64,000 bases of DNA from Hydrogenovibrio marinus (GTDB taxonomy: Bacteria; Pseudomonadota; Gammaproteobacteria; Thiomicrospirales; Thiomicrospiraceae), in assembly GCF_013340845.1 (NCBI RefSeq), contig NZ_AP020335.1, forward strand, positions 2,108,001 to 2,172,000, given 5' to 3'. The notes below the pieces were generated by a model that was not told where the DNA came from, did not search any database, and saw nothing but the letters and a program-made list of their open reading frames with translations. The position numbers and the translations under genes were made by a program. Below, in pieces: positions 1 through 64,000 of the stretch; within the stretch, counting starts at the first letter, position 1, and the number at the start of each line of letters is the position of its first letter.

Positions 1-1
1 T

Positions 2-748
2 CAATCGGAACGCACCATTGATTTCGGCTTCAGCAAAGTGCCTCTTGAGGAAAAGGTCAAACACGTCAAAGGCGTGTTCGACTCTGTTGCTGAGAACTAT
101 GATTTGATGAACGATGTCATGTCTTTCGGCATCCATCGCCTGTGGAAAAAACATACAATTGAACTGAGTGGCATCCGCCCAGGCCAAACCGTTTTAGACT
201 TGGCTGGCGGCACAGGTGACCTCACCAAAGCCTTCGCAAAACGTGTCGGCAAAACCGGCAAAGTTGTCCTGGCAGATATCAACGAAAACATGGTTCGTGT
301 CGGTCGTGATCGCCTAACCAACGAAGGCATTATCGGCAATGTCGAATATGCCATCACCAATGCTGAATCCTTGACTTTTCCAGACAACACATTCGACCTT
401 GTCACTATGGCTTTTGGCCTACGTAACGTCACCAACAAAGATAAAGCTCTCGCTGAGATCTACCGCGTGCTAAAGCCCGGCGGACAAATGATGGTGTTGG
501 AGTTTTCTAAAGTCACACAACCGATGATGGCAAAAGCTTACGACTTCTATTCCTTCAACATTCTGCCAAAAATGGGCAAATGGATCGCCAAGGATGAAGC
601 CAGTTACCAATATCTTGCCGAGTCCATTCGCATGCACCCGGATCAGGAAACCTTAAAACAAATGATGCTGGATGCCGGCTTCGATAAAGCTGAATACTTG
701 AACATGAGTGAAGGTATTGTCGCACTCCATCGCGGCTGGAAATATTGA
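2..748 (+). CDS. ubiE: Ubiquinone/menaquinone C-methyltransferase UbiE (5' truncated)
   Basis: SAM-dependent C-methyltransferase that methylates the benzoquinol ring in ubiquinone synthesis (and demethylmenaquinol where present). The reading frame is open to the window edge: residues before the GTG at 38 ([10 protein letters not shown]) match the usual UbiE N-terminus, so the true start lies upstream and GTG 38 is not the start. SAM-binding motif I is visible as [12 protein letters not shown], followed by LADINENM and a C-terminal [11 protein letters not shown] typical of UbiE. It is followed 13 bp later by ubiJ and then ubiB, the same order as in Escherichia coli, so an operon is very likely. 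Confidence 0.96.
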
Positions 749-761
749 AGAGGTCACACAC

Positions 762-1415
762 ATGAGCACGGAAAATCTGCAGGACAATACTCAAGGTATC
801 GATACCACGCAGCAATGGACATCAACCACACTTGCCAAAATTTTTGAAACCATCTTGAATCAATCGGTAGCCATGGATGAAATGCAGGGCATCGGCTTTC
901 AAATGCTGGATGAAAAAGTTATCCAACTAACTTTTACCGACTTGAAGTTAACCTTCTTTATCATTTACCAGCTGGATGCCGCCAAAAATGAAAAATCTAC
1001 CAGGTTGGGGCACTTCACCGTGCAGGCTCATTTGATGGGCAGTGCTGATACGCATATCAAAACAACCTTGACCGACTGGCTACGCCGCAACACTGAAACC
1101 GAAAGCCCTCTTGGCTCCGCTTTCCTAGCTGCTCTTTATACAATCGACATTGACTGGGAAGAGCAACTTTCCCATTTCACCGGAGACTTCATTGCTTTCA
1201 ATATCAGCCAAACCGCACGCAGCACCAAGCAAAACTTCAAAGCGGCAAAGCAGAAAGCCGGCGTCACGCTGAAAGAATACCTACAATTTGAAATCAACCT
1301 TCTGCCGACCAAACTACAGGTAGCTCACTTCAATCAAGAAGTGGAAGATCTTGCCGATGAAGTTGATGCCCTGGCCGCACGAGTCGATGCGCTAACCCAC
1401 TCAACCCCAAAATAA
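762..1415 (+). CDS. ubiJ: Ubiquinone biosynthesis accessory factor UbiJ (SCP2 domain)
   Basis: Lipid-binding accessory protein of the soluble Ubi complex, recognised by its position between ubiE and ubiB, an SCP2-like N-terminal domain (about residues 20-120) and a C-terminal heptad coiled coil (EVEDLADEVDALAARVDAL) expected for UbiJ. I chose ATG 762 because GAAGAGG lies just upstream; an upstream in-frame ATG at 708 lies inside ubiE. About 217 residues, normal for the family. A copy of the 19-bp dispersed repeat is embedded at 992-1010 and encodes a segment around KSTRLG, probably a loop. Confidence 0.9.
   Translation: MSTENLQDNTQGIDTTQQWTSTTLAKIFETILNQSVAMDEMQGIGFQMLDEKVIQLTFTDLKLTFFIIYQLDAAKNEKSTRLGHFTVQAHLMGSADTHIKTTLTDWLRRNTETESPLGSAFLAALYTIDIDWEEQLSHFTGDFIAFNISQTARSTKQNFKAAKQKAGVTLKEYLQFEINLLPTKLQVAHFNQEVEDLADEVDALAARVDALTHSTPK
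992..1010 (+). repeat. 19-bp dispersed repeat, single copy inside ubiJ
   Basis: Exact match to consensus AAAATCTRCCAGGTTGGGG with R=A. It is read in the ubiJ frame as E-K-S-T-R-L-G. No partner copy is nearby. Confidence 0.85.
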
Positions 1416-1424
1416 ACTTTTCGT

Positions 1425-3065
1425 ATGCTTTCTTTTATCAAAACACCTTTCAAGCAGTTCAAAAGACTGATTAAAATCAATCGCGTCTTAACCTATTACC
1501 GTATAGATCATTTACTGTTTGCCAACACGAAATACGAATGGTTCACGCTCATCAACGGCATCCTTCCTTGGAACTGGCGCTCACGTTCCAAAGTCTCCAG
1601 AGGCGAACGCATTCGCCTCGCCTTGGAAGAATTAGGGCCAATTTTCATCAAATTCGGGCAAGCCCTTTCCACGCGTAAGGATCTGTTACCGGAAGATATT
1701 TCCGTCGAGTTGCGAAAACTACAAGATGACTGTCCTCCTTTTGATGAACAACACTCTATTGAAATCATCGAAAAAGGGTTAAAACGCTCTATTTCGGAAG
1801 CCTATGCAAGCTTTGACCCAGTGCCGATGGCATCCGCCTCTATTGCTCAAGTGCATGCCGCCACGTTAATGGATGGTACTGAAGTGGTTGTTAAGGTCGT
1901 ACGCCCTGATATCAAACCGGTTATCGAACAGGATGTCTCGATTTTGCGTTCCTTAGCACAACTACTGGAAGCTGCCATTAAGGAATCGCGTCGCCTACAC
2001 CCAACGGAAGTGGTTGCCGAGTTTGAAAAAACATTACTTGATGAACTCGATATGATGCGTGAAGCATCAAATGCTGCACAATTGCGCCGCAACTTCGAGA
2101 ACTCCGAATTACTTTATGTTCCGGAAATCTACTGGTCACATACTAACGATCATGTCATGACCATGGAACGTATCTACGGTATCCGCATTTCCGATACCGA
2201 CAAATTAATTGAAGCAGGTGTCGACTTAACCGACTTGTCCGCAAAAGGCGTCACCATTTTCTTCACCCAGGTTTTCAAACACAACTTCTTCCATGCGGAT
2301 ATGCATCCTGGGAACATCTTCGTGTTACCGGACGGCCGTTATGCGGCTATCGACTTCGGTATCATGGGCACACTCACCCCCGAAGACCAGCGTTATCTAG
2401 CCGAGAACTTCCTGGCATTTTTCAATCGCGATTACCTTCGCGTTTCCGAACTGCACATTGAGTCTGAATGGGTGCCGAGAGATACTCGTGTCAATGAACT
2501 TGAGTCCGCCATTCGCTCAGTCTGCGAACCGATTTGGGACAGACCTTTGAAAGAAATTTCATTCGGTTTGTTCTTGATGCGTCTATTCCAAACCGCTCGA
2601 CGCTTCGGCATGGAAGTTCAGCCACAGTTGGTATTGCTACAAAAGACACTATTGAATATCGAAGGTCTTGGTCGTCAATTAGATGATGAACTGGATTTGT
2701 GGGACACCGCTAAACCTTTCTTGGAAGACTGGATGCAAGAGCGCGTTGGCCTCAAAAGCCTTATCAAAAACACCAAAGCCAATCTTCCTTACTGGATTGA
2801 GCAAGCACCGACCCTTCCTGGGTTACTGCATGCCAGCTTAAGTAAGCTTGCTCACGCCGACTTCCAGCAAACCGCCGAAAAGCTTGAAAAAGTACAACAA
2901 CAAATGGAAAAACAGCGCAAAGCAGAGCACCGCCGCTGGATAGGATTATTGTTGGTTGGCGCAGCAGCTTTTATCCCTACCTTAGATCTCCCTTCGTTTT
3001 TACACGAAGACTGGTTTAGAGCCATTATTGCCCTAACTGGGGTTTATCTTATTATAAAAAAATAA
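1425..3065 (+). CDS. ubiB: UbiB, ABC1/ADCK-family kinase-like ubiquinone synthesis protein
   Basis: Membrane-anchored atypical kinase/ATPase needed for ubiquinone synthesis. The sequence has the family's KxGQ-type segment (IKFGQALSTR, about residues 75-85), the ATP-site Lys region (VVVKVVRPDI), the catalytic FHADMHPGNIF loop and AIDFGIMGTLT in place of a DFG motif. Two C-terminal hydrophobic segments (about residues 500-545) anchor it in the membrane. Length 546 aa is typical. It begins 9 bp after ubiJ; the Shine-Dalgarno is weak, which fits translational coupling. Confidence 0.96.
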   Translation: MLSFIKTPFKQFKRLIKINRVLTYYRIDHLLFANTKYEWFTLINGILPWNWRSRSKVSRGERIRLALEELGPIFIKFGQALSTRKDLLPEDISVELRKLQDDCPPFDEQHSIEIIEKGLKRSISEAYASFDPVPMASASIAQVHAATLMDGTEVVVKVVRPDIKPVIEQDVSILRSLAQLLEAAIKESRRLHPTEVVAEFEKTLLDELDMMREASNAAQLRRNFENSELLYVPEIYWSHTNDHVMTMERIYGIRISDTDKLIEAGVDLTDLSAKGVTIFFTQVFKHNFFHADMHPGNIFVLPDGRYAAIDFGIMGTLTPEDQRYLAENFLAFFNRDYLRVSELHIESEWVPRDTRVNELESAIRSVCEPIWDRPLKEISFGLFLMRLFQTARRFGMEVQPQLVLLQKTLLNIEGLGRQLDDELDLWDTAKPFLEDWMQERVGLKSLIKNTKANLPYWIEQAPTLPGLLHASLSKLAHADFQQTAEKLEKVQQQMEKQRKAEHRRWIGLLLVGAAAFIPTLDLPSFLHEDWFRAIIALTGVYLIIKK

Positions 3066-3247
3066 CATCCACGCACTGCTCCCTACAGGGTAGAAAACCC
3101 AAAGAACTCGTAGTAGGATTGTCTTATAAGAGTGAAAATATTCACCAATACAAAAAAGCAACAGGAAATGCTTAGAGCTTAAATAATTGCACTTAATTAA
3201 GCTGATGGTTCACGGATTTTGAACCTTTTTGACAGAGGATACAGACA

Positions 3248-6010
3248 TTGCTGCCCAAAATTGTACGATCTCGTTTAGCAAACAAGATTTATATGCCCGT
3301 TTTGCTAACGATTTTTATTGGTTTGTTGGTCATTATTATCAACTCGTTCTATACCCTAACCAATATTACCGATATTAAATACCAGGAAATCCGTAAGACC
3401 TACCAAAATTATTTAAAGCGAGCATACGAAAGCAAAGCATCCGTTGCGCTAACAAATGCCATCTCCCTCTCTCAAAACCCAATCATCATTCATGCATTAG
3501 AAACCGGCCAACGAGATGATGCGCTGAAGTTGCTTCAACACATTTCCAGTAGCCTAGGCGACTATTCCTCGTTTAAAAATATCCGTATTCATGTCCACAC
3601 TGCTAACTTAAAAAGTTTTATTCGCAGTTGGCGTCCTAACGATTATGGCGATGACCTCAGTGGTTTTAGGGATTCTTTAATCTATGTTAAACAAAACCAA
3701 CAACCATTCGTCGTAAGCGAGATTGGCCGAGCAGGTCTTCTACTAAGGGGAATCTCGCCTGTTTTGAGCAATGGAAAATATTTAGGTTCGATAGAGTTTG
3801 CAACCGGCTATGAAAATATCGGTCGCTCACTACAGCAAGACTATGGCTTGGATTTTGTTGTTTTGGCAGCACCATCGGACAGTAAAAGCTTCAAACGCTT
3901 CCACCACTCAAAAGCAATTGGCGACCGGTATCTCGCCATGGACGAATCTGCGGTTGAACCAGAACTTCTCAAGGCACTAAAAGGATTCCAATCCATTGAT
4001 ATCCGAAAAACCGGGATGATGATTCGCAACAACCTTTTCCTAACCTCTATTCCGATTAAGAACTTGGATAACAATGTCATCGGCTGCCTCATGGTTGGCG
4101 ACAAAATGTCGCACATCACCGCCATTGTTGGTGAAACTCGCCGTTCTATGATTATTCAAATTCTTTTTATGGCACTCATTGATTTGCTCATCCTGCTATC
4201 ACTGACTTGGATGATTAAACGCAATGTTATCGCACCTATCATGGAACTTTCAGAAGACGTCAAAAGCTTTTCCAAAAATATCGGACGACACCTTCCTACC
4301 ACCTCTGCTAATGAAAACCTATTGATGCGGCGAGATGAATTAGGCGGCATTGCCCGAGCGTTCAATAAATCTGCAAAACATATCCTCTATTTGTTTAAAA
4401 AAGTCGGCGAGTCCCAAAAGGTACAAGATGAATACTTGAAGGCAGTCTATGCAGGAAGCATCGTATCCAAAGGGGATCTCGAAGGAAACATCACTTTTGT
4501 AAATGATGAACTCTGTAAAGCGACAGGCTACTCGTCCGAAGAACTCATTGGCCAACCTCACAGCATTTTAAGAGAACCTTCCACACCTAAAAGTACATTC
4601 CGACAAATGTGGCAAATCATCACTACAGGTCATATATGGCATGGCCTCCTGAAAAACAAAAGAAAAGACGGCAGTGTATTTTATGCAAACACCACGATCG
4701 TTCCTATCCTGACTCAAGATGGTGAAATCAGTGAATACATCGCTTTGCGCTATGACGTGTCCGAATTGGTGAACAGCCAACGACAATTACGGAAATCTCT
4801 TCTAAGCGATACCCTGACACAACTCGATAACCGTTTTAAGTTACTGGATGACATCAAAAAAGATGACCCTAAGTTCATGGCGATTTTTGATATCCGGGCT
4901 TTTAAAGAATTAAACGACTTCTACGGTTATGAAATCGGCGACAGAATACTCACCTCTTTTTCAAAATATCTGTTCGATCAAGTGAAAAACAGTTCCTGTA
5001 GCGTCTACAGGCTTCAAGGGGATGAGTTCGCACTGGTCAGCTTTTCCAAAGAGCAGTCACTTGATGATTTCATAGACCGCGTCAAAGTCATGCAGTACGG
5101 TACAAATAACCAAATGATTTCAGTTGATGACCATAAAATCATTATTGACCTAACAATCGGTGTGGCTCAGAAACATGAAGACCTGCTGTTTGAAGCTGCA
5201 CTAGCACACAAGAATGCTAAAAGACGCAACAAAACCATGGTGATATTTGAAGAGAATCACAAACAACTGCAAGAACAGCAAAACAATATTGAATGGGTTA
5301 AAAAGCTGAAAACCGCTATCTTGGATAACCGAATCAAATCGTTCTACCAACCCATCGTCAATAACAAAACGGGACAAATCGACAAGCATGAATCTTTGGT
5401 ACGGTTCAAAACACCCGAAGGAGAGCTCATTGGGCCATTCATGTTCCTAGATATCGCCAAAAGGGCGCGACTGTATACCGCTACCACCCAAATCATGATT
5501 CAGCACGTATTTGCTACCTTGGCGAGATATCAAGGAGATTTCAGCATCAACCTCAGTATGGAAGACATTCACACACCGGAGATTCTGGAGTTTTTAATTG
5601 AAAAACTGGAAATGGAACCACAATTTGGATCGCGTTTGGTTTTAGAGATTGTCGAGTCGGAAAGTATCCAAAGCTTTGATATGGTTGAAAGCTTCATCAA
5701 CACTATGCGTACTTATGGGTGCCAAGTGGCTGTTGACGATTTCGGGACAGGATATTCGAACTTTGAATTTCTATTAAACTTGCATCCGGACTACATCAAG
5801 ATTGACGGCAGTCTGATTAAAAATCTTCCTCAAGACCAAAAAGCACATGCCATTGTTGAAAGCATCGTCAGCTTTGCCAAGAAGAATGGTATTAAAACCA
5901 TTGCAGAATTCGTGCATTCCGAGGAGGTTTATCAAGCGGTCAAAGAACTGGGAATTGACTATTCTCAAGGATATCTTTTAGGCAAGCCTGAAGCGGAGCC
6001 AAAAGCATAG
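3248..6010 (+). CDS. Membrane Cache-HAMP-PAS-GGDEF-EAL cyclic-di-GMP protein
   Basis: Probable sensor controlling cyclic-di-GMP. Domains in order: TM helix about 15-37, periplasmic double-Cache-like region about 40-295, TM helix about 298-322, HAMP about 323-380, PAS about 395-510, GGDEF about 520-665 and EAL about 675-915. The GGDEF signature is altered to RLQGDEF, so the first Gly is Gln and cyclase activity is doubtful. The EAL domain keeps most catalytic residues in variant form (ESL, NLSMED, LEIVES, DDFGTGYS, YIKIDG, IAEF), so phosphodiesterase activity is plausible. I infer a TTG start with GAGG about 9 bp upstream; the first in-frame ATG would cut into the first TM helix. Confidence 0.88.
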   Translation: MLPKIVRSRLANKIYMPVLLTIFIGLLVIIINSFYTLTNITDIKYQEIRKTYQNYLKRAYESKASVALTNAISLSQNPIIIHALETGQRDDALKLLQHISSSLGDYSSFKNIRIHVHTANLKSFIRSWRPNDYGDDLSGFRDSLIYVKQNQQPFVVSEIGRAGLLLRGISPVLSNGKYLGSIEFATGYENIGRSLQQDYGLDFVVLAAPSDSKSFKRFHHSKAIGDRYLAMDESAVEPELLKALKGFQSIDIRKTGMMIRNNLFLTSIPIKNLDNNVIGCLMVGDKMSHITAIVGETRRSMIIQILFMALIDLLILLSLTWMIKRNVIAPIMELSEDVKSFSKNIGRHLPTTSANENLLMRRDELGGIARAFNKSAKHILYLFKKVGESQKVQDEYLKAVYAGSIVSKGDLEGNITFVNDELCKATGYSSEELIGQPHSILREPSTPKSTFRQMWQIITTGHIWHGLLKNKRKDGSVFYANTTIVPILTQDGEISEYIALRYDVSELVNSQRQLRKSLLSDTLTQLDNRFKLLDDIKKDDPKFMAIFDIRAFKELNDFYGYEIGDRILTSFSKYLFDQVKNSSCSVYRLQGDEFALVSFSKEQSLDDFIDRVKVMQYGTNNQMISVDDHKIIIDLTIGVAQKHEDLLFEAALAHKNAKRRNKTMVIFEENHKQLQEQQNNIEWVKKLKTAILDNRIKSFYQPIVNNKTGQIDKHESLVRFKTPEGELIGPFMFLDIAKRARLYTATTQIMIQHVFATLARYQGDFSINLSMEDIHTPEILEFLIEKLEMEPQFGSRLVLEIVESESIQSFDMVESFINTMRTYGCQVAVDDFGTGYSNFEFLLNLHPDYIKIDGSLIKNLPQDQKAHAIVESIVSFAKKNGIKTIAEFVHSEEVYQAVKELGIDYSQGYLLGKPEAEPKA

Positions 6011-6039
6011 TAAAGCCGAAAGGCATTCTAGGCGGAAAA

Positions 6040-6116
6040 TGGCGCGCCCAAGAAGATTCGAACTCCCGGCCTTTCCCTCCGGAGGGGAACGCTCTATCCA
6101 GCTGAGCTATGGGCGC
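6040..6116 (-). tRNA. tRNA-Arg (anticodon CCG)
   Basis: The minus strand folds as a complete cloverleaf: acceptor GCGCCCA/TGGGCGC, D-arm GCTC/GAGC, anticodon stem TTCCC/GGGAA with loop CTCCGGA, T-arm GGGAG-TTCGAAT-CTTCT with two G-U pairs, discriminator G and an encoded CCA. The anticodon CCG (plus-strand positions 6080-6082) reads the Arg codon CGG. No variable-arm expansion. Confidence 0.97.
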
Positions 6117-6243
6117 TTAGTAAAAGCGAAGCTATTATAAAAGATTCAGGTCCAGGATTGGAAATGAATCCCTAGCCACCATCATAATTACTTTTAAACC
6201 TTAACCTTGCTAAACAGTTAAAACCTAAACTTCTGAACGTTGA

Positions 6244-7788
6244 TTAACCATTAGACTGAACACCCTCTTTGCTACGACGAATGATAAGCAAGAGTGGCAT
6301 CAATACCACAAAGCTCATCATCACCACCCAAAAAGTATCCATAAAGGCGACCATCAACGCTTGACGATTTAATTCATCCGCCAATTTTTGTACTGCCGGT
6401 TGCAGGTTGGATAAGCTCATACCTTGCAGCGCTAACCAACGACTTACCTCTGGATTTTCCGGTACGATATGCGCGCTTAACCCCTGTTGACTCATTCTGT
6501 CGGCATGGTTCAAAACCGTAATCACAATCGAAATTCCCACCGAGCTCCCCAGTGTTCTTGAGAGATTGTAGATGCCCGCTGCCTGACTGGTCTCCGCTTT
6601 GGGTAGCGTTTCATAGGCAAGTGTCGATAAGGGGACAAAAATCATCCCCATTCCCAAGCCTTGGACAATACTCGGAATAATGAAATCAATTTCCGCCGCA
6701 TTCAAACTGACCGTGGTGAACAAATAGGTACCGCTGGAGGCAAATAGAAAACCCGCCAAAATAATCAAGCGCAAATCTACTTTGTGAATAAAACGCGAAA
6801 TAGCAAACATCCCCACTGCCGAGGCAATGCCTCTCGGCGCCATTACCAACCCTGCGGTTTGTGCGTTGTAGCCGAATAAGTTCTCTAACATCAGCGGTTG
6901 CAGGGCAATGGTACCGAACAATCCCAAACCGAAGGTAAACATCATAAAACAGGATGTGGCCAGATTCCGGTCTTTGAGAAGTGCCAAGTTGACGATACTA
7001 TTCTCTCGCCCCCAGGAGCGCAAAATAAAGGCGATTATCGCTAGAAAACTGATGACTGACAGCAAAAGAATAAATGAAGAATCAAACCAGTTTTCCTGGT
7101 TACCTCTGTCCAACATCAACTGGAATGAACCAATTCCCAACGCCATGAAAAACGCCCCAAACCAATCTGCCGTCACTTTATGTGCAGGTTCGAACTCAAG
7201 CAGCACCCACACCATGATTACATTAATGATTCCGACAGGAAGGTTCATATAGAACACCCAGCGCCAATTCAGGTGTTCGGTAATAAAGCCACCGAGTGTC
7301 GGGCCAAGGACTGGCGCGATCATAATCCCTACTCCCCAGAGAGCCATCGCTTTACCGCGCTCTTTCTTGGGAAAAGTATCGACCATAATGGATTGAGACA
7401 TGGGCACAACAGGTGCACCGAAAAAGCCTTGAAGCAATCGGAACACGACCATTTCCGCCAAGCTGTCGGCCTGCCCACACAAGGCTGAAGTCACCAGGAA
7501 TCCAACAATACTGATCAGCATCAGTCGCTTTCGCCCAAACATCCTGACGAAAAACCCAGTGACAGGAATCATAATGGCTTCAATAACGATATAGCTCGTC
7601 AGTACCCAAGTGATTTGTTCGGAGGTGGCGCCCAGCGCCCCCATCATATCGGGCAGAGTGACGTTGACGATGGTCATATCCAAGATGACCATAATGGTCG
7701 TCAACATAACCGTAATCGAAATCAGACCTTTCGATACGCCGGGCTTGGCAACGCCCCCTACTATGACTTGAGCCTGTGCATTGCTCAT
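6244..7788 (-). CDS. emrB: DHA2-family (EmrB-like) MFS multidrug efflux permease
   Basis: Inner-membrane proton-driven drug exporter of the 14-TM DHA2 family. It carries the family's motif C region (GPTLGGFITEHLNWRWVFYMN) and opens with the usual MLTTIMVILDMTIVNVTLPDM TM1. Length 514 aa is normal for EmrB. It lies 16 bp downstream of the EmrA-like adaptor, so the two are co-transcribed and should form a tripartite pump with a TolC-type channel that is not in this window. No adjacent regulator is visible; the substrate cannot be read from sequence. Confidence 0.92.
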   Translation of the reverse strand: MSNAQAQVIVGGVAKPGVSKGLISITVMLTTIMVILDMTIVNVTLPDMMGALGATSEQITWVLTSYIVIEAIMIPVTGFFVRMFGRKRLMLISIVGFLVTSALCGQADSLAEMVVFRLLQGFFGAPVVPMSQSIMVDTFPKKERGKAMALWGVGIMIAPVLGPTLGGFITEHLNWRWVFYMNLPVGIINVIMVWVLLEFEPAHKVTADWFGAFFMALGIGSFQLMLDRGNQENWFDSSFILLLSVISFLAIIAFILRSWGRENSIVNLALLKDRNLATSCFMMFTFGLGLFGTIALQPLMLENLFGYNAQTAGLVMAPRGIASAVGMFAISRFIHKVDLRLIILAGFLFASSGTYLFTTVSLNAAEIDFIIPSIVQGLGMGMIFVPLSTLAYETLPKAETSQAAGIYNLSRTLGSSVGISIVITVLNHADRMSQQGLSAHIVPENPEVSRWLALQGMSLSNLQPAVQKLADELNRQALMVAFMDTFWVVMMSFVVLMPLLLIIRRSKEGVQSNG

Positions 7789-7804
7789 AAGGATGTGTCC
7801 GTGA

Positions 7805-8794
7805 TTATTGCGTTGTGTCTATGGTTACATCGACACTGGCACCAATACGAAGTTTTTGAAGCCATTCATCACTCAGCGTCTCGGTATGCAGGTGCACACG
7901 TACTGGAAAACGCTGGGTCACTTTTACCCAGTTTCCGGTTGCGTTCTGTGAGGGAATTAAAGAAAAAGCGACGCCACTTGCCGGACTGATCGACTCGACC
8001 GTACCTTCAAAACTGTGTCCAGGATACATGTCCAATTGTAACACTGCTTTTTGATTCGGATGAATTCGCAGCAAATCCGTTTCTTTGAAGTTCGCAGCAA
8101 CCCAAAACGCATTATTTTCAACCATCGGGAACAGTTTCTCGCCAACTGAGACATATTGTCCCGGCTGCACCGTTACTTCACCCAGTAAGCCATCAGTAGG
8201 CGCTTTGATTTCGGTATAAGACAAGTTCAACTTGGCTTTGTTAATCGCAACCTGAGCTGCTTCAATTTGCGCAGCGGCTTGTTGCAAACGTGCTTGAGCC
8301 GAATTAATTTCCGACTCGGCGGCATCATACTTAGCGGCGGCTTCTTTCAATTTGTAAAGACTGTCATCAGACTGTTGTTGTGAGGCCAAACCTTTCTTAC
8401 TAAGCGATTTAACACGTTTGTAATCTATTTCCTGAAAGTTCTTAACATTCAAAGCGTCTCTGGCTTGCGCACGTGCAGTTTTTTCGTCCGCAGTTGCTGA
8501 AATTGCCTGCGTCTTCGCCAAGGTCAATTGCGCTTGCGCCTGTGCTAATGCCAATGAAAAATTGCTTGAGTCAATGTGCACCAGCACTTGCCCTTTATGG
8601 ACACTTTGGTATGACTGAACCAAAACTTTAGCAACCTGTCCCTCTACCTGAGGACTTAAGTAGACGGTATTTGCTGACAAGTAAGCATCCGAAGTGGATG
8701 GATGCAAATCACGGTACTGGAACCAAAAATACCCACCAATGGCGATAGCGGCTACCAAAGCCAGAAAAAACCACAATTTCAATCGCTTCACCAT
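7805..8794 (-). CDS. emrA: HlyD/EmrA-family periplasmic adaptor subunit
   Basis: Membrane fusion protein linking the EmrB-like permease to an outer-membrane channel. One N-terminal TM helix (about 7-25), a lipoyl/barrel half (VYLSPQVEGQVAKVLV), a long coiled-coil hairpin rich in Ala/Gln (about 75-190) and the second lipoyl half (IKAPTDGLLGEVTVQPGQYV). 329 aa, somewhat short for EmrA. First gene of the emrAB pair on the minus strand; the 273 bp upstream to cspA are AT-rich and hold its promoter, but I could not assign convincing -35/-10 boxes. Confidence 0.92.
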   Translation of the reverse strand: MVKRLKLWFFLALVAAIAIGGYFWFQYRDLHPSTSDAYLSANTVYLSPQVEGQVAKVLVQSYQSVHKGQVLVHIDSSNFSLALAQAQAQLTLAKTQAISATADEKTARAQARDALNVKNFQEIDYKRVKSLSKKGLASQQQSDDSLYKLKEAAAKYDAAESEINSAQARLQQAAAQIEAAQVAINKAKLNLSYTEIKAPTDGLLGEVTVQPGQYVSVGEKLFPMVENNAFWVAANFKETDLLRIHPNQKAVLQLDMYPGHSFEGTVESISPASGVAFSLIPSQNATGNWVKVTQRFPVRVHLHTETLSDEWLQKLRIGASVDVTIDTTQ

Positions 8795-8989
8795 AGACTC
8801 AGTACCTGAATAATCCCGAATTCATTCCTTCACAGTTCAATACAAGCGCATACTACTTAAGGGCGCATCAAAAACCTGTATCATGCATTTGATAATATTC
8901 TAAGCGATAACAAATTTATTATCTTCGCTTTTAGCGCCACCAAAGCGTTTTAAGGGCAAAATTCATAAAGGATTCATTTTCTATCCTGC

Positions 8990-9019
8990 AGAAAAGACAA
9001 ACCCCGGAAGAACCGGGGT
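8990..9019 (-). terminator. Rho-independent terminator of the cold-shock gene
   Basis: Perfect stem ACCCCGG/CCGGGGT (9001-9019, 5-nt loop AAGAA). On the minus strand it is followed by TTGTCTTTTC, a U-rich tail. It lies about 50 bp after the cspA stop. Confidence 0.8.
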
Positions 9020-9067
9020 CATCAACAAAGCAGGATGCTTTGAAACTACAAATTGCAGCTGGGAGAG

Positions 9068-9277
9068 TTAGGCCGGAACAACGTTTTCCGCTTGAGGACC
9101 TTTTGCTCCTTCAACAACTTGCATCGTTACCGCCTGACCTTCAACAAGTGTCTTACGACCAGAACCCTGGATGGCTGAAAAGTGTACGAATACATCTTTC
9201 CCACCTGGTTGCTCGATAAAACCGAATCCCTTTTCGTCATTGAACCACTTAACAGTGCCTGAAACTACGTCTGACAT
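9068..9277 (-). CDS. cspA: Cold-shock domain protein (CspA family)
   Basis: Small single-stranded nucleic-acid-binding RNA chaperone, one OB fold. RNP1 (KGFGFI) and RNP2 (DVFVHF) motifs are intact, and the 69-aa length is standard. AAGGAAG precedes the ATG. The 294-bp upstream space (9278-9571), shared with hemH, could hold the long 5' leader common in csp mRNAs; I could not confirm a leader structure. CspA-family paralogues are hard to separate by sequence, so the symbol is family-level. Confidence 0.95.
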
Positions 9278-9530
9278 GCTTCTTCCTTTTACTTAACTAA
9301 TGATATTGCTTGGAATTCCTAATCGATCGAAGGTGTTCTGAGGAAATACATCCAGTCAGTCAAAACATGCCCGACACAAAATACCAAAAGGCGTATTGAC
9401 AGAAGTGACTTTGAAAAATCAGTTGTTCCGCTTAGCTTTTTAACAAAAAAGCGTTGAGGAATCAACGTAAAACAACTTTTTTACCAAATATTGCTTCCGT
9501 TAAGTGCTTTCAATGGCCGCTAGTTTTTCT

Positions 9531-9536
9531 TATGAT
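9531..9536 (+). promoter_or_regulatory. Candidate -10 box for hemH
   Basis: TATGAT lies about 35 bp before the hemH ATG. The expected -35 position (about 9508-9513, TTTCAA) is weak, so this is only a candidate. Confidence 0.35.
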
Positions 9537-9571
9537 AGTCTCTAAACATCAAATTCAGGAACCGATAAAGC

Positions 9572-10690
9572 ATGCTTTACCACAACCCAGTTCAATTCCA
9601 ACATGGTGACGACCAGGCCGTCGGCATTTTAATCACCAACTTAGGAACACCTGACGCGCCAACCAAGGAAGCTCTAAAGCCTTATCTAAAAGAATTCCTG
9701 CTCGATACTCGAGTGGTTGAGCCGCCGCCAGCAAGATGGCTATGGAAACTGATTTTAAACGGCATTATTTTGAATACACGCCCCGCAAAATCCGCGGAAG
9801 CTTACCAAGAAGTTTGGGGGCACTATGGTGAAGGCTCTCCATTGCTGGACATCGGCAATGCACAGTTAGAAGCCATCGCCAATAAAGTCCGTCCACACTT
9901 CAGCGGTCGAGTCGAATTCGCAATTGGGATGCGCTATGGTAACCCTTCCATTGCTTCGGCATTGGAGTCGCTTGCGGCAAAAGGTTGTACCAAACTGGTC
10001 GTCCTGCCACTTTACCCACAGTATGCGGCTGCGACAACCGGCTCTACCTTTGACGCCGTCTCCGCAGCCATACAGACTTGGCGCTGGGTTCCTGAATTAC
10101 GCTTTGTCGCTAAATATCACCGTCATCACGGCTATATCAAAGCTTTGGCAAACTCGATTCGCGACCACCAAGCCGAGCACGGCAAACCAGATCTATTGGT
10201 CTTGTCTTACCACGGCATTCCGCAACGTTATTTTGACGGTGGTGACCCTTATCATTGCGAATGCCACGTCACATCAAGGTTGGTTGCAGAGGAACTTGGT
10301 TTAAGCTCTGACGAATACAGAGTGACTTTCCAATCGCTGTTCGGCAAAGAAGAGTGGATCAAACCCTATACCGATGCCACCATGAAAGCATTGCCTGCCG
10401 AAGGCGTGAAGCATGTTCAGGTGATTTGTCCGGGCTTCTCGGCGGATTGTTTGGAGACAATTGAAGAGATTGATCAGGAAAACCGTGAGTATTTCATAGA
10501 AGCCGGTGGCGAGAAGTTCAGCTATATCCCTGCGCTAAATGCCAGAGATGACCATACTGATGCTTTAGCCGACATTCTACTGACCCAAACCCTCGGTTGG
10601 CCTGAAAGACAAGGCATGGATCAATCGGCTGACGCGCTGGAGAGACAGAAAGTCAAAGCCAATGCTGAAAAGATGCAAAGCGGAAATTAA
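9572..10690 (+). CDS. hemH: Ferrochelatase HemH
   Basis: Inserts Fe2+ into protoporphyrin IX, the last step of protoheme synthesis; membrane-associated. The catalytic His is in LSYHGIP, and the active-site Glu region is CPGFSADCLETIEEI. The N-terminal ILITNLGTPDAPT segment is typical. 372 aa, with a polar C-terminal extension of about 25 residues. Its stop overlaps the stop of the convergent folM gene by 2-3 bp. Confidence 0.96.
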   Translation: MLYHNPVQFQHGDDQAVGILITNLGTPDAPTKEALKPYLKEFLLDTRVVEPPPARWLWKLILNGIILNTRPAKSAEAYQEVWGHYGEGSPLLDIGNAQLEAIANKVRPHFSGRVEFAIGMRYGNPSIASALESLAAKGCTKLVVLPLYPQYAAATTGSTFDAVSAAIQTWRWVPELRFVAKYHRHHGYIKALANSIRDHQAEHGKPDLLVLSYHGIPQRYFDGGDPYHCECHVTSRLVAEELGLSSDEYRVTFQSLFGKEEWIKPYTDATMKALPAEGVKHVQVICPGFSADCLETIEEIDQENREYFIEAGGEKFSYIPALNARDDHTDALADILLTQTLGWPERQGMDQSADALERQKVKANAEKMQSGN

Positions 10691-11409
10691 CTTTTTAAGT
10701 GCCCGATTTCGATACGAGAACCGGTCGACGTCGGGCTACTCATCAAAAAATTCACGGCGTGCCAAATGGATTCCATTCCTGCCGGTTTTGGAATCGCACT
10801 TTCTGACAGGCGCTGTTGTTGATATGCCTCAGAATCACCTTCATTGAAACACACCAGCCCCGGAGCAATGGTGTTCACCTTTACCTCTGGCGCAAAAGCG
10901 CTCGCATGAGACAGCATTAAAGATTCCAGTGCTGCCTTACTACTGAGGTAGGCAGCATAATCCCCTTGCCCCTGAGAAGTGCTGCAGTCCGACAAGGCAA
11001 TGATATCCTTTTGTTCACTATGGCAAGCTTGAAGTAAAGGCAAGCAAACCTGATTCAAGCGATAAGGTGCATTGACATGTACATCATACATCGCCTGCAT
11101 CAGTTGCGGCTTTTCGGTAATCTTCTGTTCACTCACCCACAAAGATGCATTGTGAATCACCGCACGTAAACTTTGCACGTCTTCTTCCAGTACCGTACAA
11201 AAGTCCTGCAAGGTGTGGGGATGCGTAAAATCCACCTGAAATCCAAATGCGCCCGCTGCTTTAAGCTCATCTACAGCCGCTCGTTCAGTGCGATAAGTAA
11301 AGATTACTGGGTAGTCCGTCTTATCCAAAAAATGCTGTACCAAGTAACGCCCGATGCGTTGTCCTGCACCGGTAATCAAGATTGCATTTTCCAGTTTTTT
11401 TCCCAGCAT
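10687..11409 (-). CDS. folM: Dihydromonapterin reductase / dihydrofolate reductase FolM (SDR family)
   Basis: Short-chain dehydrogenase reducing dihydromonapterin, and weakly dihydrofolate, with NADPH. N-terminal cofactor motif ILITGAGQRIGRY replaces the usual TGxxxGxG spacing, as in FolM. HNASLWV and YLSSKAAL (catalytic Tyr-x3-Lys as YxxxK) match E. coli FolM; KVNTIAPGLVCFNEGD is also FolM-like. 240 aa. A FolE2-type GTP cyclohydrolase lies 9 kb away, so this genome region holds two pterin-pathway genes. Confidence 0.87.
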   Translation of the reverse strand: MLGKKLENAILITGAGQRIGRYLVQHFLDKTDYPVIFTYRTERAAVDELKAAGAFGFQVDFTHPHTLQDFCTVLEEDVQSLRAVIHNASLWVSEQKITEKPQLMQAMYDVHVNAPYRLNQVCLPLLQACHSEQKDIIALSDCSTSQGQGDYAAYLSSKAALESLMLSHASAFAPEVKVNTIAPGLVCFNEGDSEAYQQQRLSESAIPKPAGMESIWHAVNFLMSSPTSTGSRIEIGHLKS

Positions 11410-11550
11410 TTTTCGCGCTTCCCTCTATTGATAAGTTTTTGTACGAATGGGTGAATATTATCAAAACCATTTCGTGCTTTTCGACATTTGCACACTTGAT
11501 GCAATGTGATAAGCTGCCTCTATAAAAACAATCATATCAGGATACTTACT

Positions 11551-12114
11551 ATGACGGAAACATCGAATCAACCGCAGTCGAATGAAACCTCAAATGAAAG
11601 CCAAACGGCAGCAGAATTTATCCATTCATCCGAGACAAACGACCAATATGAACAAGCCATGTTGGAAGCTTTCGTGCAAAAACCTTCCAAAATGACTTAT
11701 TACCAAAACGCGTTGAAAAAAATGATGGTGACAGGCTCACCCAATCTACAATGGCACTGGAGTTGGTGGGGATTCTTTGGGGGTTGGATTTTCCTGCTTT
11801 ACCGCAAAGCTTATTTGGCGGCATTAGTGACATTCCTTGTCACCTTCGCTATCAGTTTCATTCCTTTCGGCACGATTGTCGGCATGGTTGTACTGGGAGG
11901 GATTGCACCGTTTTTCATCATCAAACGTTATGCCATGCTCAAGCAGCAAATCGAAAACCGTTATGAAACCGAAGAAGAGAAATTGAGTGCCATGACAAAA
12001 ATCGGCGGCTTCCATAACTGGGTAGCTTGGGCAGCGGGAATTTTCTATGCTTTGTTGGTTCTGGGTCTACTGGTGATTTCCATTGTCGATCCTTCGAGCT
12101 TACATCATCACTAA
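11551..12114 (+). CDS. DUF2628-type small membrane protein
   Basis: Unknown function. Acidic, Gln/Asn-rich N-terminus (about 60 residues), then a YYQNALKKM segment and WSWWGFFGGWIFLLYRKAY, characteristic of DUF2628, with about three TM helices in the C-terminal half and a His-rich end (HHH). I chose ATG 11551 (AGGAT upstream) over 11506, which adds an unlike N-terminus. Monocistronic; its stop is 6 bp from the convergent arsJ stop. Confidence 0.75.
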   Translation: MTETSNQPQSNETSNESQTAAEFIHSSETNDQYEQAMLEAFVQKPSKMTYYQNALKKMMVTGSPNLQWHWSWWGFFGGWIFLLYRKAYLAALVTFLVTFAISFIPFGTIVGMVVLGGIAPFFIIKRYAMLKQQIENRYETEEEKLSAMTKIGGFHNWVAWAAGIFYALLVLGLLVISIVDPSSLHHH

Positions 12115-12120
12115 TATCAA

Positions 12121-13335
12121 CTAAAGCTCAGTCTGCGGCTTGGCTTTCAACACCAACGCCGCAGCCAACATAACAAACACTGAAGAGACCACCAGACTCG
12201 CTTCCATTCCTGCAAACTGATACGTCAAACCGGACAATAACGTACCGATCAAACGCCCACCTGCGTTCGCCATGTAATAAAAACCGACATCTTTAGATGC
12301 GCCATCTTCATCTGCAAAGGACACGATCAGATAGGAATGAACAGCCGAGTTTAGAGCAAATACGATACCGAAAATCATCAACCCCACCACGATGACCGTT
12401 TGCGGATGCCATGACAACAACGGCGCCATCGCAATTGGGACCAACGCCAGCAACACCGCCAGTTTCATCGCCGTCATTGAAGTCGGTTTCGCGCCCTCTT
12501 CAACAGCTTTACCTTTTTTGATACCTGTCAGTTTAGGTGTGATCGCCTGCACAAACCCATAACCGATCACCCAAGCCGCCATAAAGGTACCAACTGCCAT
12601 AAACGACCAGCCCAACACGGACTCCAAAAACACCGGCAACGCCACCACAAACCAAATATCTCTTGCACCGAACAAAAAGAATCGTGCTGCAGACAACCAG
12701 TTGATGGCTTGAGATTTGGAAAAAATTTCACTGAATTTGGATTTGGTTTTCGCTTTGCCAAGTGACGCATCCAACAAGAAAATGGAAAACACCAATGGCA
12801 AAACAATAATGGCAACCAATACATAAAGCGCATTGGTGAAGCCCACGCCTTCCAGCAACGCCGCACCGATAAAGAATCCAACGCCTTTCAACGCATTTTT
12901 CGACCCGGTGAGTAACGCCACCCAAGAATAGAGTTGCCCACTTGCGTCCGATGCCAGACTCTTGATGGAACTTTTGGCCGACATTTTATTGAGGTCTTTA
13001 GCAATACCGGACAAAGCCTGTGCAGCCATCACATAAGCCACCGTCAAATAACTGCTATCCACCGTCAACATAATCAGAGCGATGACCTGCAACACCAAGC
13101 CGAGGTTCATGGTGACATTCAATCCCAGCCTGGCGCCCAGCCAACCGCCAATCAGATTTGTCACCACACCGAAGAATTCATACAGCAAGAACAGCAGCGC
13201 AATATCGAAAGGAGAATAACCAAGTTGGTTGAAATAGAGCAGCACCAACATGCGGATGGCACCATCGGTCAAGGTAAATGCCCAATAATTGGCAGTCACC
13301 AAGCCGTATTGCTGTAATGAAGAGAGTTTCATCAT
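12121..13335 (-). CDS. arsJ: ArsJ, organoarsenical (1-arseno-3-phosphoglycerate) efflux MFS permease
   Basis: Major-facilitator exporter that, in the characterised ArsJ family, extrudes 1-arseno-3-phosphoglycerate made by the partner GAPDH from arsenate, giving arsenate resistance. It is recognised by the opening TANYWAFTLTDGAIRMLVLL, the loop GIAKDLNKMSAKSSIK, about 12 hydrophobic segments, and pairing with a GAPDH in an arsR/arsC operon. 404 aa, normal. A 51-bp hairpin from two copies of the dispersed repeat separates it from GAPDH; GGAAGG lies before the start. Two adjacent ATGs make the exact start uncertain by one codon. Confidence 0.93.
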   Translation of the reverse strand: MMKLSSLQQYGLVTANYWAFTLTDGAIRMLVLLYFNQLGYSPFDIALLFLLYEFFGVVTNLIGGWLGARLGLNVTMNLGLVLQVIALIMLTVDSSYLTVAYVMAAQALSGIAKDLNKMSAKSSIKSLASDASGQLYSWVALLTGSKNALKGVGFFIGAALLEGVGFTNALYVLVAIIVLPLVFSIFLLDASLGKAKTKSKFSEIFSKSQAINWLSAARFFLFGARDIWFVVALPVFLESVLGWSFMAVGTFMAAWVIGYGFVQAITPKLTGIKKGKAVEEGAKPTSMTAMKLAVLLALVPIAMAPLLSWHPQTVIVVGLMIFGIVFALNSAVHSYLIVSFADEDGASKDVGFYYMANAGGRLIGTLLSGLTYQFAGMEASLVVSSVFVMLAAALVLKAKPQTEL

Positions 13336-13352
13336 AGTGCCTTCCGCAGTGC

Positions 13353-13403
13353 AAAATCTACCAGGTTGGGGGATGACTAAGCGCTCCCAACCTGGCAGAT
13401 TTT
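13353..13403. repeat. Inverted pair of the 19-bp dispersed repeat between GAPDH gene and arsJ
   Basis: Left copy 13353-13371 (exact, R=A). Right copy 13385-13403, inverted (R=G, last base differs). The pair can form an 18-bp stem with one mismatch and a loop of about 15 nt, ending 18 bp before the arsJ ATG. Confidence 0.9.
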
Positions 13404-13426
13404 ATGCCATGTAAGTAAGGTTTTGC

Positions 13427-14446
13427 TTAAGGGTTAAGTTGACCGACTTTTACCGCTAGTTCCATCATTCTCAATACATAACCGATTTCATTGTCGTACC
13501 ATGCCAGCAGTTTCACTTGCGTGCCGTTCACCACCATAGTCGATGGTGCATCAATCACTGAAGAACAAGGCTCACCTTCAAAATCAACCGATACCAATGG
13601 ACGCTCTTCAAAGCCAAGAATGCCTTTCAGATACGTTTCAGAAGCTTCTTTCAACAAAGCATTTACTTCCTCAACAGAAGTTTCTCGCTCCATTTCCAAC
13701 ACCAAATCGGTTAAAGAAGCATTCATCAAAGGTACACGCACCGCGATACCGTTCAAACGTCCGTTGAGTTCCGGGAAAATCGTTCCGATTGCTTTTGCCG
13801 AACCCGTAGTCGTTGGAATCAAAGATTCAAACGAAGCTCTGGCACGACGCAAATCCGCATGACCATGGTCAACCACTTTCTGCGTGTTGGTGCGGTCGTG
13901 CATGGTGGTAATCATCCCATGCTTGATGCCCAACTTTTCATGCATAACTTTTATCACAGGCGCGATACAGTTAGTGGTACAAGAAGCGGAAGTGATGATT
14001 GGGTCTTGCCCGGCAACAAAGACATTATCGTTAATGCCCATGACGATATTCTTGATGCCTTCTTTCATAGGCGCGGCAACAATGATTTGCTTCACGCCTT
14101 GGTCAAGATAAGGTTGCAGTGCCTCTTTGGTGCGGAATTTACCCGTAGCTTCAATCACCACATCCACATTCAATGCCGACCAATCGGTGTCCGCAATGTC
14201 TTTATTGCTTGAATAGGAAATTGTCTGCTCTTCAATCGCCATGGTTTGGTCTTCAGAATTGGCCGTCACGTCATGATGCCAACGTCCATGCGCCGAATCG
14301 AAATGTAACAAGTGCGCTGAGCCGACCACATCGGTCGCAGTCTCATTGATATGTACAAACTCAACCTGCGGCCAATCAAAAGCTTCTCTTAACGCCAACC
14401 GCCCCATGCGGCCAAAACCGTTGATCGCTACGCGTATTTTTTGCAT
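13427..14446 (-). CDS. ArsJ-associated glyceraldehyde-3-phosphate dehydrogenase
   Basis: Class I GAPDH fold: NAD-binding INGFGRMGR at the N-terminus, catalytic Cys in [12 protein letters not shown] (about residue 155) and [12 protein letters not shown] near the C-terminus. In ars operons this enzyme forms 1-arseno-3-phosphoglycerate from arsenate and glyceraldehyde-3-phosphate for export by ArsJ. 339 aa. Position between arsC and arsJ supports detoxification rather than central glycolysis; a role in the Calvin cycle cannot be excluded from sequence alone. Confidence 0.92.
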
Positions 14447-14476
14447 GTTGTATTCCTGTTCCTAATAACTGGATGA

Positions 14477-14974
14477 TTACTTTGACAACGCAGCTTCGTG
14501 ATGCAAAGCGGCGACTTCATCCATGTGTTGTTGCAATTTGAGGTGTTCAAGCTTTTCCATCGGCAGCTCAGTAAACAAGCGAATGCGGTTTTCCAAATAA
14601 CGCAAAGCTTCACGAAAAGGTCTGATTTCCTCATTTCCATTTCTTAAGGGGTCTTCAATACCCCAATGTGCCGTGACCGGATGTCCAGGCCATACAGGAC
14701 AAACTTCGCCCTTGGCGGCATCACATACGGTGATGATCAAGTCCATGTGCGGCGCGTCAGAACCGGAAAATTCATCCCAGCTTTTTGAACGTAGTCCTTC
14801 CGTGCTTAATCCCGCCCCCTTTAACACCTCCAGTGTCTTAGGGTGAACATGCCCCAACGGTGCACTCCCAGCACTGAAGGCTTGAAAGCGCCCGTTTGAA
14901 GCGTTGTTCAATAAAGCTTCAGCAATAATGCTTCTCGCTGAATTTGCGGTACAAATAAATAAAACATTAAACAT
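14477..14974 (-). CDS. arsC: Arsenate reductase ArsC (low-molecular-weight phosphatase fold)
   Basis: Reduces arsenate to arsenite. The P-loop is CTANSARS (C8; most homologues have CTGNSARS), with resolving cysteines C84 (ITVCDAA) and C92 (EVCPVWPG), the three-Cys pattern of thioredoxin-linked ArsC. The C-terminal about 30 residues extend past the usual fold. Located 30 bp upstream of the GAPDH gene on the same strand. Confidence 0.93.
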   Translation of the reverse strand: MFNVLFICTANSARSIIAEALLNNASNGRFQAFSAGSAPLGHVHPKTLEVLKGAGLSTEGLRSKSWDEFSGSDAPHMDLIITVCDAAKGEVCPVWPGHPVTAHWGIEDPLRNGNEEIRPFREALRYLENRIRLFTELPMEKLEHLKLQQHMDEVAALHHEAALSK

Positions 14975-15051
14975 CTCGGTCTCCGGAACAAGAAAAAACC
15001 TTTACATTCCATCAACAATAAATGACGAAAATATGAAAGTCTGATGAAATT

Positions 15052-15615
15052 TTACCCTTGTGGCGCTTGCTCAAACCATTCCTGGATTTTCTCTTTAGAA
15101 GGTACACTTCCTGAATGCACAACCATTTCAGCGATAACAACGGCTGGCGTAGACATTACGCCATATTCCAAAATTTTCGCTACATCATGAACAGCAATAA
15201 CATTCACCGCAACGTTCATCTCTTTCGCGACCATCTCAATACGCTTGATGGTGTTATCACAGTTGGCGCAGCCTGTTCCCAAAACTTTGATTTCCATGCC
15301 ATCTTTTACGCTCTCCGCAGACGAACCACAGCAAGACGTTTCTTCCGCACCTGAACAACATGAAGATTCCACTTTTTTCTCTTTGGCTGTTCCGCAACTA
15401 CCGTCTGGGCAGCACTCACCGGTTTTCAATAACTTGCCAACCACGTTACTTGGACACCGTCCAGTAAAGGTTGCTTGCAATCCCATACCTGCTGCAAAGA
15501 TTCCCAACCACAACCAGTTAGGTTCAAATAAATTCACTTGCCCGAAAACATGCGCCATGATAATTGAAAATAAAATCATCGACGTCATCATACGAACCAT
15601 CAAATTGTTTTTCAT
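15052..15615 (-). CDS. DUF2892-like membrane segment fused to Cys-rich linker and thioredoxin-like domain
   Basis: Three parts. Residues 1-60 are two hydrophobic helices ending in FTGRCPSNVVG, like the YgaP/DUF2892 membrane module. Residues 65-100 are a Cys-rich linker with CC or CxxxxC clusters (C68, C69, C74, C86, C87, C95, C96). Residues 107-187 are a thioredoxin-like fold with GCANC (C116, C119) and cis-Pro STPAVVI. Ten cysteines in 187 residues. Gene order in the ars operon suggests electron delivery or metalloid binding for ArsC/ArsP; that is inference. It lies 29 bp after arsP. Confidence 0.8.
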   Translation of the reverse strand: MKNNLMVRMMTSMILFSIIMAHVFGQVNLFEPNWLWLGIFAAGMGLQATFTGRCPSNVVGKLLKTGECCPDGSCGTAKEKKVESSCCSGAEETSCCGSSAESVKDGMEIKVLGTGCANCDNTIKRIEMVAKEMNVAVNVIAVHDVAKILEYGVMSTPAVVIAEMVVHSGSVPSKEKIQEWFEQAPQG

Positions 15616-15644
15616 TGCTATACCCTCTCAAGACCAATACAAAA

Positions 15645-16610
15645 TTAACCAAATAAAAAATTAAGCAGATAACCGACCAATATGAATGCTACGGTCAGCA
15701 CTCCGACAAATGCCGCCAATGCAGGCCAGCGAATCACTTTTCTTAAAATCAACAATTCAGGCAATGACAAAGCTGCGATACTCATCATCAGCGCCAAGCT
15801 GGTACCAATCGGCACGCCTTTGTTCAACATCGCCTCGACAATCGGTACCACGCCCGTCGCATTCGAATACAACGGCACCCCAAGCAAGACTGCCGCAGGT
15901 ACCGACCACCAATTGTTTTTGCCGCTTAAATAAGTCGTTACCCATTCCTGCGGCACATAACCATGAAATAACGCACCTAATGCAATCCCGACAACCACCC
16001 ATTTCCAGATTCTACCGACAATGGTTTTAACTTCTTCACGCGCAAACTGGTGACGCTGTTGCCAGGACATTTTCGGGTTCATCGCACTTCCGGCTGAACC
16101 GTGACTTTTCAATTCCCAGACATAGGACTCCACCCAGCGCTCCGGCTTGAACCACTCCAACACAACCGAACCGATGTATGCCACCATCAAGCCTGCCGCG
16201 ACGTAAAGCAATGTCACCTGCCAACCAAGTATGCTCCATAGTAACACCACCGCAACTTCATTAATCATTGGGCTGGCGATTAGAAAAGCAAAAGTGATCC
16301 CCATCGGGATTCGCGCTTCCACAAACCCGACAAATAAAGGCACCGAGGAACACGAGCAAAACGGCGTCACACTGCCCAGCGTTATCGCCAGGCTTCTCGC
16401 CAGCCATTTCGCTTTACCTTGAACCTTATCGCGGATCCACTCTGTCGAGATAAATGCGCGGAGCAGTCCGATGGCATAAATAATCACCACCAGCATGAAA
16501 AATATCTTCAGCAAGTCCATAACGAAAAAATGCAGTGCTTCTGCCGCTTGCGTATGGGCTGACATAGCAAAAACTCGATACACTAGAAAACTGGCAATTT
16601 GTTCAAACAT
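15645..16610 (-). CDS. arsP: ArsP-type permease (DUF318)
   Basis: Polytopic permease of the DUF318/ArsP family, members of which export trivalent organoarsenicals. The signature SVTPFCSCSSVPLFVGF, with paired cysteines in a TM helix, and the second repeat ASPMINEVAVV are present; about eight TM helices. I chose ATG 16610 because a purine-rich site is well spaced; the in-frame TTG at 16616 is an alternative. First gene of the minus-strand ars operon, behind the operator at 16653-16672. Related permeases move other metals, so the exact substrate is inferred from context. Confidence 0.85.
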   Translation of the reverse strand: MFEQIASFLVYRVFAMSAHTQAAEALHFFVMDLLKIFFMLVVIIYAIGLLRAFISTEWIRDKVQGKAKWLARSLAITLGSVTPFCSCSSVPLFVGFVEARIPMGITFAFLIASPMINEVAVVLLWSILGWQVTLLYVAAGLMVAYIGSVVLEWFKPERWVESYVWELKSHGSAGSAMNPKMSWQQRHQFAREEVKTIVGRIWKWVVVGIALGALFHGYVPQEWVTTYLSGKNNWWSVPAAVLLGVPLYSNATGVVPIVEAMLNKGVPIGTSLALMMSIAALSLPELLILRKVIRWPALAAFVGVLTVAFILVGYLLNFLFG

Positions 16611-16649
16611 CTTCAATCTCTGTTAAGATAGTCAACATAGGATGAAAGC

Positions 16650-16678
16650 ATAATATCCGTTTATACGGATATATTCAA
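16650..16678 (-). promoter_or_regulatory. ars operon promoter with ArsR-type operator
   Basis: On the minus strand: TTGAAT (-35, 16678-16673), 17-bp spacer, TATTAT (-10, 16655-16650). A perfect inverted repeat ATATCCGT-TTAT-ACGGATAT (16653-16672) fills the spacer and overlaps the -10. Repressor binding there would block transcription of arsP onward, and probably of the divergent arsR. Confidence 0.8.
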
Positions 16679-16728
16679 TAAATATTCGCGAAGTCACAAA
16701 AACTTTATGTTCAAGTACGGAGTCAAAC

Positions 16729-17079
16729 ATGACGTCTATTGAAGATTACAGCCAGTTTTTCAAAGCCTTGAGTGAGCCGATGCGCCTACGTATTCTCTTT
16801 CTTTTACTCAATCGAGAAGATCTCTGTGTTTGTGATTTTGTGGCGGTAATGCAAGCTGGTCAAAGTTTGATCTCAAGACATTTGGCTTACCTGAAAAATG
16901 CAGGTTGGGTGAAATCCCACCGTGAAGGAACCTGGATGCATTATCAACTAGAGGCGTCGTACCTGCCGTCTTCCTATCTGGAAACACTTAAAGAACAACT
17001 TGCCAATGTCGAATCCTGCCAGCAAGATCTATTGGCTCTTGAAGCTTATGAGAAAAAGGGAAGGCAGTGTAATCTATGA
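16729..17079 (+). CDS. arsR: ArsR-family metalloregulatory repressor
   Basis: Winged-helix repressor released by As(III). The metalloid-binding DLCVCD motif (C33, C35) is intact and the helix-turn-helix SLISRHLAYLKNAGWV follows. 116 aa. CGGAG precedes the ATG. Divergent from arsP across 118 bp containing the palindromic operator. Cysteines near the C-terminus (ESCQQ, RQCNL) may also take part. Confidence 0.95.
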   Translation: MTSIEDYSQFFKALSEPMRLRILFLLLNREDLCVCDFVAVMQAGQSLISRHLAYLKNAGWVKSHREGTWMHYQLEASYLPSSYLETLKEQLANVESCQQDLLALEAYEKKGRQCNL

Positions 17080-17136
17080 AAAACCCTGTAAACAGTCGTA
17101 GAATAGACCCATTAAAAAAAGAAAATTAGAAAATAT

Positions 17137-17165
17137 TTATTAATTCCATTAAATCGTTTTATAAT
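17137..17165 (+). promoter_or_regulatory. Candidate mqo promoter
   Basis: Consensus -10 TATAAT at 17160-17165 with a weak -35-like TTATTA at 17137-17142 (17-bp spacing), about 40 bp before the likely mqo start. Confidence 0.45.
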
Positions 17166-17202
17166 ACCCGGCTCTGAATTTTTCAACGAAATGGATAAGT
17201 CT

Positions 17203-18546
17203 ATGCGCACCCGAAATTTTGATGTTGTAATTGTTGGCGGTGGAGTCACCGGTACAGCGTTAAGCTACGTCTTAGCGAAATACACTGACGTCAAAAGCAT
17301 CTGTATCCTGGAAAAATATGGCGCTATCGCTGCCCTAAACTCCAATGCAACCAGCAACAGCCAAACTTTGCATTGCGGCGATATTGAAACCAATTACACC
17401 CTAGCGAAAGCCACGCAAGTCAAGCACACAGCAAATATGCTGGTGCACTATGCCGAACAAGTTGAAAAAAACGACTTTCTTTTCAAATTCCCGAAAATGA
17501 TTTTAGCGGTGGGCGAAGACGAATGTGAACGCCTTGTAAAACGCCACGAAGAATTCAAAGACGCCTTCCCTTACATGGAACTTTGGGATTTCGACCGCAT
17601 TGCAGAAGTCGAGCCAGCGGTTGCCTACAAAGATGGCAAGCCACGCCCTGAAAAAATCATGGCTAGCGGCTGTACCGACGAATACTCTGCTGTCAATTAC
17701 GGCAACTTGTCTCGTTCGTTTATCGACAGCGCTCGCAAAGCCGGTAAAGACGTACAAGTTTACTTGAGCACGGAAGTCGAGCGCATTGTCGAAGTGGAGC
17801 ACGACCATTACGAATGCCAAACGGCACAGGGTACATTCAACTCACGCTTTGTGGTGGTTTCAGCCGGTGCCCACAGCCTATTGCTTGCTAATCAGTTAGG
17901 ACACGGCATGGATCTTTCCATCCTGCCGATGGCCGGTAGCTTCTACTTCGCACCAAAAATTCTAAACGGCAAAGTCTACACCATGCAAAACGACAAACTG
18001 CCGTTTGCCGCCATTCATGGTGATCCGGATTTGACCGCACCAGACAAAACTCGTCTAGGACCAACCGCTTTGATGTTGCCAAAACTGGAACGTTACACGG
18101 GTGGAACCTATCTGGATTTCTGGCGCAGCTTGAAGCTCGATGGCAAAGTACTGAAAGTCTTCTGGGACTTGATGCGCGATGGCACAATCCGTAACTACGT
18201 TCTGAAAAACTTCTTGTTTGAAGTACCTTGGTTCAACAAGCGTCTATTCGTCAAAGACGCACAAAAAATCCTACCGGATTTAAAAGCCTCTGACATTTAC
18301 TATGCCGATGGCTACGGTGGGGTACGCCCTCAAGTTATCGACAAGACTACCCGAGAGCTTAAATTGGGTGAAGCCAGCATTGTGCCTGAAGACGACCACA
18401 TCATCTTCAACATGACGCCATCACCAGGGGCAACCACTTGCTTAGGTAATGCTTACCGCGACGCTAAAATCATTTGTGAGCGATTGGGCGTTCCAATGAA
18501 ACGCGAACAGTTGATTAACGACCTACTAGACGGTGAAGACCTCTAA
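17203..18546 (+). CDS. mqo: Malate:quinone oxidoreductase, Helicobacter-type
   Basis: FAD-dependent peripheral membrane enzyme oxidising malate to oxaloacetate with electrons to quinone. FAD motif VVIVGGGVTGTAL at the N-terminus; SNSQTLHCGDIETNYT, LPMAGSFYF and NMTPSPGATTCL align closely with Helicobacter pylori Mqo and differ from the longer E. coli-type enzyme (about 447 versus about 550 aa). ATG 17203 is preferred since GGATAAG precedes it; ATG 17191 is in frame. Its last 14 bp overlap the next gene, suggesting coupling. Confidence 0.9.
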   Translation: MRTRNFDVVIVGGGVTGTALSYVLAKYTDVKSICILEKYGAIAALNSNATSNSQTLHCGDIETNYTLAKATQVKHTANMLVHYAEQVEKNDFLFKFPKMILAVGEDECERLVKRHEEFKDAFPYMELWDFDRIAEVEPAVAYKDGKPRPEKIMASGCTDEYSAVNYGNLSRSFIDSARKAGKDVQVYLSTEVERIVEVEHDHYECQTAQGTFNSRFVVVSAGAHSLLLANQLGHGMDLSILPMAGSFYFAPKILNGKVYTMQNDKLPFAAIHGDPDLTAPDKTRLGPTALMLPKLERYTGGTYLDFWRSLKLDGKVLKVFWDLMRDGTIRNYVLKNFLFEVPWFNKRLFVKDAQKILPDLKASDIYYADGYGGVRPQVIDKTTRELKLGEASIVPEDDHIIFNMTPSPGATTCLGNAYRDAKIICERLGVPMKREQLINDLLDGEDL

Positions 18547-19594
18547 CCAACCAGCTTCCAATACCAAATACCCCGTCAATCTTGTCACGGGGCTATTGGG
18601 AAGCGGCAAAACCACCCTTATCCGACACCTGCTTGAGTCCAAACCTCAAAATGAGATTTGGGGACTACTCATTAACGACTTCGGTGAAATCGGCATTGAT
18701 GCCGCTGCACTGACAAATCCCCAAAACCCGGAAAACACCCCTTTAATGGAAGTGTCAGGTGGCTGTCTATGCTGCACTGCATTTCATGGTTATCAACAGG
18801 CGTTATCGACTCTGTTAGCACAAAAGGTCAATCGCATCATTATCGAACCGACCGGGCTGGGACACCCCGCCAAAATTATCGACCTATTGAAACAACCGCC
18901 GTTCACTGAACTTGTTTCGATTTCCGGTATTATCGGTGTCATCACCGCTACACAACTTTCGCCGGAGCGCTGGCAAAAGTCCGCCATCATGCGAGACATA
19001 GTCACGCTTGCCGACACATTAATCGTCAATAAAAACGACCTGGCAACACCAACGGAATTGGCAGCGGCGCAATCGGTTTTGGATAACACCTACCCGCCCA
19101 AGGAAAACTGTATTGTCACTTCTTTGCGAAACAGCGTTTTACTAGCGCCCCCCAACCTGGTAGATTTTAAGCAAATCCAGCAACCCTTTTACCTCATCGC
19201 CGGACTGGATGAACATGCTCAGCAAACTGCTGGCACCCCGCAACCTTTTGCCTCGACATTGCCTTTATGTACCCGCTCAGAAATGCGCATTGGCAACACC
19301 AGCACCATCGGCTGGGTGTTTGATTCACAACTGCAATTTCACCGCACCCATTTTCTGGCATGGTTGAACAGCTTAATCATCGACACCGACAAAAACCTCC
19401 TGCGAGCAAAAGGCTTGATCAAAACTGGGAATGAATGGCAGCACCTCAACACTGTTGACCAGCAAACCCAGCTCTCCGACATCGCTTGGCGTCAAGACAG
19501 TCGGCTAGAACTTATCTTCAGCCACGCATTAACCGAGCGGGATATTGCTGCGCTGGAAAGCGGGTTATCAGAGTGTCTTTTCACCCGAAATTAA
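18533..19594 (+). CDS. COG0523 (CobW/YjiA/ZigA-type) metal-handling GTPase
   Basis: G3E-family P-loop GTPase thought to insert metals into client proteins. Walker A GLLGSGKTTL, the metal-binding CxCC motif in SGGCLCC, EPTGLGHP and NKND (NKxD) are all visible; C-terminal CobW_C-like domain from about 245. 353 aa. GTG start inside the end of mqo. Located 213 bp before folE2: COG0523 proteins and FolE2 are often linked in zinc-limitation regulons, so a zinc-sparing role is plausible. A dispersed-repeat copy at 19150-19168 encodes PPNLVDF. Confidence 0.87.
   Translation: MKTSNQPASNTKYPVNLVTGLLGSGKTTLIRHLLESKPQNEIWGLLINDFGEIGIDAAALTNPQNPENTPLMEVSGGCLCCTAFHGYQQALSTLLAQKVNRIIIEPTGLGHPAKIIDLLKQPPFTELVSISGIIGVITATQLSPERWQKSAIMRDIVTLADTLIVNKNDLATPTELAAAQSVLDNTYPPKENCIVTSLRNSVLLAPPNLVDFKQIQQPFYLIAGLDEHAQQTAGTPQPFASTLPLCTRSEMRIGNTSTIGWVFDSQLQFHRTHFLAWLNSLIIDTDKNLLRAKGLIKTGNEWQHLNTVDQQTQLSDIAWRQDSRLELIFSHALTERDIAALESGLSECLFTRN
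19150..19168 (-). repeat. 19-bp dispersed repeat, single copy inside the COG0523 GTPase gene
   Basis: Exact consensus copy (R=A) in inverted orientation; the gene strand reads it as P-N-L-V-D-F. It falls in the linker after the GTPase domain. Confidence 0.85.
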
Positions 19595-19606
19595 CAAAAC
19601 TAATAC

Positions 19607-19640
19607 CCGACTGTTTTAGTCAGGAATTATTTTATTTTTA
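19607..19640 (+). terminator. Possible terminator after the COG0523 gene
   Basis: Short stem CCGACT/AGTCAGG with a one-base bulge followed by a T-rich run ending in TTTATTTTTA. Weak stem, so only moderate support. Confidence 0.4.
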
Positions 19641-19641
19641 G

Positions 19642-19650
19642 TGATATAAT
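19642..19650 (+). promoter_or_regulatory. Extended -10 promoter for folE2
   Basis: TGATATAAT fits an extended -10 (TGnTATAAT) about 155 bp before folE2, leaving a leader of roughly 150 nt. I looked for a Zur box and did not find a convincing one. Confidence 0.5.
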
Positions 19651-19806
19651 GCACCGCTTGCTGTCAGCAAAATCGTTCAACTTCAACGATGAAGACGATT
19701 CAAACTTAGCCCATCATGGCCTTTGTGCTGACTTACTCACAACAAACTGTTTGAAAAAACACAGACCTCACTCAAATCAGGTCTCATAAAAGCCGAAGGA
19801 AATTGC

Positions 19807-20760
19807 ATGACGAAGAACATGCCCGATATCGCTTGTCAGCCATATGAAAACCCTCAAGGAAAACTAAACTGGGTCGGAATGTCCGGCATTGAACTGCCGA
19901 TTCTGGTCGAAAACGAGCAACGCACGCCAACCCAACTTTCCTCACAAGTCCAAGCCTATGTCAGCCTTGACGATCCGCTTAGCAAAGGCATTCACATGTC
20001 TCGCCTGTATGTGCTATTGGATCAAAAAGGAGCCGAAGCGCCTTTATCCGCGCAACACGTCAAAGGTTTATTGCAAGCCTTTATCGACTCTCATGAAGGA
20101 CTGAGCAACCACGCTTTTGTTGAATTCCGTTTCGACTACTATGAAAGACGTCGTTCATTGAAATCCGACAATTCAGGCTGGAAACATTATCCAACCACTT
20201 TGCGCGGCGAACTGAAAGATGGAACCTTTGAATGCGAAGTCAGCATCAGCGTGCCTTACTCTTCCACTTGTCCCTGTTCGGCAGCCTTGTCTCGCCAACT
20301 GATTCAAGAAGCATTTGAGCAAAAATTCTCCGGTGATCAAGTCGATTACCAAGAAGTGCTTGCTTGGTTAGGCACACCTGAAGGTATTTGCGCTACGCCA
20401 CACAGCCAACGCTCTTATGCTCAGGTTAAGGTCAAAATTGCTGAAGACGCACCTTTGTCGATTTCTGCGTTAATCAACCAGATTGAAGACGCGGTGCAAA
20501 CGCCTGTGCAATCAACGGTCAAACGTGAAGATGAACAAGAATTCGCGCGCCTGAACGCCAGTAACCTGATGTTCTGCGAAGATGCGGCACGCCGTTTACA
20601 GAACAAGTTCAGCCAACAAACCGAATACTTGGACTTCTGGATTCGCGTCAACCACTTGGAAAGCTTGCATCCGCATGATGCGGTGGCGATTGTCACCAAA
20701 GGCATTCCGGGCGGCTATGACGATGAGCCTAACTTTATGGATAGACTTTCGGTTAATTAA
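19807..20760 (+). CDS. folE2: GTP cyclohydrolase FolE2 (type IB)
   Basis: Converts GTP to 7,8-dihydroneopterin triphosphate, first step of folate synthesis, using a metal other than obligate zinc. Signature CPCSAALS with the catalytic Cys (about residue 155), FEVRFDYYERR-like segment (VEFRFDYYERR), HSQRSYAQV and the C-terminal NHLESLHPHDA are typical of FolE2 and absent from FolE. 317 aa. AAGGAAA precedes the ATG. No FolE is in the window. Confidence 0.93.
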   Translation: MTKNMPDIACQPYENPQGKLNWVGMSGIELPILVENEQRTPTQLSSQVQAYVSLDDPLSKGIHMSRLYVLLDQKGAEAPLSAQHVKGLLQAFIDSHEGLSNHAFVEFRFDYYERRRSLKSDNSGWKHYPTTLRGELKDGTFECEVSISVPYSSTCPCSAALSRQLIQEAFEQKFSGDQVDYQEVLAWLGTPEGICATPHSQRSYAQVKVKIAEDAPLSISALINQIEDAVQTPVQSTVKREDEQEFARLNASNLMFCEDAARRLQNKFSQQTEYLDFWIRVNHLESLHPHDAVAIVTKGIPGGYDDEPNFMDRLSVN

Positions 20761-20807
20761 AAAATTGCCAGGTTGGGTACTTAATTTACCCCAACCTGGT
20801 AGATTTT
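20761..20807. repeat. Inverted pair of the 19-bp dispersed repeat between folE2 and lrp
   Basis: Left copy 20761-20778 has one deletion (AAAATTGCC) and a final T. Right copy 20789-20807 is exact but inverted. It directly follows the folE2 stop and its last bases are the lrp stop codon. A stem of about 16 bp could serve as a shared terminator of the two convergent genes. Confidence 0.88.
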
Positions 20808-21273
20808 AGCCAATCGGCAATGCGGTTTTATCCACCACTTTTCTCAACACAAAACTGGTATGCACGCCGCTCACTCCGTCGATTTGCGTGAGGTGATTGA
20901 GCAACAAATCTTGGTAAGCATCCATATCTTTCACCACCACTTTCAACTGATAGTCGGCAGACTGCCCCGTCAACAATAAACACTCCAACACATTGGGAAT
21001 TGCCTGCACGGCACTTTCAAACCCCTGAAACCGTTCTTTGGTATGCTTGTCGACGGAAATATGCACCAACGCCATCAAATCCAAACCGAGTTTCTTGGCA
21101 TCCAACAACGCACGATACCCCACAATCAACCCACTGGTTTCCAGTGCCTTGAACCGACGCAAACAAGCCGAGGGCGACAAACCAATCTGGTCCGCCAACT
21201 CCTGATTGCTCAACCTGCCGTTTTCCTGTAATGCCGACAAAATGGCTTTATCAAACTTATCCAACTGCAACAT
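20806..21273 (-). CDS. Lrp/AsnC-family transcriptional regulator
   Basis: Feast/famine regulator: N-terminal winged HTH (LDKFDKAILSALQENGRLS, NQELADQIGLSPSACLRRFKAL) and C-terminal RAM effector-binding domain (about 70-150). About 155 aa. I chose ATG 21273, preceded by GAGGCAGG, instead of the upstream in-frame start. Divergent from leuA with phased AT boxes between them, which suggests control of leuA by leucine or another amino acid. Stop overlaps a dispersed repeat. Confidence 0.88.
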   Translation of the reverse strand: MLQLDKFDKAILSALQENGRLSNQELADQIGLSPSACLRRFKALETSGLIVGYRALLDAKKLGLDLMALVHISVDKHTKERFQGFESAVQAIPNVLECLLLTGQSADYQLKVVVKDMDAYQDLLLNHLTQIDGVSGVHTSFVLRKVVDKTALPIG

Positions 21274-21332
21274 AAACCTGCCTCTCATCCGAAAATCGAA
21301 CAATAGTATTTAACCATTAGTTTTTTAAAAAC

Positions 21333-21411
21333 AATTTAATTTCAAAAAAACACTTTAAATTAGAATTTAATGCTAAATATAAGCGATTTAATCGTATCTT
21401 TGCAATTTAAT
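21333..21411. promoter_or_regulatory. Four phased ATTTAAT boxes between lrp and leuA
   Basis: AATTTAAT at 21333, 21364 and 21404 and GATTTAAT at 21385. Starts are 31, 21 and 19 bp apart, close to whole helical turns, as expected for a multimeric Lrp-type site. A partial ATTTAAC lies at 21308. Confidence 0.5.
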
Positions 21412-21496
21412 CCGACAGACAAGTTGCTAGAATTTATTTCAGAGTAAAGATCACTCTGCGAACTCTAATTAACCTTACTGAAAAACGAGAAAATAA

Positions 21497-23122
21497 ATGA
21501 ACACAATGAACTTTCATAAGTATCGCCCAACGGTGACTCCCGATTTACCCAATCGTCAGTGGCCGAACCGTCGTCTTACCAAGGCGCCGATTTGGGTGAG
21601 TGTCGATCTAAGAGACGGCAACCAAGCTTTGGCAAAACCCATGACCGTGGAGCAAAAGCTTAAACTTTGGGACAAATTGGTTTCTATCGGTTTCAAGACT
21701 ATTGAAATCGGTTTTCCGTCAGCCAGTCAATTAGAGTTCGATTTCACCCGCCGCTTGATTGAAGAAAACCGTATTCCGGACGATGTGACGGTGCAGGTTC
21801 TGGTACAGGCGCGCGAACATTTAATCGAACGTACTTATGAAGCACTTGCTGGCGTAAAGCAGGCGGTGATTCATGTTTACAACACTACCTCGCGCGTACA
21901 ACGTGACAAGGTTTTCTGTAAAACCAAAGACGAAATCAAACAGATTGCTGTCGATGGCGCCACTTGGGTTCAGGAATACGCCAAGCGTTATCCTGAAACC
22001 CATTGGATTTTCCAATACTCACCGGAAAGCTTCTCGCAAACCGAAACTGACTTTGCGGTAGAAGTTTGCCAAGCGGTGATGGACGTCTGGCAACCAACAC
22101 CACAGAACAAGTGCATTTTGAACTTGCCTTCAACCGTGGAAAGCACCTCTCCTAACCGCTTTGCCGACCAGATCGAATATTTCATCACTCACATGCAAAA
22201 CCGTGAATCCGCGATTATTTCCGTACACACTCATAACGACAGAGGCTGTGCGGTGGCCGCTGCGGAGTTAGCAATCTTGGCAGGGGCAGATCGTGTGGAA
22301 GGCACTCTATTGGGCAACGGCGAACGCACCGGAAACATGGATGTCGTCACCTTGGCAATGAACCTTTACAGCGAAGGGATTAACCCTGAGTTGAACTTCA
22401 GCAACCCTGACGACTGGATTGAGGTGGTGGAAGAAGTCACACAAATCGAAACCCACATTCGCCATCCTTGGGTAGGACAAGCGGTTTACACCGCTTACTC
22501 GGGCAGCCATCAGGATGCTATCCGTAAATGTTTGGCGGTACAAAATGATGACAAACCTTGGGATGTTGCTTATTTGCCGATAGACCCGAAAGACATTCAG
22601 CGCGATTACGAAGCGATTATCCGCGTCAACAGTCAGTCCGGTAAAGCAGGTGCGGCATTCGTACTGGAACAGGAATATGGTTTGAACTTACCGAAGTGGG
22701 TTCAACAGGATTTTGCCCCTGTCGCTCAAAACTGTGCAGAGTCAACCGATGGCGTTGTCAGCCATAAAGTGTTGTTTGATGCATTTGTTGAGCATTATCG
22801 TCTGAATGACAGTCATAGTCAGCTCAACCACTATAAATTGGACAAACAAGACGGCAAGGAACACCTTAGCCTAGAAGTGAATGGCGAAACCTGGCAAGGC
22901 GTGGGCAACGGGACTTTAAGCGCGCTTTGTAATGCTTGGCAGAACAAAACCCAAAATGAAATCGATGTCTTGGATTATGCGGAACACGCTATGCACCAAG
23001 GCAAAGAAGCCAAGGCCATTGCTTACATTCATGTGCAGGTCGGCAACCAAAAGCGCGTTGGCATCGCCATGATGGAAGACAGCCTATCGGCAATGATGCA
23101 GGCATTGATTTCCGCTGTGTAA
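21497..23122 (+). CDS. leuA: 2-isopropylmalate synthase LeuA (type 2)
   Basis: Condenses acetyl-CoA and 2-ketoisovalerate, first committed step of leucine synthesis. DRE-TIM barrel: [10 protein letters not shown] (metal/substrate loop), HTHNDRG with the metal-binding Hx[13 protein letters not shown]-terminal leucine-sensing domain (about 420-541) is present. 541 aa and the opening PNRQWPNRR fit the LeuA2 (about 555 aa) group rather than the E. coli 523-aa type. Leader has a weak hairpin CAGAGT/ACTCTG (21440-21458); I see no leader peptide. Confidence 0.94.
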
Positions 23123-23123
23123 T

Positions 23124-23142
23124 AAAATCTGCCAGGTTGGGG
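23124..23142 (+). repeat. 19-bp dispersed repeat, single intergenic copy after leuA
   Basis: Exact consensus (R=G), immediately after the leuA stop and just before an ordinary terminator hairpin. Confidence 0.88.
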
Positions 23143-23165
23143 TAACCAACATAAAGCTACAAACA

Positions 23166-23192
23166 AAAAAGGGCGCAAATAGCGCCCTTTTT
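23166..23192. terminator. Bidirectional Rho-independent terminator
   Basis: Stem AAAAAGGGCGC/GCGCCCTTTTT with 5-nt loop AAATA, between convergent leuA and the MBL-fold gene. A-run and T-run allow function in both directions. Confidence 0.88.
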
Positions 23193-23211
23193 AATGCCCG
23201 GAAAAACCGAC

Positions 23212-23260
23212 TAGAAATCACGCCTAGAAATCACTTTTAGAAATCACCACCAGTGATTTC
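23212..23260. repeat. Three 13-bp tandem repeats over the stop codon, plus inverted repeat
   Basis: TAGAAATCAC recurs at 23212, 23225 and 23238 with period 13. A GAAATCAC/GTGATTTC inverted repeat (23240-23260) overlaps the 3' end of the MBL gene. Confidence 0.75.
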
Positions 23261-24337
23261 CTGATAGATGCGTCTGGCATTGTTTTTCGCCGCTTGGTCG
23301 AATACCGGACGGTCTTTATACATAGACTGGTCGATAGCTTCAGCATCTTGCTGATTACCGCCGTTATCGACGACTTTCTGCACCTGTTTTTGCACATAAC
23401 GGAAGTAGTCATAGGTTTGACGTTTGATCGTCGCCATATCCGCTGGCGTACCGTGCCCAGGAACTACCGTCACATCATGTGGAATTTGCTTCATCATGTT
23501 CTCAAACGACTTCGTCCACTCAAAGCTATTGGTGTAGTTGAACATCACCGGCATACGCTCGTTAAAGCCTAAGTCACCGGTAAACAACAGTTTGCGACTT
23601 GGGATATAGACGCTGGTTGATGCAGGTGTATGACCTGGCCCGAAATCCATCAGGATGAACTTCTCGCCACCACCGACATCCACCGCCAACTTGTTTTCAA
23701 AGGTGGTGAACTTATCGGCGACATTGCGGGCGGATTGTGTCAATTCCTCACCCACTCGACGTCCCCATTCGGCTTTGATACTTGGGAAGGCATCATCAAA
23801 CTGTTTGTTTGCCAACGCACTTGAGTAAAGGTGACGCACGCCAACATCCCACCAATAACTCGCACCAAGATAGGCATGCCCTTGGTTGTTTTCCACCGCC
23901 AGCCATTTCACAGGTTTGTCGGTAATACGTTTAATTTGCTGATGCACGCTGTAGGCAATGGCAGGGTTTGCGCCCGCATTGAAAACGAATACACCATCTT
24001 TGAAGATGACAAAAGAAATATTGTTGTTCAAACCGAAGTTAGAAGGGTTGTGCCAAATCTGGCTACCGACAATGGTGTAAACCCCCTCTTTGACTTTCAC
24101 CGCTTTAGGAAGTGGCAGCTCTTTACCGATATAACCGGCTTTCGCTTCGGTGGCGGCGATATCTCGCAGATAGGCATCCGCCGCTTGAGATTGGTCTTGG
24201 GATTTTTGCGCTTTCAGGTCTTGCGCCCAAGCTTTGAAGCCATCAACATAAGGATCACCTTTTTCCGCATAACTGCGTTCAGTGACCCCTAGCAATGCCA
24301 CAAAAAGTATCGGTATATATAAACTTCGTCGTTTCAT
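23237..24337 (-). CDS. Exported metallo-beta-lactamase-fold protein with degenerate zinc site
   Basis: N-terminal signal peptide (KRRSLYIPILFVALLGV). MBL fold: the usual HxHxDH is replaced by ENNQGH (residues 149-154), so only the last His of the motif is kept, while H236 (GPGHTP), D255 (FTGDL) and H295 (VPGHG) remain. Resembles SoxH and quinoprotein-linked MBL proteins of sulfur oxidisers; no sox genes are nearby, so function is unknown. I chose ATG 24337 with GGGAGG upstream. Three 13-bp tandem units span its stop codon. Confidence 0.8.
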   Translation of the reverse strand: MKRRSLYIPILFVALLGVTERSYAEKGDPYVDGFKAWAQDLKAQKSQDQSQAADAYLRDIAATEAKAGYIGKELPLPKAVKVKEGVYTIVGSQIWHNPSNFGLNNNISFVIFKDGVFVFNAGANPAIAYSVHQQIKRITDKPVKWLAVENNQGHAYLGASYWWDVGVRHLYSSALANKQFDDAFPSIKAEWGRRVGEELTQSARNVADKFTTFENKLAVDVGGGEKFILMDFGPGHTPASTSVYIPSRKLLFTGDLGFNERMPVMFNYTNSFEWTKSFENMMKQIPHDVTVVPGHGTPADMATIKRQTYDYFRYVQKQVQKVVDNGGNQQDAEAIDQSMYKDRPVFDQAAKNNARRIYQEITGGDF

Positions 24338-24487
24338 AACCATCCTCCCAAACAATTTTTCAATTTTTTATTTTGTTTATATGCGGCTTTCTAAGAAGCC
24401 TTTACTTGATTAACTATGAACAAGTATTTAACCCATTATCCTCTTTTCAATTAAAAGAGCAACGCAGTGCCGTGAGCTCTGGAGAGA

Positions 24488-25588
24488 TTACGTTCTATCC
24501 AGCAAATCGGAATGTTTCAGCGCGTAAACATCAAAAATGGTGATCGCCAAAGCCGCAATAACCGGACCGAAAAACAACCCGATAATCCCAAAATGAATCA
24601 GCCCCGCAAATGTCGACAAGATGGTCATCATCGTATGATTGGCAACTTCCAAGCCTTCTCCACTGGCATGAAGCGTCATGGAAATACGGCGAATCAGAAT
24701 CGGGCGTAAAACGTTATCAATCAAGAAGCCATTGATGACCGCACCGATGAACATTACTACCCCAGCTTCGACATACTGCCCTTGGAATACCAGGAACGAT
24801 GCCACCGGAATCCAGATCAACGCAGAGCCAACGACAGGAATAAAGGAGGTAACGGCAATTGCCATTCCCAAGAACAGTCCCGGCAAACCAAGTAACCACG
24901 CCACCGTTGCAAAGGTGACACCTTGCGCCAACGCCACACCCAGTACCGACAATAACAAGATGGTCGACAAGTTGGAAAAACGCGACATAATCATCATGTC
25001 ATAGTGATTTTCCAGTGGTGATAGCACTTTAAGGTGCTGTGCAATTTTGTGCCCGTCGCGATAAAAGAAGAACATGGCGAAGACCGCTAACAGAACAAAA
25101 GTCAAAAATGAAGTAGTGCTACCGAACACCCCTTTCACCAAAAAGACGATGGTCTCCTGAGCGAATTTAATGATCTTGCCTGCATTATCGTGAAGTTGTT
25201 GAATCAACTGCGTTTGTGTATCTTCAGGAATGGGGATGATATTCACCAGATTTTTGTTCATATCGGCGAAGGTTTGTGGCGTCTGCATCGCCAACCAATG
25301 TTGCGCTTCGCCATAGACTTGACCGACCTGCAAACCGACTTCCAGCAGAAGATAAGTCACCGGTGCAATAACCGTCAGGAAAACTCCTACGCTCATTAAT
25401 GCGGATGCTGTCGTTTCGGAATTGACCTTTACTAACAGTTTTTGATAGATTGCATAGGTCGCTGTTGCTAAAATCATAGCGAAGAACAGCGCTTCCAGAA
25501 ATGGAGAGAATAGCCACAACAATCCGACGATGGCGACGATTAGAAGAATGAATAAAAAGCTTTCCGCCAAACTTTGTTGTGAGCGCAT
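24488..25588 (-). CDS. AI-2E family (PerM/YdiK-like) membrane permease
   Basis: Integral membrane protein with about eight TM helices and the family's central VPVVGSALIWIP-like segment (SFIPVVGSALIWIPVA). 366 aa. Family members have varied or unknown substrates, including autoinducer-2 export (TqsA) and Na+/H+ antiport. It is 33 kb from the LsrK-like gene, so no link is claimed. Divergent from ppnN. Confidence 0.85.
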   Translation of the reverse strand: MRSQQSLAESFLFILLIVAIVGLLWLFSPFLEALFFAMILATATYAIYQKLLVKVNSETTASALMSVGVFLTVIAPVTYLLLEVGLQVGQVYGEAQHWLAMQTPQTFADMNKNLVNIIPIPEDTQTQLIQQLHDNAGKIIKFAQETIVFLVKGVFGSTTSFLTFVLLAVFAMFFFYRDGHKIAQHLKVLSPLENHYDMMIMSRFSNLSTILLLSVLGVALAQGVTFATVAWLLGLPGLFLGMAIAVTSFIPVVGSALIWIPVASFLVFQGQYVEAGVVMFIGAVINGFLIDNVLRPILIRRISMTLHASGEGLEVANHTMMTILSTFAGLIHFGIIGLFFGPVIAALAITIFDVYALKHSDLLDRT

Positions 25589-25637
25589 GGTCTGTTACCT
25601 TAACTCTAGCCTTAACAAGAAGAGCCACTAATCTATC

Positions 25638-27023
25638 ATGAATAACGCCATCAAAAAAGTCTTAATTCGTCCTGTTGAAAACATGCAAATCCTCTCTTAC
25701 CAAGAGGCACAGCAGCTTTGTGACGGAAATGATCACGGCCTGAACGAACTCCTCAGACGTTGTGCACTTGCCGTACTCAACACCGGTGCGAAGGAAGATA
25801 ATGGACTGGCTCTGCTTGAAGCACACCCGGATTTCCGCGTTAACGTAAACGTCAAAGGACGCGGCATTCAGCTGGAAATCGAAAATGCACCTGCGAATGC
25901 TTTTGTCGATGGCGAAATGATTGTCGGCTTACAAGAACATTTATCGGCGGTGATTCGCGACTTGCTTTATGCCAAAAACGAAATCATCGACAACCCTGAA
26001 TTTGATCTGGAAAGCTCCTTTGGAATTACCAATGCCATCTTTCATCTGGCTCGTAACGCCAACTTAATGTGCATTGACCGTGACCCGAATATCGTCGTTT
26101 GTTGGGGTGGGCATTCCATCAGTCTGGAAGAATACAAGTACACAAAACATGTCGGTTACGAGTTGGGGCTAAGACGTTTTGATATCTGCACCGGCTGTGG
26201 ACCGGGTGCTATGAAAGGTCCAATGAAAGGCGCTGTGCTTGGGCACGGCAAGCAACGCCACAAAGGCGCACGTTTTATCGGCTTGACCGAGCCGGGTATC
26301 ATCGCCGCTGAAGCACCAAATGCCATTGTGACGGAGCTTGCTATCCTGCCGGACATCGAAAAACGTCTGGAAGCCTTTATGCGTTTGGGGCACGGCATTA
26401 TCATCTTCCCGGGTGGTGCCGGTACCATGGAAGAAATCCTGTATCTTCTGAGCGTACTCTTGCATCCACAAAACATGGATGTGCCGATTCCGGTCATCCT
26501 CACCTCATCAGGCAACCACAAAGGCTATTTTGAAGCGGTATTGGAATTCATCGAGAACGCTTTGGGCGAAGAAGCTCGGCAAAAGCTGACCTTTATCCAC
26601 GATAACCCATCACGCGTGGCACAACTCATCAAAAAAGGCGTTCAAGATGTGCGCTTCCACCGCAAAGAAACCAGTGATGCCTACTTCTACAACTGGAACC
26701 TTTACATTCCATTTGAACTTCAAAAACCCTTCAAGCCGACTCACGAAGGCATTGCCCAATTGAAGCTGCACAAAAATCAGCCTCCCCATAAATTGGCATC
26801 GGAATTACGCCAAGTGTTCTCCGCAATCGTAGCTGGTAATGTGAAATCAGATGGCATCAAACAGATTGAAGAAAAAGGGCCATTCCAGATTCATGGCGAC
26901 CCTGAAATCATGACACGCATCGACAACTTACTGAAAACCTTTGTCGCACAACGTCGCATGAAATTGGGAACGGAGAATTACGTGCCCTGCTATAATATCA
27001 TCACCGAGAATAAGGGAGCTTAA
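25638..27023 (+). CDS. ppnN: Nucleotide 5'-monophosphate nucleosidase PpnN (YgdH)
   Basis: Cleaves purine and pyrimidine monophosphates to base plus ribose-5-phosphate, stimulated by (p)ppGpp in E. coli. LOG-family core with GGHS, TGCGPGAMKG and PGGAGTMEEILY (catalytic Glu), flanked by the N-terminal DUF4478-like and C-terminal DUF3412-like domains of PpnN. 461 aa, full length. Confidence 0.92.
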   Translation: MNNAIKKVLIRPVENMQILSYQEAQQLCDGNDHGLNELLRRCALAVLNTGAKEDNGLALLEAHPDFRVNVNVKGRGIQLEIENAPANAFVDGEMIVGLQEHLSAVIRDLLYAKNEIIDNPEFDLESSFGITNAIFHLARNANLMCIDRDPNIVVCWGGHSISLEEYKYTKHVGYELGLRRFDICTGCGPGAMKGPMKGAVLGHGKQRHKGARFIGLTEPGIIAAEAPNAIVTELAILPDIEKRLEAFMRLGHGIIIFPGGAGTMEEILYLLSVLLHPQNMDVPIPVILTSSGNHKGYFEAVLEFIENALGEEARQKLTFIHDNPSRVAQLIKKGVQDVRFHRKETSDAYFYNWNLYIPFELQKPFKPTHEGIAQLKLHKNQPPHKLASELRQVFSAIVAGNVKSDGIKQIEEKGPFQIHGDPEIMTRIDNLLKTFVAQRRMKLGTENYVPCYNIITENKGA

Positions 27024-27076
27024 CCCTCCCTCTTGACTCCTCCCATACAACAATAGATGACGAAAAGAATTCCCTG

Positions 27077-28309
27077 ATGACATTTGAAGAACTTGAACTA
27101 GACCCAGTTTTACTGGCTGCAATCGAAGAGCAGCATTTCCACAAGCCTACTCCGGTTCAAGCTGAAGTCATCCCAGAATTCATTTTGCGTAAAGACATCC
27201 TAGCAGGGGCTGCCACCGGCACAGGGAAAACCGCCGCTTTCGTTTTGCCAATGCTGCAAGTTCTACTGGATGAGCCACGCCCATCCAAGTGGCCGAGAGC
27301 TTTGATTCTGGCGCCAACACGCGAGTTGGCTTTCCAGATACACAAGGTTGTCAAACAGCTTAGTACCCATTGTGAATTCCGCTCCAATATCGTTACAGGA
27401 GGCTTCGCTTCCGACAAACAGCTAGACAACTTAACCGGTCCGCTCGACATTCTGGTCGCCACGCCTGGTCGTCTGCTCAATATCATGTCGAAAGAATTCA
27501 TCGACCTATCCTATATCGATATGGTGATTATCGACGAAGCCGACCGTATGCTCGATATGGGGCAGGGCCCAGATGTTCTTGCGCTGTTGGAAGCGATTCC
27601 GACTGATTTCCAAGCCGCTTGTTTCTCGGCAACACTAGGCGGTTCTGGGGTTGAACGTTTTGCTGAAGACATACTGGACGATCCGGTCATCGTACAAATC
27701 GACGCGCCGAACCAGCAATCACAACAAGTGCAACAACAACTTTATTTTGCTGACGACCGCGACCACAAACGCGCTTTACTGAAAAACATGCTCGAAGACG
27801 ATAGCTGCAAGAGTGCGCTGGTTTTCTGTAACAAAAGAGATCGCGCCATTGAACTGGAAGCTTGGTTATTGGAGCAAGGCGTTTCTGCCGATGTACTTCA
27901 TGGCGACATGATTCAAGCCAAACGTTTGGAAATCACCAAGAAGTTCACACAAGGCAAAACAAAAGTCCTAGTGGCGACGGATGTTGCCGCCCGTGGCTTG
28001 GACATGCTCAACATCACACATGTCATCAACTACGACCTACCGCATCGCGGCGATATTTACATTCACCGCATTGGTCGTACTGGTCGTGGACAAAATGTCG
28101 GGATTGCCATCAGCTTGGTGGAACCGCACGATTTGAAACAAGTCGAACGTATTCAATACCACATGCAAGCCAAGATTCCTGTCTACAAAATCGAAGGGCT
28201 TGAACCTAAATTCAATACCGGAAAGCCAAAGAAAACGGTCAAGAAACCGCATAAAAAGAAACTGGCTAAGAAAGCTGCAAAAGTTAAAAAAACCGCTAAG
28301 AAGAAATAA
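27077..28309 (+). CDS. DEAD-box RNA helicase (SrmB-like)
   Basis: ATP-dependent RNA helicase. Q motif (FHKPTPVQAEVIP), motif I ATGTGKT, DEAD box (IIDEADRMLDMG), SAT, and motif VI HRIGRTGR are all present. Closest look is to E. coli SrmB (ribosome assembly), with a shared ELELDPVLLAAIE opening. Strongly basic Lys-rich tail (about 375-410) for RNA binding. The stop is directly followed by a paired dispersed-repeat hairpin. Confidence 0.93.
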   Translation: MTFEELELDPVLLAAIEEQHFHKPTPVQAEVIPEFILRKDILAGAATGTGKTAAFVLPMLQVLLDEPRPSKWPRALILAPTRELAFQIHKVVKQLSTHCEFRSNIVTGGFASDKQLDNLTGPLDILVATPGRLLNIMSKEFIDLSYIDMVIIDEADRMLDMGQGPDVLALLEAIPTDFQAACFSATLGGSGVERFAEDILDDPVIVQIDAPNQQSQQVQQQLYFADDRDHKRALLKNMLEDDSCKSALVFCNKRDRAIELEAWLLEQGVSADVLHGDMIQAKRLEITKKFTQGKTKVLVATDVAARGLDMLNITHVINYDLPHRGDIYIHRIGRTGRGQNVGIAISLVEPHDLKQVERIQYHMQAKIPVYKIEGLEPKFNTGKPKKTVKKPHKKKLAKKAAKVKKTAKKK

Positions 28310-28351
28310 CCCCAACCTGGTAGGTTTTTAATAGAATCTACCAGGTTGGGG
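28310..28351. repeat. Inverted pair of the 19-bp dispersed repeat forming a terminator-like hairpin
   Basis: Left copy 28310-28328 (inverted, one mismatch) and right copy 28333-28351 (one mismatch) separated by 4 nt. Arms CCCCAACCTGGTAG/CTACCAGGTTGGGG pair perfectly. Placed between convergent srmB-like and EI24 genes. Topology is opposite to the pair at 13353. Confidence 0.9.
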
Positions 28352-28373
28352 CCATCATTGATAAAACGCTAAA

Positions 28374-29159
28374 TCAGGACGCGACGTTCTTCTGTTCTTG
28401 TGCCGTCACCCATTGTTCGTCCTGTAACTTTTCAAAGTAGTAGTGACTCAGCAAAATCACCGCAAATACCGGCGCAAAGAAACTCATCACAGGAAACACA
28501 CTGGTGGCGTAAAGCACCATCATCGGCGTGGTTGAAGGCCAATCGGTAATCGGCTTCACTCTGGCAAAAACGGCTTCCGGTAGAATCACCTGCCCAACAT
28601 CCAGCACAATGGCATAACGGAAAAACACGAAGCCAATCAACCAAAACCAAATCACATTGATGAGTGGAATAAACAAGATCGGAAAGGTCACCAGCAATAA
28701 CAGAATCATTAACAAACCGAACTTGACGAGCTTCCAGATCATGCCAAGTGTTGAGCCATGCCCTTCATAAGTCAGATGACTGTAATGATTCTTGTGAACG
28801 GTTTTCACCAAAGAATCGGTCATGAATCCGGTGATAATCATGGCAAACAGCAACACCAGATAACTGCCCAAAATAATACCGAGCAACCCTGCAATGACGG
28901 CGACTGATAAGCCGATAAACCAGAGAATCAACCCACCTATCACCGGAATGGCACCAATGGTTTGCTCCGCATGGGCATGCCAGGTTTCAAAGTCTTGAAC
29001 CATAGGGCTTTGGGTAACGAAATCACTGGTCAGAAAAATACCGAACAACCCATAACCCAGTAACGACACCAGTATCAATCCGATGAAAAACGGCATAAAC
29101 AACCGAATGAGAATGGCAGGGTTCTTTAAATCTATCAGCGTTTTAAACAATAAGGACAT
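28374..29159 (-). CDS. EI24-domain membrane protein (CysZ-like fold)
   Basis: Integral membrane protein with about four to six hydrophobic segments and FPILFIPLINVIWFWLIGFVFFR-type region characteristic of EI24/CysZ proteins. 261 aa. CysZ is a sulfate channel, but EI24 members vary widely and I see nothing to fix the substrate. Confidence 0.7.
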   Translation of the reverse strand: MSLLFKTLIDLKNPAILIRLFMPFFIGLILVSLLGYGLFGIFLTSDFVTQSPMVQDFETWHAHAEQTIGAIPVIGGLILWFIGLSVAVIAGLLGIILGSYLVLLFAMIITGFMTDSLVKTVHKNHYSHLTYEGHGSTLGMIWKLVKFGLLMILLLLVTFPILFIPLINVIWFWLIGFVFFRYAIVLDVGQVILPEAVFARVKPITDWPSTTPMMVLYATSVFPVMSFFAPVFAVILLSHYYFEKLQDEQWVTAQEQKNVAS

Positions 29160-29241
29160 GCGTGAATACCTTTAAAGGTAGGTGAAATAGAATTGAAGCG
29201 TGATCATGATTAAATCAGACCCGCTAACAAACTCATCCGGA

Positions 29242-30612
29242 CTACTTAATCCAGATGGTTTTGATATTGGTAAACTCGCGGATACCGTGCTCAGAAAGCT
29301 CACGCCCGTAGCCTGAGTTTTTCACACCACCGAACGGCAATCTAGGATCAGAAAAGGTAATACTGTTGATGTAAGTCGCTCCTGATTCCATCCCTCTTGC
29401 CATGGTTTCCGCCGTTGCAATATCGTTAGACCAAATGGAGCCACCCAGACCAAAATCCGTCGCATTCGCCAAACCCAAGGCATGAGCAGGTTCGGTTGCT
29501 TTCAACACAATCGCAACCGGCCCGAAGAACTCTTCACTGAACGCTGGCATATTACTGGAGATATTGGTCAGTATTGTTGGTGCATAGTAACAACCTGGGC
29601 GATCCAATTGATAACCACCGGTGACGATTTCCGCCCCCAGCTCAACAGAAGCCGTCACTTGCCCATGCAGTTCATCCAACAAATCCTGACGCGCCATCGG
29701 CGCCAAGGTGGTTTCCTTATCCATCGGGTCGCCAACCACAAACTTGTCTTCTACCGCCGTCTTGAAAGCCTCAATGAATTCATCGTAAATCATAGAGTCG
29801 ACAATAAAACGTTTAGAAGCGATACAACTTTGCCCCATATTGAGGAAACGCCCTTTTACCGCGCCTTCAACCGCTGTTTTGATATGGGCATCATCCATCA
29901 CGATGAACGCGTCCGAACCACCCAGTTCCAACACGGTTTTCTTCAGCTCTTCTCCAGCAACAGCCGCCACTTTACGCCCGGCAGGTTCACTTCCTGTCAA
30001 GCTAACCGCTTGCACAGCAGGATGACGAATCACCGACTCAACTTTATCTGCACCAATCATCAAGGTGGTGAACACACCGTCTGGATAACCCGCTTTACGG
30101 AAAACCTCTTGGATTGCCAACGCACATTGAGGGACGTTTGAGGCATGCTTCAACAGTGCCATATTCCCGACGGTGACGGCTGGCACGGCAAAACGGAACA
30201 CTTGCCAAAAAGGATAGTTCCAAGGCATAACACCCAACACTACGCCCAGCGGCAAGTAAGCAACATAACTTTTTGATGCGCCCGACTCGATGATTTCATC
30301 TGCCAACTGCGCCGGTGCATGCTCAGCATAGTAATCACAAAGCATGGCGCATTTTTCAACTTCGGCTTGCGCCTCGCTATAGAGTTTGCCCATTTCCAAT
30401 GTAATGAGTTCGGCAAGAATGTCTTGATCGTCACGTAATACGTCTGCCATGCGTTTCAGTAACAGGCAACGTTCTTCTAATGTGGTGAGTTTCGCCCAAT
30501 CGGCAAACCCGTACCCTACTTGGGTTACCACATCATCCAACGTGGCTTGATCCCAGGTATCAAACTCGGCAATCTCTTCGCCCGTCGCTGGGTTAATTGA
30601 TTTCATAGCCAT
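29242..30612 (-). CDS. NAD(P)-dependent succinate-semialdehyde dehydrogenase (Sad/YneI-like)
   Basis: Aldehyde dehydrogenase superfamily: MPWNYPFWQVFR, ELGGSDAFIV with the general base Glu, and catalytic Cys in GQSCIASKRFIV. Strong resemblance to E. coli Sad/YneI across the whole length (456 aa). Ends in ELSEHGIREFTNIKTIWIK. AGGATG precedes the ATG. It would suit a 2-oxoglutarate bypass in an autotroph with an incomplete TCA cycle, but no decarboxylase is nearby, so that is only inference. Confidence 0.88.
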   Translation of the reverse strand: MAMKSINPATGEEIAEFDTWDQATLDDVVTQVGYGFADWAKLTTLEERCLLLKRMADVLRDDQDILAELITLEMGKLYSEAQAEVEKCAMLCDYYAEHAPAQLADEIIESGASKSYVAYLPLGVVLGVMPWNYPFWQVFRFAVPAVTVGNMALLKHASNVPQCALAIQEVFRKAGYPDGVFTTLMIGADKVESVIRHPAVQAVSLTGSEPAGRKVAAVAGEELKKTVLELGGSDAFIVMDDAHIKTAVEGAVKGRFLNMGQSCIASKRFIVDSMIYDEFIEAFKTAVEDKFVVGDPMDKETTLAPMARQDLLDELHGQVTASVELGAEIVTGGYQLDRPGCYYAPTILTNISSNMPAFSEEFFGPVAIVLKATEPAHALGLANATDFGLGGSIWSNDIATAETMARGMESGATYINSITFSDPRLPFGGVKNSGYGRELSEHGIREFTNIKTIWIK

Positions 30613-30684
30613 AAGTCACATCCTTTTGTCAGCGGGTTTTAGGTATGCGCCGCCTCTCAAGCTTGGTGAGCAGCACGTTTGAAT

Positions 30685-31884
30685 TTAATGGGCGATCGCT
30701 TCTTGAGCCCAGGCAGAGGAGTTTAAGTAGATATTACCGATTTCGGTAATGCCAAGGTTTTCATAACTTAATTCAGCATATTTCGAACTGGTGCATTCTA
30801 AGTTATGAAGCACTTCCAACGCTTTGCCCATCAACCCTCGTTTATCAACCAATGCCGATTTGATATTATCCGCCAACGGCATTTCATCGACAACACGTTG
30901 AATTGGTGTATGGAAAAACGCACCCAATGATGAGAACAGACCGACTAAGAAATAACTTTCTTTTTCAGAACTATGTCCTGACTTTTCAGCCAGTAGCTCG
31001 CAAAATCTTGCGCGAATCAAGGAGTTCACCAACAATTCCTGAGGTGCATCCCCCATGTCTGCGAGCAACAACATATTGACCCAAAATTTCAGGCGCTTCA
31101 ACCCCATATATTTCAGTGCATCTGAAATAGATTCCACGCGAACAGGTATCATCGCCATCGGATTATTGACGGCAATCAGCAGCTTGTGACTTAGCGCCAC
31201 GTCCTGACTCAAAATCTCAGACAACTGATGGTAATCGGTCAAAGGATCATTGATTTTCGCCATCAACTGCAACAGGTTGAGTTTATTGCCTGTCAGTTTT
31301 TCACCATTGATAATCACCGGGTTTGTGAAAAAGTGCCCTTGAAAATAATCGAATCCAAGCTTCTTCAAATAGCGAAACATCTCTTCCGTCTCAACTCTCT
31401 CTGCGATGACCTTGACGCCTTTTTCATGCAGGTCTTGAATCATCTGTTTGAGCTTGATTTCGGTATGGGCTTCATTGTTGATTTTGACGAAGTCGCTGAT
31501 GTTGGCCAACTTCAAGCTTGAATCGTCATCCATATAATCATGCAGTGCAATTGAAGAGCCTGATAACTTAAGCTCTTTAAGTCTTTTCAACACATCAACA
31601 TCATGAGTCACATCGTTTAGAATTTCCAAAACAAGGGTTTCGCCTTTATCGAAAACGGGAAGGTGGTCAGAGTTGATTAATTCTTTAGGCAACGCCATCA
31701 TTGCAGCGTGCTTACCAATAATGGTCTGAAAACCGATTTCCGTTTCGGTTTTTCTCAAAAGTTCTTCTGTTGCGTCAATGGTTTGCTGACTAGGGTTCAA
31801 CCCCATGTGAAACTGCAACTCATAGGCAAAAACATCCATATTTCTGTCTAAAATCGGTTGGCGTCCAATAAATACTTCAGACAT
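30685..31884 (-). CDS. EAL-HDOD (YuxH-type) signalling protein, degenerate EAL
   Basis: N-terminal EAL-like domain about 1-190, where EAL is ELQ (FAYELQF) and the DDF metal pair is HDYMDD, so hydrolysis of c-di-GMP is unlikely. HDOD domain about 200-395. CdgJ/YuxH architecture, usually linked to motility or surface behaviour. I chose ATG 31884, with AGGAAAA upstream, rather than the more distal in-frame start. The 216 bp before the gene on this strand show no clear promoter. Confidence 0.85.
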   Translation of the reverse strand: MSEVFIGRQPILDRNMDVFAYELQFHMGLNPSQQTIDATEELLRKTETEIGFQTIIGKHAAMMALPKELINSDHLPVFDKGETLVLEILNDVTHDVDVLKRLKELKLSGSSIALHDYMDDDSSLKLANISDFVKINNEAHTEIKLKQMIQDLHEKGVKVIAERVETEEMFRYLKKLGFDYFQGHFFTNPVIINGEKLTGNKLNLLQLMAKINDPLTDYHQLSEILSQDVALSHKLLIAVNNPMAMIPVRVESISDALKYMGLKRLKFWVNMLLLADMGDAPQELLVNSLIRARFCELLAEKSGHSSEKESYFLVGLFSSLGAFFHTPIQRVVDEMPLADNIKSALVDKRGLMGKALEVLHNLECTSSKYAELSYENLGITEIGNIYLNSSAWAQEAIAH

Positions 31885-32100
31885 AAATTTTCCTGTCATC
31901 TTTGATGTTGAGACTCACGCCAAACCAATCGGATTCAAGCGTGAGAATTGTATGGTTATTTAGTCGAAACTTTACCCCTCCCACCCATGGAAAGCAAGCA
32001 AAGCCCCGCAAAAATACCCAAGTTTTTGTCAGGAAAATAGCTTTTATCAAAAATCTGCTCCTTCCTTAACCAAATATGCAGGTGTTACCTGGCTCAACTC

Positions 32101-33432
32101 TTAGCGGTTAAAGCGCAATCTTTGCCCTGGCATAAAATCCGCAAACTCGCCTTGATAATACTTCAGCTCACCATTTACGATGGTTCCGATGACAGATGAT
32201 TTGAACTCATGGCCTTCCCAAGGAGACCAACCACACTTATAAAGAACATCTTCACGTCTATCGACATGTGGCTTGTTCATATCTACCAACACCAAATCCG
32301 CTGCATACCCTTCACGGATAAAACCGCGATTATCAATTTGGTAACGAATGGCGACGTTGTGCGCGATTTTTTGTACCACCATCGGTAGGTCAAACACTCC
32401 CTGATGCACCAAATCCAGCAATGCCGATAACGACTGTTGAACCTGAGGCAAGCCGGCAGGCGCATCAAAATAGAGGCTTTGCTTCTCATCCCAAGTATGC
32501 GGTGCATGGTCTGTAGCGATAATATCAATACGCCCTTCACGAACCGCTTGGCGAATCGCATCACGATCAGACACTTTTTTCACCGCCGGATTACACTTAA
32601 TCAAACTGCCTTTGGTTTCGTAATCTGCATCACTGAACCATAAGTGATGGACACAAGCTTCGGCAGTGATTTTCTTCCCTTCAACCGGGCCAGGCTCAAA
32701 CAGCGCCATTTCTTCGGCTGTTGTCAGGTGCAACACGTGCAAATCGGCGCCAGTCTTTTTCGCCAAATCGACTGCAAAAGAAGACGACTTATAGCAGGCT
32801 TCTCGACAACGGATATCCGGGTGATAAATCATCGGCACATCTTCACCGTATTTTTCACGATAAATCGCTTCTTGCGCCTTGATCATCGGCGTGTCTTCGC
32901 AGTGAGTCGTGATCAATGTCGGACTGTGGGTGAAAATATCGGTCAAAGCCTGTTCACGATCCACCAACATATTTCCTGTAGAGGCCCCCATGAAGATTTT
33001 GACACCACATGAACCCGTTGGGTCAAGCGCCTTAACTTCTTCAATATTGTCGTTAGTTGCCCCGAGATAAAAAGAGTAGTTCAACCAAGACACTTCTGAA
33101 GCATGTTGATACTTGGCTTCTAGGTGTTCAATGGTCGTCGTCGAAGGCTTCACATTAGGCATATCCATGAAAGAGGTTGTTCCCCCAGCCAATGCCGCTT
33201 TAGATTCGGTTGCAATGGAACCTTTATAAGTCACACCGGGATCACGGAAATGCACTTGATCGTCAATAAAGCCTGGCAGAAGGTGCATGCCCGCAGCATC
33301 GATCACTTGATCGGCTTCAACATCCAACTGAGTGGCAATTTTCTCGATAATGCCATTTGCTAACAGAACATCGGCTTCGAATATTTGACCTTCGTTTACG
33401 ATTGTTGCCTGGGTGATTAAAATACGGCTCAT
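32101..33432 (-). CDS. pyrC: Dihydroorotase, class I (PyrC/PyrX-like)
   Basis: Cyclises carbamoyl-aspartate to dihydroorotate in pyrimidine synthesis. Amidohydrolase fold: PGFIDDQVHFRDPG (DxQxH in place of DxHxH, known in the Bacteroidetes-like subgroup), KIFMGASTG with the carbamylated-Lys region, HCED, HLTTAEE and ATDHAPHT. About 443 aa from ATG 33432, preceded by AGGAG. pyrE lies 7 kb away, unlinked. Confidence 0.92.
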   Translation of the reverse strand: MSRILITQATIVNEGQIFEADVLLANGIIEKIATQLDVEADQVIDAAGMHLLPGFIDDQVHFRDPGVTYKGSIATESKAALAGGTTSFMDMPNVKPSTTTIEHLEAKYQHASEVSWLNYSFYLGATNDNIEEVKALDPTGSCGVKIFMGASTGNMLVDREQALTDIFTHSPTLITTHCEDTPMIKAQEAIYREKYGEDVPMIYHPDIRCREACYKSSSFAVDLAKKTGADLHVLHLTTAEEMALFEPGPVEGKKITAEACVHHLWFSDADYETKGSLIKCNPAVKKVSDRDAIRQAVREGRIDIIATDHAPHTWDEKQSLYFDAPAGLPQVQQSLSALLDLVHQGVFDLPMVVQKIAHNVAIRYQIDNRGFIREGYAADLVLVDMNKPHVDRREDVLYKCGWSPWEGHEFKSSVIGTIVNGELKYYQGEFADFMPGQRLRFNR

Positions 33433-33623
33433 CCTGTTCTCCTTTGTAGCATTGTCTTTTGCATGTTTGCGGCCATTTTTCTGCAGTATATAGGTCTGGT
33501 ATTCTACCGCTTTCTGCTGTGCTTTTCGATAAGTCTTCACCGAGCAAACTGTACAGAAACCTATAAATATTCTATGATTAGTTAAATGACCTCATTCAAA
33601 CATTCGACATAGTTGATTTATCG

Positions 33624-33926
33624 ATGGACACCCTCAAACGGCTGATCAAATGGCCTTTCATATTACCGATAAAATTCTATCAATGGTTCATCAGCCCATT
33701 ACTGGGGCCTAGATGCCGTTTTTATCCAAGCTGTTCTCACTACACTGTCGAAGCGATTGAAAAACATGGCGTATTTTGTGGGCTATGGTTAGGCGTTAAA
33801 CGTATCAGCCGCTGTCACCCAGGCAGCGAAGGTGGCATTGATCCAGTTCCGGAGCATGGCTGCAGTTGTGGGCACAAACATGACACAAACCACGAGTCAA
33901 CAGACAAGCCCTCTAACCCTGAATAA
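33624..33926 (+). CDS. yidD: Membrane protein insertion efficiency factor YidD
   Basis: Small amphipathic inner-membrane-associated factor assisting YidC/Sec insertion. Signature [28 protein letters not shown] is textbook YidD, with [13 protein letters not shown]. 100 aa, including a His/Cys-rich tail ([14 protein letters not shown]) not essential to the family. The usual rpmH-rnpA-yidC neighbours are absent here. Confidence 0.96.
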
Positions 33927-34086
33927 ATGTTGTCATACACCTGTCATTTTGGCAGGCTATGCTTCCTGCCAACTGCTACGATTTTTATTTAAAGCAACAC
34001 CGACTGGCGCTAAAATAAGAAGATAATTTTCTTCCGTCGATAACAAGGCGGATGCACTAACAGGCAAGTTCTAACAAGGAAATCTT

Positions 34087-36219
34087 ATGCAAAGTGATGT
34101 TCAAGAAACAGCACAGGAATATACCCCATATATCAACCGCGAAAGAAGTCTTCTAGAGTTCAATCGACGTGTTCTGGCGCAAGCCAAAAACCCTGATATT
34201 CCGATTCTAGAACGCCTGAAATTTTTGTGTATCTCCAGCAGCAATATGGACGAATTCTTTGAAGTCCGTATGGCGAGCTTGTATGAAATCTCAACTGATG
34301 CCGCCGCTCGCACTAAGCCAGATGGTCAACTGCCATCTCAAGCCATTGCGACTTTGTCGGAAGTCGCAAAAGAAATCGTTTACGACCAGTACAACACTTT
34401 GAACCACATCCTGATCCCTGAGTTGGAAAAGGAGAACATTCGTTTCTTGCGTAGACGTCAATGGAACGAACAGCAAAAAGAATGGGTTCGTGAGTACTTC
34501 CTAAGCTCAATGCAACCAGTGTTGAGCCCGATGGGATTGGATCCATCACATCCTTTCCCTCGCTTGCTAAACAAGAGTTTGAACTTCATCGTTTCATTGG
34601 AAGGAAAGGATGCTTTTGGTCGTACCAATGGTCTCGCCATCGTTCAGGTACCACGTTCTTTGCCCCGTATCATCAAATTGCCACCAGAAGCGACAGATGG
34701 CGAGAATGACTTCGTTTTCCTGTCTTCCATTCTGCACTCTAATGTATCGAATTTATTTCCAGGCATGACGGTCACTGGGTGTCACCAATTCCGCTTGACG
34801 CGTAACACCAACCTATTTATTGATGAAGAAGAAATCGACGATATCATGAGCGCCTTACAAGGTGAATTGTATAGCCGTGACTATGGCGGGGCGATTCGCT
34901 TAGAGGTTTCTGACCAGTGTCCGAAAAACATGTACCAGTTCTTACTGGATCAGTTCAACATGTCTGAAGACCAGCTTTATACCGTTGATGGTCCGGTTAA
35001 CTTGATCCGCTTGAACTCGGTACCAGATTTAGCCAACCGCCCTGACCTATTGTTCGATCCATTTTCTCCAAGCATGGCGAAAACCAATCAATCGAACAAG
35101 AAAGGCGGATTCAAGCTATTCAACCGTAAAAAAGAATCCGAGTCGATGTTTGAGCGTATCGCGCGTAAAGACTTATTGCTGCACCATCCATACGATTCTT
35201 TCGCCCCCGTTATCGACTTCTTGTACGAAGCCGCAAAAGATCCGAACGTTTTGGCGATTCGTATGACGCTATATCGTACAGGTGAGAAATCCGCCATTAT
35301 TGATGCTTTGGAAAAAGCGGCTCGTGCCGGTAAAGAAGTCACTGCCGTGGTTGAGCTACGCGCACGCTTTGATGAAGATAACAACATCTTGCAGGCTAAC
35401 CGTCTGCAAGATGCCGGTGTAAATGTAGTTTATGGTGTCGTCGGCTACAAAACCCACGCTAAAATGATTTATATCGTTCGCCGTGAAGACCACAAGTTAC
35501 GCCAATACGTCCACTTGGGAACGGGGAACTATCACCACGTCACTTCACGTTTCTATACGGACTTCGGCTTGTTTACCGCAAATCCAAGACTGTGTAACGA
35601 TGTCGCGAAAATCTTCCAACAGTTGACCAGTCTAGGCGACACCAAGAATCTTGAAACCATCTTGCAATCACCATTCACATTACACTCAGGCATGCTTGAG
35701 CGCATTGAACGTGAGGCGGAAAATGCACGCCAAGGGTTACCTGCTCGAATCATTGCCAAGATGAACGGTTTGGAAGAAAAAACGATTATTGATGCACTTT
35801 ACGATGCCTCGAATGCCGGCGTCAAAATCGACCTGATTGTCCGTGGTATCTGTAGCTTGAGACCGGGTGTTCCAAACATGTCGGAGAATATTTCGGTCAC
35901 AGGTATTGTCGGGCGCTTCTTAGAACATCACCGTATTTATTACTTTGAGAATACCCAAGGTTCACCAGAACTTTACTGTTCAAGTGCAGACTGGATGCGA
36001 CGCAACCTGTTGTCTCGCGTGGAAACCTGCTTCCCGATTTTGGATAAAGACAATTTTCAACAGGTTTATACCGAAGGTTTGGCGGTCTATCTGGAAGACA
36101 ATGTTGGCGCCTGGATACTACAACCGGACGGCAGCTATCTTCCAAAAGAACGAAGCGATGATGAAATCGCCTTCTCCGCTCAACAATGGTTGATGGACAA
36201 ATACGTCGATAAAGACTAA
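34087..36219 (+). CDS. ppk1: Polyphosphate kinase Ppk1
   Basis: Polymerises ATP gamma-phosphate into polyphosphate. Catalytic His autophosphorylation site in YKTHAKMIYI and second His in LEHHRIYYFEN; N-terminal ERSLLEFNRRVL and NMDEFFEVRM domain-start signatures. 710 aa, normal. AGGAAAT before the ATG. Followed by ppx, with a strong hairpin in between. Confidence 0.97.
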   Translation: MQSDVQETAQEYTPYINRERSLLEFNRRVLAQAKNPDIPILERLKFLCISSSNMDEFFEVRMASLYEISTDAAARTKPDGQLPSQAIATLSEVAKEIVYDQYNTLNHILIPELEKENIRFLRRRQWNEQQKEWVREYFLSSMQPVLSPMGLDPSHPFPRLLNKSLNFIVSLEGKDAFGRTNGLAIVQVPRSLPRIIKLPPEATDGENDFVFLSSILHSNVSNLFPGMTVTGCHQFRLTRNTNLFIDEEEIDDIMSALQGELYSRDYGGAIRLEVSDQCPKNMYQFLLDQFNMSEDQLYTVDGPVNLIRLNSVPDLANRPDLLFDPFSPSMAKTNQSNKKGGFKLFNRKKESESMFERIARKDLLLHHPYDSFAPVIDFLYEAAKDPNVLAIRMTLYRTGEKSAIIDALEKAARAGKEVTAVVELRARFDEDNNILQANRLQDAGVNVVYGVVGYKTHAKMIYIVRREDHKLRQYVHLGTGNYHHVTSRFYTDFGLFTANPRLCNDVAKIFQQLTSLGDTKNLETILQSPFTLHSGMLERIEREAENARQGLPARIIAKMNGLEEKTIIDALYDASNAGVKIDLIVRGICSLRPGVPNMSENISVTGIVGRFLEHHRIYYFENTQGSPELYCSSADWMRRNLLSRVETCFPILDKDNFQQVYTEGLAVYLEDNVGAWILQPDGSYLPKERSDDEIAFSAQQWLMDKYVDKD

Positions 36220-36228
36220 ACCTATACA

Positions 36229-36254
36229 GCACTTCCGAAGCATTTCGGAAGTGC
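36229..36254. terminator. Hairpin between ppk1 and ppx
   Basis: Perfect 11-bp stem GCACTTCCGAA/TTCGGAAGTGC with a 4-nt loop. No U-rich tail, so it may set differential expression or stability rather than fully terminate. Confidence 0.5.
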
Positions 36255-36319
36255 ATTCCTCAACACCTTCCATCAAAAAGTCGTAAAATAGCATTTTTAC
36301 CCAGAAGTGCCATTATTTC

Positions 36320-37900
36320 ATGCAAAACCTCATGCAAAGCCTCGTTGATTCGACACTATCTGCACCTGATAAAGACGACACCTCAGACGCACAGCTGTAT
36401 GCTGCAATTGATTTAGGCTCTAACAGCTTTCACATGATTATCGCCAGAGATATTGATGGACAAATGCAAGTTGTCGACAAGCATAAGGAAATGGTCAGAT
36501 TACGCGCTGGCTTGGATGAAAATGGCTATTTGGATGAAGTGTCTTTTGACGGTGCAATCTCTTGCTTGGAACGGTTCGGACAATTACTGAAAGGCTTCCC
36601 GGAAGAACATGTTCGCGCCGTCGGCACCAATACGTTGCGCAACGCGCGCAACAGCAAAGAATTCTTACGCCAAGCCAAAGAAGCACTTGGCCATGAAATC
36701 CAAATCATCGCCGGGCAAGAAGAAGCACGTTTGATTTATCTTGGCGTTAGCCACGGTTTACCAAGTAGCGATGAACAGCGTCTAGTCATGGACATCGGCG
36801 GCGGCAGTACAGAGTACATTATCGGTGTCGGCTTTGAACAACGCCATCTCACCAGCACAGAAATGGGCTGTGTCAGTGTTACTCAGCGCTATTTTAAAGG
36901 TGATGAAATCACCGAACGCGAGATGGTGAATGCCATCAACGCCTGCCGAATTATTTTGCGCCCTCATCACATGAGTTTGACAAGACTGGGCTGGAACACC
37001 GCTATCGGCGCCTCAGGTACCATTAAAGCGATTGGCACGCTACTACAGGAAAACGGCTGGTCTGATGATCACATCACACTGGACGGCATGTTGAAACTCA
37101 AGTCCTACCTGGAAACGCACGGCTCCATCTCCCAAGCGATTTATGCTGGGCTAAAAGGTTTAAAAAATGAACGTGTGCCGGTATTGGCTGGTGGTTTGGC
37201 GATATTAATTGCCACCTTCCAAGAGCTGAGTATCGACAAAATGCAGGTTTCAGCCAACGCACTACGCGAAGGTTTGATCTTCGACACCTTGGGGCGACTA
37301 TACGAAGCCGATGTTCGTGAAACCAGCGTCACCAACATGCAGAACTGGCTGAAAATCGATACCGCCCAAGCACAACGTGTCGCTTATACCGCTTTGAGCT
37401 TTTTTCAGGAAGTACATGAGAAATGGAAACTGGATAAAGACAGCTACAATTATCCGAAGTTGTTGAAATGGGCTGCACAACTTCACGAAGCCGGCATGGC
37501 AATCAGTTATAAACGCTACCGTCACCATTCGGCTTACTTGATTGAAAACTCGGAAATGGCGGGCTTCACGCAACAGGAAAAATCAATGTTAGCGGCCATG
37601 ATGCTGAACCACCGCGGGAAATTCGCCAGAGAGCCTTTTGAGGCTTTGACTGCTCCACATAATGAAAGCTTGGTTTACCTGACCGTATTACTCCGACTTG
37701 CCGTGCGAATTCACCGGGGTCGCGATATGGACGTGTCCAATATGGAAACCTCCAATATCCGCCTTCAAATTGAAAATGGAACGGATTTGAAACTGTTCTT
37801 TGAAGCTGGCTGGTTAGCCGAGCATCCTTTAACACAACTGGATTTGGAAATAGAGGCTGAACGCCTGAAGGCGATGAACTTCAATTTAACCTTTGAGTAA
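36320..37900 (+). CDS. ppx: Exopolyphosphatase Ppx (Ppx/GppA family)
   Basis: Releases phosphate from polyphosphate chain ends. ASKHA-fold motifs AAIDLGSNSFHMII, AGQEEARLIYLG and DIGGGSTE with catalytic Glu; HD-like C-terminal region from about 330. 526 aa. Same strand as ppk1, so polyphosphate synthesis and breakdown may be co-regulated. GppA function (pppGpp hydrolysis) is an alternative the sequence does not exclude. Confidence 0.93.
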   Translation: MQNLMQSLVDSTLSAPDKDDTSDAQLYAAIDLGSNSFHMIIARDIDGQMQVVDKHKEMVRLRAGLDENGYLDEVSFDGAISCLERFGQLLKGFPEEHVRAVGTNTLRNARNSKEFLRQAKEALGHEIQIIAGQEEARLIYLGVSHGLPSSDEQRLVMDIGGGSTEYIIGVGFEQRHLTSTEMGCVSVTQRYFKGDEITEREMVNAINACRIILRPHHMSLTRLGWNTAIGASGTIKAIGTLLQENGWSDDHITLDGMLKLKSYLETHGSISQAIYAGLKGLKNERVPVLAGGLAILIATFQELSIDKMQVSANALREGLIFDTLGRLYEADVRETSVTNMQNWLKIDTAQAQRVAYTALSFFQEVHEKWKLDKDSYNYPKLLKWAAQLHEAGMAISYKRYRHHSAYLIENSEMAGFTQQEKSMLAAMMLNHRGKFAREPFEALTAPHNESLVYLTVLLRLAVRIHRGRDMDVSNMETSNIRLQIENGTDLKLFFEAGWLAEHPLTQLDLEIEAERLKAMNFNLTFE

Positions 37901-37920
37901 TTGAGCCTTCATTTAAACGT

Positions 37921-39021
37921 CTAATAGACGTCCGATTGCACTTTTCTGGCTCGACGCCATTCCTTCCAAACCAAATCCGGGTCTTCGATTTTCCCGACTT
38001 CCACCAGAATTCTTTTCATGGTTTGCTCAACATCTTTCGCCATCTTGGTCTTGTCGCCGCAGAGATAAAAAATTCCGCCTGCTTCCAATTGCGCCCAAAC
38101 GTCTTCTCGGTGCTGCCAGAGTAAATCCTGTACATACACCTTTTCGGCTTGGTCACGGGAAAATGCCGTCAACAGATGAAAGCCTTGCGCTTCCCACGAC
38201 TGTAATTGATCCTGACACAAGAAACAGGTTTGTTCACGCGTCTCACCAAAGAACAACCAGGTATTGGCAAAATGCTGTGGGTGCTCATAGGCAATTTCTT
38301 CCATAAACCCAATATAAGGCGCAATACCTGTTCCAGCACCAACCATGATAAGCGGCTGCTTGTTGTGCGCCAAATCTTCCGGCAACTTGAAGACTTTGTT
38401 AGCACAAAAGTCTCCTTCAATCACATCTCCGACTTTCAAGTCGCTCAATTGATAGGTCGCTACGCCAAGGCGATCGCGCCCCTCTTTGTGATAGGCAATT
38501 TTCTTGTAAACCAGATCGACCATGCGACCAGCATAGGATTGTGCCGCCGCCGACTTCTGAGATGAAGCAATTGAATAATAACGAGGCGACAATGGTGACA
38601 ACATCTTACAAAACTCGGCTCCCAGCGACTGAAGTTGTGGAAAGGCCTGTAGCAGGTCAACAATATCACGTCCATCGGCGTATGCCATCATCGCATCTCG
38701 GTCTGCCCATTGATCCAAGTCATACTCTCTCTGCATACGGTTGAGGATGGCAGGATTCAGTTGCGTGAGCTCATAATTTTCTCGCAAAGCATCTCGCACG
38801 GTCCTTTCTCCGACTCGACGCACCTCAATCATTTCATCTCCGCTCAAACCGAGTAGTTGTAATACAAAATCTACCAGGTCGGGTCTGTTTTGCGACTCAA
38901 CCAACAACCAATCACCCGCATCATAATCCGCAGGTTCTTCGTAGGTGAGGCGAATGAAGTACACATCCTTTTCATCATCCTGCGCGGTCATATTGCGATT
39001 TTCTATCACTTTAAACTGCAT
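37921..39021 (-). CDS. CysJ-like FAD/NADPH reductase without flavodoxin domain
   Basis: Ferredoxin-NADP-reductase-type module of the CysJ/CPR family: FAD motif SPRYYSIASS, GAGTGIAPYIGF for NADPH, FFGETREQT and an aromatic C-terminal VWKEWRRARKVQSDVY. The flavodoxin domain that precedes it in CysJ is absent; 366 aa. It may pass electrons to a separate partner. A dispersed-repeat copy at 38866-38884 encodes RPDLVDF, a position where CysJ homologues often have PxLVxxLL, so that copy may partly reflect natural conservation. Confidence 0.82.
   Translation of the reverse strand: MQFKVIENRNMTAQDDEKDVYFIRLTYEEPADYDAGDWLLVESQNRPDLVDFVLQLLGLSGDEMIEVRRVGERTVRDALRENYELTQLNPAILNRMQREYDLDQWADRDAMMAYADGRDIVDLLQAFPQLQSLGAEFCKMLSPLSPRYYSIASSQKSAAAQSYAGRMVDLVYKKIAYHKEGRDRLGVATYQLSDLKVGDVIEGDFCANKVFKLPEDLAHNKQPLIMVGAGTGIAPYIGFMEEIAYEHPQHFANTWLFFGETREQTCFLCQDQLQSWEAQGFHLLTAFSRDQAEKVYVQDLLWQHREDVWAQLEAGGIFYLCGDKTKMAKDVEQTMKRILVEVGKIEDPDLVWKEWRRARKVQSDVY
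38866..38884 (+). repeat. 19-bp dispersed repeat (diverged), inside the CysJ-like gene
   Basis: AAAATCTACCAGGTCGGGT: two mismatches to consensus. Coding strand reads R-P-D-L-V-D-F. Weakest of the copies listed. Confidence 0.6.
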
Positions 39022-39050
39022 AACGGGTATCCTAATTAAACATATCCTGG

Positions 39051-39084
39051 CACACTATTTAGTGTGACAATTTTAAACACACTA
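39051..39084. promoter_or_regulatory. Three CACACTA boxes between CysJ-like gene and mtfA
   Basis: CACACTA-TT-TAGTGTG is a perfect palindrome at 39051-39066, and a third CACACTA follows at 39078-39084 overlapping TATAAA. Positioned in the 92-bp divergent gap, so an unknown repressor site is likely. Confidence 0.5.
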
Positions 39085-39113
39085 TAAACTTTCTTTTTTT
39101 AAAAGTGAACTCT

Positions 39114-39923
39114 ATGGCTTGGCTGCAGAAAGTAAAACGCGCCTACATTCGACACGGTTTGCAAAACTACAAAATCCCCGCGGCGCTGTGGCAGGAAATC
39201 GAATCCGAAATGCCATTACTGGCGCGCTATACGCCACATCAAAAAATCCAACTTCGCATCTTGGCATCCCGAATTCTCAGGAAAAAACGTATTTCCGCCG
39301 TTAAAGGTTTTCAGGTAACGGATCACATGAGAATCATCATTGCCACTCAAACGGCAATCATGCTTTTTGGGTTGATGGATGCAGAGCAAGACCTGTCATT
39401 CGACTGGGTTGGCAATTGGCATGAAATCATCGTCTATCCTTATGCTTACCGAGCTCACCACAACCAAGTCCAACCGATACTCGGCGGTTTACTTGGCGTG
39501 GAAACTCCGACGGACGTCATTGAAGCTGGGAAAACCTTTTACCAAGGCCCGGTTATCATCAATTGGAATAGTGATGCGCCTCACCCGCTAAGACCACAGG
39601 CGAACCAGGTTTTGCTACATGAATTGGCACATAAGATGGATATGTTGAATGGTGATATCAACGGTTATCCGCCACTGCACCACAACATGAATTCAAAAGA
39701 TTGGTATGAGGCGTTTGAAACGGCATACAACCTGTTAAACCGCCAGATTTCTAAAAGACGTAAACCGGCAATCAATCCTTACGCGGCGACCAATCCCGCG
39801 GAGTTTTTTGCCGTTTGCACAGAGTATTTTTTTGAAGCGCCGGAACATTTGAACAAGGTTTTTCCGGCGGTATATCGACAATTGAGCTTATTTTACAATC
39901 AAGACTTTCTAAGAGCTGTCTAG
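39114..39923 (+). CDS. mtfA: MtfA-type zinc metallopeptidase
   Basis: Zincin of the MtfA family (Mlc titration factor A in enterobacteria). Zn-binding HELAHKMDMLNG (HExxH) and downstream AxEFFAVCTEYFFEAPE with the third ligand Glu. About 269 aa. ATG 39114 used; GTG 39105 is an in-frame alternative and no good Shine-Dalgarno decides. Whether it regulates sugar transport here is unknown because no PTS genes are in the window. Confidence 0.9.
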   Translation: MAWLQKVKRAYIRHGLQNYKIPAALWQEIESEMPLLARYTPHQKIQLRILASRILRKKRISAVKGFQVTDHMRIIIATQTAIMLFGLMDAEQDLSFDWVGNWHEIIVYPYAYRAHHNQVQPILGGLLGVETPTDVIEAGKTFYQGPVIINWNSDAPHPLRPQANQVLLHELAHKMDMLNGDINGYPPLHHNMNSKDWYEAFETAYNLLNRQISKRRKPAINPYAATNPAEFFAVCTEYFFEAPEHLNKVFPAVYRQLSLFYNQDFLRAV

Positions 39924-39927
39924 TTTC

Positions 39928-40419
39928 TTAACCGCGAAGGTGTTCCATTAATAGCGTCATCCAAGGGGCAGAGACCAAAATGGTCACCGCACCAATCAGA
40001 CCCGACACCAGACCGATTCCAACTTGAGACAAGGTATTGTTGGAACGCAGTTCAATTTCTTCCACTTGACGCTCAACCGATGAAAATACCGTGACTTGGT
40101 TTTTTAACAGGTTATTCAAAGTACGGATTTGTTTGAAAAGCAGCTGTTGCTCTTTATCCATCTTCATGCGGACCTTTTCGCTTTCGTTTTCCAAGTCTTT
40201 CATTTGCTTCGACAACTGACCAATGGAAGCATCCATTTGCGCGACAAGGCTTTTCAATGCCGTCTTGTCTTCATTTAACCATTGATAATCCGGCGTCACC
40301 ATATCCGACATGTCGATATCGCTATCCATATCCTTCGATCCTTTGTGACGACGAAGTGCCTGCTCAAGTAAAACGCTTTTAGATCCTAGAGGTTCAACTC
40401 TTCTCAAATCAATAGCCAT
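39928..40419 (-). CDS. Unknown coiled-coil protein with C-terminal TM helix
   Basis: I do not recognise it. 163 aa: a charged N-terminus, a long heptad coiled coil (about 55-120, LKSLVAQMDASIGQLSKQM onward), then one hydrophobic segment (about 132-155) near the C-terminus, as in a tail-anchored or signal-relay membrane protein. The following 284 bp (40420-40703) hold no convincing gene; they contain only a poor ORF and the pyrE leader. Confidence 0.7.
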   Translation of the reverse strand: MAIDLRRVEPLGSKSVLLEQALRRHKGSKDMDSDIDMSDMVTPDYQWLNEDKTALKSLVAQMDASIGQLSKQMKDLENESEKVRMKMDKEQQLLFKQIRTLNNLLKNQVTVFSSVERQVEEIELRSNNTLSQVGIGLVSGLIGAVTILVSAPWMTLLMEHLRG

Positions 40420-40703
40420 TGGTCTTTTCCCTTGTCGAAAAACTGTCTGAATGCATTCGATTTGATACCAATATCAAAAGGAACGTCATTTTTCTGACAG
40501 TTTGTTGTTATGCAATCTATTGTGAAAATCTATATGCATCATTTGTGCCAACTCAATCTCAAACATCATTTTTCTGTTCACTTAAAACAATGCATAAAGA
40601 AATTGCTTGATAAATTTGATAGCCCGAGTAACATTGTTTCTTACCTGTTTTAATCAAATCACGACAAAACATTTTGTTAACCAAATAACCTTTCTAAAAA
40701 TTC

Positions 40704-41345
40704 ATGACTAAAACCCAATTTATCGATTTCATTATGGCAACCGGCGTACTGAAACTTGGCGAATTTACGCTGAAATCCGGTCGCAAAAGCCCTTACTTCT
40801 TCAATGCTGGCCTATTTAATACTGGGCAACAACTGGCACAACTGTCTCAAGCTTATGCGGCAACTATTGCAGACAAAGGTGCAGACTTTGACGTATTGTT
40901 TGGCCCTGCCTATAAAGGCATTCCGCTAGCGGCCACTACCAGCGTTGCTCTTGCCGAAAAACAAGGCATTGACAAGCCTTACGCTTTCAACCGCAAGGAA
41001 GCCAAAGACCATGGTGAAGGCGGCAATATTGTCGGTCATGCGTTGGAAGGCAAGATTTTGATTATCGATGATGTCATCACTGCCGGAACTGCTATCCGTG
41101 AATCAATGGACTTAATTCAGGCGCAAGGTGCTAAGCCGGCAGGGGTTATCGTCGCGTTGGACCGCATGGAAAAAGGGCAAGGCGAACTCTCAGCCATACA
41201 GGAAGTTGAACGTGATTACGGCATTCCTGTTTACAGCATTATCAATATGAACGACTTGATTGATTATTTGGCGACCAAACCGGATATGAGTCATTATCTG
41301 GAAGCCATGACCGACTATCGTTCTCAATATGGAATCATGCAATGA
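40704..41345 (+). CDS. pyrE: Orotate phosphoribosyltransferase PyrE
   Basis: Adds PRPP-derived ribose phosphate to orotate to give OMP. PRPP motif [17 protein letters not shown]-terminal [18 protein letters not shown] and [11 protein letters not shown] are typical. 213 aa. Its last codons overlap the next gene by 4 bp (ATGA), indicating translational coupling. Confidence 0.97.
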
Positions 41346-41923
41346 GTGAACATCGGTTGCGCGAACTGCTATTGGTTCGCCATGCCAAATCTGACTGGAA
41401 AGAAGATTTGGAAGATATTGATCGACCCCTATCGGAAAAAGGGAAAAAGGCAGCTGGTCGACTGGGACAGTGGCTGCAAGACAAAAATCTCATTCCAACC
41501 TATATTCTGGTTTCACCCGCCCAACGTGCGCAACAAACATTCAAACGCCTAAAATTCAGCAAAGACATCTGCCCACACCTAACGCTAGATGATCTGTATC
41601 TTGCGACTCAAGAACAACTTATCGAGACCCTGGCGCAGATTCCAACCCACTACGAACGTGTCATGATTATCGGCCACAACCCGGGATTGGAAGAACTGGC
41701 TCAATATCTAGAACATGAAAACCATTGTGATGATTGCGAAACAAGACTTTTCCCGACAGGTTCTTTAGCGCATTTCATTTTGCCTAATAGTTGGGAAAAC
41801 CTAAGTGCAGGTTCCGGCAAGCTGGTGCAATTTATCCGTCCAAAAGACATCAAAACACATAAAGAACACAAGCCAAAAGCCGTTGAGAACGAACCACCTC
41901 AGCAAGCTTCCGGTGCTTATTAA
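41342..41923 (+). CDS. SixA-type histidine phosphatase
   Basis: Histidine-phosphatase-superfamily protein with RHG-type [20 protein letters not shown] and [10 protein letters not shown]. 193 aa, with a C-terminal tail longer than E. coli SixA (about 160 aa). SixA dephosphorylates PTS/ArcB histidines in E. coli; substrate here is unknown. Translationally coupled to pyrE. Confidence 0.85.
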
Positions 41924-41946
41924 AAGGCTGATTCTCTGCGTTTTTG

Positions 41947-42711
41947 CTAGAAAGACTTCACAATCAATGCAAGCCCGACCAGCACGGTCATGATTTCAAA
42001 ACTGCGTTTCACCAATCGGTTGCCTTTCACAATTGCCAAGTGCGCGCCAAGGTAACCGCCCAGTAACGAACCAACAATCAATGCCGGCAACCAACCCCAC
42101 TCAATTTGTCCCTGCAACCCTAGCGCCAACGCACCGGTACCATTCCAGAATAATCCCACCAAAATCAACGTATAAGCTACCGCCAACTTATAGTCCAATC
42201 CGAACCAACGCACCAACCAAAGGGTAACAAACAAGCCGGTTCCGGAGGTCAGAGAACCGTTCAGTGCGCCGATAAAAAACAGTACCAAACCGCCAATCAC
42301 CCAACCTGGCAGATTTTGATGACTCAAATTAAGCGTTTGCCCCAACTCTGGTTTTCGCCAAGAGTAAACACCCAACCCCAAAGTCAGCACCCCGAGTGCT
42401 AGTTGCGCATAGCGGTCTTCGATATGCAAAATGATATGCGCCCCCAACCAAACACCGGGCAAGCCAAATGCTAGGATGACCAAGACAAATGTCCAATTCA
42501 GACTGGCGGATTTGACATGGCGCGCCGTTGCACCGATGCCAAGAAAGACACTGGCGACCTTATGAGTCGCTAGTGCAATAGAAAACGGCAACCCAAGAAA
42601 TAACAAAGCAGGAAGCTGTAATAACCCGGCACCACCACCCGCCAATGCCGAAAACAGATTCGCTATGAACGAAATGATAAAAAGGATGAATTGACTGGCT
42701 AAACTTTCCAA
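41947..42711 (-). CDS. TauE/SafE-family (DUF81) sulfite/anion permease
   Basis: Multi-pass permease (eight predicted hydrophobic segments) with the family's repeated GGGAGLLQLPALL and GTGLFVTLWLV regions. 254 aa. Members move sulfite, sulfonates or other organic acids. A dispersed repeat at 42299-42317 encodes QNLPGWV in a loop between TM segments. Convergent with the sixA-type gene. Confidence 0.83.
   Translation of the reverse strand: MESLASQFILFIISFIANLFSALAGGGAGLLQLPALLFLGLPFSIALATHKVASVFLGIGATARHVKSASLNWTFVLVILAFGLPGVWLGAHIILHIEDRYAQLALGVLTLGLGVYSWRKPELGQTLNLSHQNLPGWVIGGLVLFFIGALNGSLTSGTGLFVTLWLVRWFGLDYKLAVAYTLILVGLFWNGTGALALGLQGQIEWGWLPALIVGSLLGGYLGAHLAIVKGNRLVKRSFEIMTVLVGLALIVKSF
42299..42317 (-). 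repeat. 19-bp dispersed repeat, single copy inside the TauE-family gene
   Basis: AAAATCTGCCAGGTTGGGT on the gene strand, one mismatch to consensus; read as Q-N-L-P-G-W-V. Confidence 0.8.
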
Positions 42712-42875
42712 AAGGTATCCAATAGAGAATGGAATAAAAAAAGAGTGGGACTTTTAAATAAAAGACTTGAACAAGCTGATCTATTTTTTTCCGAATTCAA
42801 GGCTTGGCTTGACGACGTTTATTAGCAATAAACGAGTCCTTTCTTAACAAAAAGCCAAGGCAAATTAGACAGCGC

Positions 42876-43829
<954 letters not shown>

Positions 43830-43929
43830 TTAAGGAACCTAGCACCAATTCACAATGGTTCATGGATTCCTAGGCAAGAAACCTTTACAATCGACGCATT
43901 ATAAAATGCTTTTTCGAAGGAATGACTGA

Positions 43930-44508
43930 ATGCCTTTTAACTTAACCAAGCGCTTTTTCCAATCCATTTTAACAATCATTATTCTCTCAAGCTTAAGTGC
44001 TTGTAGCAGCACCCCAAGCACACCATCAGAAGGAAAAATGATTGTCCTTCATGAAAAGGACAACAAACAGGCTACCGACATTATTGTCAAAACCATGCTT
44101 GACGAAGGCTACGAAACCAAAAAAGTCAACGACACCCAGTTTATCGTATTCTACGATCAACAAACCTTCATTATGGAACCGAAAATGATTCAAGGCGGGT
44201 TAAGCCGAATCGTCGTCAACCGCGTGGTAAAAATCAAGCCTAAATACCGCCATTCTCCTGAACTTCAAGCCATGACAACAGTACTAAACCGCAAGCTGAA
44301 TTTCGCTAAATTCTCATTGATAGACCACAACAAGGCAGGGCAGATTCAAGCTTCAATTACGTTCATCAACGAAACAGTCAGTACAGAAGAAATCAGACAG
44401 TTTATGTTGTGGCTGGATGATAGTTTGGCAAGCGTCAGAAGCATGGTTGCACCTGAAGTCTTGCAAATGATTGACTCACCTAACGCTGTCAGCGTGCAAA
44501 AGCCTTAA
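43930..44508 (+). CDS. Putative lipoprotein of unknown function
   Basis: Short signal peptide with lipobox LSAC (cleavage before Cys at about residue 25), then a Ser/Thr/Pro linker (SSTPSTPSEG) and a soluble domain of about 155 residues. 192 aa. I do not recognise the domain. Alone between argB and yajQ; its stop sits in a small hairpin GCCTTA/TAAGGC and is followed by a strong shared terminator. Confidence 0.75.
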   Translation: MPFNLTKRFFQSILTIIILSSLSACSSTPSTPSEGKMIVLHEKDNKQATDIIVKTMLDEGYETKKVNDTQFIVFYDQQTFIMEPKMIQGGLSRIVVNRVVKIKPKYRHSPELQAMTTVLNRKLNFAKFSLIDHNKAGQIQASITFINETVSTEEIRQFMLWLDDSLASVRSMVAPEVLQMIDSPNAVSVQKP

Positions 44509-44519
44509 AAATAAGGCAT

Positions 44520-44556
44520 GAAAATAGCCTTAAGAAACACTCGCAAGGCTATTTTC
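44520..44556. terminator. Bidirectional terminator between lipoprotein gene and yajQ
   Basis: Perfect 12-bp stem GAAAATAGCCTT/AAGGCTATTTTC with a 13-nt loop; the arms' A/T ends give a U-run in both directions. It separates convergent genes. Confidence 0.85.
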
Positions 44557-44559
44557 TAA

Positions 44560-45045
44560 TCAATCTCTGAAGTTATTGAACTGTAGTGGCAGCTCGATAT
44601 CTTCTTGCGTTCTAAGCATCTGCATCACTTCTTGAAGGTCATCACGCTTCTTACCGGTAACACGAATGCTGTCACCTTGGTTAGCCGCCTGAACTTTGAT
44701 TTTAGAATCCTTGATCTTCTTGATGATTTTCTTCGCCAATCCCGCATCAATCCCTTCTTTCATCTCAACCACTTGCTTAGCAGTTTTTAGCTGAATGTCA
44801 GGATCTTTAACTTCCATACATTTAATATCAATCCCACGACGGTTCGCCTTTTCAACCAAAATGTTATACATCTGGTTCAACTGAAATTCAGACTCGGTTT
44901 TCATGGTAACCGTCGTACCGTTTACCTCGAATACTGAATCCGTGCCCTTGAAGTCATAACGTGTTGTTACTTCTTTATTGGCTTGGTCAATCGCATTGGT
45001 TAATTCGTGTTTATCTAGTTCAGAAACAATATCAAAAGAAGGCAT
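44560..45045 (-). CDS. yajQ: YajQ-family nucleotide/c-di-GMP-binding protein
   Basis: Opens with MPSFDIVSELDKHELTNA and RYDFKGTDS, diagnostic of YajQ; two ferredoxin-like halves. 161 aa. Family members bind c-di-GMP or GTP and act as regulators. Single gene on the minus strand; the AGGGAG upstream supports the ATG. Confidence 0.94.
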   Translation of the reverse strand: MPSFDIVSELDKHELTNAIDQANKEVTTRYDFKGTDSVFEVNGTTVTMKTESEFQLNQMYNILVEKANRRGIDIKCMEVKDPDIQLKTAKQVVEMKEGIDAGLAKKIIKKIKDSKIKVQAANQGDSIRVTGKKRDDLQEVMQMLRTQEDIELPLQFNNFRD

Positions 45046-45225
45046 GACTCTCTCCCTGGTTACTTTCTTTCGGTCTCAAACAGCTATGTTTTACCATTGT
45101 TCGAGCCATCAATGACGGCTATTTTACCATTGCTTACTCGGCATTTCATTTTGGGTTTTTCCGCGCGTTAATCTCCTGCTGTTATAATTCAGAAAACTTC
45201 ATATTAGTGACGAACATTGAGCAGC

Positions 45226-46416
45226 ATGCACAAGCAAAACAAACTCCCTATCAGCAAAGTTGCCAGCGCGGTCGAACCCTTTCACGTCATGAAACTACTT
45301 GGCGAAGCAAAAGCACTGGAAGCCGAAGGGCGCGAAATGATTCACCTTGAAATCGGTGAGCCTGACTTTCCTTCTCTAGATTGTGTCCACCAAGCGGTAA
45401 CGGACGCCATCAACCACGGCAACACTCACTACACGCCAACATTAGGCTTACCGGCATTGCGTGAGAAACTTTCCCGTTTCTATCATGACTTTTACCATGC
45501 CGATGTTGCCGCACAGCGAATTGTGATGACTCCAGGTGCTTCCGGTGCTTTGCATCTGTTGCTAACCGCATTGCTGAATCCAAGCGACAAAGTGATGATG
45601 TGCGACCCGACTTATCCTTGCAACCGCGAGTTCGTCAACCTCCTGCACGGGGAAGTCCTCAGTGTTCCAGTGGAAGCTTCCACAGGGTTTCAATTGACGG
45701 CTGAATTGATAGAACTGCATTGGCAACCAGGTATCAAAGCAGTGATGGTCGCCTCCCCCTCGAACCCCACAGGCACTTTAATCGAACAGCCTGAACTGCT
45801 TGCGATGGCAAATTTTCTCTCTGAGCAAGGTGCCTATTTGATTGTTGATGAAATCTATCAAGGGCTGGTTTATGAGAGAGCAGCTGAAACGATTCTTGCC
45901 AACGCAAACTTACCGGACAATGTGGTGGTGATTAACTCATTTTCCAAGTTTTTCGGCATGACAGGATGGCGTCTGGGCTGGATTGTTGCACCAGAATTTT
46001 TGATTCCTGCATTGGATAAATTAGCCCAAAACTTGTACCTTGCCGCACCGACTCCCTCCCAATATGGTGCTCTGCGCGTATTGGAATCGGATGCCTTAGC
46101 GGCACTGGAGCAACGCAGACAGATTTTCGAGCAACGTCGCAATCGACTGTATGATGCCATGATGTCCGCAGGATTTAAGATTCCCTGCAAGCCTGCTGGG
46201 GCTTTCTACTTGTATTGGGATGTATCAGAATTAACGGACGATGCCGAAGCGTTTTGCCAGACATTAATGCTGCATACCGGCGTGGTGGTTACACCCGGCA
46301 AGGACTTTGGAGAGTATCGCTCCCGGCAACATGTTCGCATCGCCTACACGACAGGTGATAACGAACTGCTGGAAGCTGTCAGAAAAATTCAGTCATTTAT
46401 CAACAATGATGGGTAA
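45226..46416 (+). CDS. Class I/II PLP-dependent aminotransferase
   Basis: Fold-type I aminotransferase: PLP-binding Lys in NSFSKFFGMTGWRLGW, SPSNPTG and the C-terminal HVRIAYT(T) region. About 396 aa. Looks like the aspartate/alanine-type group, but the amino acid specificity cannot be read. ATG 45226 is preferred; TTG 45217 is in frame. TATAAT at 45183-45188 is a candidate -10 with a poor -35. Confidence 0.85.
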   Translation: MHKQNKLPISKVASAVEPFHVMKLLGEAKALEAEGREMIHLEIGEPDFPSLDCVHQAVTDAINHGNTHYTPTLGLPALREKLSRFYHDFYHADVAAQRIVMTPGASGALHLLLTALLNPSDKVMMCDPTYPCNREFVNLLHGEVLSVPVEASTGFQLTAELIELHWQPGIKAVMVASPSNPTGTLIEQPELLAMANFLSEQGAYLIVDEIYQGLVYERAAETILANANLPDNVVVINSFSKFFGMTGWRLGWIVAPEFLIPALDKLAQNLYLAAPTPSQYGALRVLESDALAALEQRRQIFEQRRNRLYDAMMSAGFKIPCKPAGAFYLYWDVSELTDDAEAFCQTLMLHTGVVVTPGKDFGEYRSRQHVRIAYTTGDNELLEAVRKIQSFINNDG

Positions 46417-46443
46417 ACCGCCATCATTTGCGACACCAACACA

Positions 46444-47261
46444 CTAGGCGAAGGCAATCAGCGAGTGGCGTACTTCATTGACAACTTCTTTTGAAATCAT
46501 CAAGTCTTCACGTGCCACTTCCAAATAGCCATTGGCTTCATCTGTCATATACGAGCCGAAAGACACCTCACTGACGAAAACATTCGCGATCTTCAACATC
46601 GACACCATCCCACGAAGGCGATCATTGGGATGATTCAGTTCGGCGCTGTGATGCAATAAAATGGCATTCAGCATATCAACAAACAACTTCCACTTCTGCC
46701 CCAACAATAAACCGACATCCATGTGATTAGTCAGGTATTGACCCATCTCTTTTTTAATGCCAGAAACCGGATACGTATTGAGGTAAGCAAACGTTTTTAG
46801 ATACCCTTTCGGGTCTTTCATTGCCAGCAATAAACAGCCGCCGTTGTGAAACAACCCTAACAAATAGGCTTCATCACGAGTCACTTCGGCAACATGCTCG
46901 GACAGCTCGGCGCAGCAAAAAGCAACATCCGCTGAATGCTCAATAATTCCCTGAATCTGAGGATTGTCGAAAAGATTTTTAATGCTGCGGAAATCACCAG
47001 GTTTTTGAGATTTTCATAACCCAATGCGTCCACCGCTTCACGAATGGATTTCACCGGGTTTCTCAACTTCATGACGGGTGAGTTGGCGATACGCAACACT
47101 TCTCCAGAGAGCTTAGTGTTGCTTTCAATAATTCGAGTAATTGTTTGGTTGTTTGGGAACTTTCTGGACATCTCCTCGTCCAGTTCCATGATTTCCTTCG
47201 GCAGGTCCGGAATTTTAATTCCTTTTATCGCCTGAACCGCCTGTCTTAATCTTTGTTCCAT
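46444..47261 (-). pseudogene. HDOD-domain gene broken by a frameshift (tandem paralogue of 47370-48185)
   Basis: Two ORFs (46881-47261 and 46444-46884) together match the intact neighbour along its full length. The N-terminal part reads MEQRLRQAVQAIKGIKIPDLP; translation shifts after LVISAA. In the other frame the sequence continues KNLFDNPQIQ... to TRDEAYLLG, so a single base is missing around 46976-46988 compared with the paralogue's AAIKNMF. Full-length product would have been about 270 aa. Sequencing error is the main alternative. Confidence 0.85.
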
Positions 47262-47272
47262 AAAAAAGCCTG

Positions 47273-47317
47273 AGGCTATTCAGGCTATTCAGGCTATTCA
47301 GGCTATTCAGGCTATTT
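47273..47317. repeat. Five tandem 9-bp units (AGGCTATTC)
   Basis: AGGCTATTC repeats at 47273, 47282, 47291, 47300 and 47309 (the last ends in T), between the two HDOD paralogues and immediately before the start of the broken one. Confidence 0.9.
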
Positions 47318-47369
47318 TAGTTCTATTACGTAGCTTATAAAGCGGTTTTTTTAGCAAAAATACTAAATA

Positions 47370-48185
47370 TTAAGCAAATGCCACCAAGGCTCTGCGAACC
47401 GCATTAACAGAGTCTTTATCAATCATCAAATCACCGCAAGCACGATCTAAATAACTGTAGGCTTCTTCAGTCATATAAGAGCCGTAAGATACTTCGTTCA
47501 CGATAATATTGGCGACTTTAATCATAGACGTCATGGCACGTAATTTGTCGTTGGAATGCTCTGCATCATCATGATGGTTCAAAATGACGTTCAACATATC
47601 AATCGGCAACTTCCATTTTTGACCTAGCAACAAACCGACATCCATGTGATAAGTATCATAAAGCTCAAACTCTTTATGCACGCCACTCACTGGATGGGTA
47701 TTCATATGGGAAAAAATTTTAAGATAGTTTTCCGGATCTTTGGTCGCTAACATCAAGCAACCGCCGTTATGGAATAGCCCGAGCAAATAGGCTTCATCAC
47801 GCGAGACATCGGCAATATGCTCGGACAACTCAGCACAACAGAAAGCGGTGTCGGTAGAGTGCTCGACGATTTCTTGCACCTGCGGTTTATCAAACATGTT
47901 TTTGATTGCGGCAGCGATCACCAAATTTTTCAGGTTATCGTAACCAAGGCGGTCTACTGCTTCGCGGATAGACGTCACTGGAGATTTCAGCTTCATGACT
48001 GGAGAGTTCACCAACCTCAACACTTCTCCAGAAAGCTTGGTATTGCTTTCTATGATGTCGGCGACTTTTTGATTGTTTGGAAACTTGCAGGCAAGCTCCA
48101 TGTCCAATTCCATGATTTCTTTCGGCAAATCAGGGATTTTAACCCCTTTAATGACATCAATAGCTTTCCTAAGCCTTTGCTCCAT
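47370..48185 (-). CDS. HDOD-domain signalling protein
   Basis: Single HDOD (HD-related output domain) protein, no partner domain. Conserved CCAELSEHIA, LLGLFHNGGCLML and GYMTEEAYSYL-like segments match the broken paralogue. 271 aa from ATG 48185, preceded by GAGAGG; upstream in-frame sequence lacks a good start and is not shared with the paralogue. Role is unknown; HDOD proteins often act in c-di-GMP or stress pathways. Third HDOD gene in this window. Confidence 0.83.
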   Translation of the reverse strand: MEQRLRKAIDVIKGVKIPDLPKEIMELDMELACKFPNNQKVADIIESNTKLSGEVLRLVNSPVMKLKSPVTSIREAVDRLGYDNLKNLVIAAAIKNMFDKPQVQEIVEHSTDTAFCCAELSEHIADVSRDEAYLLGLFHNGGCLMLATKDPENYLKIFSHMNTHPVSGVHKEFELYDTYHMDVGLLLGQKWKLPIDMLNVILNHHDDAEHSNDKLRAMTSMIKVANIIVNEVSYGSYMTEEAYSYLDRACGDLMIDKDSVNAVRRALVAFA

Positions 48186-48390
48186 TAAATCGTCCTCTCT
48201 ATTCCTTGAGTTATACTTGCACAGTCTTAATACATGGGAACAAATATCCCAACGCCATACTTCATCCGCAATAATAAACTGTTTTATATTTTTGTAAAAT
48301 GAGATTTCGCAATTACGGTCAAGTTTTTGCAAATTCAAAAAAACATAATACCTTTGTACCGAAAAGAACAGAGGTTTGGTTATTTAAATT

Positions 48391-49248
48391 ATGAAAAATA
48401 AACGCTACGAACAAAGCATTCAACGTGTATGCAATTACATATATGAACATCTGGATGAAACGCTTACCGTCGAACAGCTAAGTGACGTTGCACATTTTTC
48501 CAAATACCATTTCCATCGTCAGTTTTCGAACAGCGTCGGTGTGAACGTATTCAAGTTTATCCAATTGCTGAGGCTTAAACGCGCCTCATATCAATTGGTA
48601 TTTCATCAGAATACCCGCATCACGGATATCGCCCTGTCCTCAGGATACGATAGCCACGAAAGCTTTAGCCGAGCTTTCAAAAAGAGCTTTGGCTTGTCGC
48701 CGACCGAATTCCGACGAACACCTATCTGGTCCGATTGGCACACAAACTACCAATTTAAACCAATAAGAGGTCAAATAACGATGGATGCAGAAATCATTGC
48801 CTTTCCCGAGTTAAAAATCGCCGTTTTCGAGCACAGAGGGCCGCACGAAAAACTGAATGAATCCGTCAGCCAATTTATTGACTGGCGTAAGGAAACCGGA
48901 CTTTCTCCAATAACACACAGTCGAACTTTTGGACTTGCCTACGATGATCCTAGCGTGGTCGAACCAGAAAAGTTCCGCTTTGATATTTGTGGCGAAGTTC
49001 AGAGGGAGATTCCTCAGAACAGCTACGGCATCGTCAACAAAACCATTCCCGGTGGACGTTGCGTGAAGATTCGCCATTACGGCAGTCATGATGATATGGA
49101 TGAAACGGTTTACTATCTTTATCGCAACTGGCTGACGGAAAACAACGAAACGCCACGAGACTTCCCGTGCTTTTTTGAATATCTTAACTTCTTCCCGGAA
49201 GTGCCTGAGCATGAGTTGATGACGGATGTTTATTTGCCCCTGAATTAA
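48391..49248 (+). CDS. AraC-family regulator with GyrI-like effector domain
   Basis: N-terminal AraC/XylS DNA-binding domain with two HTH motifs (LTVEQLSDVAHFSKYHFHRQ, ITDIALSSGYDSHESFSRAFKK) and C-terminal GyrI/Rob-like small-molecule domain (about 115-285, GGRCVKIRHYGSHDDMDETVY). 285 aa. Rob/SoxS/BltR-type drug or stress response is likely, but no adjacent target is clear. Shine-Dalgarno is distant. A paired dispersed-repeat hairpin follows. Confidence 0.85.
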   Translation: MKNKRYEQSIQRVCNYIYEHLDETLTVEQLSDVAHFSKYHFHRQFSNSVGVNVFKFIQLLRLKRASYQLVFHQNTRITDIALSSGYDSHESFSRAFKKSFGLSPTEFRRTPIWSDWHTNYQFKPIRGQITMDAEIIAFPELKIAVFEHRGPHEKLNESVSQFIDWRKETGLSPITHSRTFGLAYDDPSVVEPEKFRFDICGEVQREIPQNSYGIVNKTIPGGRCVKIRHYGSHDDMDETVYYLYRNWLTENNETPRDFPCFFEYLNFFPEVPEHELMTDVYLPLN

Positions 49249-49270
49249 TATGGGCTTAAATATGAAAAAA

Positions 49271-49314
49271 CCCCAACCTGGCAGATTTTCAATGCAAAAT
49301 TTGCCAGGTTGGGG
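49271..49314. repeat. Inverted pair of the 19-bp dispersed repeat after the AraC-type gene
   Basis: Left copy 49271-49289 is exact and inverted; right copy 49296-49314 has one mismatch; 6-nt loop. Lies between convergent genes, with runs of A before the left copy and a T-rich centre, consistent with a two-way terminator. Confidence 0.9.
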
Positions 49315-49359
49315 TCTATGCAAATCTAATAAAAGCACATAGCGAGAAAGCTATAGTTT

Positions 49360-49893
49360 TTACTCCATCGCGCTGAAGCGACAAACATTCGTACTAATAT
49401 AATCCCCATAGGCGGAACCCGATTGCAGCCAGTTTTTGGCTTTATTGATTTTCACCATGGATGAACTGTCATCTTCAACCTGCAAATAAATGCCATACTT
49501 AAAGCGTGGGCTCGACTCGTCTTCGACAATCAAGTTGCCTTGCTCGACAAAAATGACTTTTTGCGGCGTTTTTCCTTGCTTGCACACAAACGCATCTTGA
49601 CCATGTTCATTGAACAAACCTTGTAGTTCACGGTTGAAACACTCTTTACTAACCGGGTTGAACTGATAGTAGGTTTCAATCAGTGATTCTGCGTTTTCCA
49701 ACAAATAGTTCTTCACTTCAGCTGTTTGTGTAAACCCATCGTCACCCAATTCATAGATGACAAATGCTGCATCAGCAGGGCCCGTTTTCAAACTTTGATC
49801 TTGATGAACAATCAAACCTTCATCCTGCAAAATCACGTTTAATTCTTTTTCTGTCAGAGCATTGACCGCTTCTTTAAACTCTTGTGCATTCAT
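49360..49893 (-). CDS. Unknown protein downstream of cbbO
   Basis: 177 aa, acidic, no signal peptide or TM helix and no domain I recognise. N-terminus MNAQEFKEAVNALTEKEL. Same strand as cbbO with 52 bp between, so it may be the last gene of the RuBisCO operon; a CCCTGC/GCAGGG hairpin lies in that gap. Function not assignable. Confidence 0.7.
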   Translation of the reverse strand: MNAQEFKEAVNALTEKELNVILQDEGLIVHQDQSLKTGPADAAFVIYELGDDGFTQTAEVKNYLLENAESLIETYYQFNPVSKECFNRELQGLFNEHGQDAFVCKQGKTPQKVIFVEQGNLIVEDESSPRFKYGIYLQVEDDSSSMVKINKAKNWLQSGSAYGDYISTNVCRFSAME

Positions 49894-49922
49894 ACTTCTA
49901 TTCCCGAAATTTTGAAGTAATA

Positions 49923-49938
49923 CCCTGCTTTCGCAGGG
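49923..49938. terminator. Small hairpin between cbbO and the unknown gene
   Basis: CCCTGC-TTTC-GCAGGG. No U-run on the minus strand, so attenuation or RNA processing rather than clear termination. Confidence 0.35.
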
Positions 49939-49945
49939 ATAACAA

Positions 49946-52276
49946 TTATGATGTCAAATTCGCAAACAATGTCGGCAACTTCTCAGGAAGTCTCATTACA
50001 TTATCTACAATCGCAAAGCGGTTGGCACCGAAAATCTGCTGAACATATTTGTCAGCAAACTGGTCGATGGTCAAGCAGTAGCTATAGATGCCGCGTGATG
50101 CCAATTCTTCAACCGCTTTTTTCGCATCCTGCTTCAAATATTGACTGTCCTTCTCATCAATATCCGCCGGCTCACCATCGGTAATCACCAGCATCAATTT
50201 CTGTTTTGAAGTTTGTCTATCCAAGTACGCGCCTGCATGTCGCATTGCCGCGCCCATACGTGTTGACAAACCGCCTGTCATTCCCGCCATTTTAGCGTGA
50301 ACATCTGCATTAAACGGCTCGTCAAACTGCTTGAATCGCGTGTACTGCACATCATGACGTCCATCGGATGAGAAGCCGTGTACTGCAAACTGGTCACCGA
50401 TACCATTGATGGCATGAGATACCAGGATTGCCGCCTCTTGCGTCACCTCAATAATGGTTTTCTCTGAACCCGGTACCATTTCATTGGTGGACTCAGACAA
50501 ATCCAACAAAATCATGACCGATACTTCACGCGTACGAATCACGTTTTTCATGGTAATGCGAGGATCAGGCTCCTGTCCCATACGCAAAGCGGTAATGGCT
50601 TCAACACAAGCATTCAAATCCAACTCGTCACCATCTTCAATGCGACGGATACGCTGCAAACCAACGGACTGCAACTTATCGACGATCTGCTTGATACGAT
50701 GTGCAATCTGCTTGTTTTCGTCCAAAATACGCTCATACAAAGCAGGGTCGCCTTTACGTGCACGGTGCTCATAAAGTGTTACCCAGTTTGGGCGGTGCAA
50801 TTGCACGCGGTAATCCCACTCAGGATAATGGAACGGATCCGAAATCGGTTCAATCCCTTCCATTTCATTCCAAGAAACACCGTGGTCTTCATAAGGATAC
50901 AATTCTGTACCCAACACCCAAACTTCATCATGATCAACATCAACCAATTCAGAGTCGATTTCGTTAATCATCTCCATCAAGGATACATGTTTACGAACGG
51001 TCTCAGTCGGCGCACCGCCCCCTTCAACTTCACCCCACTCGTCGGACGCCCACACCAAACGGTTGTCGTCACGATAAGCCAAGCGAATCTTGCTAATTTC
51101 GGTTAGAGACTCCCAACGCGTCAAAGATTTATTCAACGTGTTATATAGCGTAATCCCCATGTCCCAAGACCATTTCTCGTTGTCTTGTTGCTCTTCTACT
51201 TCCGCATAGAAACGGTCACGAATTTCGCTTAATACTTCGTCTTCAAACGGGTGTTTAGGGTCCATCAACGCAAGCGCCAATTGTTCCAAACGACCCGCTG
51301 TCGATTCAGGATGCAACTTGCCGTCTTCCATGGCTTGGGCACTAACTTTTTTCCAAAGTTTTTTCAAACCAGGGAAAGCTTTAATGGCTTTGTGCTCAAC
51401 ACGCGCATCTTCCATCAACTCAATGAAAAACATTTGTTGAGGGTTCAACTGTTCCATGCTGATGGCTTGAGTGGTATACATCAAGTGCGCAGCGATATGC
51501 GCGGACATCGCACGGTAAAGTTCAATCCCTTTGATGTCGCCCAAGTCATTCAAAGCATCCGGCAAATGCATGGCATGATTTTCATAGAAAGGCTTAAAGC
51601 CTTCAAAATCCGCCGCTGAAGGACGGATAAAGAAATCACGCCCCCAGAATGCTCTCAAATAAAAGTTGATTGAACGGTGGAAATCAATGAACAACGTCCC
51701 TTTACGCTGCTGCTGGAAAACTGCTTTTGAGTCGGCAGATTCCAGTGCGAAATATTCCATTTGCGCTTCAAAGTTACGTGCATGCGCTTGCGCCCCCCAC
51801 ATCGCCCAGCGACGTAGACCAGACACCGTCAACTTCGACAAAATCTCATCGATATTCATCAACATCGGACGCAAGCCGCGAGGTGACTTAGAACCGATTT
51901 GATAAATCAATTTCAAATATTGACGTAATAGATCGATATCACCCGTTCTTTCTGCTGCCAACGGCAAAGAGTTCAACAACAGGGAAACCACTTCACCGGA
52001 GGTCACCGAAGACAACTTCATGACCGTTTCAAGAATGTCGGTCAGGATTTCATCTTCGACCTGCGCGATAACGAGCGGAATCGACTCCATGTAGCTGATA
52101 ACGATCTGCTTGCCTTTGCCCAGATAAGCAATGCCCTGAGCATTCTGCAACCAGATTTTACGAGTTGCCTCATTCATGTGATGAGACGCTTCGCTGATCA
52201 TCGAATCTAAATTTTCCGACAACTCAGGAACGGCCTCAATCAAGGCTTTTTTAATTTCTTCAATCTCTGAACTCAT
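49946..52276 (-). CDS. cbbO: RuBisCO activase adaptor CbbO (vWA domain)
   Basis: Partner of the CbbQ AAA+ ATPase; the CbbQO complex remodels RuBisCO to release inhibitory sugar phosphates. C-terminal von Willebrand A domain with MIDAS motif DLSES (about residue 600) and TDGEPADIDEKD; about 776 aa from ATG 52276, a family-normal length. TTG 52282 is an in-frame alternative. Follows cbbQ by 79 bp on the same strand. Confidence 0.93.
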   Translation of the reverse strand: MSSEIEEIKKALIEAVPELSENLDSMISEASHHMNEATRKIWLQNAQGIAYLGKGKQIVISYMESIPLVIAQVEDEILTDILETVMKLSSVTSGEVVSLLLNSLPLAAERTGDIDLLRQYLKLIYQIGSKSPRGLRPMLMNIDEILSKLTVSGLRRWAMWGAQAHARNFEAQMEYFALESADSKAVFQQQRKGTLFIDFHRSINFYLRAFWGRDFFIRPSAADFEGFKPFYENHAMHLPDALNDLGDIKGIELYRAMSAHIAAHLMYTTQAISMEQLNPQQMFFIELMEDARVEHKAIKAFPGLKKLWKKVSAQAMEDGKLHPESTAGRLEQLALALMDPKHPFEDEVLSEIRDRFYAEVEEQQDNEKWSWDMGITLYNTLNKSLTRWESLTEISKIRLAYRDDNRLVWASDEWGEVEGGGAPTETVRKHVSLMEMINEIDSELVDVDHDEVWVLGTELYPYEDHGVSWNEMEGIEPISDPFHYPEWDYRVQLHRPNWVTLYEHRARKGDPALYERILDENKQIAHRIKQIVDKLQSVGLQRIRRIEDGDELDLNACVEAITALRMGQEPDPRITMKNVIRTREVSVMILLDLSESTNEMVPGSEKTIIEVTQEAAILVSHAINGIGDQFAVHGFSSDGRHDVQYTRFKQFDEPFNADVHAKMAGMTGGLSTRMGAAMRHAGAYLDRQTSKQKLMLVITDGEPADIDEKDSQYLKQDAKKAVEELASRGIYSYCLTIDQFADKYVQQIFGANRFAIVDNVMRLPEKLPTLFANLTS

Positions 52277-52355
52277 AGCCAAACTCTTCTTTTAGATGTG
52301 TTACCAGACAGTCAACTCAAGGGCTTCTAAGTAGCCCTTGACCTTTCTTTGGTGT

Positions 52356-53177
52356 TTACTCTTCAAAGAAAGTTTCGACTGTCGTCATCAAGGTATCTAA
52401 AATATCCAAATCGTCTGTTAGTGGGGTAATCAACGCCATACGACAAGCTTTGTTTGGTGAAACACCTTTACCAATCAATTGCCCTGCGTAAACCAATAGA
52501 CGCGTAGAAATCCCTTCGTCCAAACCGTGACCTTTCAGGTTACGTGAACGCTGTGCAATCTGTACCAGTTTCTCGGCAATAGACATTTCAACATCAGCTT
52601 CTTTAGCAATGATTTCCGCTTCAATCTGCTCAGCAGGATAATCGAAGCTGAACCCACCAAAACGCTGTTTGGTCGATTGTTTCAAATCTTTCATCATTGA
52701 CTGATAACCAGGGTTATAAGAAATAACCAATTGGAAATCAGGGTGAGCTTCAACCAACTCACCTTTCTTATCCAAAGGTAATACACGACGGTGGTCAGTC
52801 AAAGGGTGGATAACAACTGTAGTATCTTGACGAGCTTCAACAACCTCATCCAGATAACAGATTGCACCAATACGTGCAGCAACCGTCAAAGGACCATCTT
52901 GCCATTTGGTACCGTTGATATCGATCAGGAAGCGACCGACCAAATCAGATGCAGTCATGTCTTCGTTACAGGCAACGGTAATCAATGGCTTGTTCAGTTT
53001 ATGCGCCATATATTCAACAAAACGTGATTTACCACATCCTGTCGGACCTTTTAGCATCATCGGCATGCGTGAAGCATAAGCCGACTCGAACAGTTCCACT
53101 TCATCCGAAACTGGACGATAAAAAGGTTCGTTTTTAATGATGTATTGTTGTGGGTCAAGAGCATTGATTTCAGACAT
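52356..53177 (-). CDS. cbbQ: RuBisCO activase AAA+ subunit CbbQ (MoxR family)
   Basis: ATPase of the CbbQO activase. Walker [16 protein letters not shown], Walker [14 protein letters not shown] and a MoxR-type C-terminal lid. 273 aa from ATG 53177 (GGAG 8 bp upstream); the longer in-frame start adds an unlike N-terminus. Separated from cbbS by 293 bp holding three hairpins. Confidence 0.94.
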
Positions 53178-53271
53178 GTTGTTTCTCCATGTTAGAGTGA
53201 AAACGAATTTGGTTTGATGATTTGGATGTCTAATTTCGCCAATCAGCAAAACAAATTGGTTTAAAGAAAAA

Positions 53272-53298
53272 ACCAGCCAGTTTCGGGGGCTGGCTGGT
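53272..53298 (-). terminator. Terminator/attenuator between cbbS and cbbQ
   Basis: On the minus strand, stem ACCAGCCAG/CTGGCTGGT with 9-nt loop is followed by TTTTTTCTTT. It would stop most cbbLS transcripts and let a fraction reach cbbQO. Confidence 0.75.
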
Positions 53299-53345
53299 GT
53301 CTAGTTCAGGCGGGAGGTAAGTACCACCAAAACCAAACCTGGTTA

Positions 53346-53375
53346 GTGGTTGCCGCATTCGTATTTGGCAACCAC
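53346..53375 (-). other. Second hairpin in the cbbS-cbbQ gap
   Basis: Perfect 9-bp stem GTGGTTGCC/GGCAACCAC with 12-nt loop (53346-53375), without a U-tail. Confidence 0.6.
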
Positions 53376-53388
53376 CGAAATTCAATAG

Positions 53389-53422
53389 CAGCTCCCGGTC
53401 GCTTTTGGCTATCCGGAAGCTG
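53389..53422 (-). other. Third hairpin in the cbbS-cbbQ gap
   Basis: Ten-bp stem CAGCTCCCGG/CCGGAAGCTG with one mismatch, just after the cbbS stop. With its two neighbours it forms a chain of three stem-loops. Confidence 0.55.
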
Positions 53423-53470
53423 ACACCCTCTACAAGTAGAAAGTGATTTGCGCAATCAAGTTAATCTTGA

Positions 53471-53824
53471 TTACATGTCACCACGCTTAACAAGCATGTT
53501 AGCGCCTTGTGACTGAGCATAGTTATCATAACCAATCAAACGAACGTGGTTGTTTGGGTTAGCTTTGATACACGCATCAACTTCAGCCAATACTACGTTA
53601 GCGTCAGTTTCACCAAACATTGGCAACTTCCACATATACCAGTAGTAAGAGAACGCGTTCTCTGGCTCTGAGTGTTCAATCGCAGGGTTCCAACCCTTGC
53701 TGATGATGTACTCAACTTGAGCTTTGATTTGATCAGCTGTCATTTTTGGAAGGTAAGAGAAAGTCTCAGCCTTACGTGACGTTGGATCAGATAATCTTGA
53801 AGGATAATCTTGTACTTGACTCAT
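53471..53824 (-). CDS. cbbS: RuBisCO small subunit CbbS (form IA)
   Basis: Small subunit of form I RuBis[25 protein letters not shown] and [11 protein letters not shown] are diagnostic. 117 aa. Follows cbbL by 22 bp; AGGAGAAC-type ribosome site upstream. N-terminal extension of about 20 residues suits the non-carboxysomal IAq subgroup. Confidence 0.97.
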
Positions 53825-53846
53825 AATAGTTCTCCTAATTTCTCAA

Positions 53847-55265
53847 TTACTTGTGGCTAACATCAAGTTTGTCAACAGTATCGAATTCGAACTTGATTTC
53901 TTTCCAAGTTTCCATAGCGATCTTCAATTCTGGGCTATGCTTAGCAGCATTTGTCAGAATCTCTTTACCGTTCTTCTCGATTTCTTGACCTTCGTTACGT
54001 GCTTGTACACAAGCCTCAAGTGCTACACGGTTAGCCGCTGCACCCGCTGCGTTACCCCATGGGTGACCTAGCGTACCACCACCGAACTGAAGAACTGAAT
54101 CATCACCGAAGATAGCTACAAGTGCTGGCATGTGCCATACGTGGATACCACCAGAAGCAACTGGGATAACACCTGGCATTGCACCGAAGTCTTGGTCGAA
54201 CATGATTCCACGTGAACGGTCTTCAGCAATGAAGCTGTCACGCATGATGTCGATCCAACCTAGGGTCGCTTCACGGTCACCTTCTAGCTTACCAACAACC
54301 GTACCTGAGTGAAGGTGGTCACCACCAGACAAACGAAGTACTTTTGACAATACGCGGAAGTGAATCCCGTGCATTGGGTTACGGTCGATTACACCGTGCA
54401 TTGCGCGGTGAATGTGCAACAACAGACCGTTTTTACGGCAGTAGTTAGCAAGACCAGTGTTTGCAGTCAAACCACCTGTCAAGAAGTCATGCATAACAAT
54501 CGGAGAACCGATTTCTTTTGCAAACTCAGCACGCTCGTACATTTCTTCTGGCGTACCAGCAGTAACGTTCAAGTAGTGACCTTTACGCTCACCCGTTTCA
54601 GCTTGTGCTTTCTCGATAGCGTCTTGACAGAATAGGAAACGATCTCTCCAACGCATGAATGGTTGTGAAGTTACGTTCTCATCATCTTTAGTGAAGTCAA
54701 GACCACCACGAAGACACTCATAAACAGCACGTCCGTAGTTCTTAGCAGATAGACCCAATTTAGGCTTGATAGTACAACCCAACATTGGACGACCATACTT
54801 GTCCATTTTGTCACGTTCTACTTGGATACCATGTGGAGGTCCACCACAAGTCATAACGTATGCTAGTGGGAAACGGATATCTTCAAGACGGATAGAACGA
54901 AGCGCTTTAAATCCGAAAACGTTACCAACCAAAGAGGTCATAACACTTACGATTGAACCTTCTTCGAACAAATCGATTGGGTAAGCGATGAATGCATAGA
55001 ATGCAGAGTCGTCACCTGGAACGTCTTCAATTCTGTATGCACGTCCTTTGTAATAATCCAAATCTGTTAAAAGGTCAGTCCATACTGTAGTCCAAGTACC
55101 TGTTGAAGATTCAGCCGCAACAGCCGCTGCGATTTCTTCACGTGGTACACCTGGTTGTGGAACAACTTTAAAACACGCTAAAAAGTCTGAGTCTTTTGGC
55201 TCATACTCTGGCATCCAATAAGTTTCGCGGTATTCTTTTACACCTGCGTTATAAGTCTTTGCCAT
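53847..55265 (-). CDS. cbbL: RuBisCO large subunit CbbL (form IA, CbbQO-associated)
   Basis: Fixes CO2 onto ribulose-1,5-bisphosphate. Carbamylated Lys and Mg ligands in [12 protein letters not shown]; active-site [30 protein letters not shown] and [10 protein letters not shown] all intact. 472 aa. No cso carboxysome genes follow; the cbbQO pair marks the non-carboxysomal (IAq) type. First gene of the operon, divergent from cbbR, with GAGGTG before the ATG. Confidence 0.98.
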
Positions 55266-55427
55266 TTTTCACCTCTTTGTTTTCAATGAAATTGGTTACG
55301 TTTAGCTGAAAAACCCCTTGGTGTGATTTTCGAAAACATTCCCGAAAAATTTCCCAGCGATTTCAGTTGAAGCAAAGTTTAACGAAAAACTCATACATGG
55401 CTATGCATGCGTTCTTATGCGATCCAT

Positions 55428-55440
55428 TTACATTTGTTTA
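55428..55440. promoter_or_regulatory. Candidate CbbR box (T-N11-A) in cbbL-cbbR gap
   Basis: TTACATTTGTTTA fits a LysR-type T-N11-A core within the 246-bp divergent region 55266-55511, which is AT-rich and probably carries both promoters. A TATGAT at 55439-55444 is a candidate cbbR -10. Confidence 0.35.
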
Positions 55441-55511
55441 TGATAAAATTGAAAAACCCCGCTTTTAAGGGAAATCTAATAACAAAATCACCTCCAAAAT
55501 AGAGCATAAAA

Positions 55512-56438
55512 ATGCAAAATTTACATTTGACGGCACAACAAATTCGTATTTTTGAATCTGTCGCCCGCAATAAAAGCTATACAAAAGCGGCCGAAGAACT
55601 CTATCTTTCTCAACCGGCCGTTTCGATTCAAATCAAAAGAATCGAAGAAAACAATGACGTCAAACTCATAGAAGTCGTCGGCAAACGTTTATACCTGACG
55701 CGCGCCGGCGAACAAATGTACAAAAGCTGCCAGAAAATCCTTGATGAGCTGAAAGACCTGAATATCAGTATCAAGTCTGCACAACAAAAAGTTGAAGGCG
55801 AACTGACGATGGCGGTGGTCACACCGGCTAAGTACTTCATGCCCTATATTTTGAAGTCTTTCCTGAACCGTTATCCAAACGTTATCCCGCGCATTACCGT
55901 GGTAAACCGCCGTCGAATCTTGGATGAGCTCAAACAAAACCAATACGATTTGGCCATTATGGGACGTGTACCTGAAGAGTATAAAATGGAAGCCTTTCCA
56001 TTCTTCAAAAGTGATTTGGTGGTGATTGCACCGCCTAAGCACCCACTTGCTAAGGTAAAAAACATTACGCAGGACCAGATAGCGAATGAAAACTTCATCC
56101 TAAGGGAAAAGGGTTCTGGTATTCGTATCGCAACGGAAGAGCTCTTTGCCAAAAACGGCGTGCAAATAGAGCCCTACATGGAACTCGGAAGTACCGAATC
56201 CATTAAACAAGCCGTTATGGCAGGGTTAGGCATCTCTGTTATCCCACAACATGCGATTCGCATTGAATCAAAACATGGGCATTTGGAAATATTAGATGTA
56301 GAAGGCTTCCCGTTGAACAGGGACTGGTATGTGGTAAAACTTGAACAGAAAACGCCACCACCTCCGGCTCAGGCGTTCTTGGAATTTCTGCATTCAGTAG
56401 ATATCAACAAGCTATTGGCTCGTTCCGATACAAGATAG
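55512..56438 (+). CDS. cbbR: LysR-family regulator CbbR
   Basis: Activator of the Calvin-cycle operon, sensing metabolites. N-terminal LTTR HTH (FESVARNKSYTKAAEELYLSQPAVSIQIK) and two-lobed effector domain. 308 aa, normal. Identified mainly by divergence from cbbL. Convergent with the phosphohexomutase, 5 bp apart. Confidence 0.92.
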   Translation: MQNLHLTAQQIRIFESVARNKSYTKAAEELYLSQPAVSIQIKRIEENNDVKLIEVVGKRLYLTRAGEQMYKSCQKILDELKDLNISIKSAQQKVEGELTMAVVTPAKYFMPYILKSFLNRYPNVIPRITVVNRRRILDELKQNQYDLAIMGRVPEEYKMEAFPFFKSDLVVIAPPKHPLAKVKNITQDQIANENFILREKGSGIRIATEELFAKNGVQIEPYMELGSTESIKQAVMAGLGISVIPQHAIRIESKHGHLEILDVEGFPLNRDWYVVKLEQKTPPPPAQAFLEFLHSVDINKLLARSDTR

Positions 56439-56443
56439 AGCTC

Positions 56444-57871
56444 TTAAAAAGGCAAAACCAATGTAGGTTCAAGCTTGAGTAAGCGTTGCTTGAACGCTGC
56501 TTGAATCTCTAACAGTGCTGTTTGAGAAGTCGCCTCAAATCGAATCGTGAGCGTTGACGTCGTGTTTGACGCTCGAACCAACCCCCAACCTTGTGCATAC
56601 TCAACCCGAACACCGTCCAAAGTGACCACTTCTTTGACCTTCGAGTCAGGTTGATCTACAAAACTTTGACGCAAACGTTCCACCAAGACGGCTCCCTCAC
56701 CCTCAGTGATAGAAACATGAATTTCCGGCGTGGCCCGCCACTTGGGTATGCCCGCAAATAATTCTGCCGTTGTTTTGCTTTGATTGGCAACTAATTCCAA
56801 CAAACGTGCCGCTGTATAAATAGCATCATCAAAGCCATACCATCTGTCCTGAAAAAACAAGTGCCCCGACATTTCTCCGCCCAATAAAGCACCTGTTTCT
56901 TTCATTTTGGCCTTCATCAGCGAGTGCCCTGTTTTCCACATGGTCGCCTTACCGCCATGACGTGTTACCTCTTGCATCACCAGCGCTGAACACTTCACGT
57001 CAAAAATCACTTCCGCCCCCGGATGATTAGCCAAAATATCCTTGGCAAACAAAATCAATTGGCGATCAGGCTCCAACACATTGCCCAAATTATCCAAAAC
57101 ACCACAACGATCGCCATCGCCATCAAATGCCAGCCCGATATCCGCTTTGGACGCCAGCACAACTTCTCTTAGTGCTGCAAGATTGCCCAGTTTTGCAGGG
57201 TCTGGGTGATGATTAGGAAAACGTCCATCCACTTCACAGAATAGCTCGATGACTTCGCAGCCAATTGCCCTGAGAACTTCCGGGGCATAACGACCAGCAA
57301 CACCATTTCCCGCATCCACCACTACTTTTAATGGTCGATTAATCTGGATTTCTTCTGAAATACGGCGGCAATAGTCGGTCAAAACAGGTAGCGTTTCTAT
57401 GTAGGGTTGCCCCCAACCTGGCAGATTTTGAGCGGTTTTGAAATCATCATCAAAGGCGGTAGAGCTAATGCGACGATACAGCGCTTGAATTTGATCGCCA
57501 TACATTGCTTGCCCTTGTAGAACTAACTTGATGCCGTTGTCTTCTGGTGGATTATGCGAGCCTGTAATGACCGCACAAGAGTTAACACCATCTATCGTTG
57601 CTGCAGCAAAATAAACCATTGGCGAAGTGACCTCACCAACGTCGATAACAGAAACATTTTGACTCGAAACACCTCGCATAAAAGCTCTTTGTAACCGCAA
57701 GCTGGACAGCCTGCCATCACGCCCGACAACCAAACGATCTTCACCGCAAGCCCTTAGCGCTTCGGCAAAGGCGATGCCTATCGCTTCAGAGACCTGTTCA
57801 TCTAGCGTGACATCAACTTTGCCACGAATATCGTAGGCTTTGAAAATACCAGAGCTGCACAGCAACGTCAC
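56444..57871 (-). CDS. Phosphomannomutase/phosphoglucomutase (AlgC/ManB family)
   Basis: Interconverts hexose 1- and 6-phosphates. Phosphoserine loop ITGSHNPP (about residue 100), Mg-binding DGDGDRCG, sugar loop GEMSGHLFF and phosphate-binding RFEATS-type end (IRFEATSQ). 475 aa. Start at GTG 57871 is provisional, TTG nearby in frame. Shares strand with the kinase upstream, 13 bp apart. Dispersed repeat 57411-57429 encodes QNLPGWG in a variable linker. Confidence 0.9.
   Translation of the reverse strand: MTLLCSSGIFKAYDIRGKVDVTLDEQVSEAIGIAFAEALRACGEDRLVVGRDGRLSSLRLQRAFMRGVSSQNVSVIDVGEVTSPMVYFAAATIDGVNSCAVITGSHNPPEDNGIKLVLQGQAMYGDQIQALYRRISSTAFDDDFKTAQNLPGWGQPYIETLPVLTDYCRRISEEIQINRPLKVVVDAGNGVAGRYAPEVLRAIGCEVIELFCEVDGRFPNHHPDPAKLGNLAALREVVLASKADIGLAFDGDGDRCGVLDNLGNVLEPDRQLILFAKDILANHPGAEVIFDVKCSALVMQEVTRHGGKATMWKTGHSLMKAKMKETGALLGGEMSGHLFFQDRWYGFDDAIYTAARLLELVANQSKTTAELFAGIPKWRATPEIHVSITEGEGAVLVERLRQSFVDQPDSKVKEVVTLDGVRVEYAQGWGLVRASNTTSTLTIRFEATSQTALLEIQAAFKQRLLKLEPTLVLPF
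57411..57429 (-). repeat. 19-bp dispersed repeat, single copy inside the phosphohexomutase gene
   Basis: Exact consensus on the gene strand (R=G), read as Q-N-L-P-G-W-G, in the region between the first two domains where the family varies. Confidence 0.85.
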
Positions 57872-57884
57872 GCCTGAAAAAACC

Positions 57885-59450
57885 TCACAAACCTGGCGCT
57901 TTCCACATGGGTTCGGTCAGGCCTGACTTAACCAAATCCAACTGTGCTTGATAAACTGCCTGCCACTTTTCGGTAATATCAGCATAGCGCTGAGTATGTT
58001 CCAAATTGGGTTCTACCGTTTTTTCCCATCTGACAATTTCGCGAGATGCCTGAGCCATTGAGTTGTAAATCCCAATACCAGTGCCTGCAGCCATAGCTGC
58101 TCCCAGCGCAGTCGCTTCTTTGACTTCAGGTATATGAATCGTCTTGCCAGTCACATCCGCTAAAATTTGCGGCCAAAGCAGTCCTTTGCTTGCTCCACCA
58201 GCAAACACCAGTTGCTCACTGGAAATACCAGAAAACGCCTCAATATTTTTCAAATTAATTGCCGAAACAATACAAGCGTTTTCCTGTAAGGCTCTAAACA
58301 TTGACGCTTTATTGCACTTTTCTGCATCCAGACTTAAATTAATAAACGAGGGACTGGCATGCATCCAATGACCATAATTCATTGCATCCGAAAAAACAGG
58401 CAATATCCCATAGGAACCAACCGGTACTTTTTGTGCCTTTTGTTCAAGTAGAGTATAAGCATCAACGCCTTGTTCTTGCGCCTGCATGACTTCCAAATCG
58501 CAAAAAGCATCTCGAAACCAACGCATCACCAAGCCACTGAAAAACGTAATCCCTTCTGCCTGAGATACTCCCGGAATGACATGCGGATTCACACGAATCG
58601 ACAAATCCTTCGGCACCGCCGTATCCGCTGGGATATTAACAATCTGTTGCCAAAAGGTTCCCCCTAATACAGCTGACTCTCCCAACTCGACAACACCTAA
58701 TCCAGCCGAGCCCAATTGAACATCTCCGCCACCAGTAATAACGGGAGTGCCTGCCAGCAATCCAGTTTGCTTCGCCGCCTGCGCCGACACTTCCCCCACT
58801 TGAGTACCTGTTTCAAAGGTATCCGGGAAAATTGAAGGGGGAATATCTAGAGCCTTAACCAAATGAGGGAACCAACTGCGGTCTTTCAATGAAAAAATAC
58901 CGGCTGTTCCTGCATTAGATGGTTCGCTCACAATCTTGCCCGAGAGCTCAGTCAAAACCCAATCGCTGATCATGTTGATATGCCGAACTTGTGCGAATGT
59001 TTCCGGATGATGCTTTTTCAGCCACAGCAGTCTTGGCAAGGCACCTAAAGCAAATGTTTGCCCCGATACTTGATAAAAGGCTTCTTCCATCCCTGGAAAC
59101 TGTTGATGCAACTCTTTGACTTCTTCCGAGGCTCTGGCATCAACATTGGCTACCGCCCAAATTGGCTGATTTGATTCGTTATAAAGTACGATTCCTTCCC
59201 GCATAGACGTTGATGAAACCGCTTGAATCTGACTAGGAGAAACTCCAGCTTGCTGGATCGCTTTTTTGATACAACGACAAATTAATTCCCAGTTGTTTTT
59301 ACAGTCAAACGACATGGAATTCGGCACATTAGGTTCTGCGATATGCACCCATTCTTCTTGACCAACACCTAACTGATGTCCAGCAGCATCAAAAATAACC
59401 GCCCTGCCCGAACCAGTTCCCGCATCTATCGCCAATAACACTGCATCCAT
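57885..59450 (-). CDS. FGGY-family kinase, LsrK-like
   Basis: Carbohydrate kinase whose sequence follows E. coli LsrK (autoinducer-2 kinase) closely along its length: LAIDAGTGSGRAVIFDAAG, VSSTSMREGIVLYNE, MISDWVLTELSG, GGGDVQLGSAGLG, GGTFWQQIVN, FAGGASKGLLW and the end LTEPMWKAPGL. 521 aa. No lsrACDB, lsrFG or lsrR are nearby; instead it precedes an aldolase and a cupin, so the true substrate may be another ketose. Confidence 0.85.
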   Translation of the reverse strand: MDAVLLAIDAGTGSGRAVIFDAAGHQLGVGQEEWVHIAEPNVPNSMSFDCKNNWELICRCIKKAIQQAGVSPSQIQAVSSTSMREGIVLYNESNQPIWAVANVDARASEEVKELHQQFPGMEEAFYQVSGQTFALGALPRLLWLKKHHPETFAQVRHINMISDWVLTELSGKIVSEPSNAGTAGIFSLKDRSWFPHLVKALDIPPSIFPDTFETGTQVGEVSAQAAKQTGLLAGTPVITGGGDVQLGSAGLGVVELGESAVLGGTFWQQIVNIPADTAVPKDLSIRVNPHVIPGVSQAEGITFFSGLVMRWFRDAFCDLEVMQAQEQGVDAYTLLEQKAQKVPVGSYGILPVFSDAMNYGHWMHASPSFINLSLDAEKCNKASMFRALQENACIVSAINLKNIEAFSGISSEQLVFAGGASKGLLWPQILADVTGKTIHIPEVKEATALGAAMAAGTGIGIYNSMAQASREIVRWEKTVEPNLEHTQRYADITEKWQAVYQAQLDLVKSGLTEPMWKAPGL

Positions 59451-59487
59451 TTACTTACCCCATATGCCGCTCTGCAAACTTGTCAGC

Positions 59488-60690
59488 TTAGCTAGATTTT
59501 TTAAGCTTAGCTTGTTCCAATTCCCAATACTCCATCTCAAACAATTCAGCATCGGAAAGTGGTTGGTACCCACCTAAATCTTGTGCACGCAAAATAGCTT
59601 CAAAGGTATGGTCATTTATGTCTTGGATAATCTCAACTTCTTTTTCAGACTTTCCGAATGCAACCGATCCTACGCCTTTGATTACTGCATAATGCGGTGC
59701 CGGATTAAGACATATCTCATGAGTCTGATGTTGGTTAAAGTAAGCCTTATAGGAAGAGATGTAAGCTTGTACTTCATCTTCAATACGCGCTATATCGCCC
59801 GATAGAATGACAGGCTTCTGCTTGGTTCTAATAATATGGTCTGGCGTCAAAACACTCACTTGCTTTAAAACACTATCCGACTGTTGAGCGAATATTTGCG
59901 AGACCACAGATTCATTCACCAAGCCAATCACTTCTTCCGGCGCGTCTGGCGACTTGATCTGAGCAACACAGCCGACTAATTCTTCTAGATACTCTTCCGA
60001 AATTTCATGCGCACCTTGCAATGTCGGCAAATGAGTTTTACTTTGTAAATAGTCTTCTGCCATGCCTGCCAGTTCAACCATCATGTTATAGGCATCTTTA
60101 CCAGAGTCCGAAAACGTAAACAAACCATGGTTCATCAAGACCATGCCTTTGATATTTGACCAATCAACGTTTTTAGTCTGTTCATAAACGGCTTTAGCCA
60201 AAATAAACCCAGGCATCACATAAGGTACAAACAAAACCGTATCGCCATACAATTCTTTTAAAATCGCTTCGCCGTTTGGTGTGTTGCTAATAGTCACCAA
60301 TGCATCTGCATGGGTATGATCTACAAACTTAAACGGAATCACTGCATGTAGAATAGCTTCTACTGATGGATTTGGCGCGGAAGCATCAATCATTGCCTCA
60401 CGTTGTTGTGCAACCATATCCATATCTGACATGCTGTCAAGTTCTGCCATTTTCAATAGCGCGTCTAACTTTACGGGCGCAAAGCCTGCTGGTTCAATTG
60501 TTTCCAAATCCCAACCAGACCCTTTGACATATAAAATGTCTTCACCGTTGACTTGCGATTTTACAGAGGTGTTTCCACCCCCGTGCATGACCAGATTCAT
60601 ATCCTTGCCAAGTAAACGCGAAGTGTAAACTCGCATGTCTAAATCACTGCTAATCTGAGCAGCTTCCGTTTCATTCCAATAATTTTGCAT
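59488..60690 (-). CDS. Class II aldolase, RhaD-type domain standing alone
   Basis: Zn-dependent class II aldolase/adducin domain. HGGGNTSVK, YVKGSGWDLATIEPAGF-like (VKGSGWDLETIEPAGF), VDHTHADALV (Zn His) and LMNHGLFTF are present. It matches the first half of bifunctional rhamnulose-phosphate aldolase/dehydrogenase proteins, up to the linker EYWELEQAKLKK, and stops there, so the SDR half is missing. ATG 60690 (AGGA upstream) gives 400 aa. Confidence 0.83.
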   Translation of the reverse strand: MQNYWNETEAAQISSDLDMRVYTSRLLGKDMNLVMHGGGNTSVKSQVNGEDILYVKGSGWDLETIEPAGFAPVKLDALLKMAELDSMSDMDMVAQQREAMIDASAPNPSVEAILHAVIPFKFVDHTHADALVTISNTPNGEAILKELYGDTVLFVPYVMPGFILAKAVYEQTKNVDWSNIKGMVLMNHGLFTFSDSGKDAYNMMVELAGMAEDYLQSKTHLPTLQGAHEISEEYLEELVGCVAQIKSPDAPEEVIGLVNESVVSQIFAQQSDSVLKQVSVLTPDHIIRTKQKPVILSGDIARIEDEVQAYISSYKAYFNQHQTHEICLNPAPHYAVIKGVGSVAFGKSEKEVEIIQDINDHTFEAILRAQDLGGYQPLSDAELFEMEYWELEQAKLKKSS

Positions 60691-60721
60691 TGTGTGTCCT
60701 AAAAGTTTTGCGATGGATAAC

Positions 60722-61099
60722 TTAAGCGTCTTCTTTAATAAATGGCTGACCCGGTTCCCAATCAATATAAACAGAATCTTTTTCTTCCAGATGAGGCGCT
60801 TTGATAAACACAGCTTTGAAAGGTGTGTCCGTCTCATTGCGGAAATAATGTGCTTCATTCGGATCGCAGCGCAAATAAGTACCCGGTTTAATTACGACAC
60901 GTTCACCATCCACGTAAACCGCACATTCACCTTCCAAACCTAAAAATGACTCTTCTTGCTTAACATGCTTGTGGCAAGGGTGATGTTCGCCAGGCGTGAT
61001 CACAACCACCCCCAAATCGACGTTAGGCCCAACAGTTAAATATTTAGGTCCATGGGTTTCAAAACGATACTCGTGTTTATCTTCATGCGTCATGTACAT
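60722..61099 (-). CDS. Cupin-domain protein
   Basis: Single small-barrel cupin_2 protein, 125 aa. Metal-ligand motif 1 HHPCHKHVKQEESFLGLEG and motif 2 with HYFRNETD. Could be a sugar isomerase/epimerase or a sensor. Precedes the aldolase by 31 bp in the same operon. AAGGAGAAG before the ATG. Confidence 0.8.
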   Translation of the reverse strand: MYMTHEDKHEYRFETHGPKYLTVGPNVDLGVVVITPGEHHPCHKHVKQEESFLGLEGECAVYVDGERVVIKPGTYLRCDPNEAHYFRNETDTPFKAVFIKAPHLEEKDSVYIDWEPGQPFIKEDA

Positions 61100-61124
61100 A
61101 AATCTTCTCCTTAAATACTTTTAT

Positions 61125-61586
61125 TTAATGTGTTCCAGTATGACCAAACCCACCCATGCCACGCTCGGTTGCTTCACCGAACTCTTCGACTTCAGTAAAC
61201 ACAGGTTGTAGAACAGGGACAATCACCATTTGTGCGATGCGCTCGCCAACTTCAACTGTATAAGGCGTGTCACCACGATTCCAACATGACACTTTCAGTT
61301 CTCCTTGGTAATCGGAATCAATTAAACCCACCAAATTCCCCAAAACAATACCATGTTTATGTCCCAGACCGGAGCGAGGCAAAATCATTGCTGCCAAGCC
61401 CGCATCATCAAGGTGAATCGCCATTCCGGTCGGAATTAAAACCGTTTGCCCCGGTTCTATGGTCAAAGGGGCATCGATACAAGCGCGCAAATCCAATCCA
61501 GCCGAACCTTTGGTACCGTAATGTGGCATCTCAATCTCATTCCCCAAACGTTTATCCAAGATTTTGTATTCGACTTGAATGGTCAT
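61125..61586 (-). CDS. dut: dUTPase Dut
   Basis: Hydrolyses dUTP to dUMP and PPi. Trimeric dUTPase motifs: [44 protein letters not shown] and C-terminal [10 protein letters not shown]. 153 aa from ATG 61586 (AAGGAAG upstream). It lies just upstream of the cupin on the same strand; whether it belongs to that operon is unclear. Confidence 0.96.
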
Positions 61587-61760
61587 ATCGCTTCCTTTTC
61601 TGTTTAAATTTTGTCCGCTATTTTGGCACAAAACCCACAAAAGGGCGACCTATCTAAGTTTCAGTCTAAGCATATAAAGTGTTTTAATTAGACCTTACGC
61701 GACAAACGACTAGAATTGAACAAGTCACCTATTACTATCGCCAAATGCAAGGAGCATAAA

Positions 61761-61970
61761 ATGCCAGGGATGTTTTCAGGTTTTTTCGGATTAATCTTTT
61801 TTATTTTCTTATTCGTCGCAGGCATTTTATGGTTTTTAATGCCCTTTGCTGTTTTCGGTACCAAGACCAAATTAGAGGAACTGATTCAAGCGCAAGCACA
61901 GACCAACCAGCTTTTGAACAATATGCACAATGAAATTGCCGAATTGCGCAAATCCTTCAACAAAGAATAG
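61761..61970 (+). CDS. Small membrane protein with coiled coil
   Basis: 69 aa, one TM helix (about 8-32, FGLIFFIFLFVAGILWF) and a short amphipathic coiled coil (TKLEELIQAQAQTNQLLNNM). AAGGAG before ATG 61761; the longer 61716 start is unlikely. Precedes an MFS transporter by 15 bp. Confidence 0.65.
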   Translation: MPGMFSGFFGLIFFIFLFVAGILWFLMPFAVFGTKTKLEELIQAQAQTNQLLNNMHNEIAELRKSFNKE

Positions 61971-61985
61971 CGCAGTAATCAAATC

Positions 61986-63194
61986 ATGCTAGCACCGAGA
62001 AATATCTGGGCACTGGGTTGGGTCAGTTTCTTTACCGACTTGGCAACTGCCATTACCAAACCGCTCATTCCAATATATGTGGTTTTGATTCTCAACCAAG
62101 GCGTGGACAAACTCGGCTATATACTTGCCATCACGACGTTTGTCTCCTATTTATTCCGTTGGTTCGGCGGTTGGCTCAGTGACAAACTTCAAGTAACCAA
62201 ACCACTACTAATCGTCGGCTACGGTCTATCAATGATTATGAAACCTTTAATGGCATTTGCGGTCAGTTGGCAGAGCATCGCTTTCTATAGCGCCACAGAA
62301 AGACTGGGCAAAGCCATTCGCAGTGCTCCCAAAGATGTCTTGATTTCCGCATCAGCACAATCCAGCCATCAAGGGCGTGCATTCGGTGTTCACAAAACAC
62401 TGGATATTGCAGGTGAAACGCTAGGCGGCATTGTCGTTTTTGTCCTGCTCATCCTGCTCGGGCAGTCTGCTGAACATATTCAAATAATTTTCATGTCAAC
62501 GCTATTGCCAGGGGCTATCGCTGTGCTCATCCTCATTCTCTTTGTGCAGGACAAGGTGAAATCAAAATATATGACGCCTCGCCCTGCAACTTCGGACGAT
62601 GACACGCCACAGAAACAGTTCGACCAAGCGCTGTGGGGCTGGTTCTTTATCTACTTCTTTGCGGTATTTTTCATGCTCAATGACGCCTTTATGTTAATTC
62701 AAGGGCATGACAAAGGCGTGGCGACTTTTTGGTTGCCTTTACTGATGGTGACATCAGGACTCACTCAAACGCTCATCAGCTATACCGTCGGTAAAAAACT
62801 CGATGCAAGCGGTGCACGAACCCTGATGCTCATCAGTTTGTTATCTGGCATTGCCTCAACGGCTTTACTTTTTTCTTCACACCCAACGGGCATTTTCTTA
62901 GCCTTCGTATTCCAAGGCATTTTCATGGTCACAGGATTGAATGCCTTGCGCACCCGCATTGGTCAAACAAAACACGCCAAAGGCAAGGCTTATGGTGTTT
63001 TTTACTTGGGAACAGCCATCGCTACCGCTTTAGGCAACCTGATTATTGGACAACTATGGGAACATCTTGGCAATAACCAAGCATTAACGTTTTCCTTAGC
63101 CGGGTTACTGATACTGTTAGTGATTGCAGTATTAAAGCCGAAGCTACTGATTGAAAATGGCGTTGACCCCCAATCCATTCATCCGGCAACTTAA
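61986..63194 (+). CDS. MFS transporter of unknown substrate
   Basis: About 12 TM helices, 402 aa. ERLGKAIRSAPKDVLISAS and GRAFGVHKTLDIAGETLGG mark the family with an APxDxLI/GrafGfhr loop seen in putative drug exporters. Probably co-transcribed with the preceding small membrane protein. Substrate unknown. Confidence 0.8.
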   Translation: MLAPRNIWALGWVSFFTDLATAITKPLIPIYVVLILNQGVDKLGYILAITTFVSYLFRWFGGWLSDKLQVTKPLLIVGYGLSMIMKPLMAFAVSWQSIAFYSATERLGKAIRSAPKDVLISASAQSSHQGRAFGVHKTLDIAGETLGGIVVFVLLILLGQSAEHIQIIFMSTLLPGAIAVLILILFVQDKVKSKYMTPRPATSDDDTPQKQFDQALWGWFFIYFFAVFFMLNDAFMLIQGHDKGVATFWLPLLMVTSGLTQTLISYTVGKKLDASGARTLMLISLLSGIASTALLFSSHPTGIFLAFVFQGIFMVTGLNALRTRIGQTKHAKGKAYGVFYLGTAIATALGNLIIGQLWEHLGNNQALTFSLAGLLILLVIAVLKPKLLIENGVDPQSIHPAT

Positions 63195-63312
63195 ATAAAT
63201 AACCGCCAAGCGTCTCCTTTCATTCAGAGTATCTATTGGTTATTTAAAAGTCATTGCCGTAGAATCATGTCTCAATAGTAGAAAAAAAAGGGTTTTCAAC
63301 AAACAAGCGATT

Positions 63313-63801
63313 ATGAAAAAAGTACTCAATACATTAATTACATCAAGCTATATGTTTTCCGCCTTATCTTTATTTGCCATCGCGGTGATGATCATGGGCT
63401 GGTCGGTGTCTGAAGTATTTGAGCAGCTTTTTAATGCCAGTCTACAAAAATCCGAATTCGTCGCCATCATGTTGCAGGCAGTGGGGGCAATCGTTATCGC
63501 AATTGCCATTATTGATGTCTCCAAATATATGATTGAAGAAGAGATTTTCCGCGATAAGGAATTACGCTCACCGAAAGAAGCGCGCGAAACCATGACCAAA
63601 GTCATCGTCATCATCTCCATCGCGGTTGGAATTGAAGGATTGGTTTATATCTTTAAAGCGGGTAGTGAGAACATCACCTTATTGCCCTACCCTGCGGTAT
63701 TGCTAGTTGTTTCCGTTATCTTAATTGTTGGTCTGGGTATCTTCCAAAAACTCAGTTTATCTACTGAAAAGTCGGTCAGAGAACCTAAACTCAAAGACTA
63801 G
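63313..63801 (+). CDS. Unknown four-helix membrane protein
   Basis: 162 aa with about four hydrophobic segments (10-32, 48-70, 98-118, 124-145) and a polar loop after the second. I do not recognise the family. Weak Shine-Dalgarno. A single dispersed repeat follows its stop. Confidence 0.65.
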   Translation: MKKVLNTLITSSYMFSALSLFAIAVMIMGWSVSEVFEQLFNASLQKSEFVAIMLQAVGAIVIAIAIIDVSKYMIEEEIFRDKELRSPKEARETMTKVIVIISIAVGIEGLVYIFKAGSENITLLPYPAVLLVVSVILIVGLGIFQKLSLSTEKSVREPKLKD

Positions 63802-63821
63802 TCCCTATCACCGAAGGCAAT

Positions 63822-63840
63822 ACCCAACCTGGCAGATTTT
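63822..63840 (-). repeat. 19-bp dispersed repeat, single intergenic copy at 63.8 kb
   Basis: AAAATCTGCCAGGTTGGGT on the minus strand (one mismatch), between a membrane-protein stop and the stop of a convergent partial gene. Confidence 0.82.
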
Positions 63841-63845
63841 TAGTC

Positions 63846-64000
63846 TCACCATTCATGTTGCCCGGCATAGTATGCAAACGCCGCCATAAATGCTGGTTCT
63901 TGAAATTTTTTCAATCCGGTTTCCGCAAAGGTAATGGGTAATGGGTATTTTTTTAAGTTCTCTTTTTGCTCTGTTGCCGACAGCAAAGTCACATTCACGT
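63846..64000 (-). CDS. 3' end of an unidentified gene (truncated by window)
   Basis: Frame open to the window edge for 51 codons, ending AYYAGQHEW and a TGA at 63846-63848. The piece is too short to identify; the C-terminal FMAAFAYYAG segment is not familiar to me. Confidence 0.5.
   Translation of the reverse strand, partial: VNVTLLSATEQKENLKKYPLPITFAETGLKKFQEPAFMAAFAYYAGQHEW

Follow-up and report, generated by a model that had tools for sequence, protein, structure and literature searches.

A dispersed 19-bp word with species dialects in Hydrogenovibrio marinus, a probable DNA uptake sequence

Genome-wide uptake sequences have been treated as a matter of the Neisseriaceae and Pasteurellaceae (PMC3630211, PMC13020248); statements on these and the other cited papers, here and below, refer to the excerpts of them that were available. 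The DUS of the Neisseriaceae, with the consensus GCCGTCTGAA (PMC13020248, PMC1852404), occur in dialects and form inverted pairs that are associated with terminators, and intergenic regions are described as particularly permissive, with intragenic copies nevertheless common (PMC3630211). For the USS, the consensus is given as AAGTGCGGT or ACAAGCGGT (PMC3630211), and the proposed receptor is PpdA/ComN (PMC12616744). Genomes with DUS or USS contain thousands of copies (PMC3630211). A different kind of dispersed word is HIP1, which has been linked to methyltransferases and is described as identical in all instances (PMC4390886).

The H. marinus genome contains a dispersed 19-bp word, AAAATCTRCCAGGTTGGGG, that by analogy with DUS and USS is probably the dialect of this species of a DNA uptake sequence for natural transformation. 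This reading has strong indirect support from the copy number on both strands, the inverted pairs, the bias toward gene 3′ ends, the existence of dialects, and a coordinated dialect change at orthologous sites. If it is true, the occurrence in a third family would imply a repeated origin of such labels, and cultivable autotrophs would be available for the study of receptor and label. The matches listed in searches of the open-access literature (subscription journals lie outside this scope) included no published description of the word and no experiment on uptake or competence in these bacteria.

Abundance, boundaries and location of the word

The window, i.e. the whole 64-kb stretch of DNA that was analysed, contains 15 matches to AAAATCTRCCAGGTTGGGG at no more than three mismatches, compared with 0.02 expected from 100 dinucleotide-preserving shuffles, of which no single one gave a count larger than 1. 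An earlier sequence-only reading of this DNA had listed 15 copies of a 19-mer and judged them to be beyond chance; all of them were recovered, with one start at 20760 instead of 20761, and its counts of 14 copies with exact CCAGGTTGGG and of 11 loci were reproduced. The remaining copy, at 38866, has CCAGGTCGGG, and four of the loci are inverted pairs. The same reading had pointed out that copies would number in the hundreds if the density of the window extended to the whole genome, and the full-genome search gave 371 at no more than two mismatches (173 forward and 198 reverse), with 0 for a reversed-pattern control. With these genome-wide numbers, neither of the outcomes that it had named as refuting, near-chance counts in the genome or copies clustered only in this segment, occurred. 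At no more than three mismatches, the window has 15 sites in 64 kb, a density somewhat higher than that of a 624-kb sample of which it is a part, with 103 sites. In 464 kb, CCAGGTTGGG was the top-ranked 10-mer, with 67 occurrences observed and 0.94 expected.

The conserved unit ends sharply at 19–20 bp, beyond which the flanks are random, and in H. marinus it includes an A-tract outside the core. The word favours gene 3′ ends and avoids divergent gaps: convergent, tandem, and divergent (promoter-side) gaps contain 4.56, 0.80, and 0.33 sites per kb, respectively, and promoter or operator sites were rejected on the last value. In the 624-kb sample, 31 of the 103 sites are wholly within ORFs, 14 on the strand of the gene and 17 on the opposite strand. 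The statement in the sequence-only reading that copies sit in genes held for 5 of the 15 in the window. These are 992..1010 (+), an exact consensus within an ORF without a Pfam hit (708–1415); 19150..19168 (−), within a CobW-family gene (18533–19594, +); 38866..38884 (+), the CCAGGTCGGG variant within an FAD/NAD oxidoreductase gene (37921–39021, −); 42299..42317 (−), within a TauE/SafE gene (41947–42711, −); and 57411..57429 (−), within a phosphoglucomutase/phosphomannomutase gene (56444–57871, −). It did not hold for the other 10, which are located between ORFs or at ORF ends. Two of these are unpaired: 23124..23142 (+), immediately past the stop of a LeuA-family gene (21497–23122), and 63822..63840 (−), just beyond the end of ORF 63313–63801.

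The spacing of sites in 244 kb is more even than random, with only 3.5% of random placements equally even. When word orientation was compared with local GC skew at 102 sites, 57 were on the G-rich strand and 45 on the other; this absence of clear strand polarity with replication speaks against Chi- or KOPS-like use, which was rejected. The data do not demonstrate that islands lack the word: only one sampled 20-kb block is without a site (360001–380000), and it contains back-to-back ORFs of 1352 and 1402 aa, lengths that we take to fit rpoB/rpoC, so the block is probably not an island.

Inverted pairs and termination

Of the 103 sites of the 624-kb sample, 75 are unpaired; the others form 14 inverted pairs, which have folding energies between −25 and −51 kcal/mol. 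The word begins with A's, so pairs in +/− order (8 of 14) end in a T run; the 6 in −/+ order have no T run of their own. Both arrangements are found in the window. The pair at 13353..13371 (+) and 13385..13403 (−), between ORFs 12121–13335 (−) and 13427–14446 (−), is in +/− order and ends in TTTT, similar to a terminator. A second +/− pair is formed by 20760..20778 (+), which has three mismatches, and 20789..20807 (−), between the convergent ORFs 19807–20760 (folE2-type GTP cyclohydrolase) and 20806–21303. In −/+ order are 28310..28328 (−) and 28333..28351 (+), separated by 4 nt and with a folding energy of −33.6 kcal/mol, which follow a DEAD-box helicase gene (27077–28309) that is convergent with 28374–29159, and also 49271..49289 (−) and 49296..49314 (+), between the convergent ORFs 48391–49248 (AraC/GyrI-like) and 49360–49893.

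Inverted pairs at gene 3′ ends may double as transcription terminators. In a terminator consensus scan of 13000–30000, the three inverted pairs of this segment were absent from the output, and terminator-like sites were as frequent as in shuffled sequence; the rules of the scan (a loop of 3–8 and a required T-tail) probably exclude these pairs. A word that serves solely as a transcription terminator, multiplied by duplication, would agree with the stability of the 14 pairs, the T run of eight of them, and the enrichment in convergent gaps. This explanation was rejected as very improbable because 75 of the 103 sites are unpaired; furthermore, 31 are wholly within ORFs, and six pairs lack a T run of their own.

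Dialects in the family and differences in place

The sequence-only reading had proposed a search of related genomes. In a survey of 62 genomes of the family (Thiomicrospiraceae), a set that a search at the level of the order left unchanged, JE_KL2/G012 was found to carry the same word as H. marinus (the copies at 992 and 23124, for example, are the same in G012), and variants were found in other relatives; the word of the sister species G007, CCAGGCTGGG, differs by one letter. The system is wider than H. marinus, whose word is one of its dialects. Copy numbers of 317–396 are below the thousands in DUS and USS genomes (PMC3630211), which is a point against the uptake reading. The palindrome CCAGGCCTGG is present at 234–856 copies in 26 of the 62 family genomes and at no more than 46 copies per genome across 272 gammaproteobacteria outside the family. 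Intermediate counts (G035, 106; G041, 44; G047, 37; G023, 27; G046, 24) were classed as not dense. In palindromic species, the A-tract of the left-flank consensus arises partly by construction, because copies were first oriented by A-richness.

De novo word counts covered 20–71 kb per genome, except for G058, in which only 4 kb was covered and nothing was found. Stretches of 40 kb from each of G024, G028, G042, and G051 gave no dense word, although one may be present there, since other repeats outranked the known word in the stretches from G007 and G012; the other 27 family genomes classed as without a dense word were checked for two words only. A contig scan for the H. marinus word gave at least 120 stretches. 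Among the matches listed, which may leave out H. marinus itself, 116 are from JE_KL2, and the remaining four come one each from a Thiomicrorhabdus, a Lachnoclostridium MAG, a Thermoflexales MAG, and a betaproteobacterial MAG.

A CCWGG site, which we take to be Dcm-type, lies within every CCAGG core. A highly iterated palindrome similar to HIP1, with a link to a DNA methyltransferase and to mismatch repair, would be in line with the abundance of CCAGGCCTGG in the 26 genomes and with the link between HIP1 and methyltransferases (PMC4390886). However, the core is non-palindromic in H. marinus, JE_KL2/G012, G007, and G013, the conserved unit in H. marinus extends to the A-tract outside the core, and the dialect of G026, ACCGGCCGGT, is without CCWGG, which makes this origin quite unlikely.

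The dialects of H. marinus and G007 differ in place. The 244 kb compared contain 49 H. marinus sites, of which 33 were alignable to G007. The dialect base is C in G007 at 21 of 21 orthologous sites aligned without a gap, six more sites have an intact C-form word adjoining an alignment gap, and six are lost or degenerate; an intact T-form word was found in G007 at none of the 33. The background T-to-C difference between the two species is 10.9%. Because 36% of all aligned 19-mers have no gap and no more than three differences, the uniform base difference is more informative than the retention of the word as such. In the opposite comparison, starting from G007, 29 sites were covered: at one, a weak word, both species have C, and another has been lost from H. 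marinus. At coding sites with a G007 ortholog, the dialect base is C in register at 12 of 13, and in 7 of these 12 it is non-synonymous (5 alone and 2 jointly with a neighbouring change). In the window, the site at 19150 has the C dialect in G007 with a change of N to S in the protein, and at 38866 the ortholog is CCAGGCTGGG, with D changed to S through two base changes. The sites at 42299 and 57411 also have the C dialect; the amino acid is unchanged at the former, and the dialect base causes no amino-acid change at the latter. Outside genes, the ortholog is CCAGGCTGGG at 13353 and, adjoining an alignment gap, at 13385, and the C dialect is present at 63822; the counterpart of 20789 is degenerate, and both arms at 49271 and 49296 are lost.

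This difference also bears on two other explanations. The word could be bound by a protein with an architectural or maintenance role across the genome (a nucleoid-associated protein or a factor in segregation or recombination), with a specificity that has changed between the species, as might be suggested by the fairly even spacing, the hundreds of sites on both strands, and the palindromic core that most relatives have, which would suit a dimeric protein. We consider this unlikely, as there is no clear strand polarity, the convergent-gap bias and the inverted pairs are left without a reason, and a uniform base difference, even where amino acids change, would need strong site-by-site selection. 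A REP/REPIN or other small mobile element would also be a dispersed repeat with inverted pairs, and G012, which shares the word, has one match to Y1_Tnp (RAYT-type). At E ≤ 0.001, however, the Y1_Tnp search gave 0 matches in H. marinus and G007 despite their hundreds of words, the unit stops at 19–20 bp without flanking conservation, and the differences between orthologous copies are base substitutions in place. This origin was rejected as extremely improbable. The sequence-only reading had likened the pattern to DNA uptake sequences or REP elements without committing to either; the former likeness has gained strong indirect support, and the latter is not supported, on these grounds.

Candidate uptake machinery and comparison with known systems

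H. marinus has ComEC/Rec2 above the NCBIfam cut-off. ComEC is non-discriminating: of the 31 family genomes in which no dense word was detected, 25 also have it, and no ComEC match was obtained in G035, a genome that is 82% complete and has 106 palindromes. Three N_methyl prepilin matches were found in H. marinus, two of them over the cut-off. Three pilin-like proteins at 2036090–2037975 are candidate receptors, as a lead only, and across four proteins from the pilin cluster of H. marinus, the matches to ‘prepilin peptidase-dependent’ models are far below NCBIfam cut-offs. PF16732 (ComP_DUS) was over the cut-off in 0 of the 62 family genomes, with one sub-threshold match (E just <0.001) in G051, where no word was detected, and PF12019 (GspH/FimT) had no match in 11 genus genomes. 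These receptor searches and the poor discrimination by ComEC count against the uptake reading.

In the proposed uptake mechanism, a surface receptor, probably a type IV pilus minor pilin, would bind the word on free DNA, and DNA carrying it would be taken into the cell, transferred through ComEC, and recombined. As labelled alleles would be imported preferentially, point mutation and recombination would accumulate the word over the genome, most where it is least harmful. A shift in receptor preference would then lead to sites being rewritten in place, giving rise to dialects. With sister species one base apart at the compared sites, receptor–label co-evolution would be directly testable, and the amino-acid changes would show the strength with which a DNA label pushes on proteins. 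A broader proposal, for and against which we see the case as evenly balanced, is that this is a third independent origin of bacterial self-DNA labelling, in sulfur- and hydrogen-oxidising autotrophs. The widespread label would be a perfect palindrome, with a symmetric or orientation-blind receptor unrelated to ComP; in the H. marinus clade, the label would have become asymmetric, and single-base shifts of the receptor would then have rewritten hundreds of sites in place, overriding protein sequence.

When compared with described systems, the word shares its dispersal and inverted pairs with REP/REPIN elements with RAYT, from which it differs by the lack of a Y1_Tnp match in H. marinus, non-conserved flanks, and substitution in place. 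Like HIP1, it is, in most relatives, an iterated palindrome across the genome; however, the H. marinus word is non-palindromic and 19 bp long, and words vary among close relatives, whereas HIP1 is described as uniform (PMC4390886). As in the terminators of Pasteurellaceae (PMC1852404), the word starts with A's and +/− pairs end in T's, but the core is unrelated to that of the USS, as AAAATCTRCCAGGTTGGGG matches neither AAGTGCGGT nor ACAAGCGGT. With DUS, it has in common a short dispersed word, species dialects, terminator-like inverted pairs, intergenic preference, and intragenic copies (PMC3630211); it differs in that AAAATCTRCCAGGTTGGGG is unrelated to GCCGTCTGAA, is found in another class of bacteria at fewer copies, and occurs in a family in which no ComP_DUS domain exceeded the cut-off in 62 genomes. 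What sets the system apart from both DUS and USS is a core that, in most relatives, is a perfect palindrome.

Copies and anatomy of the word

The sequence-only reading had counted 15 copies of a dispersed 19-bp element (the word) in the window, and all were recovered at the places claimed, within 3 mismatches of AAAATCTRCCAGGTTGGGG, with 0.02 expected by chance; 14 of the 15 contain an exact CCAGGTTGGG, also as claimed. Its expectation of hundreds of copies genome-wide was borne out: the H. marinus genome, one contig of 2,491,293 bases (window at 2108001–2172000), carries 173 forward and 198 reverse matches at up to 2 mismatches, and the reversed pattern gives 0. NCBI taxonomy places H. marinus in Piscirickettsiaceae, Thiotrichales. 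In a 464-kb sample composed of the window and 20 spaced 20-kb blocks, CCAGGTTGGG ranks first among 10-mers (67 occurrences versus 0.94 expected from a third-order model). The exact core is flanked on the left by a near-invariant AAAATCT and purine and on the right mostly by G, and composition beyond the unit looks random. Because near-fixed flanks give way to random-looking composition, the word is a unit of 19–20 bp with sharp ends.

Dialects in H. marinus and its relatives

The main result is the in-place dialect difference between H. marinus and its sister species, G007. In an alignment between 244 kb of H. marinus and 300 kb of G007 (76% identity), 33 of 49 H. marinus sites were covered and 16 were uncovered. 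At all 21 covered sites that aligned without gaps, G007 has C for the H. marinus T (T-to-C background in the same alignments, 10.9%); at 6 of the 33, an intact C-form word in G007 adjoins an alignment gap, and at 6 the word is degenerate or lost in G007. An intact T-form word was found in G007 at 0 of the 33 covered orthologous sites. At the remaining 18 word positions, 15–21 of the 21 ungapped pairs are identical, and the 30-column flanks of aligned sites show 45–85% identity; as a yardstick, 36% of aligned 19-mers overall are ungapped with at most 3 differences. Viewed from the G007 side, 29 of 56 sites are covered, with the H. marinus T form at 21 and gaps at 6, the exceptions being one site lost in H. 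marinus and one weak word that has C in the two species alike.

The dialect base was also followed within genes by codon-aware alignment of 14 H. marinus coding sites, 13 of which have an ortholog in the G007 stretch. C stands in register in 12 of the 13 orthologs (exact CCAGGCTGGG in 9, one extra core difference in 3). It is non-synonymous in 7 of these 12, changing the amino acid by itself in five (N–S twice, T–A twice, and V–A) and in combination with an adjacent change in two (D–S and N–R), and silent in 5, one of which has L–Q caused by an adjacent base. Since the proteins track the DNA word, conservation lies in the DNA rather than in the peptide.

Across 62 family genomes, with up to 2 mismatches allowed, the 19-mer occurs 371 times in H. 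marinus, 396 times in its T-form relative JE_KL2 (G012), 317 times in G007, and 0–2 times in each other genome. The G007 copies among the matches listed are mostly CCAGGCTGGG, and G012, a relative closer to H. marinus than G007 is, retains the T form at 10 of 10 alignable sites of the window's 15. Word counts in sampled stretches showed that Hydrogenovibrio without the 19-mer carry other words, such as the palindrome CCAGGCCTGG, often inside ACCAGGCCTGGT; likewise counted, the word of G013 is CCAGGGGTGG (106 kb) and that of G026, from a different genus, is ACCGGCCGGT (40 kb). CCAGGCCTGG is present at 234–856 copies in 26 of the 62 genomes, in four genera, with 0–2 copies of the reversed control in any genome; outside the family (272 genomes of a class sample of 276 gammaproteobacterial genomes of at least 90% completeness), its maximum is 46, in a 4.8-Mb genome. 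H. marinus, G007, and G013 have an A-tract upstream of the core, and palindromic species also have one beside it, there partly by construction, copies having been oriented by A-richness. When 80-kb stretches of G005 and G014 were compared, 5 of their 13 and 9 of their 21 palindromes could be aligned; exact matches at orthologous positions make up 5 of 5 and 5 of 9 of these (one shared set of five), versus 5.9% for 10-mers generally. The sequence in which the dialects changed is something that we infer.

Other repeats were also observed in these relatives. G010 (L178, L183–L184) and G013 (L175, L180–L182) have a further over-represented word (GGGGACAGACC, GGGGACGCTACC), counted in pooled stretches that take in transposase loci themselves; it may be of REP type. 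Y1_Tnp matches occur in four genomes of the genus, G010 and G013 among them; G012 has one match. In G007, L160 1–8494 is a tandem repeat (318-bp unit, 26.7 copies, 99% matches), probably part of a giant repetitive surface protein.

Placement in the H. marinus genome

A 624-kb sample contains 103 sites within 3 mismatches; with genes called by a simple ORF rule, 31 of these sites lie fully within heuristic ORFs, 7 partly, and 65 between, at an ORF coverage of 89%. The 31 coding copies divide into 14 on the gene's strand and 17 on the opposite one. Fourteen inverted pairs (28 of 103 sites) were found, with 0 of these sites fully within an ORF; 8 are in +/− order with the word's TTTT last, resembling intrinsic terminators, and 6 in −/+ order. 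Gaps between convergent ORFs hold 37 intergenic sites in 8.1 kb, tandem gaps 26 in 32.4 kb, and divergent gaps 5 in 15.4 kb. A promoter element was rejected, since the opposite distribution would be expected of it: the word is densest in convergent and sparsest in divergent gaps.

The 41 clusters along a 244-kb contiguous stretch have a more regular spacing than random placement gives (CV of 0.75 versus 0.97), and 3.5% of random placements were as even. Local GC skew assigns 57 sites to the G-rich strand and 45 to its complement, so the word has no clear Chi- or KOPS-type polarity. One 20-kb block (2288001–2308000) holds 8 words, all on the minus strand. Separately, a perfect 9-bp tandem repeat of AGGCTATTC (4.9 copies, window 47273–47316) sits between ORFs 46649–47265 and 47572–48189, a tandem duplication with 71% identity.

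Proposed uptake and known systems

The proposed label for DNA uptake in natural transformation, which we consider the likely reading, explains all observed properties of the word. Under biased import, a labelled allele would be likelier to replace an unlabelled one, and the word would spread through point mutation and recombination. It would be best tolerated at the 3′ ends of genes and fill both strands, and a change of receptor would lead to rewriting of the sites.

The H. marinus ComEC/Rec2 gene (at 1095167) scores above the NCBIfam equivalog cut-off. ComEC is present in 56 of 62 family genomes, comprising 31 of 31 dense-word genomes (26 palindromic plus H. marinus, G007, G012, G013, and G026) and 25 of 31 not counted as such (one-sided chance of ∼0.01, hand calculation). 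This association is weak because 4 of the 6 ComEC-less genomes are <95% complete and because G035, also ComEC-less, carries 106 palindromes. A ComP_DUS domain above the cut-off was found in none of the 62 genomes, with one sub-threshold match in G051, and GspH in none of the genus genomes searched. H. marinus has three prepilin-type genes, in one cluster with a fourth ORF (L246 9652–13234; genome 2035652–2039234). Two of the cluster's genes share a CPDTxxDGxEN stretch, and on visual comparison its first gene is markedly different in H. marinus and G007.

Among the open-access matches listed, none describes these words for this family. In excerpt, HIP1, the cyanobacterial iterated palindrome, resembles the palindromic forms only (PMC4390886). 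The TerminatorNet excerpt (PMC13020248) reports uptake words in terminators of Neisseriaceae and Pasteurellaceae, and mentions neither Thiomicro- nor Hydrogenovibrio. The word differs from DUS and USS, the uptake words of these two families, in having neither their sequence nor their known receptors. It resembles them, as described in excerpts (PMC3630211, PMC1852404), in its terminator-like inverted pairs, its dialects, and its intergenic preference, and as the proposed uptake label it would work like DUS and USS.
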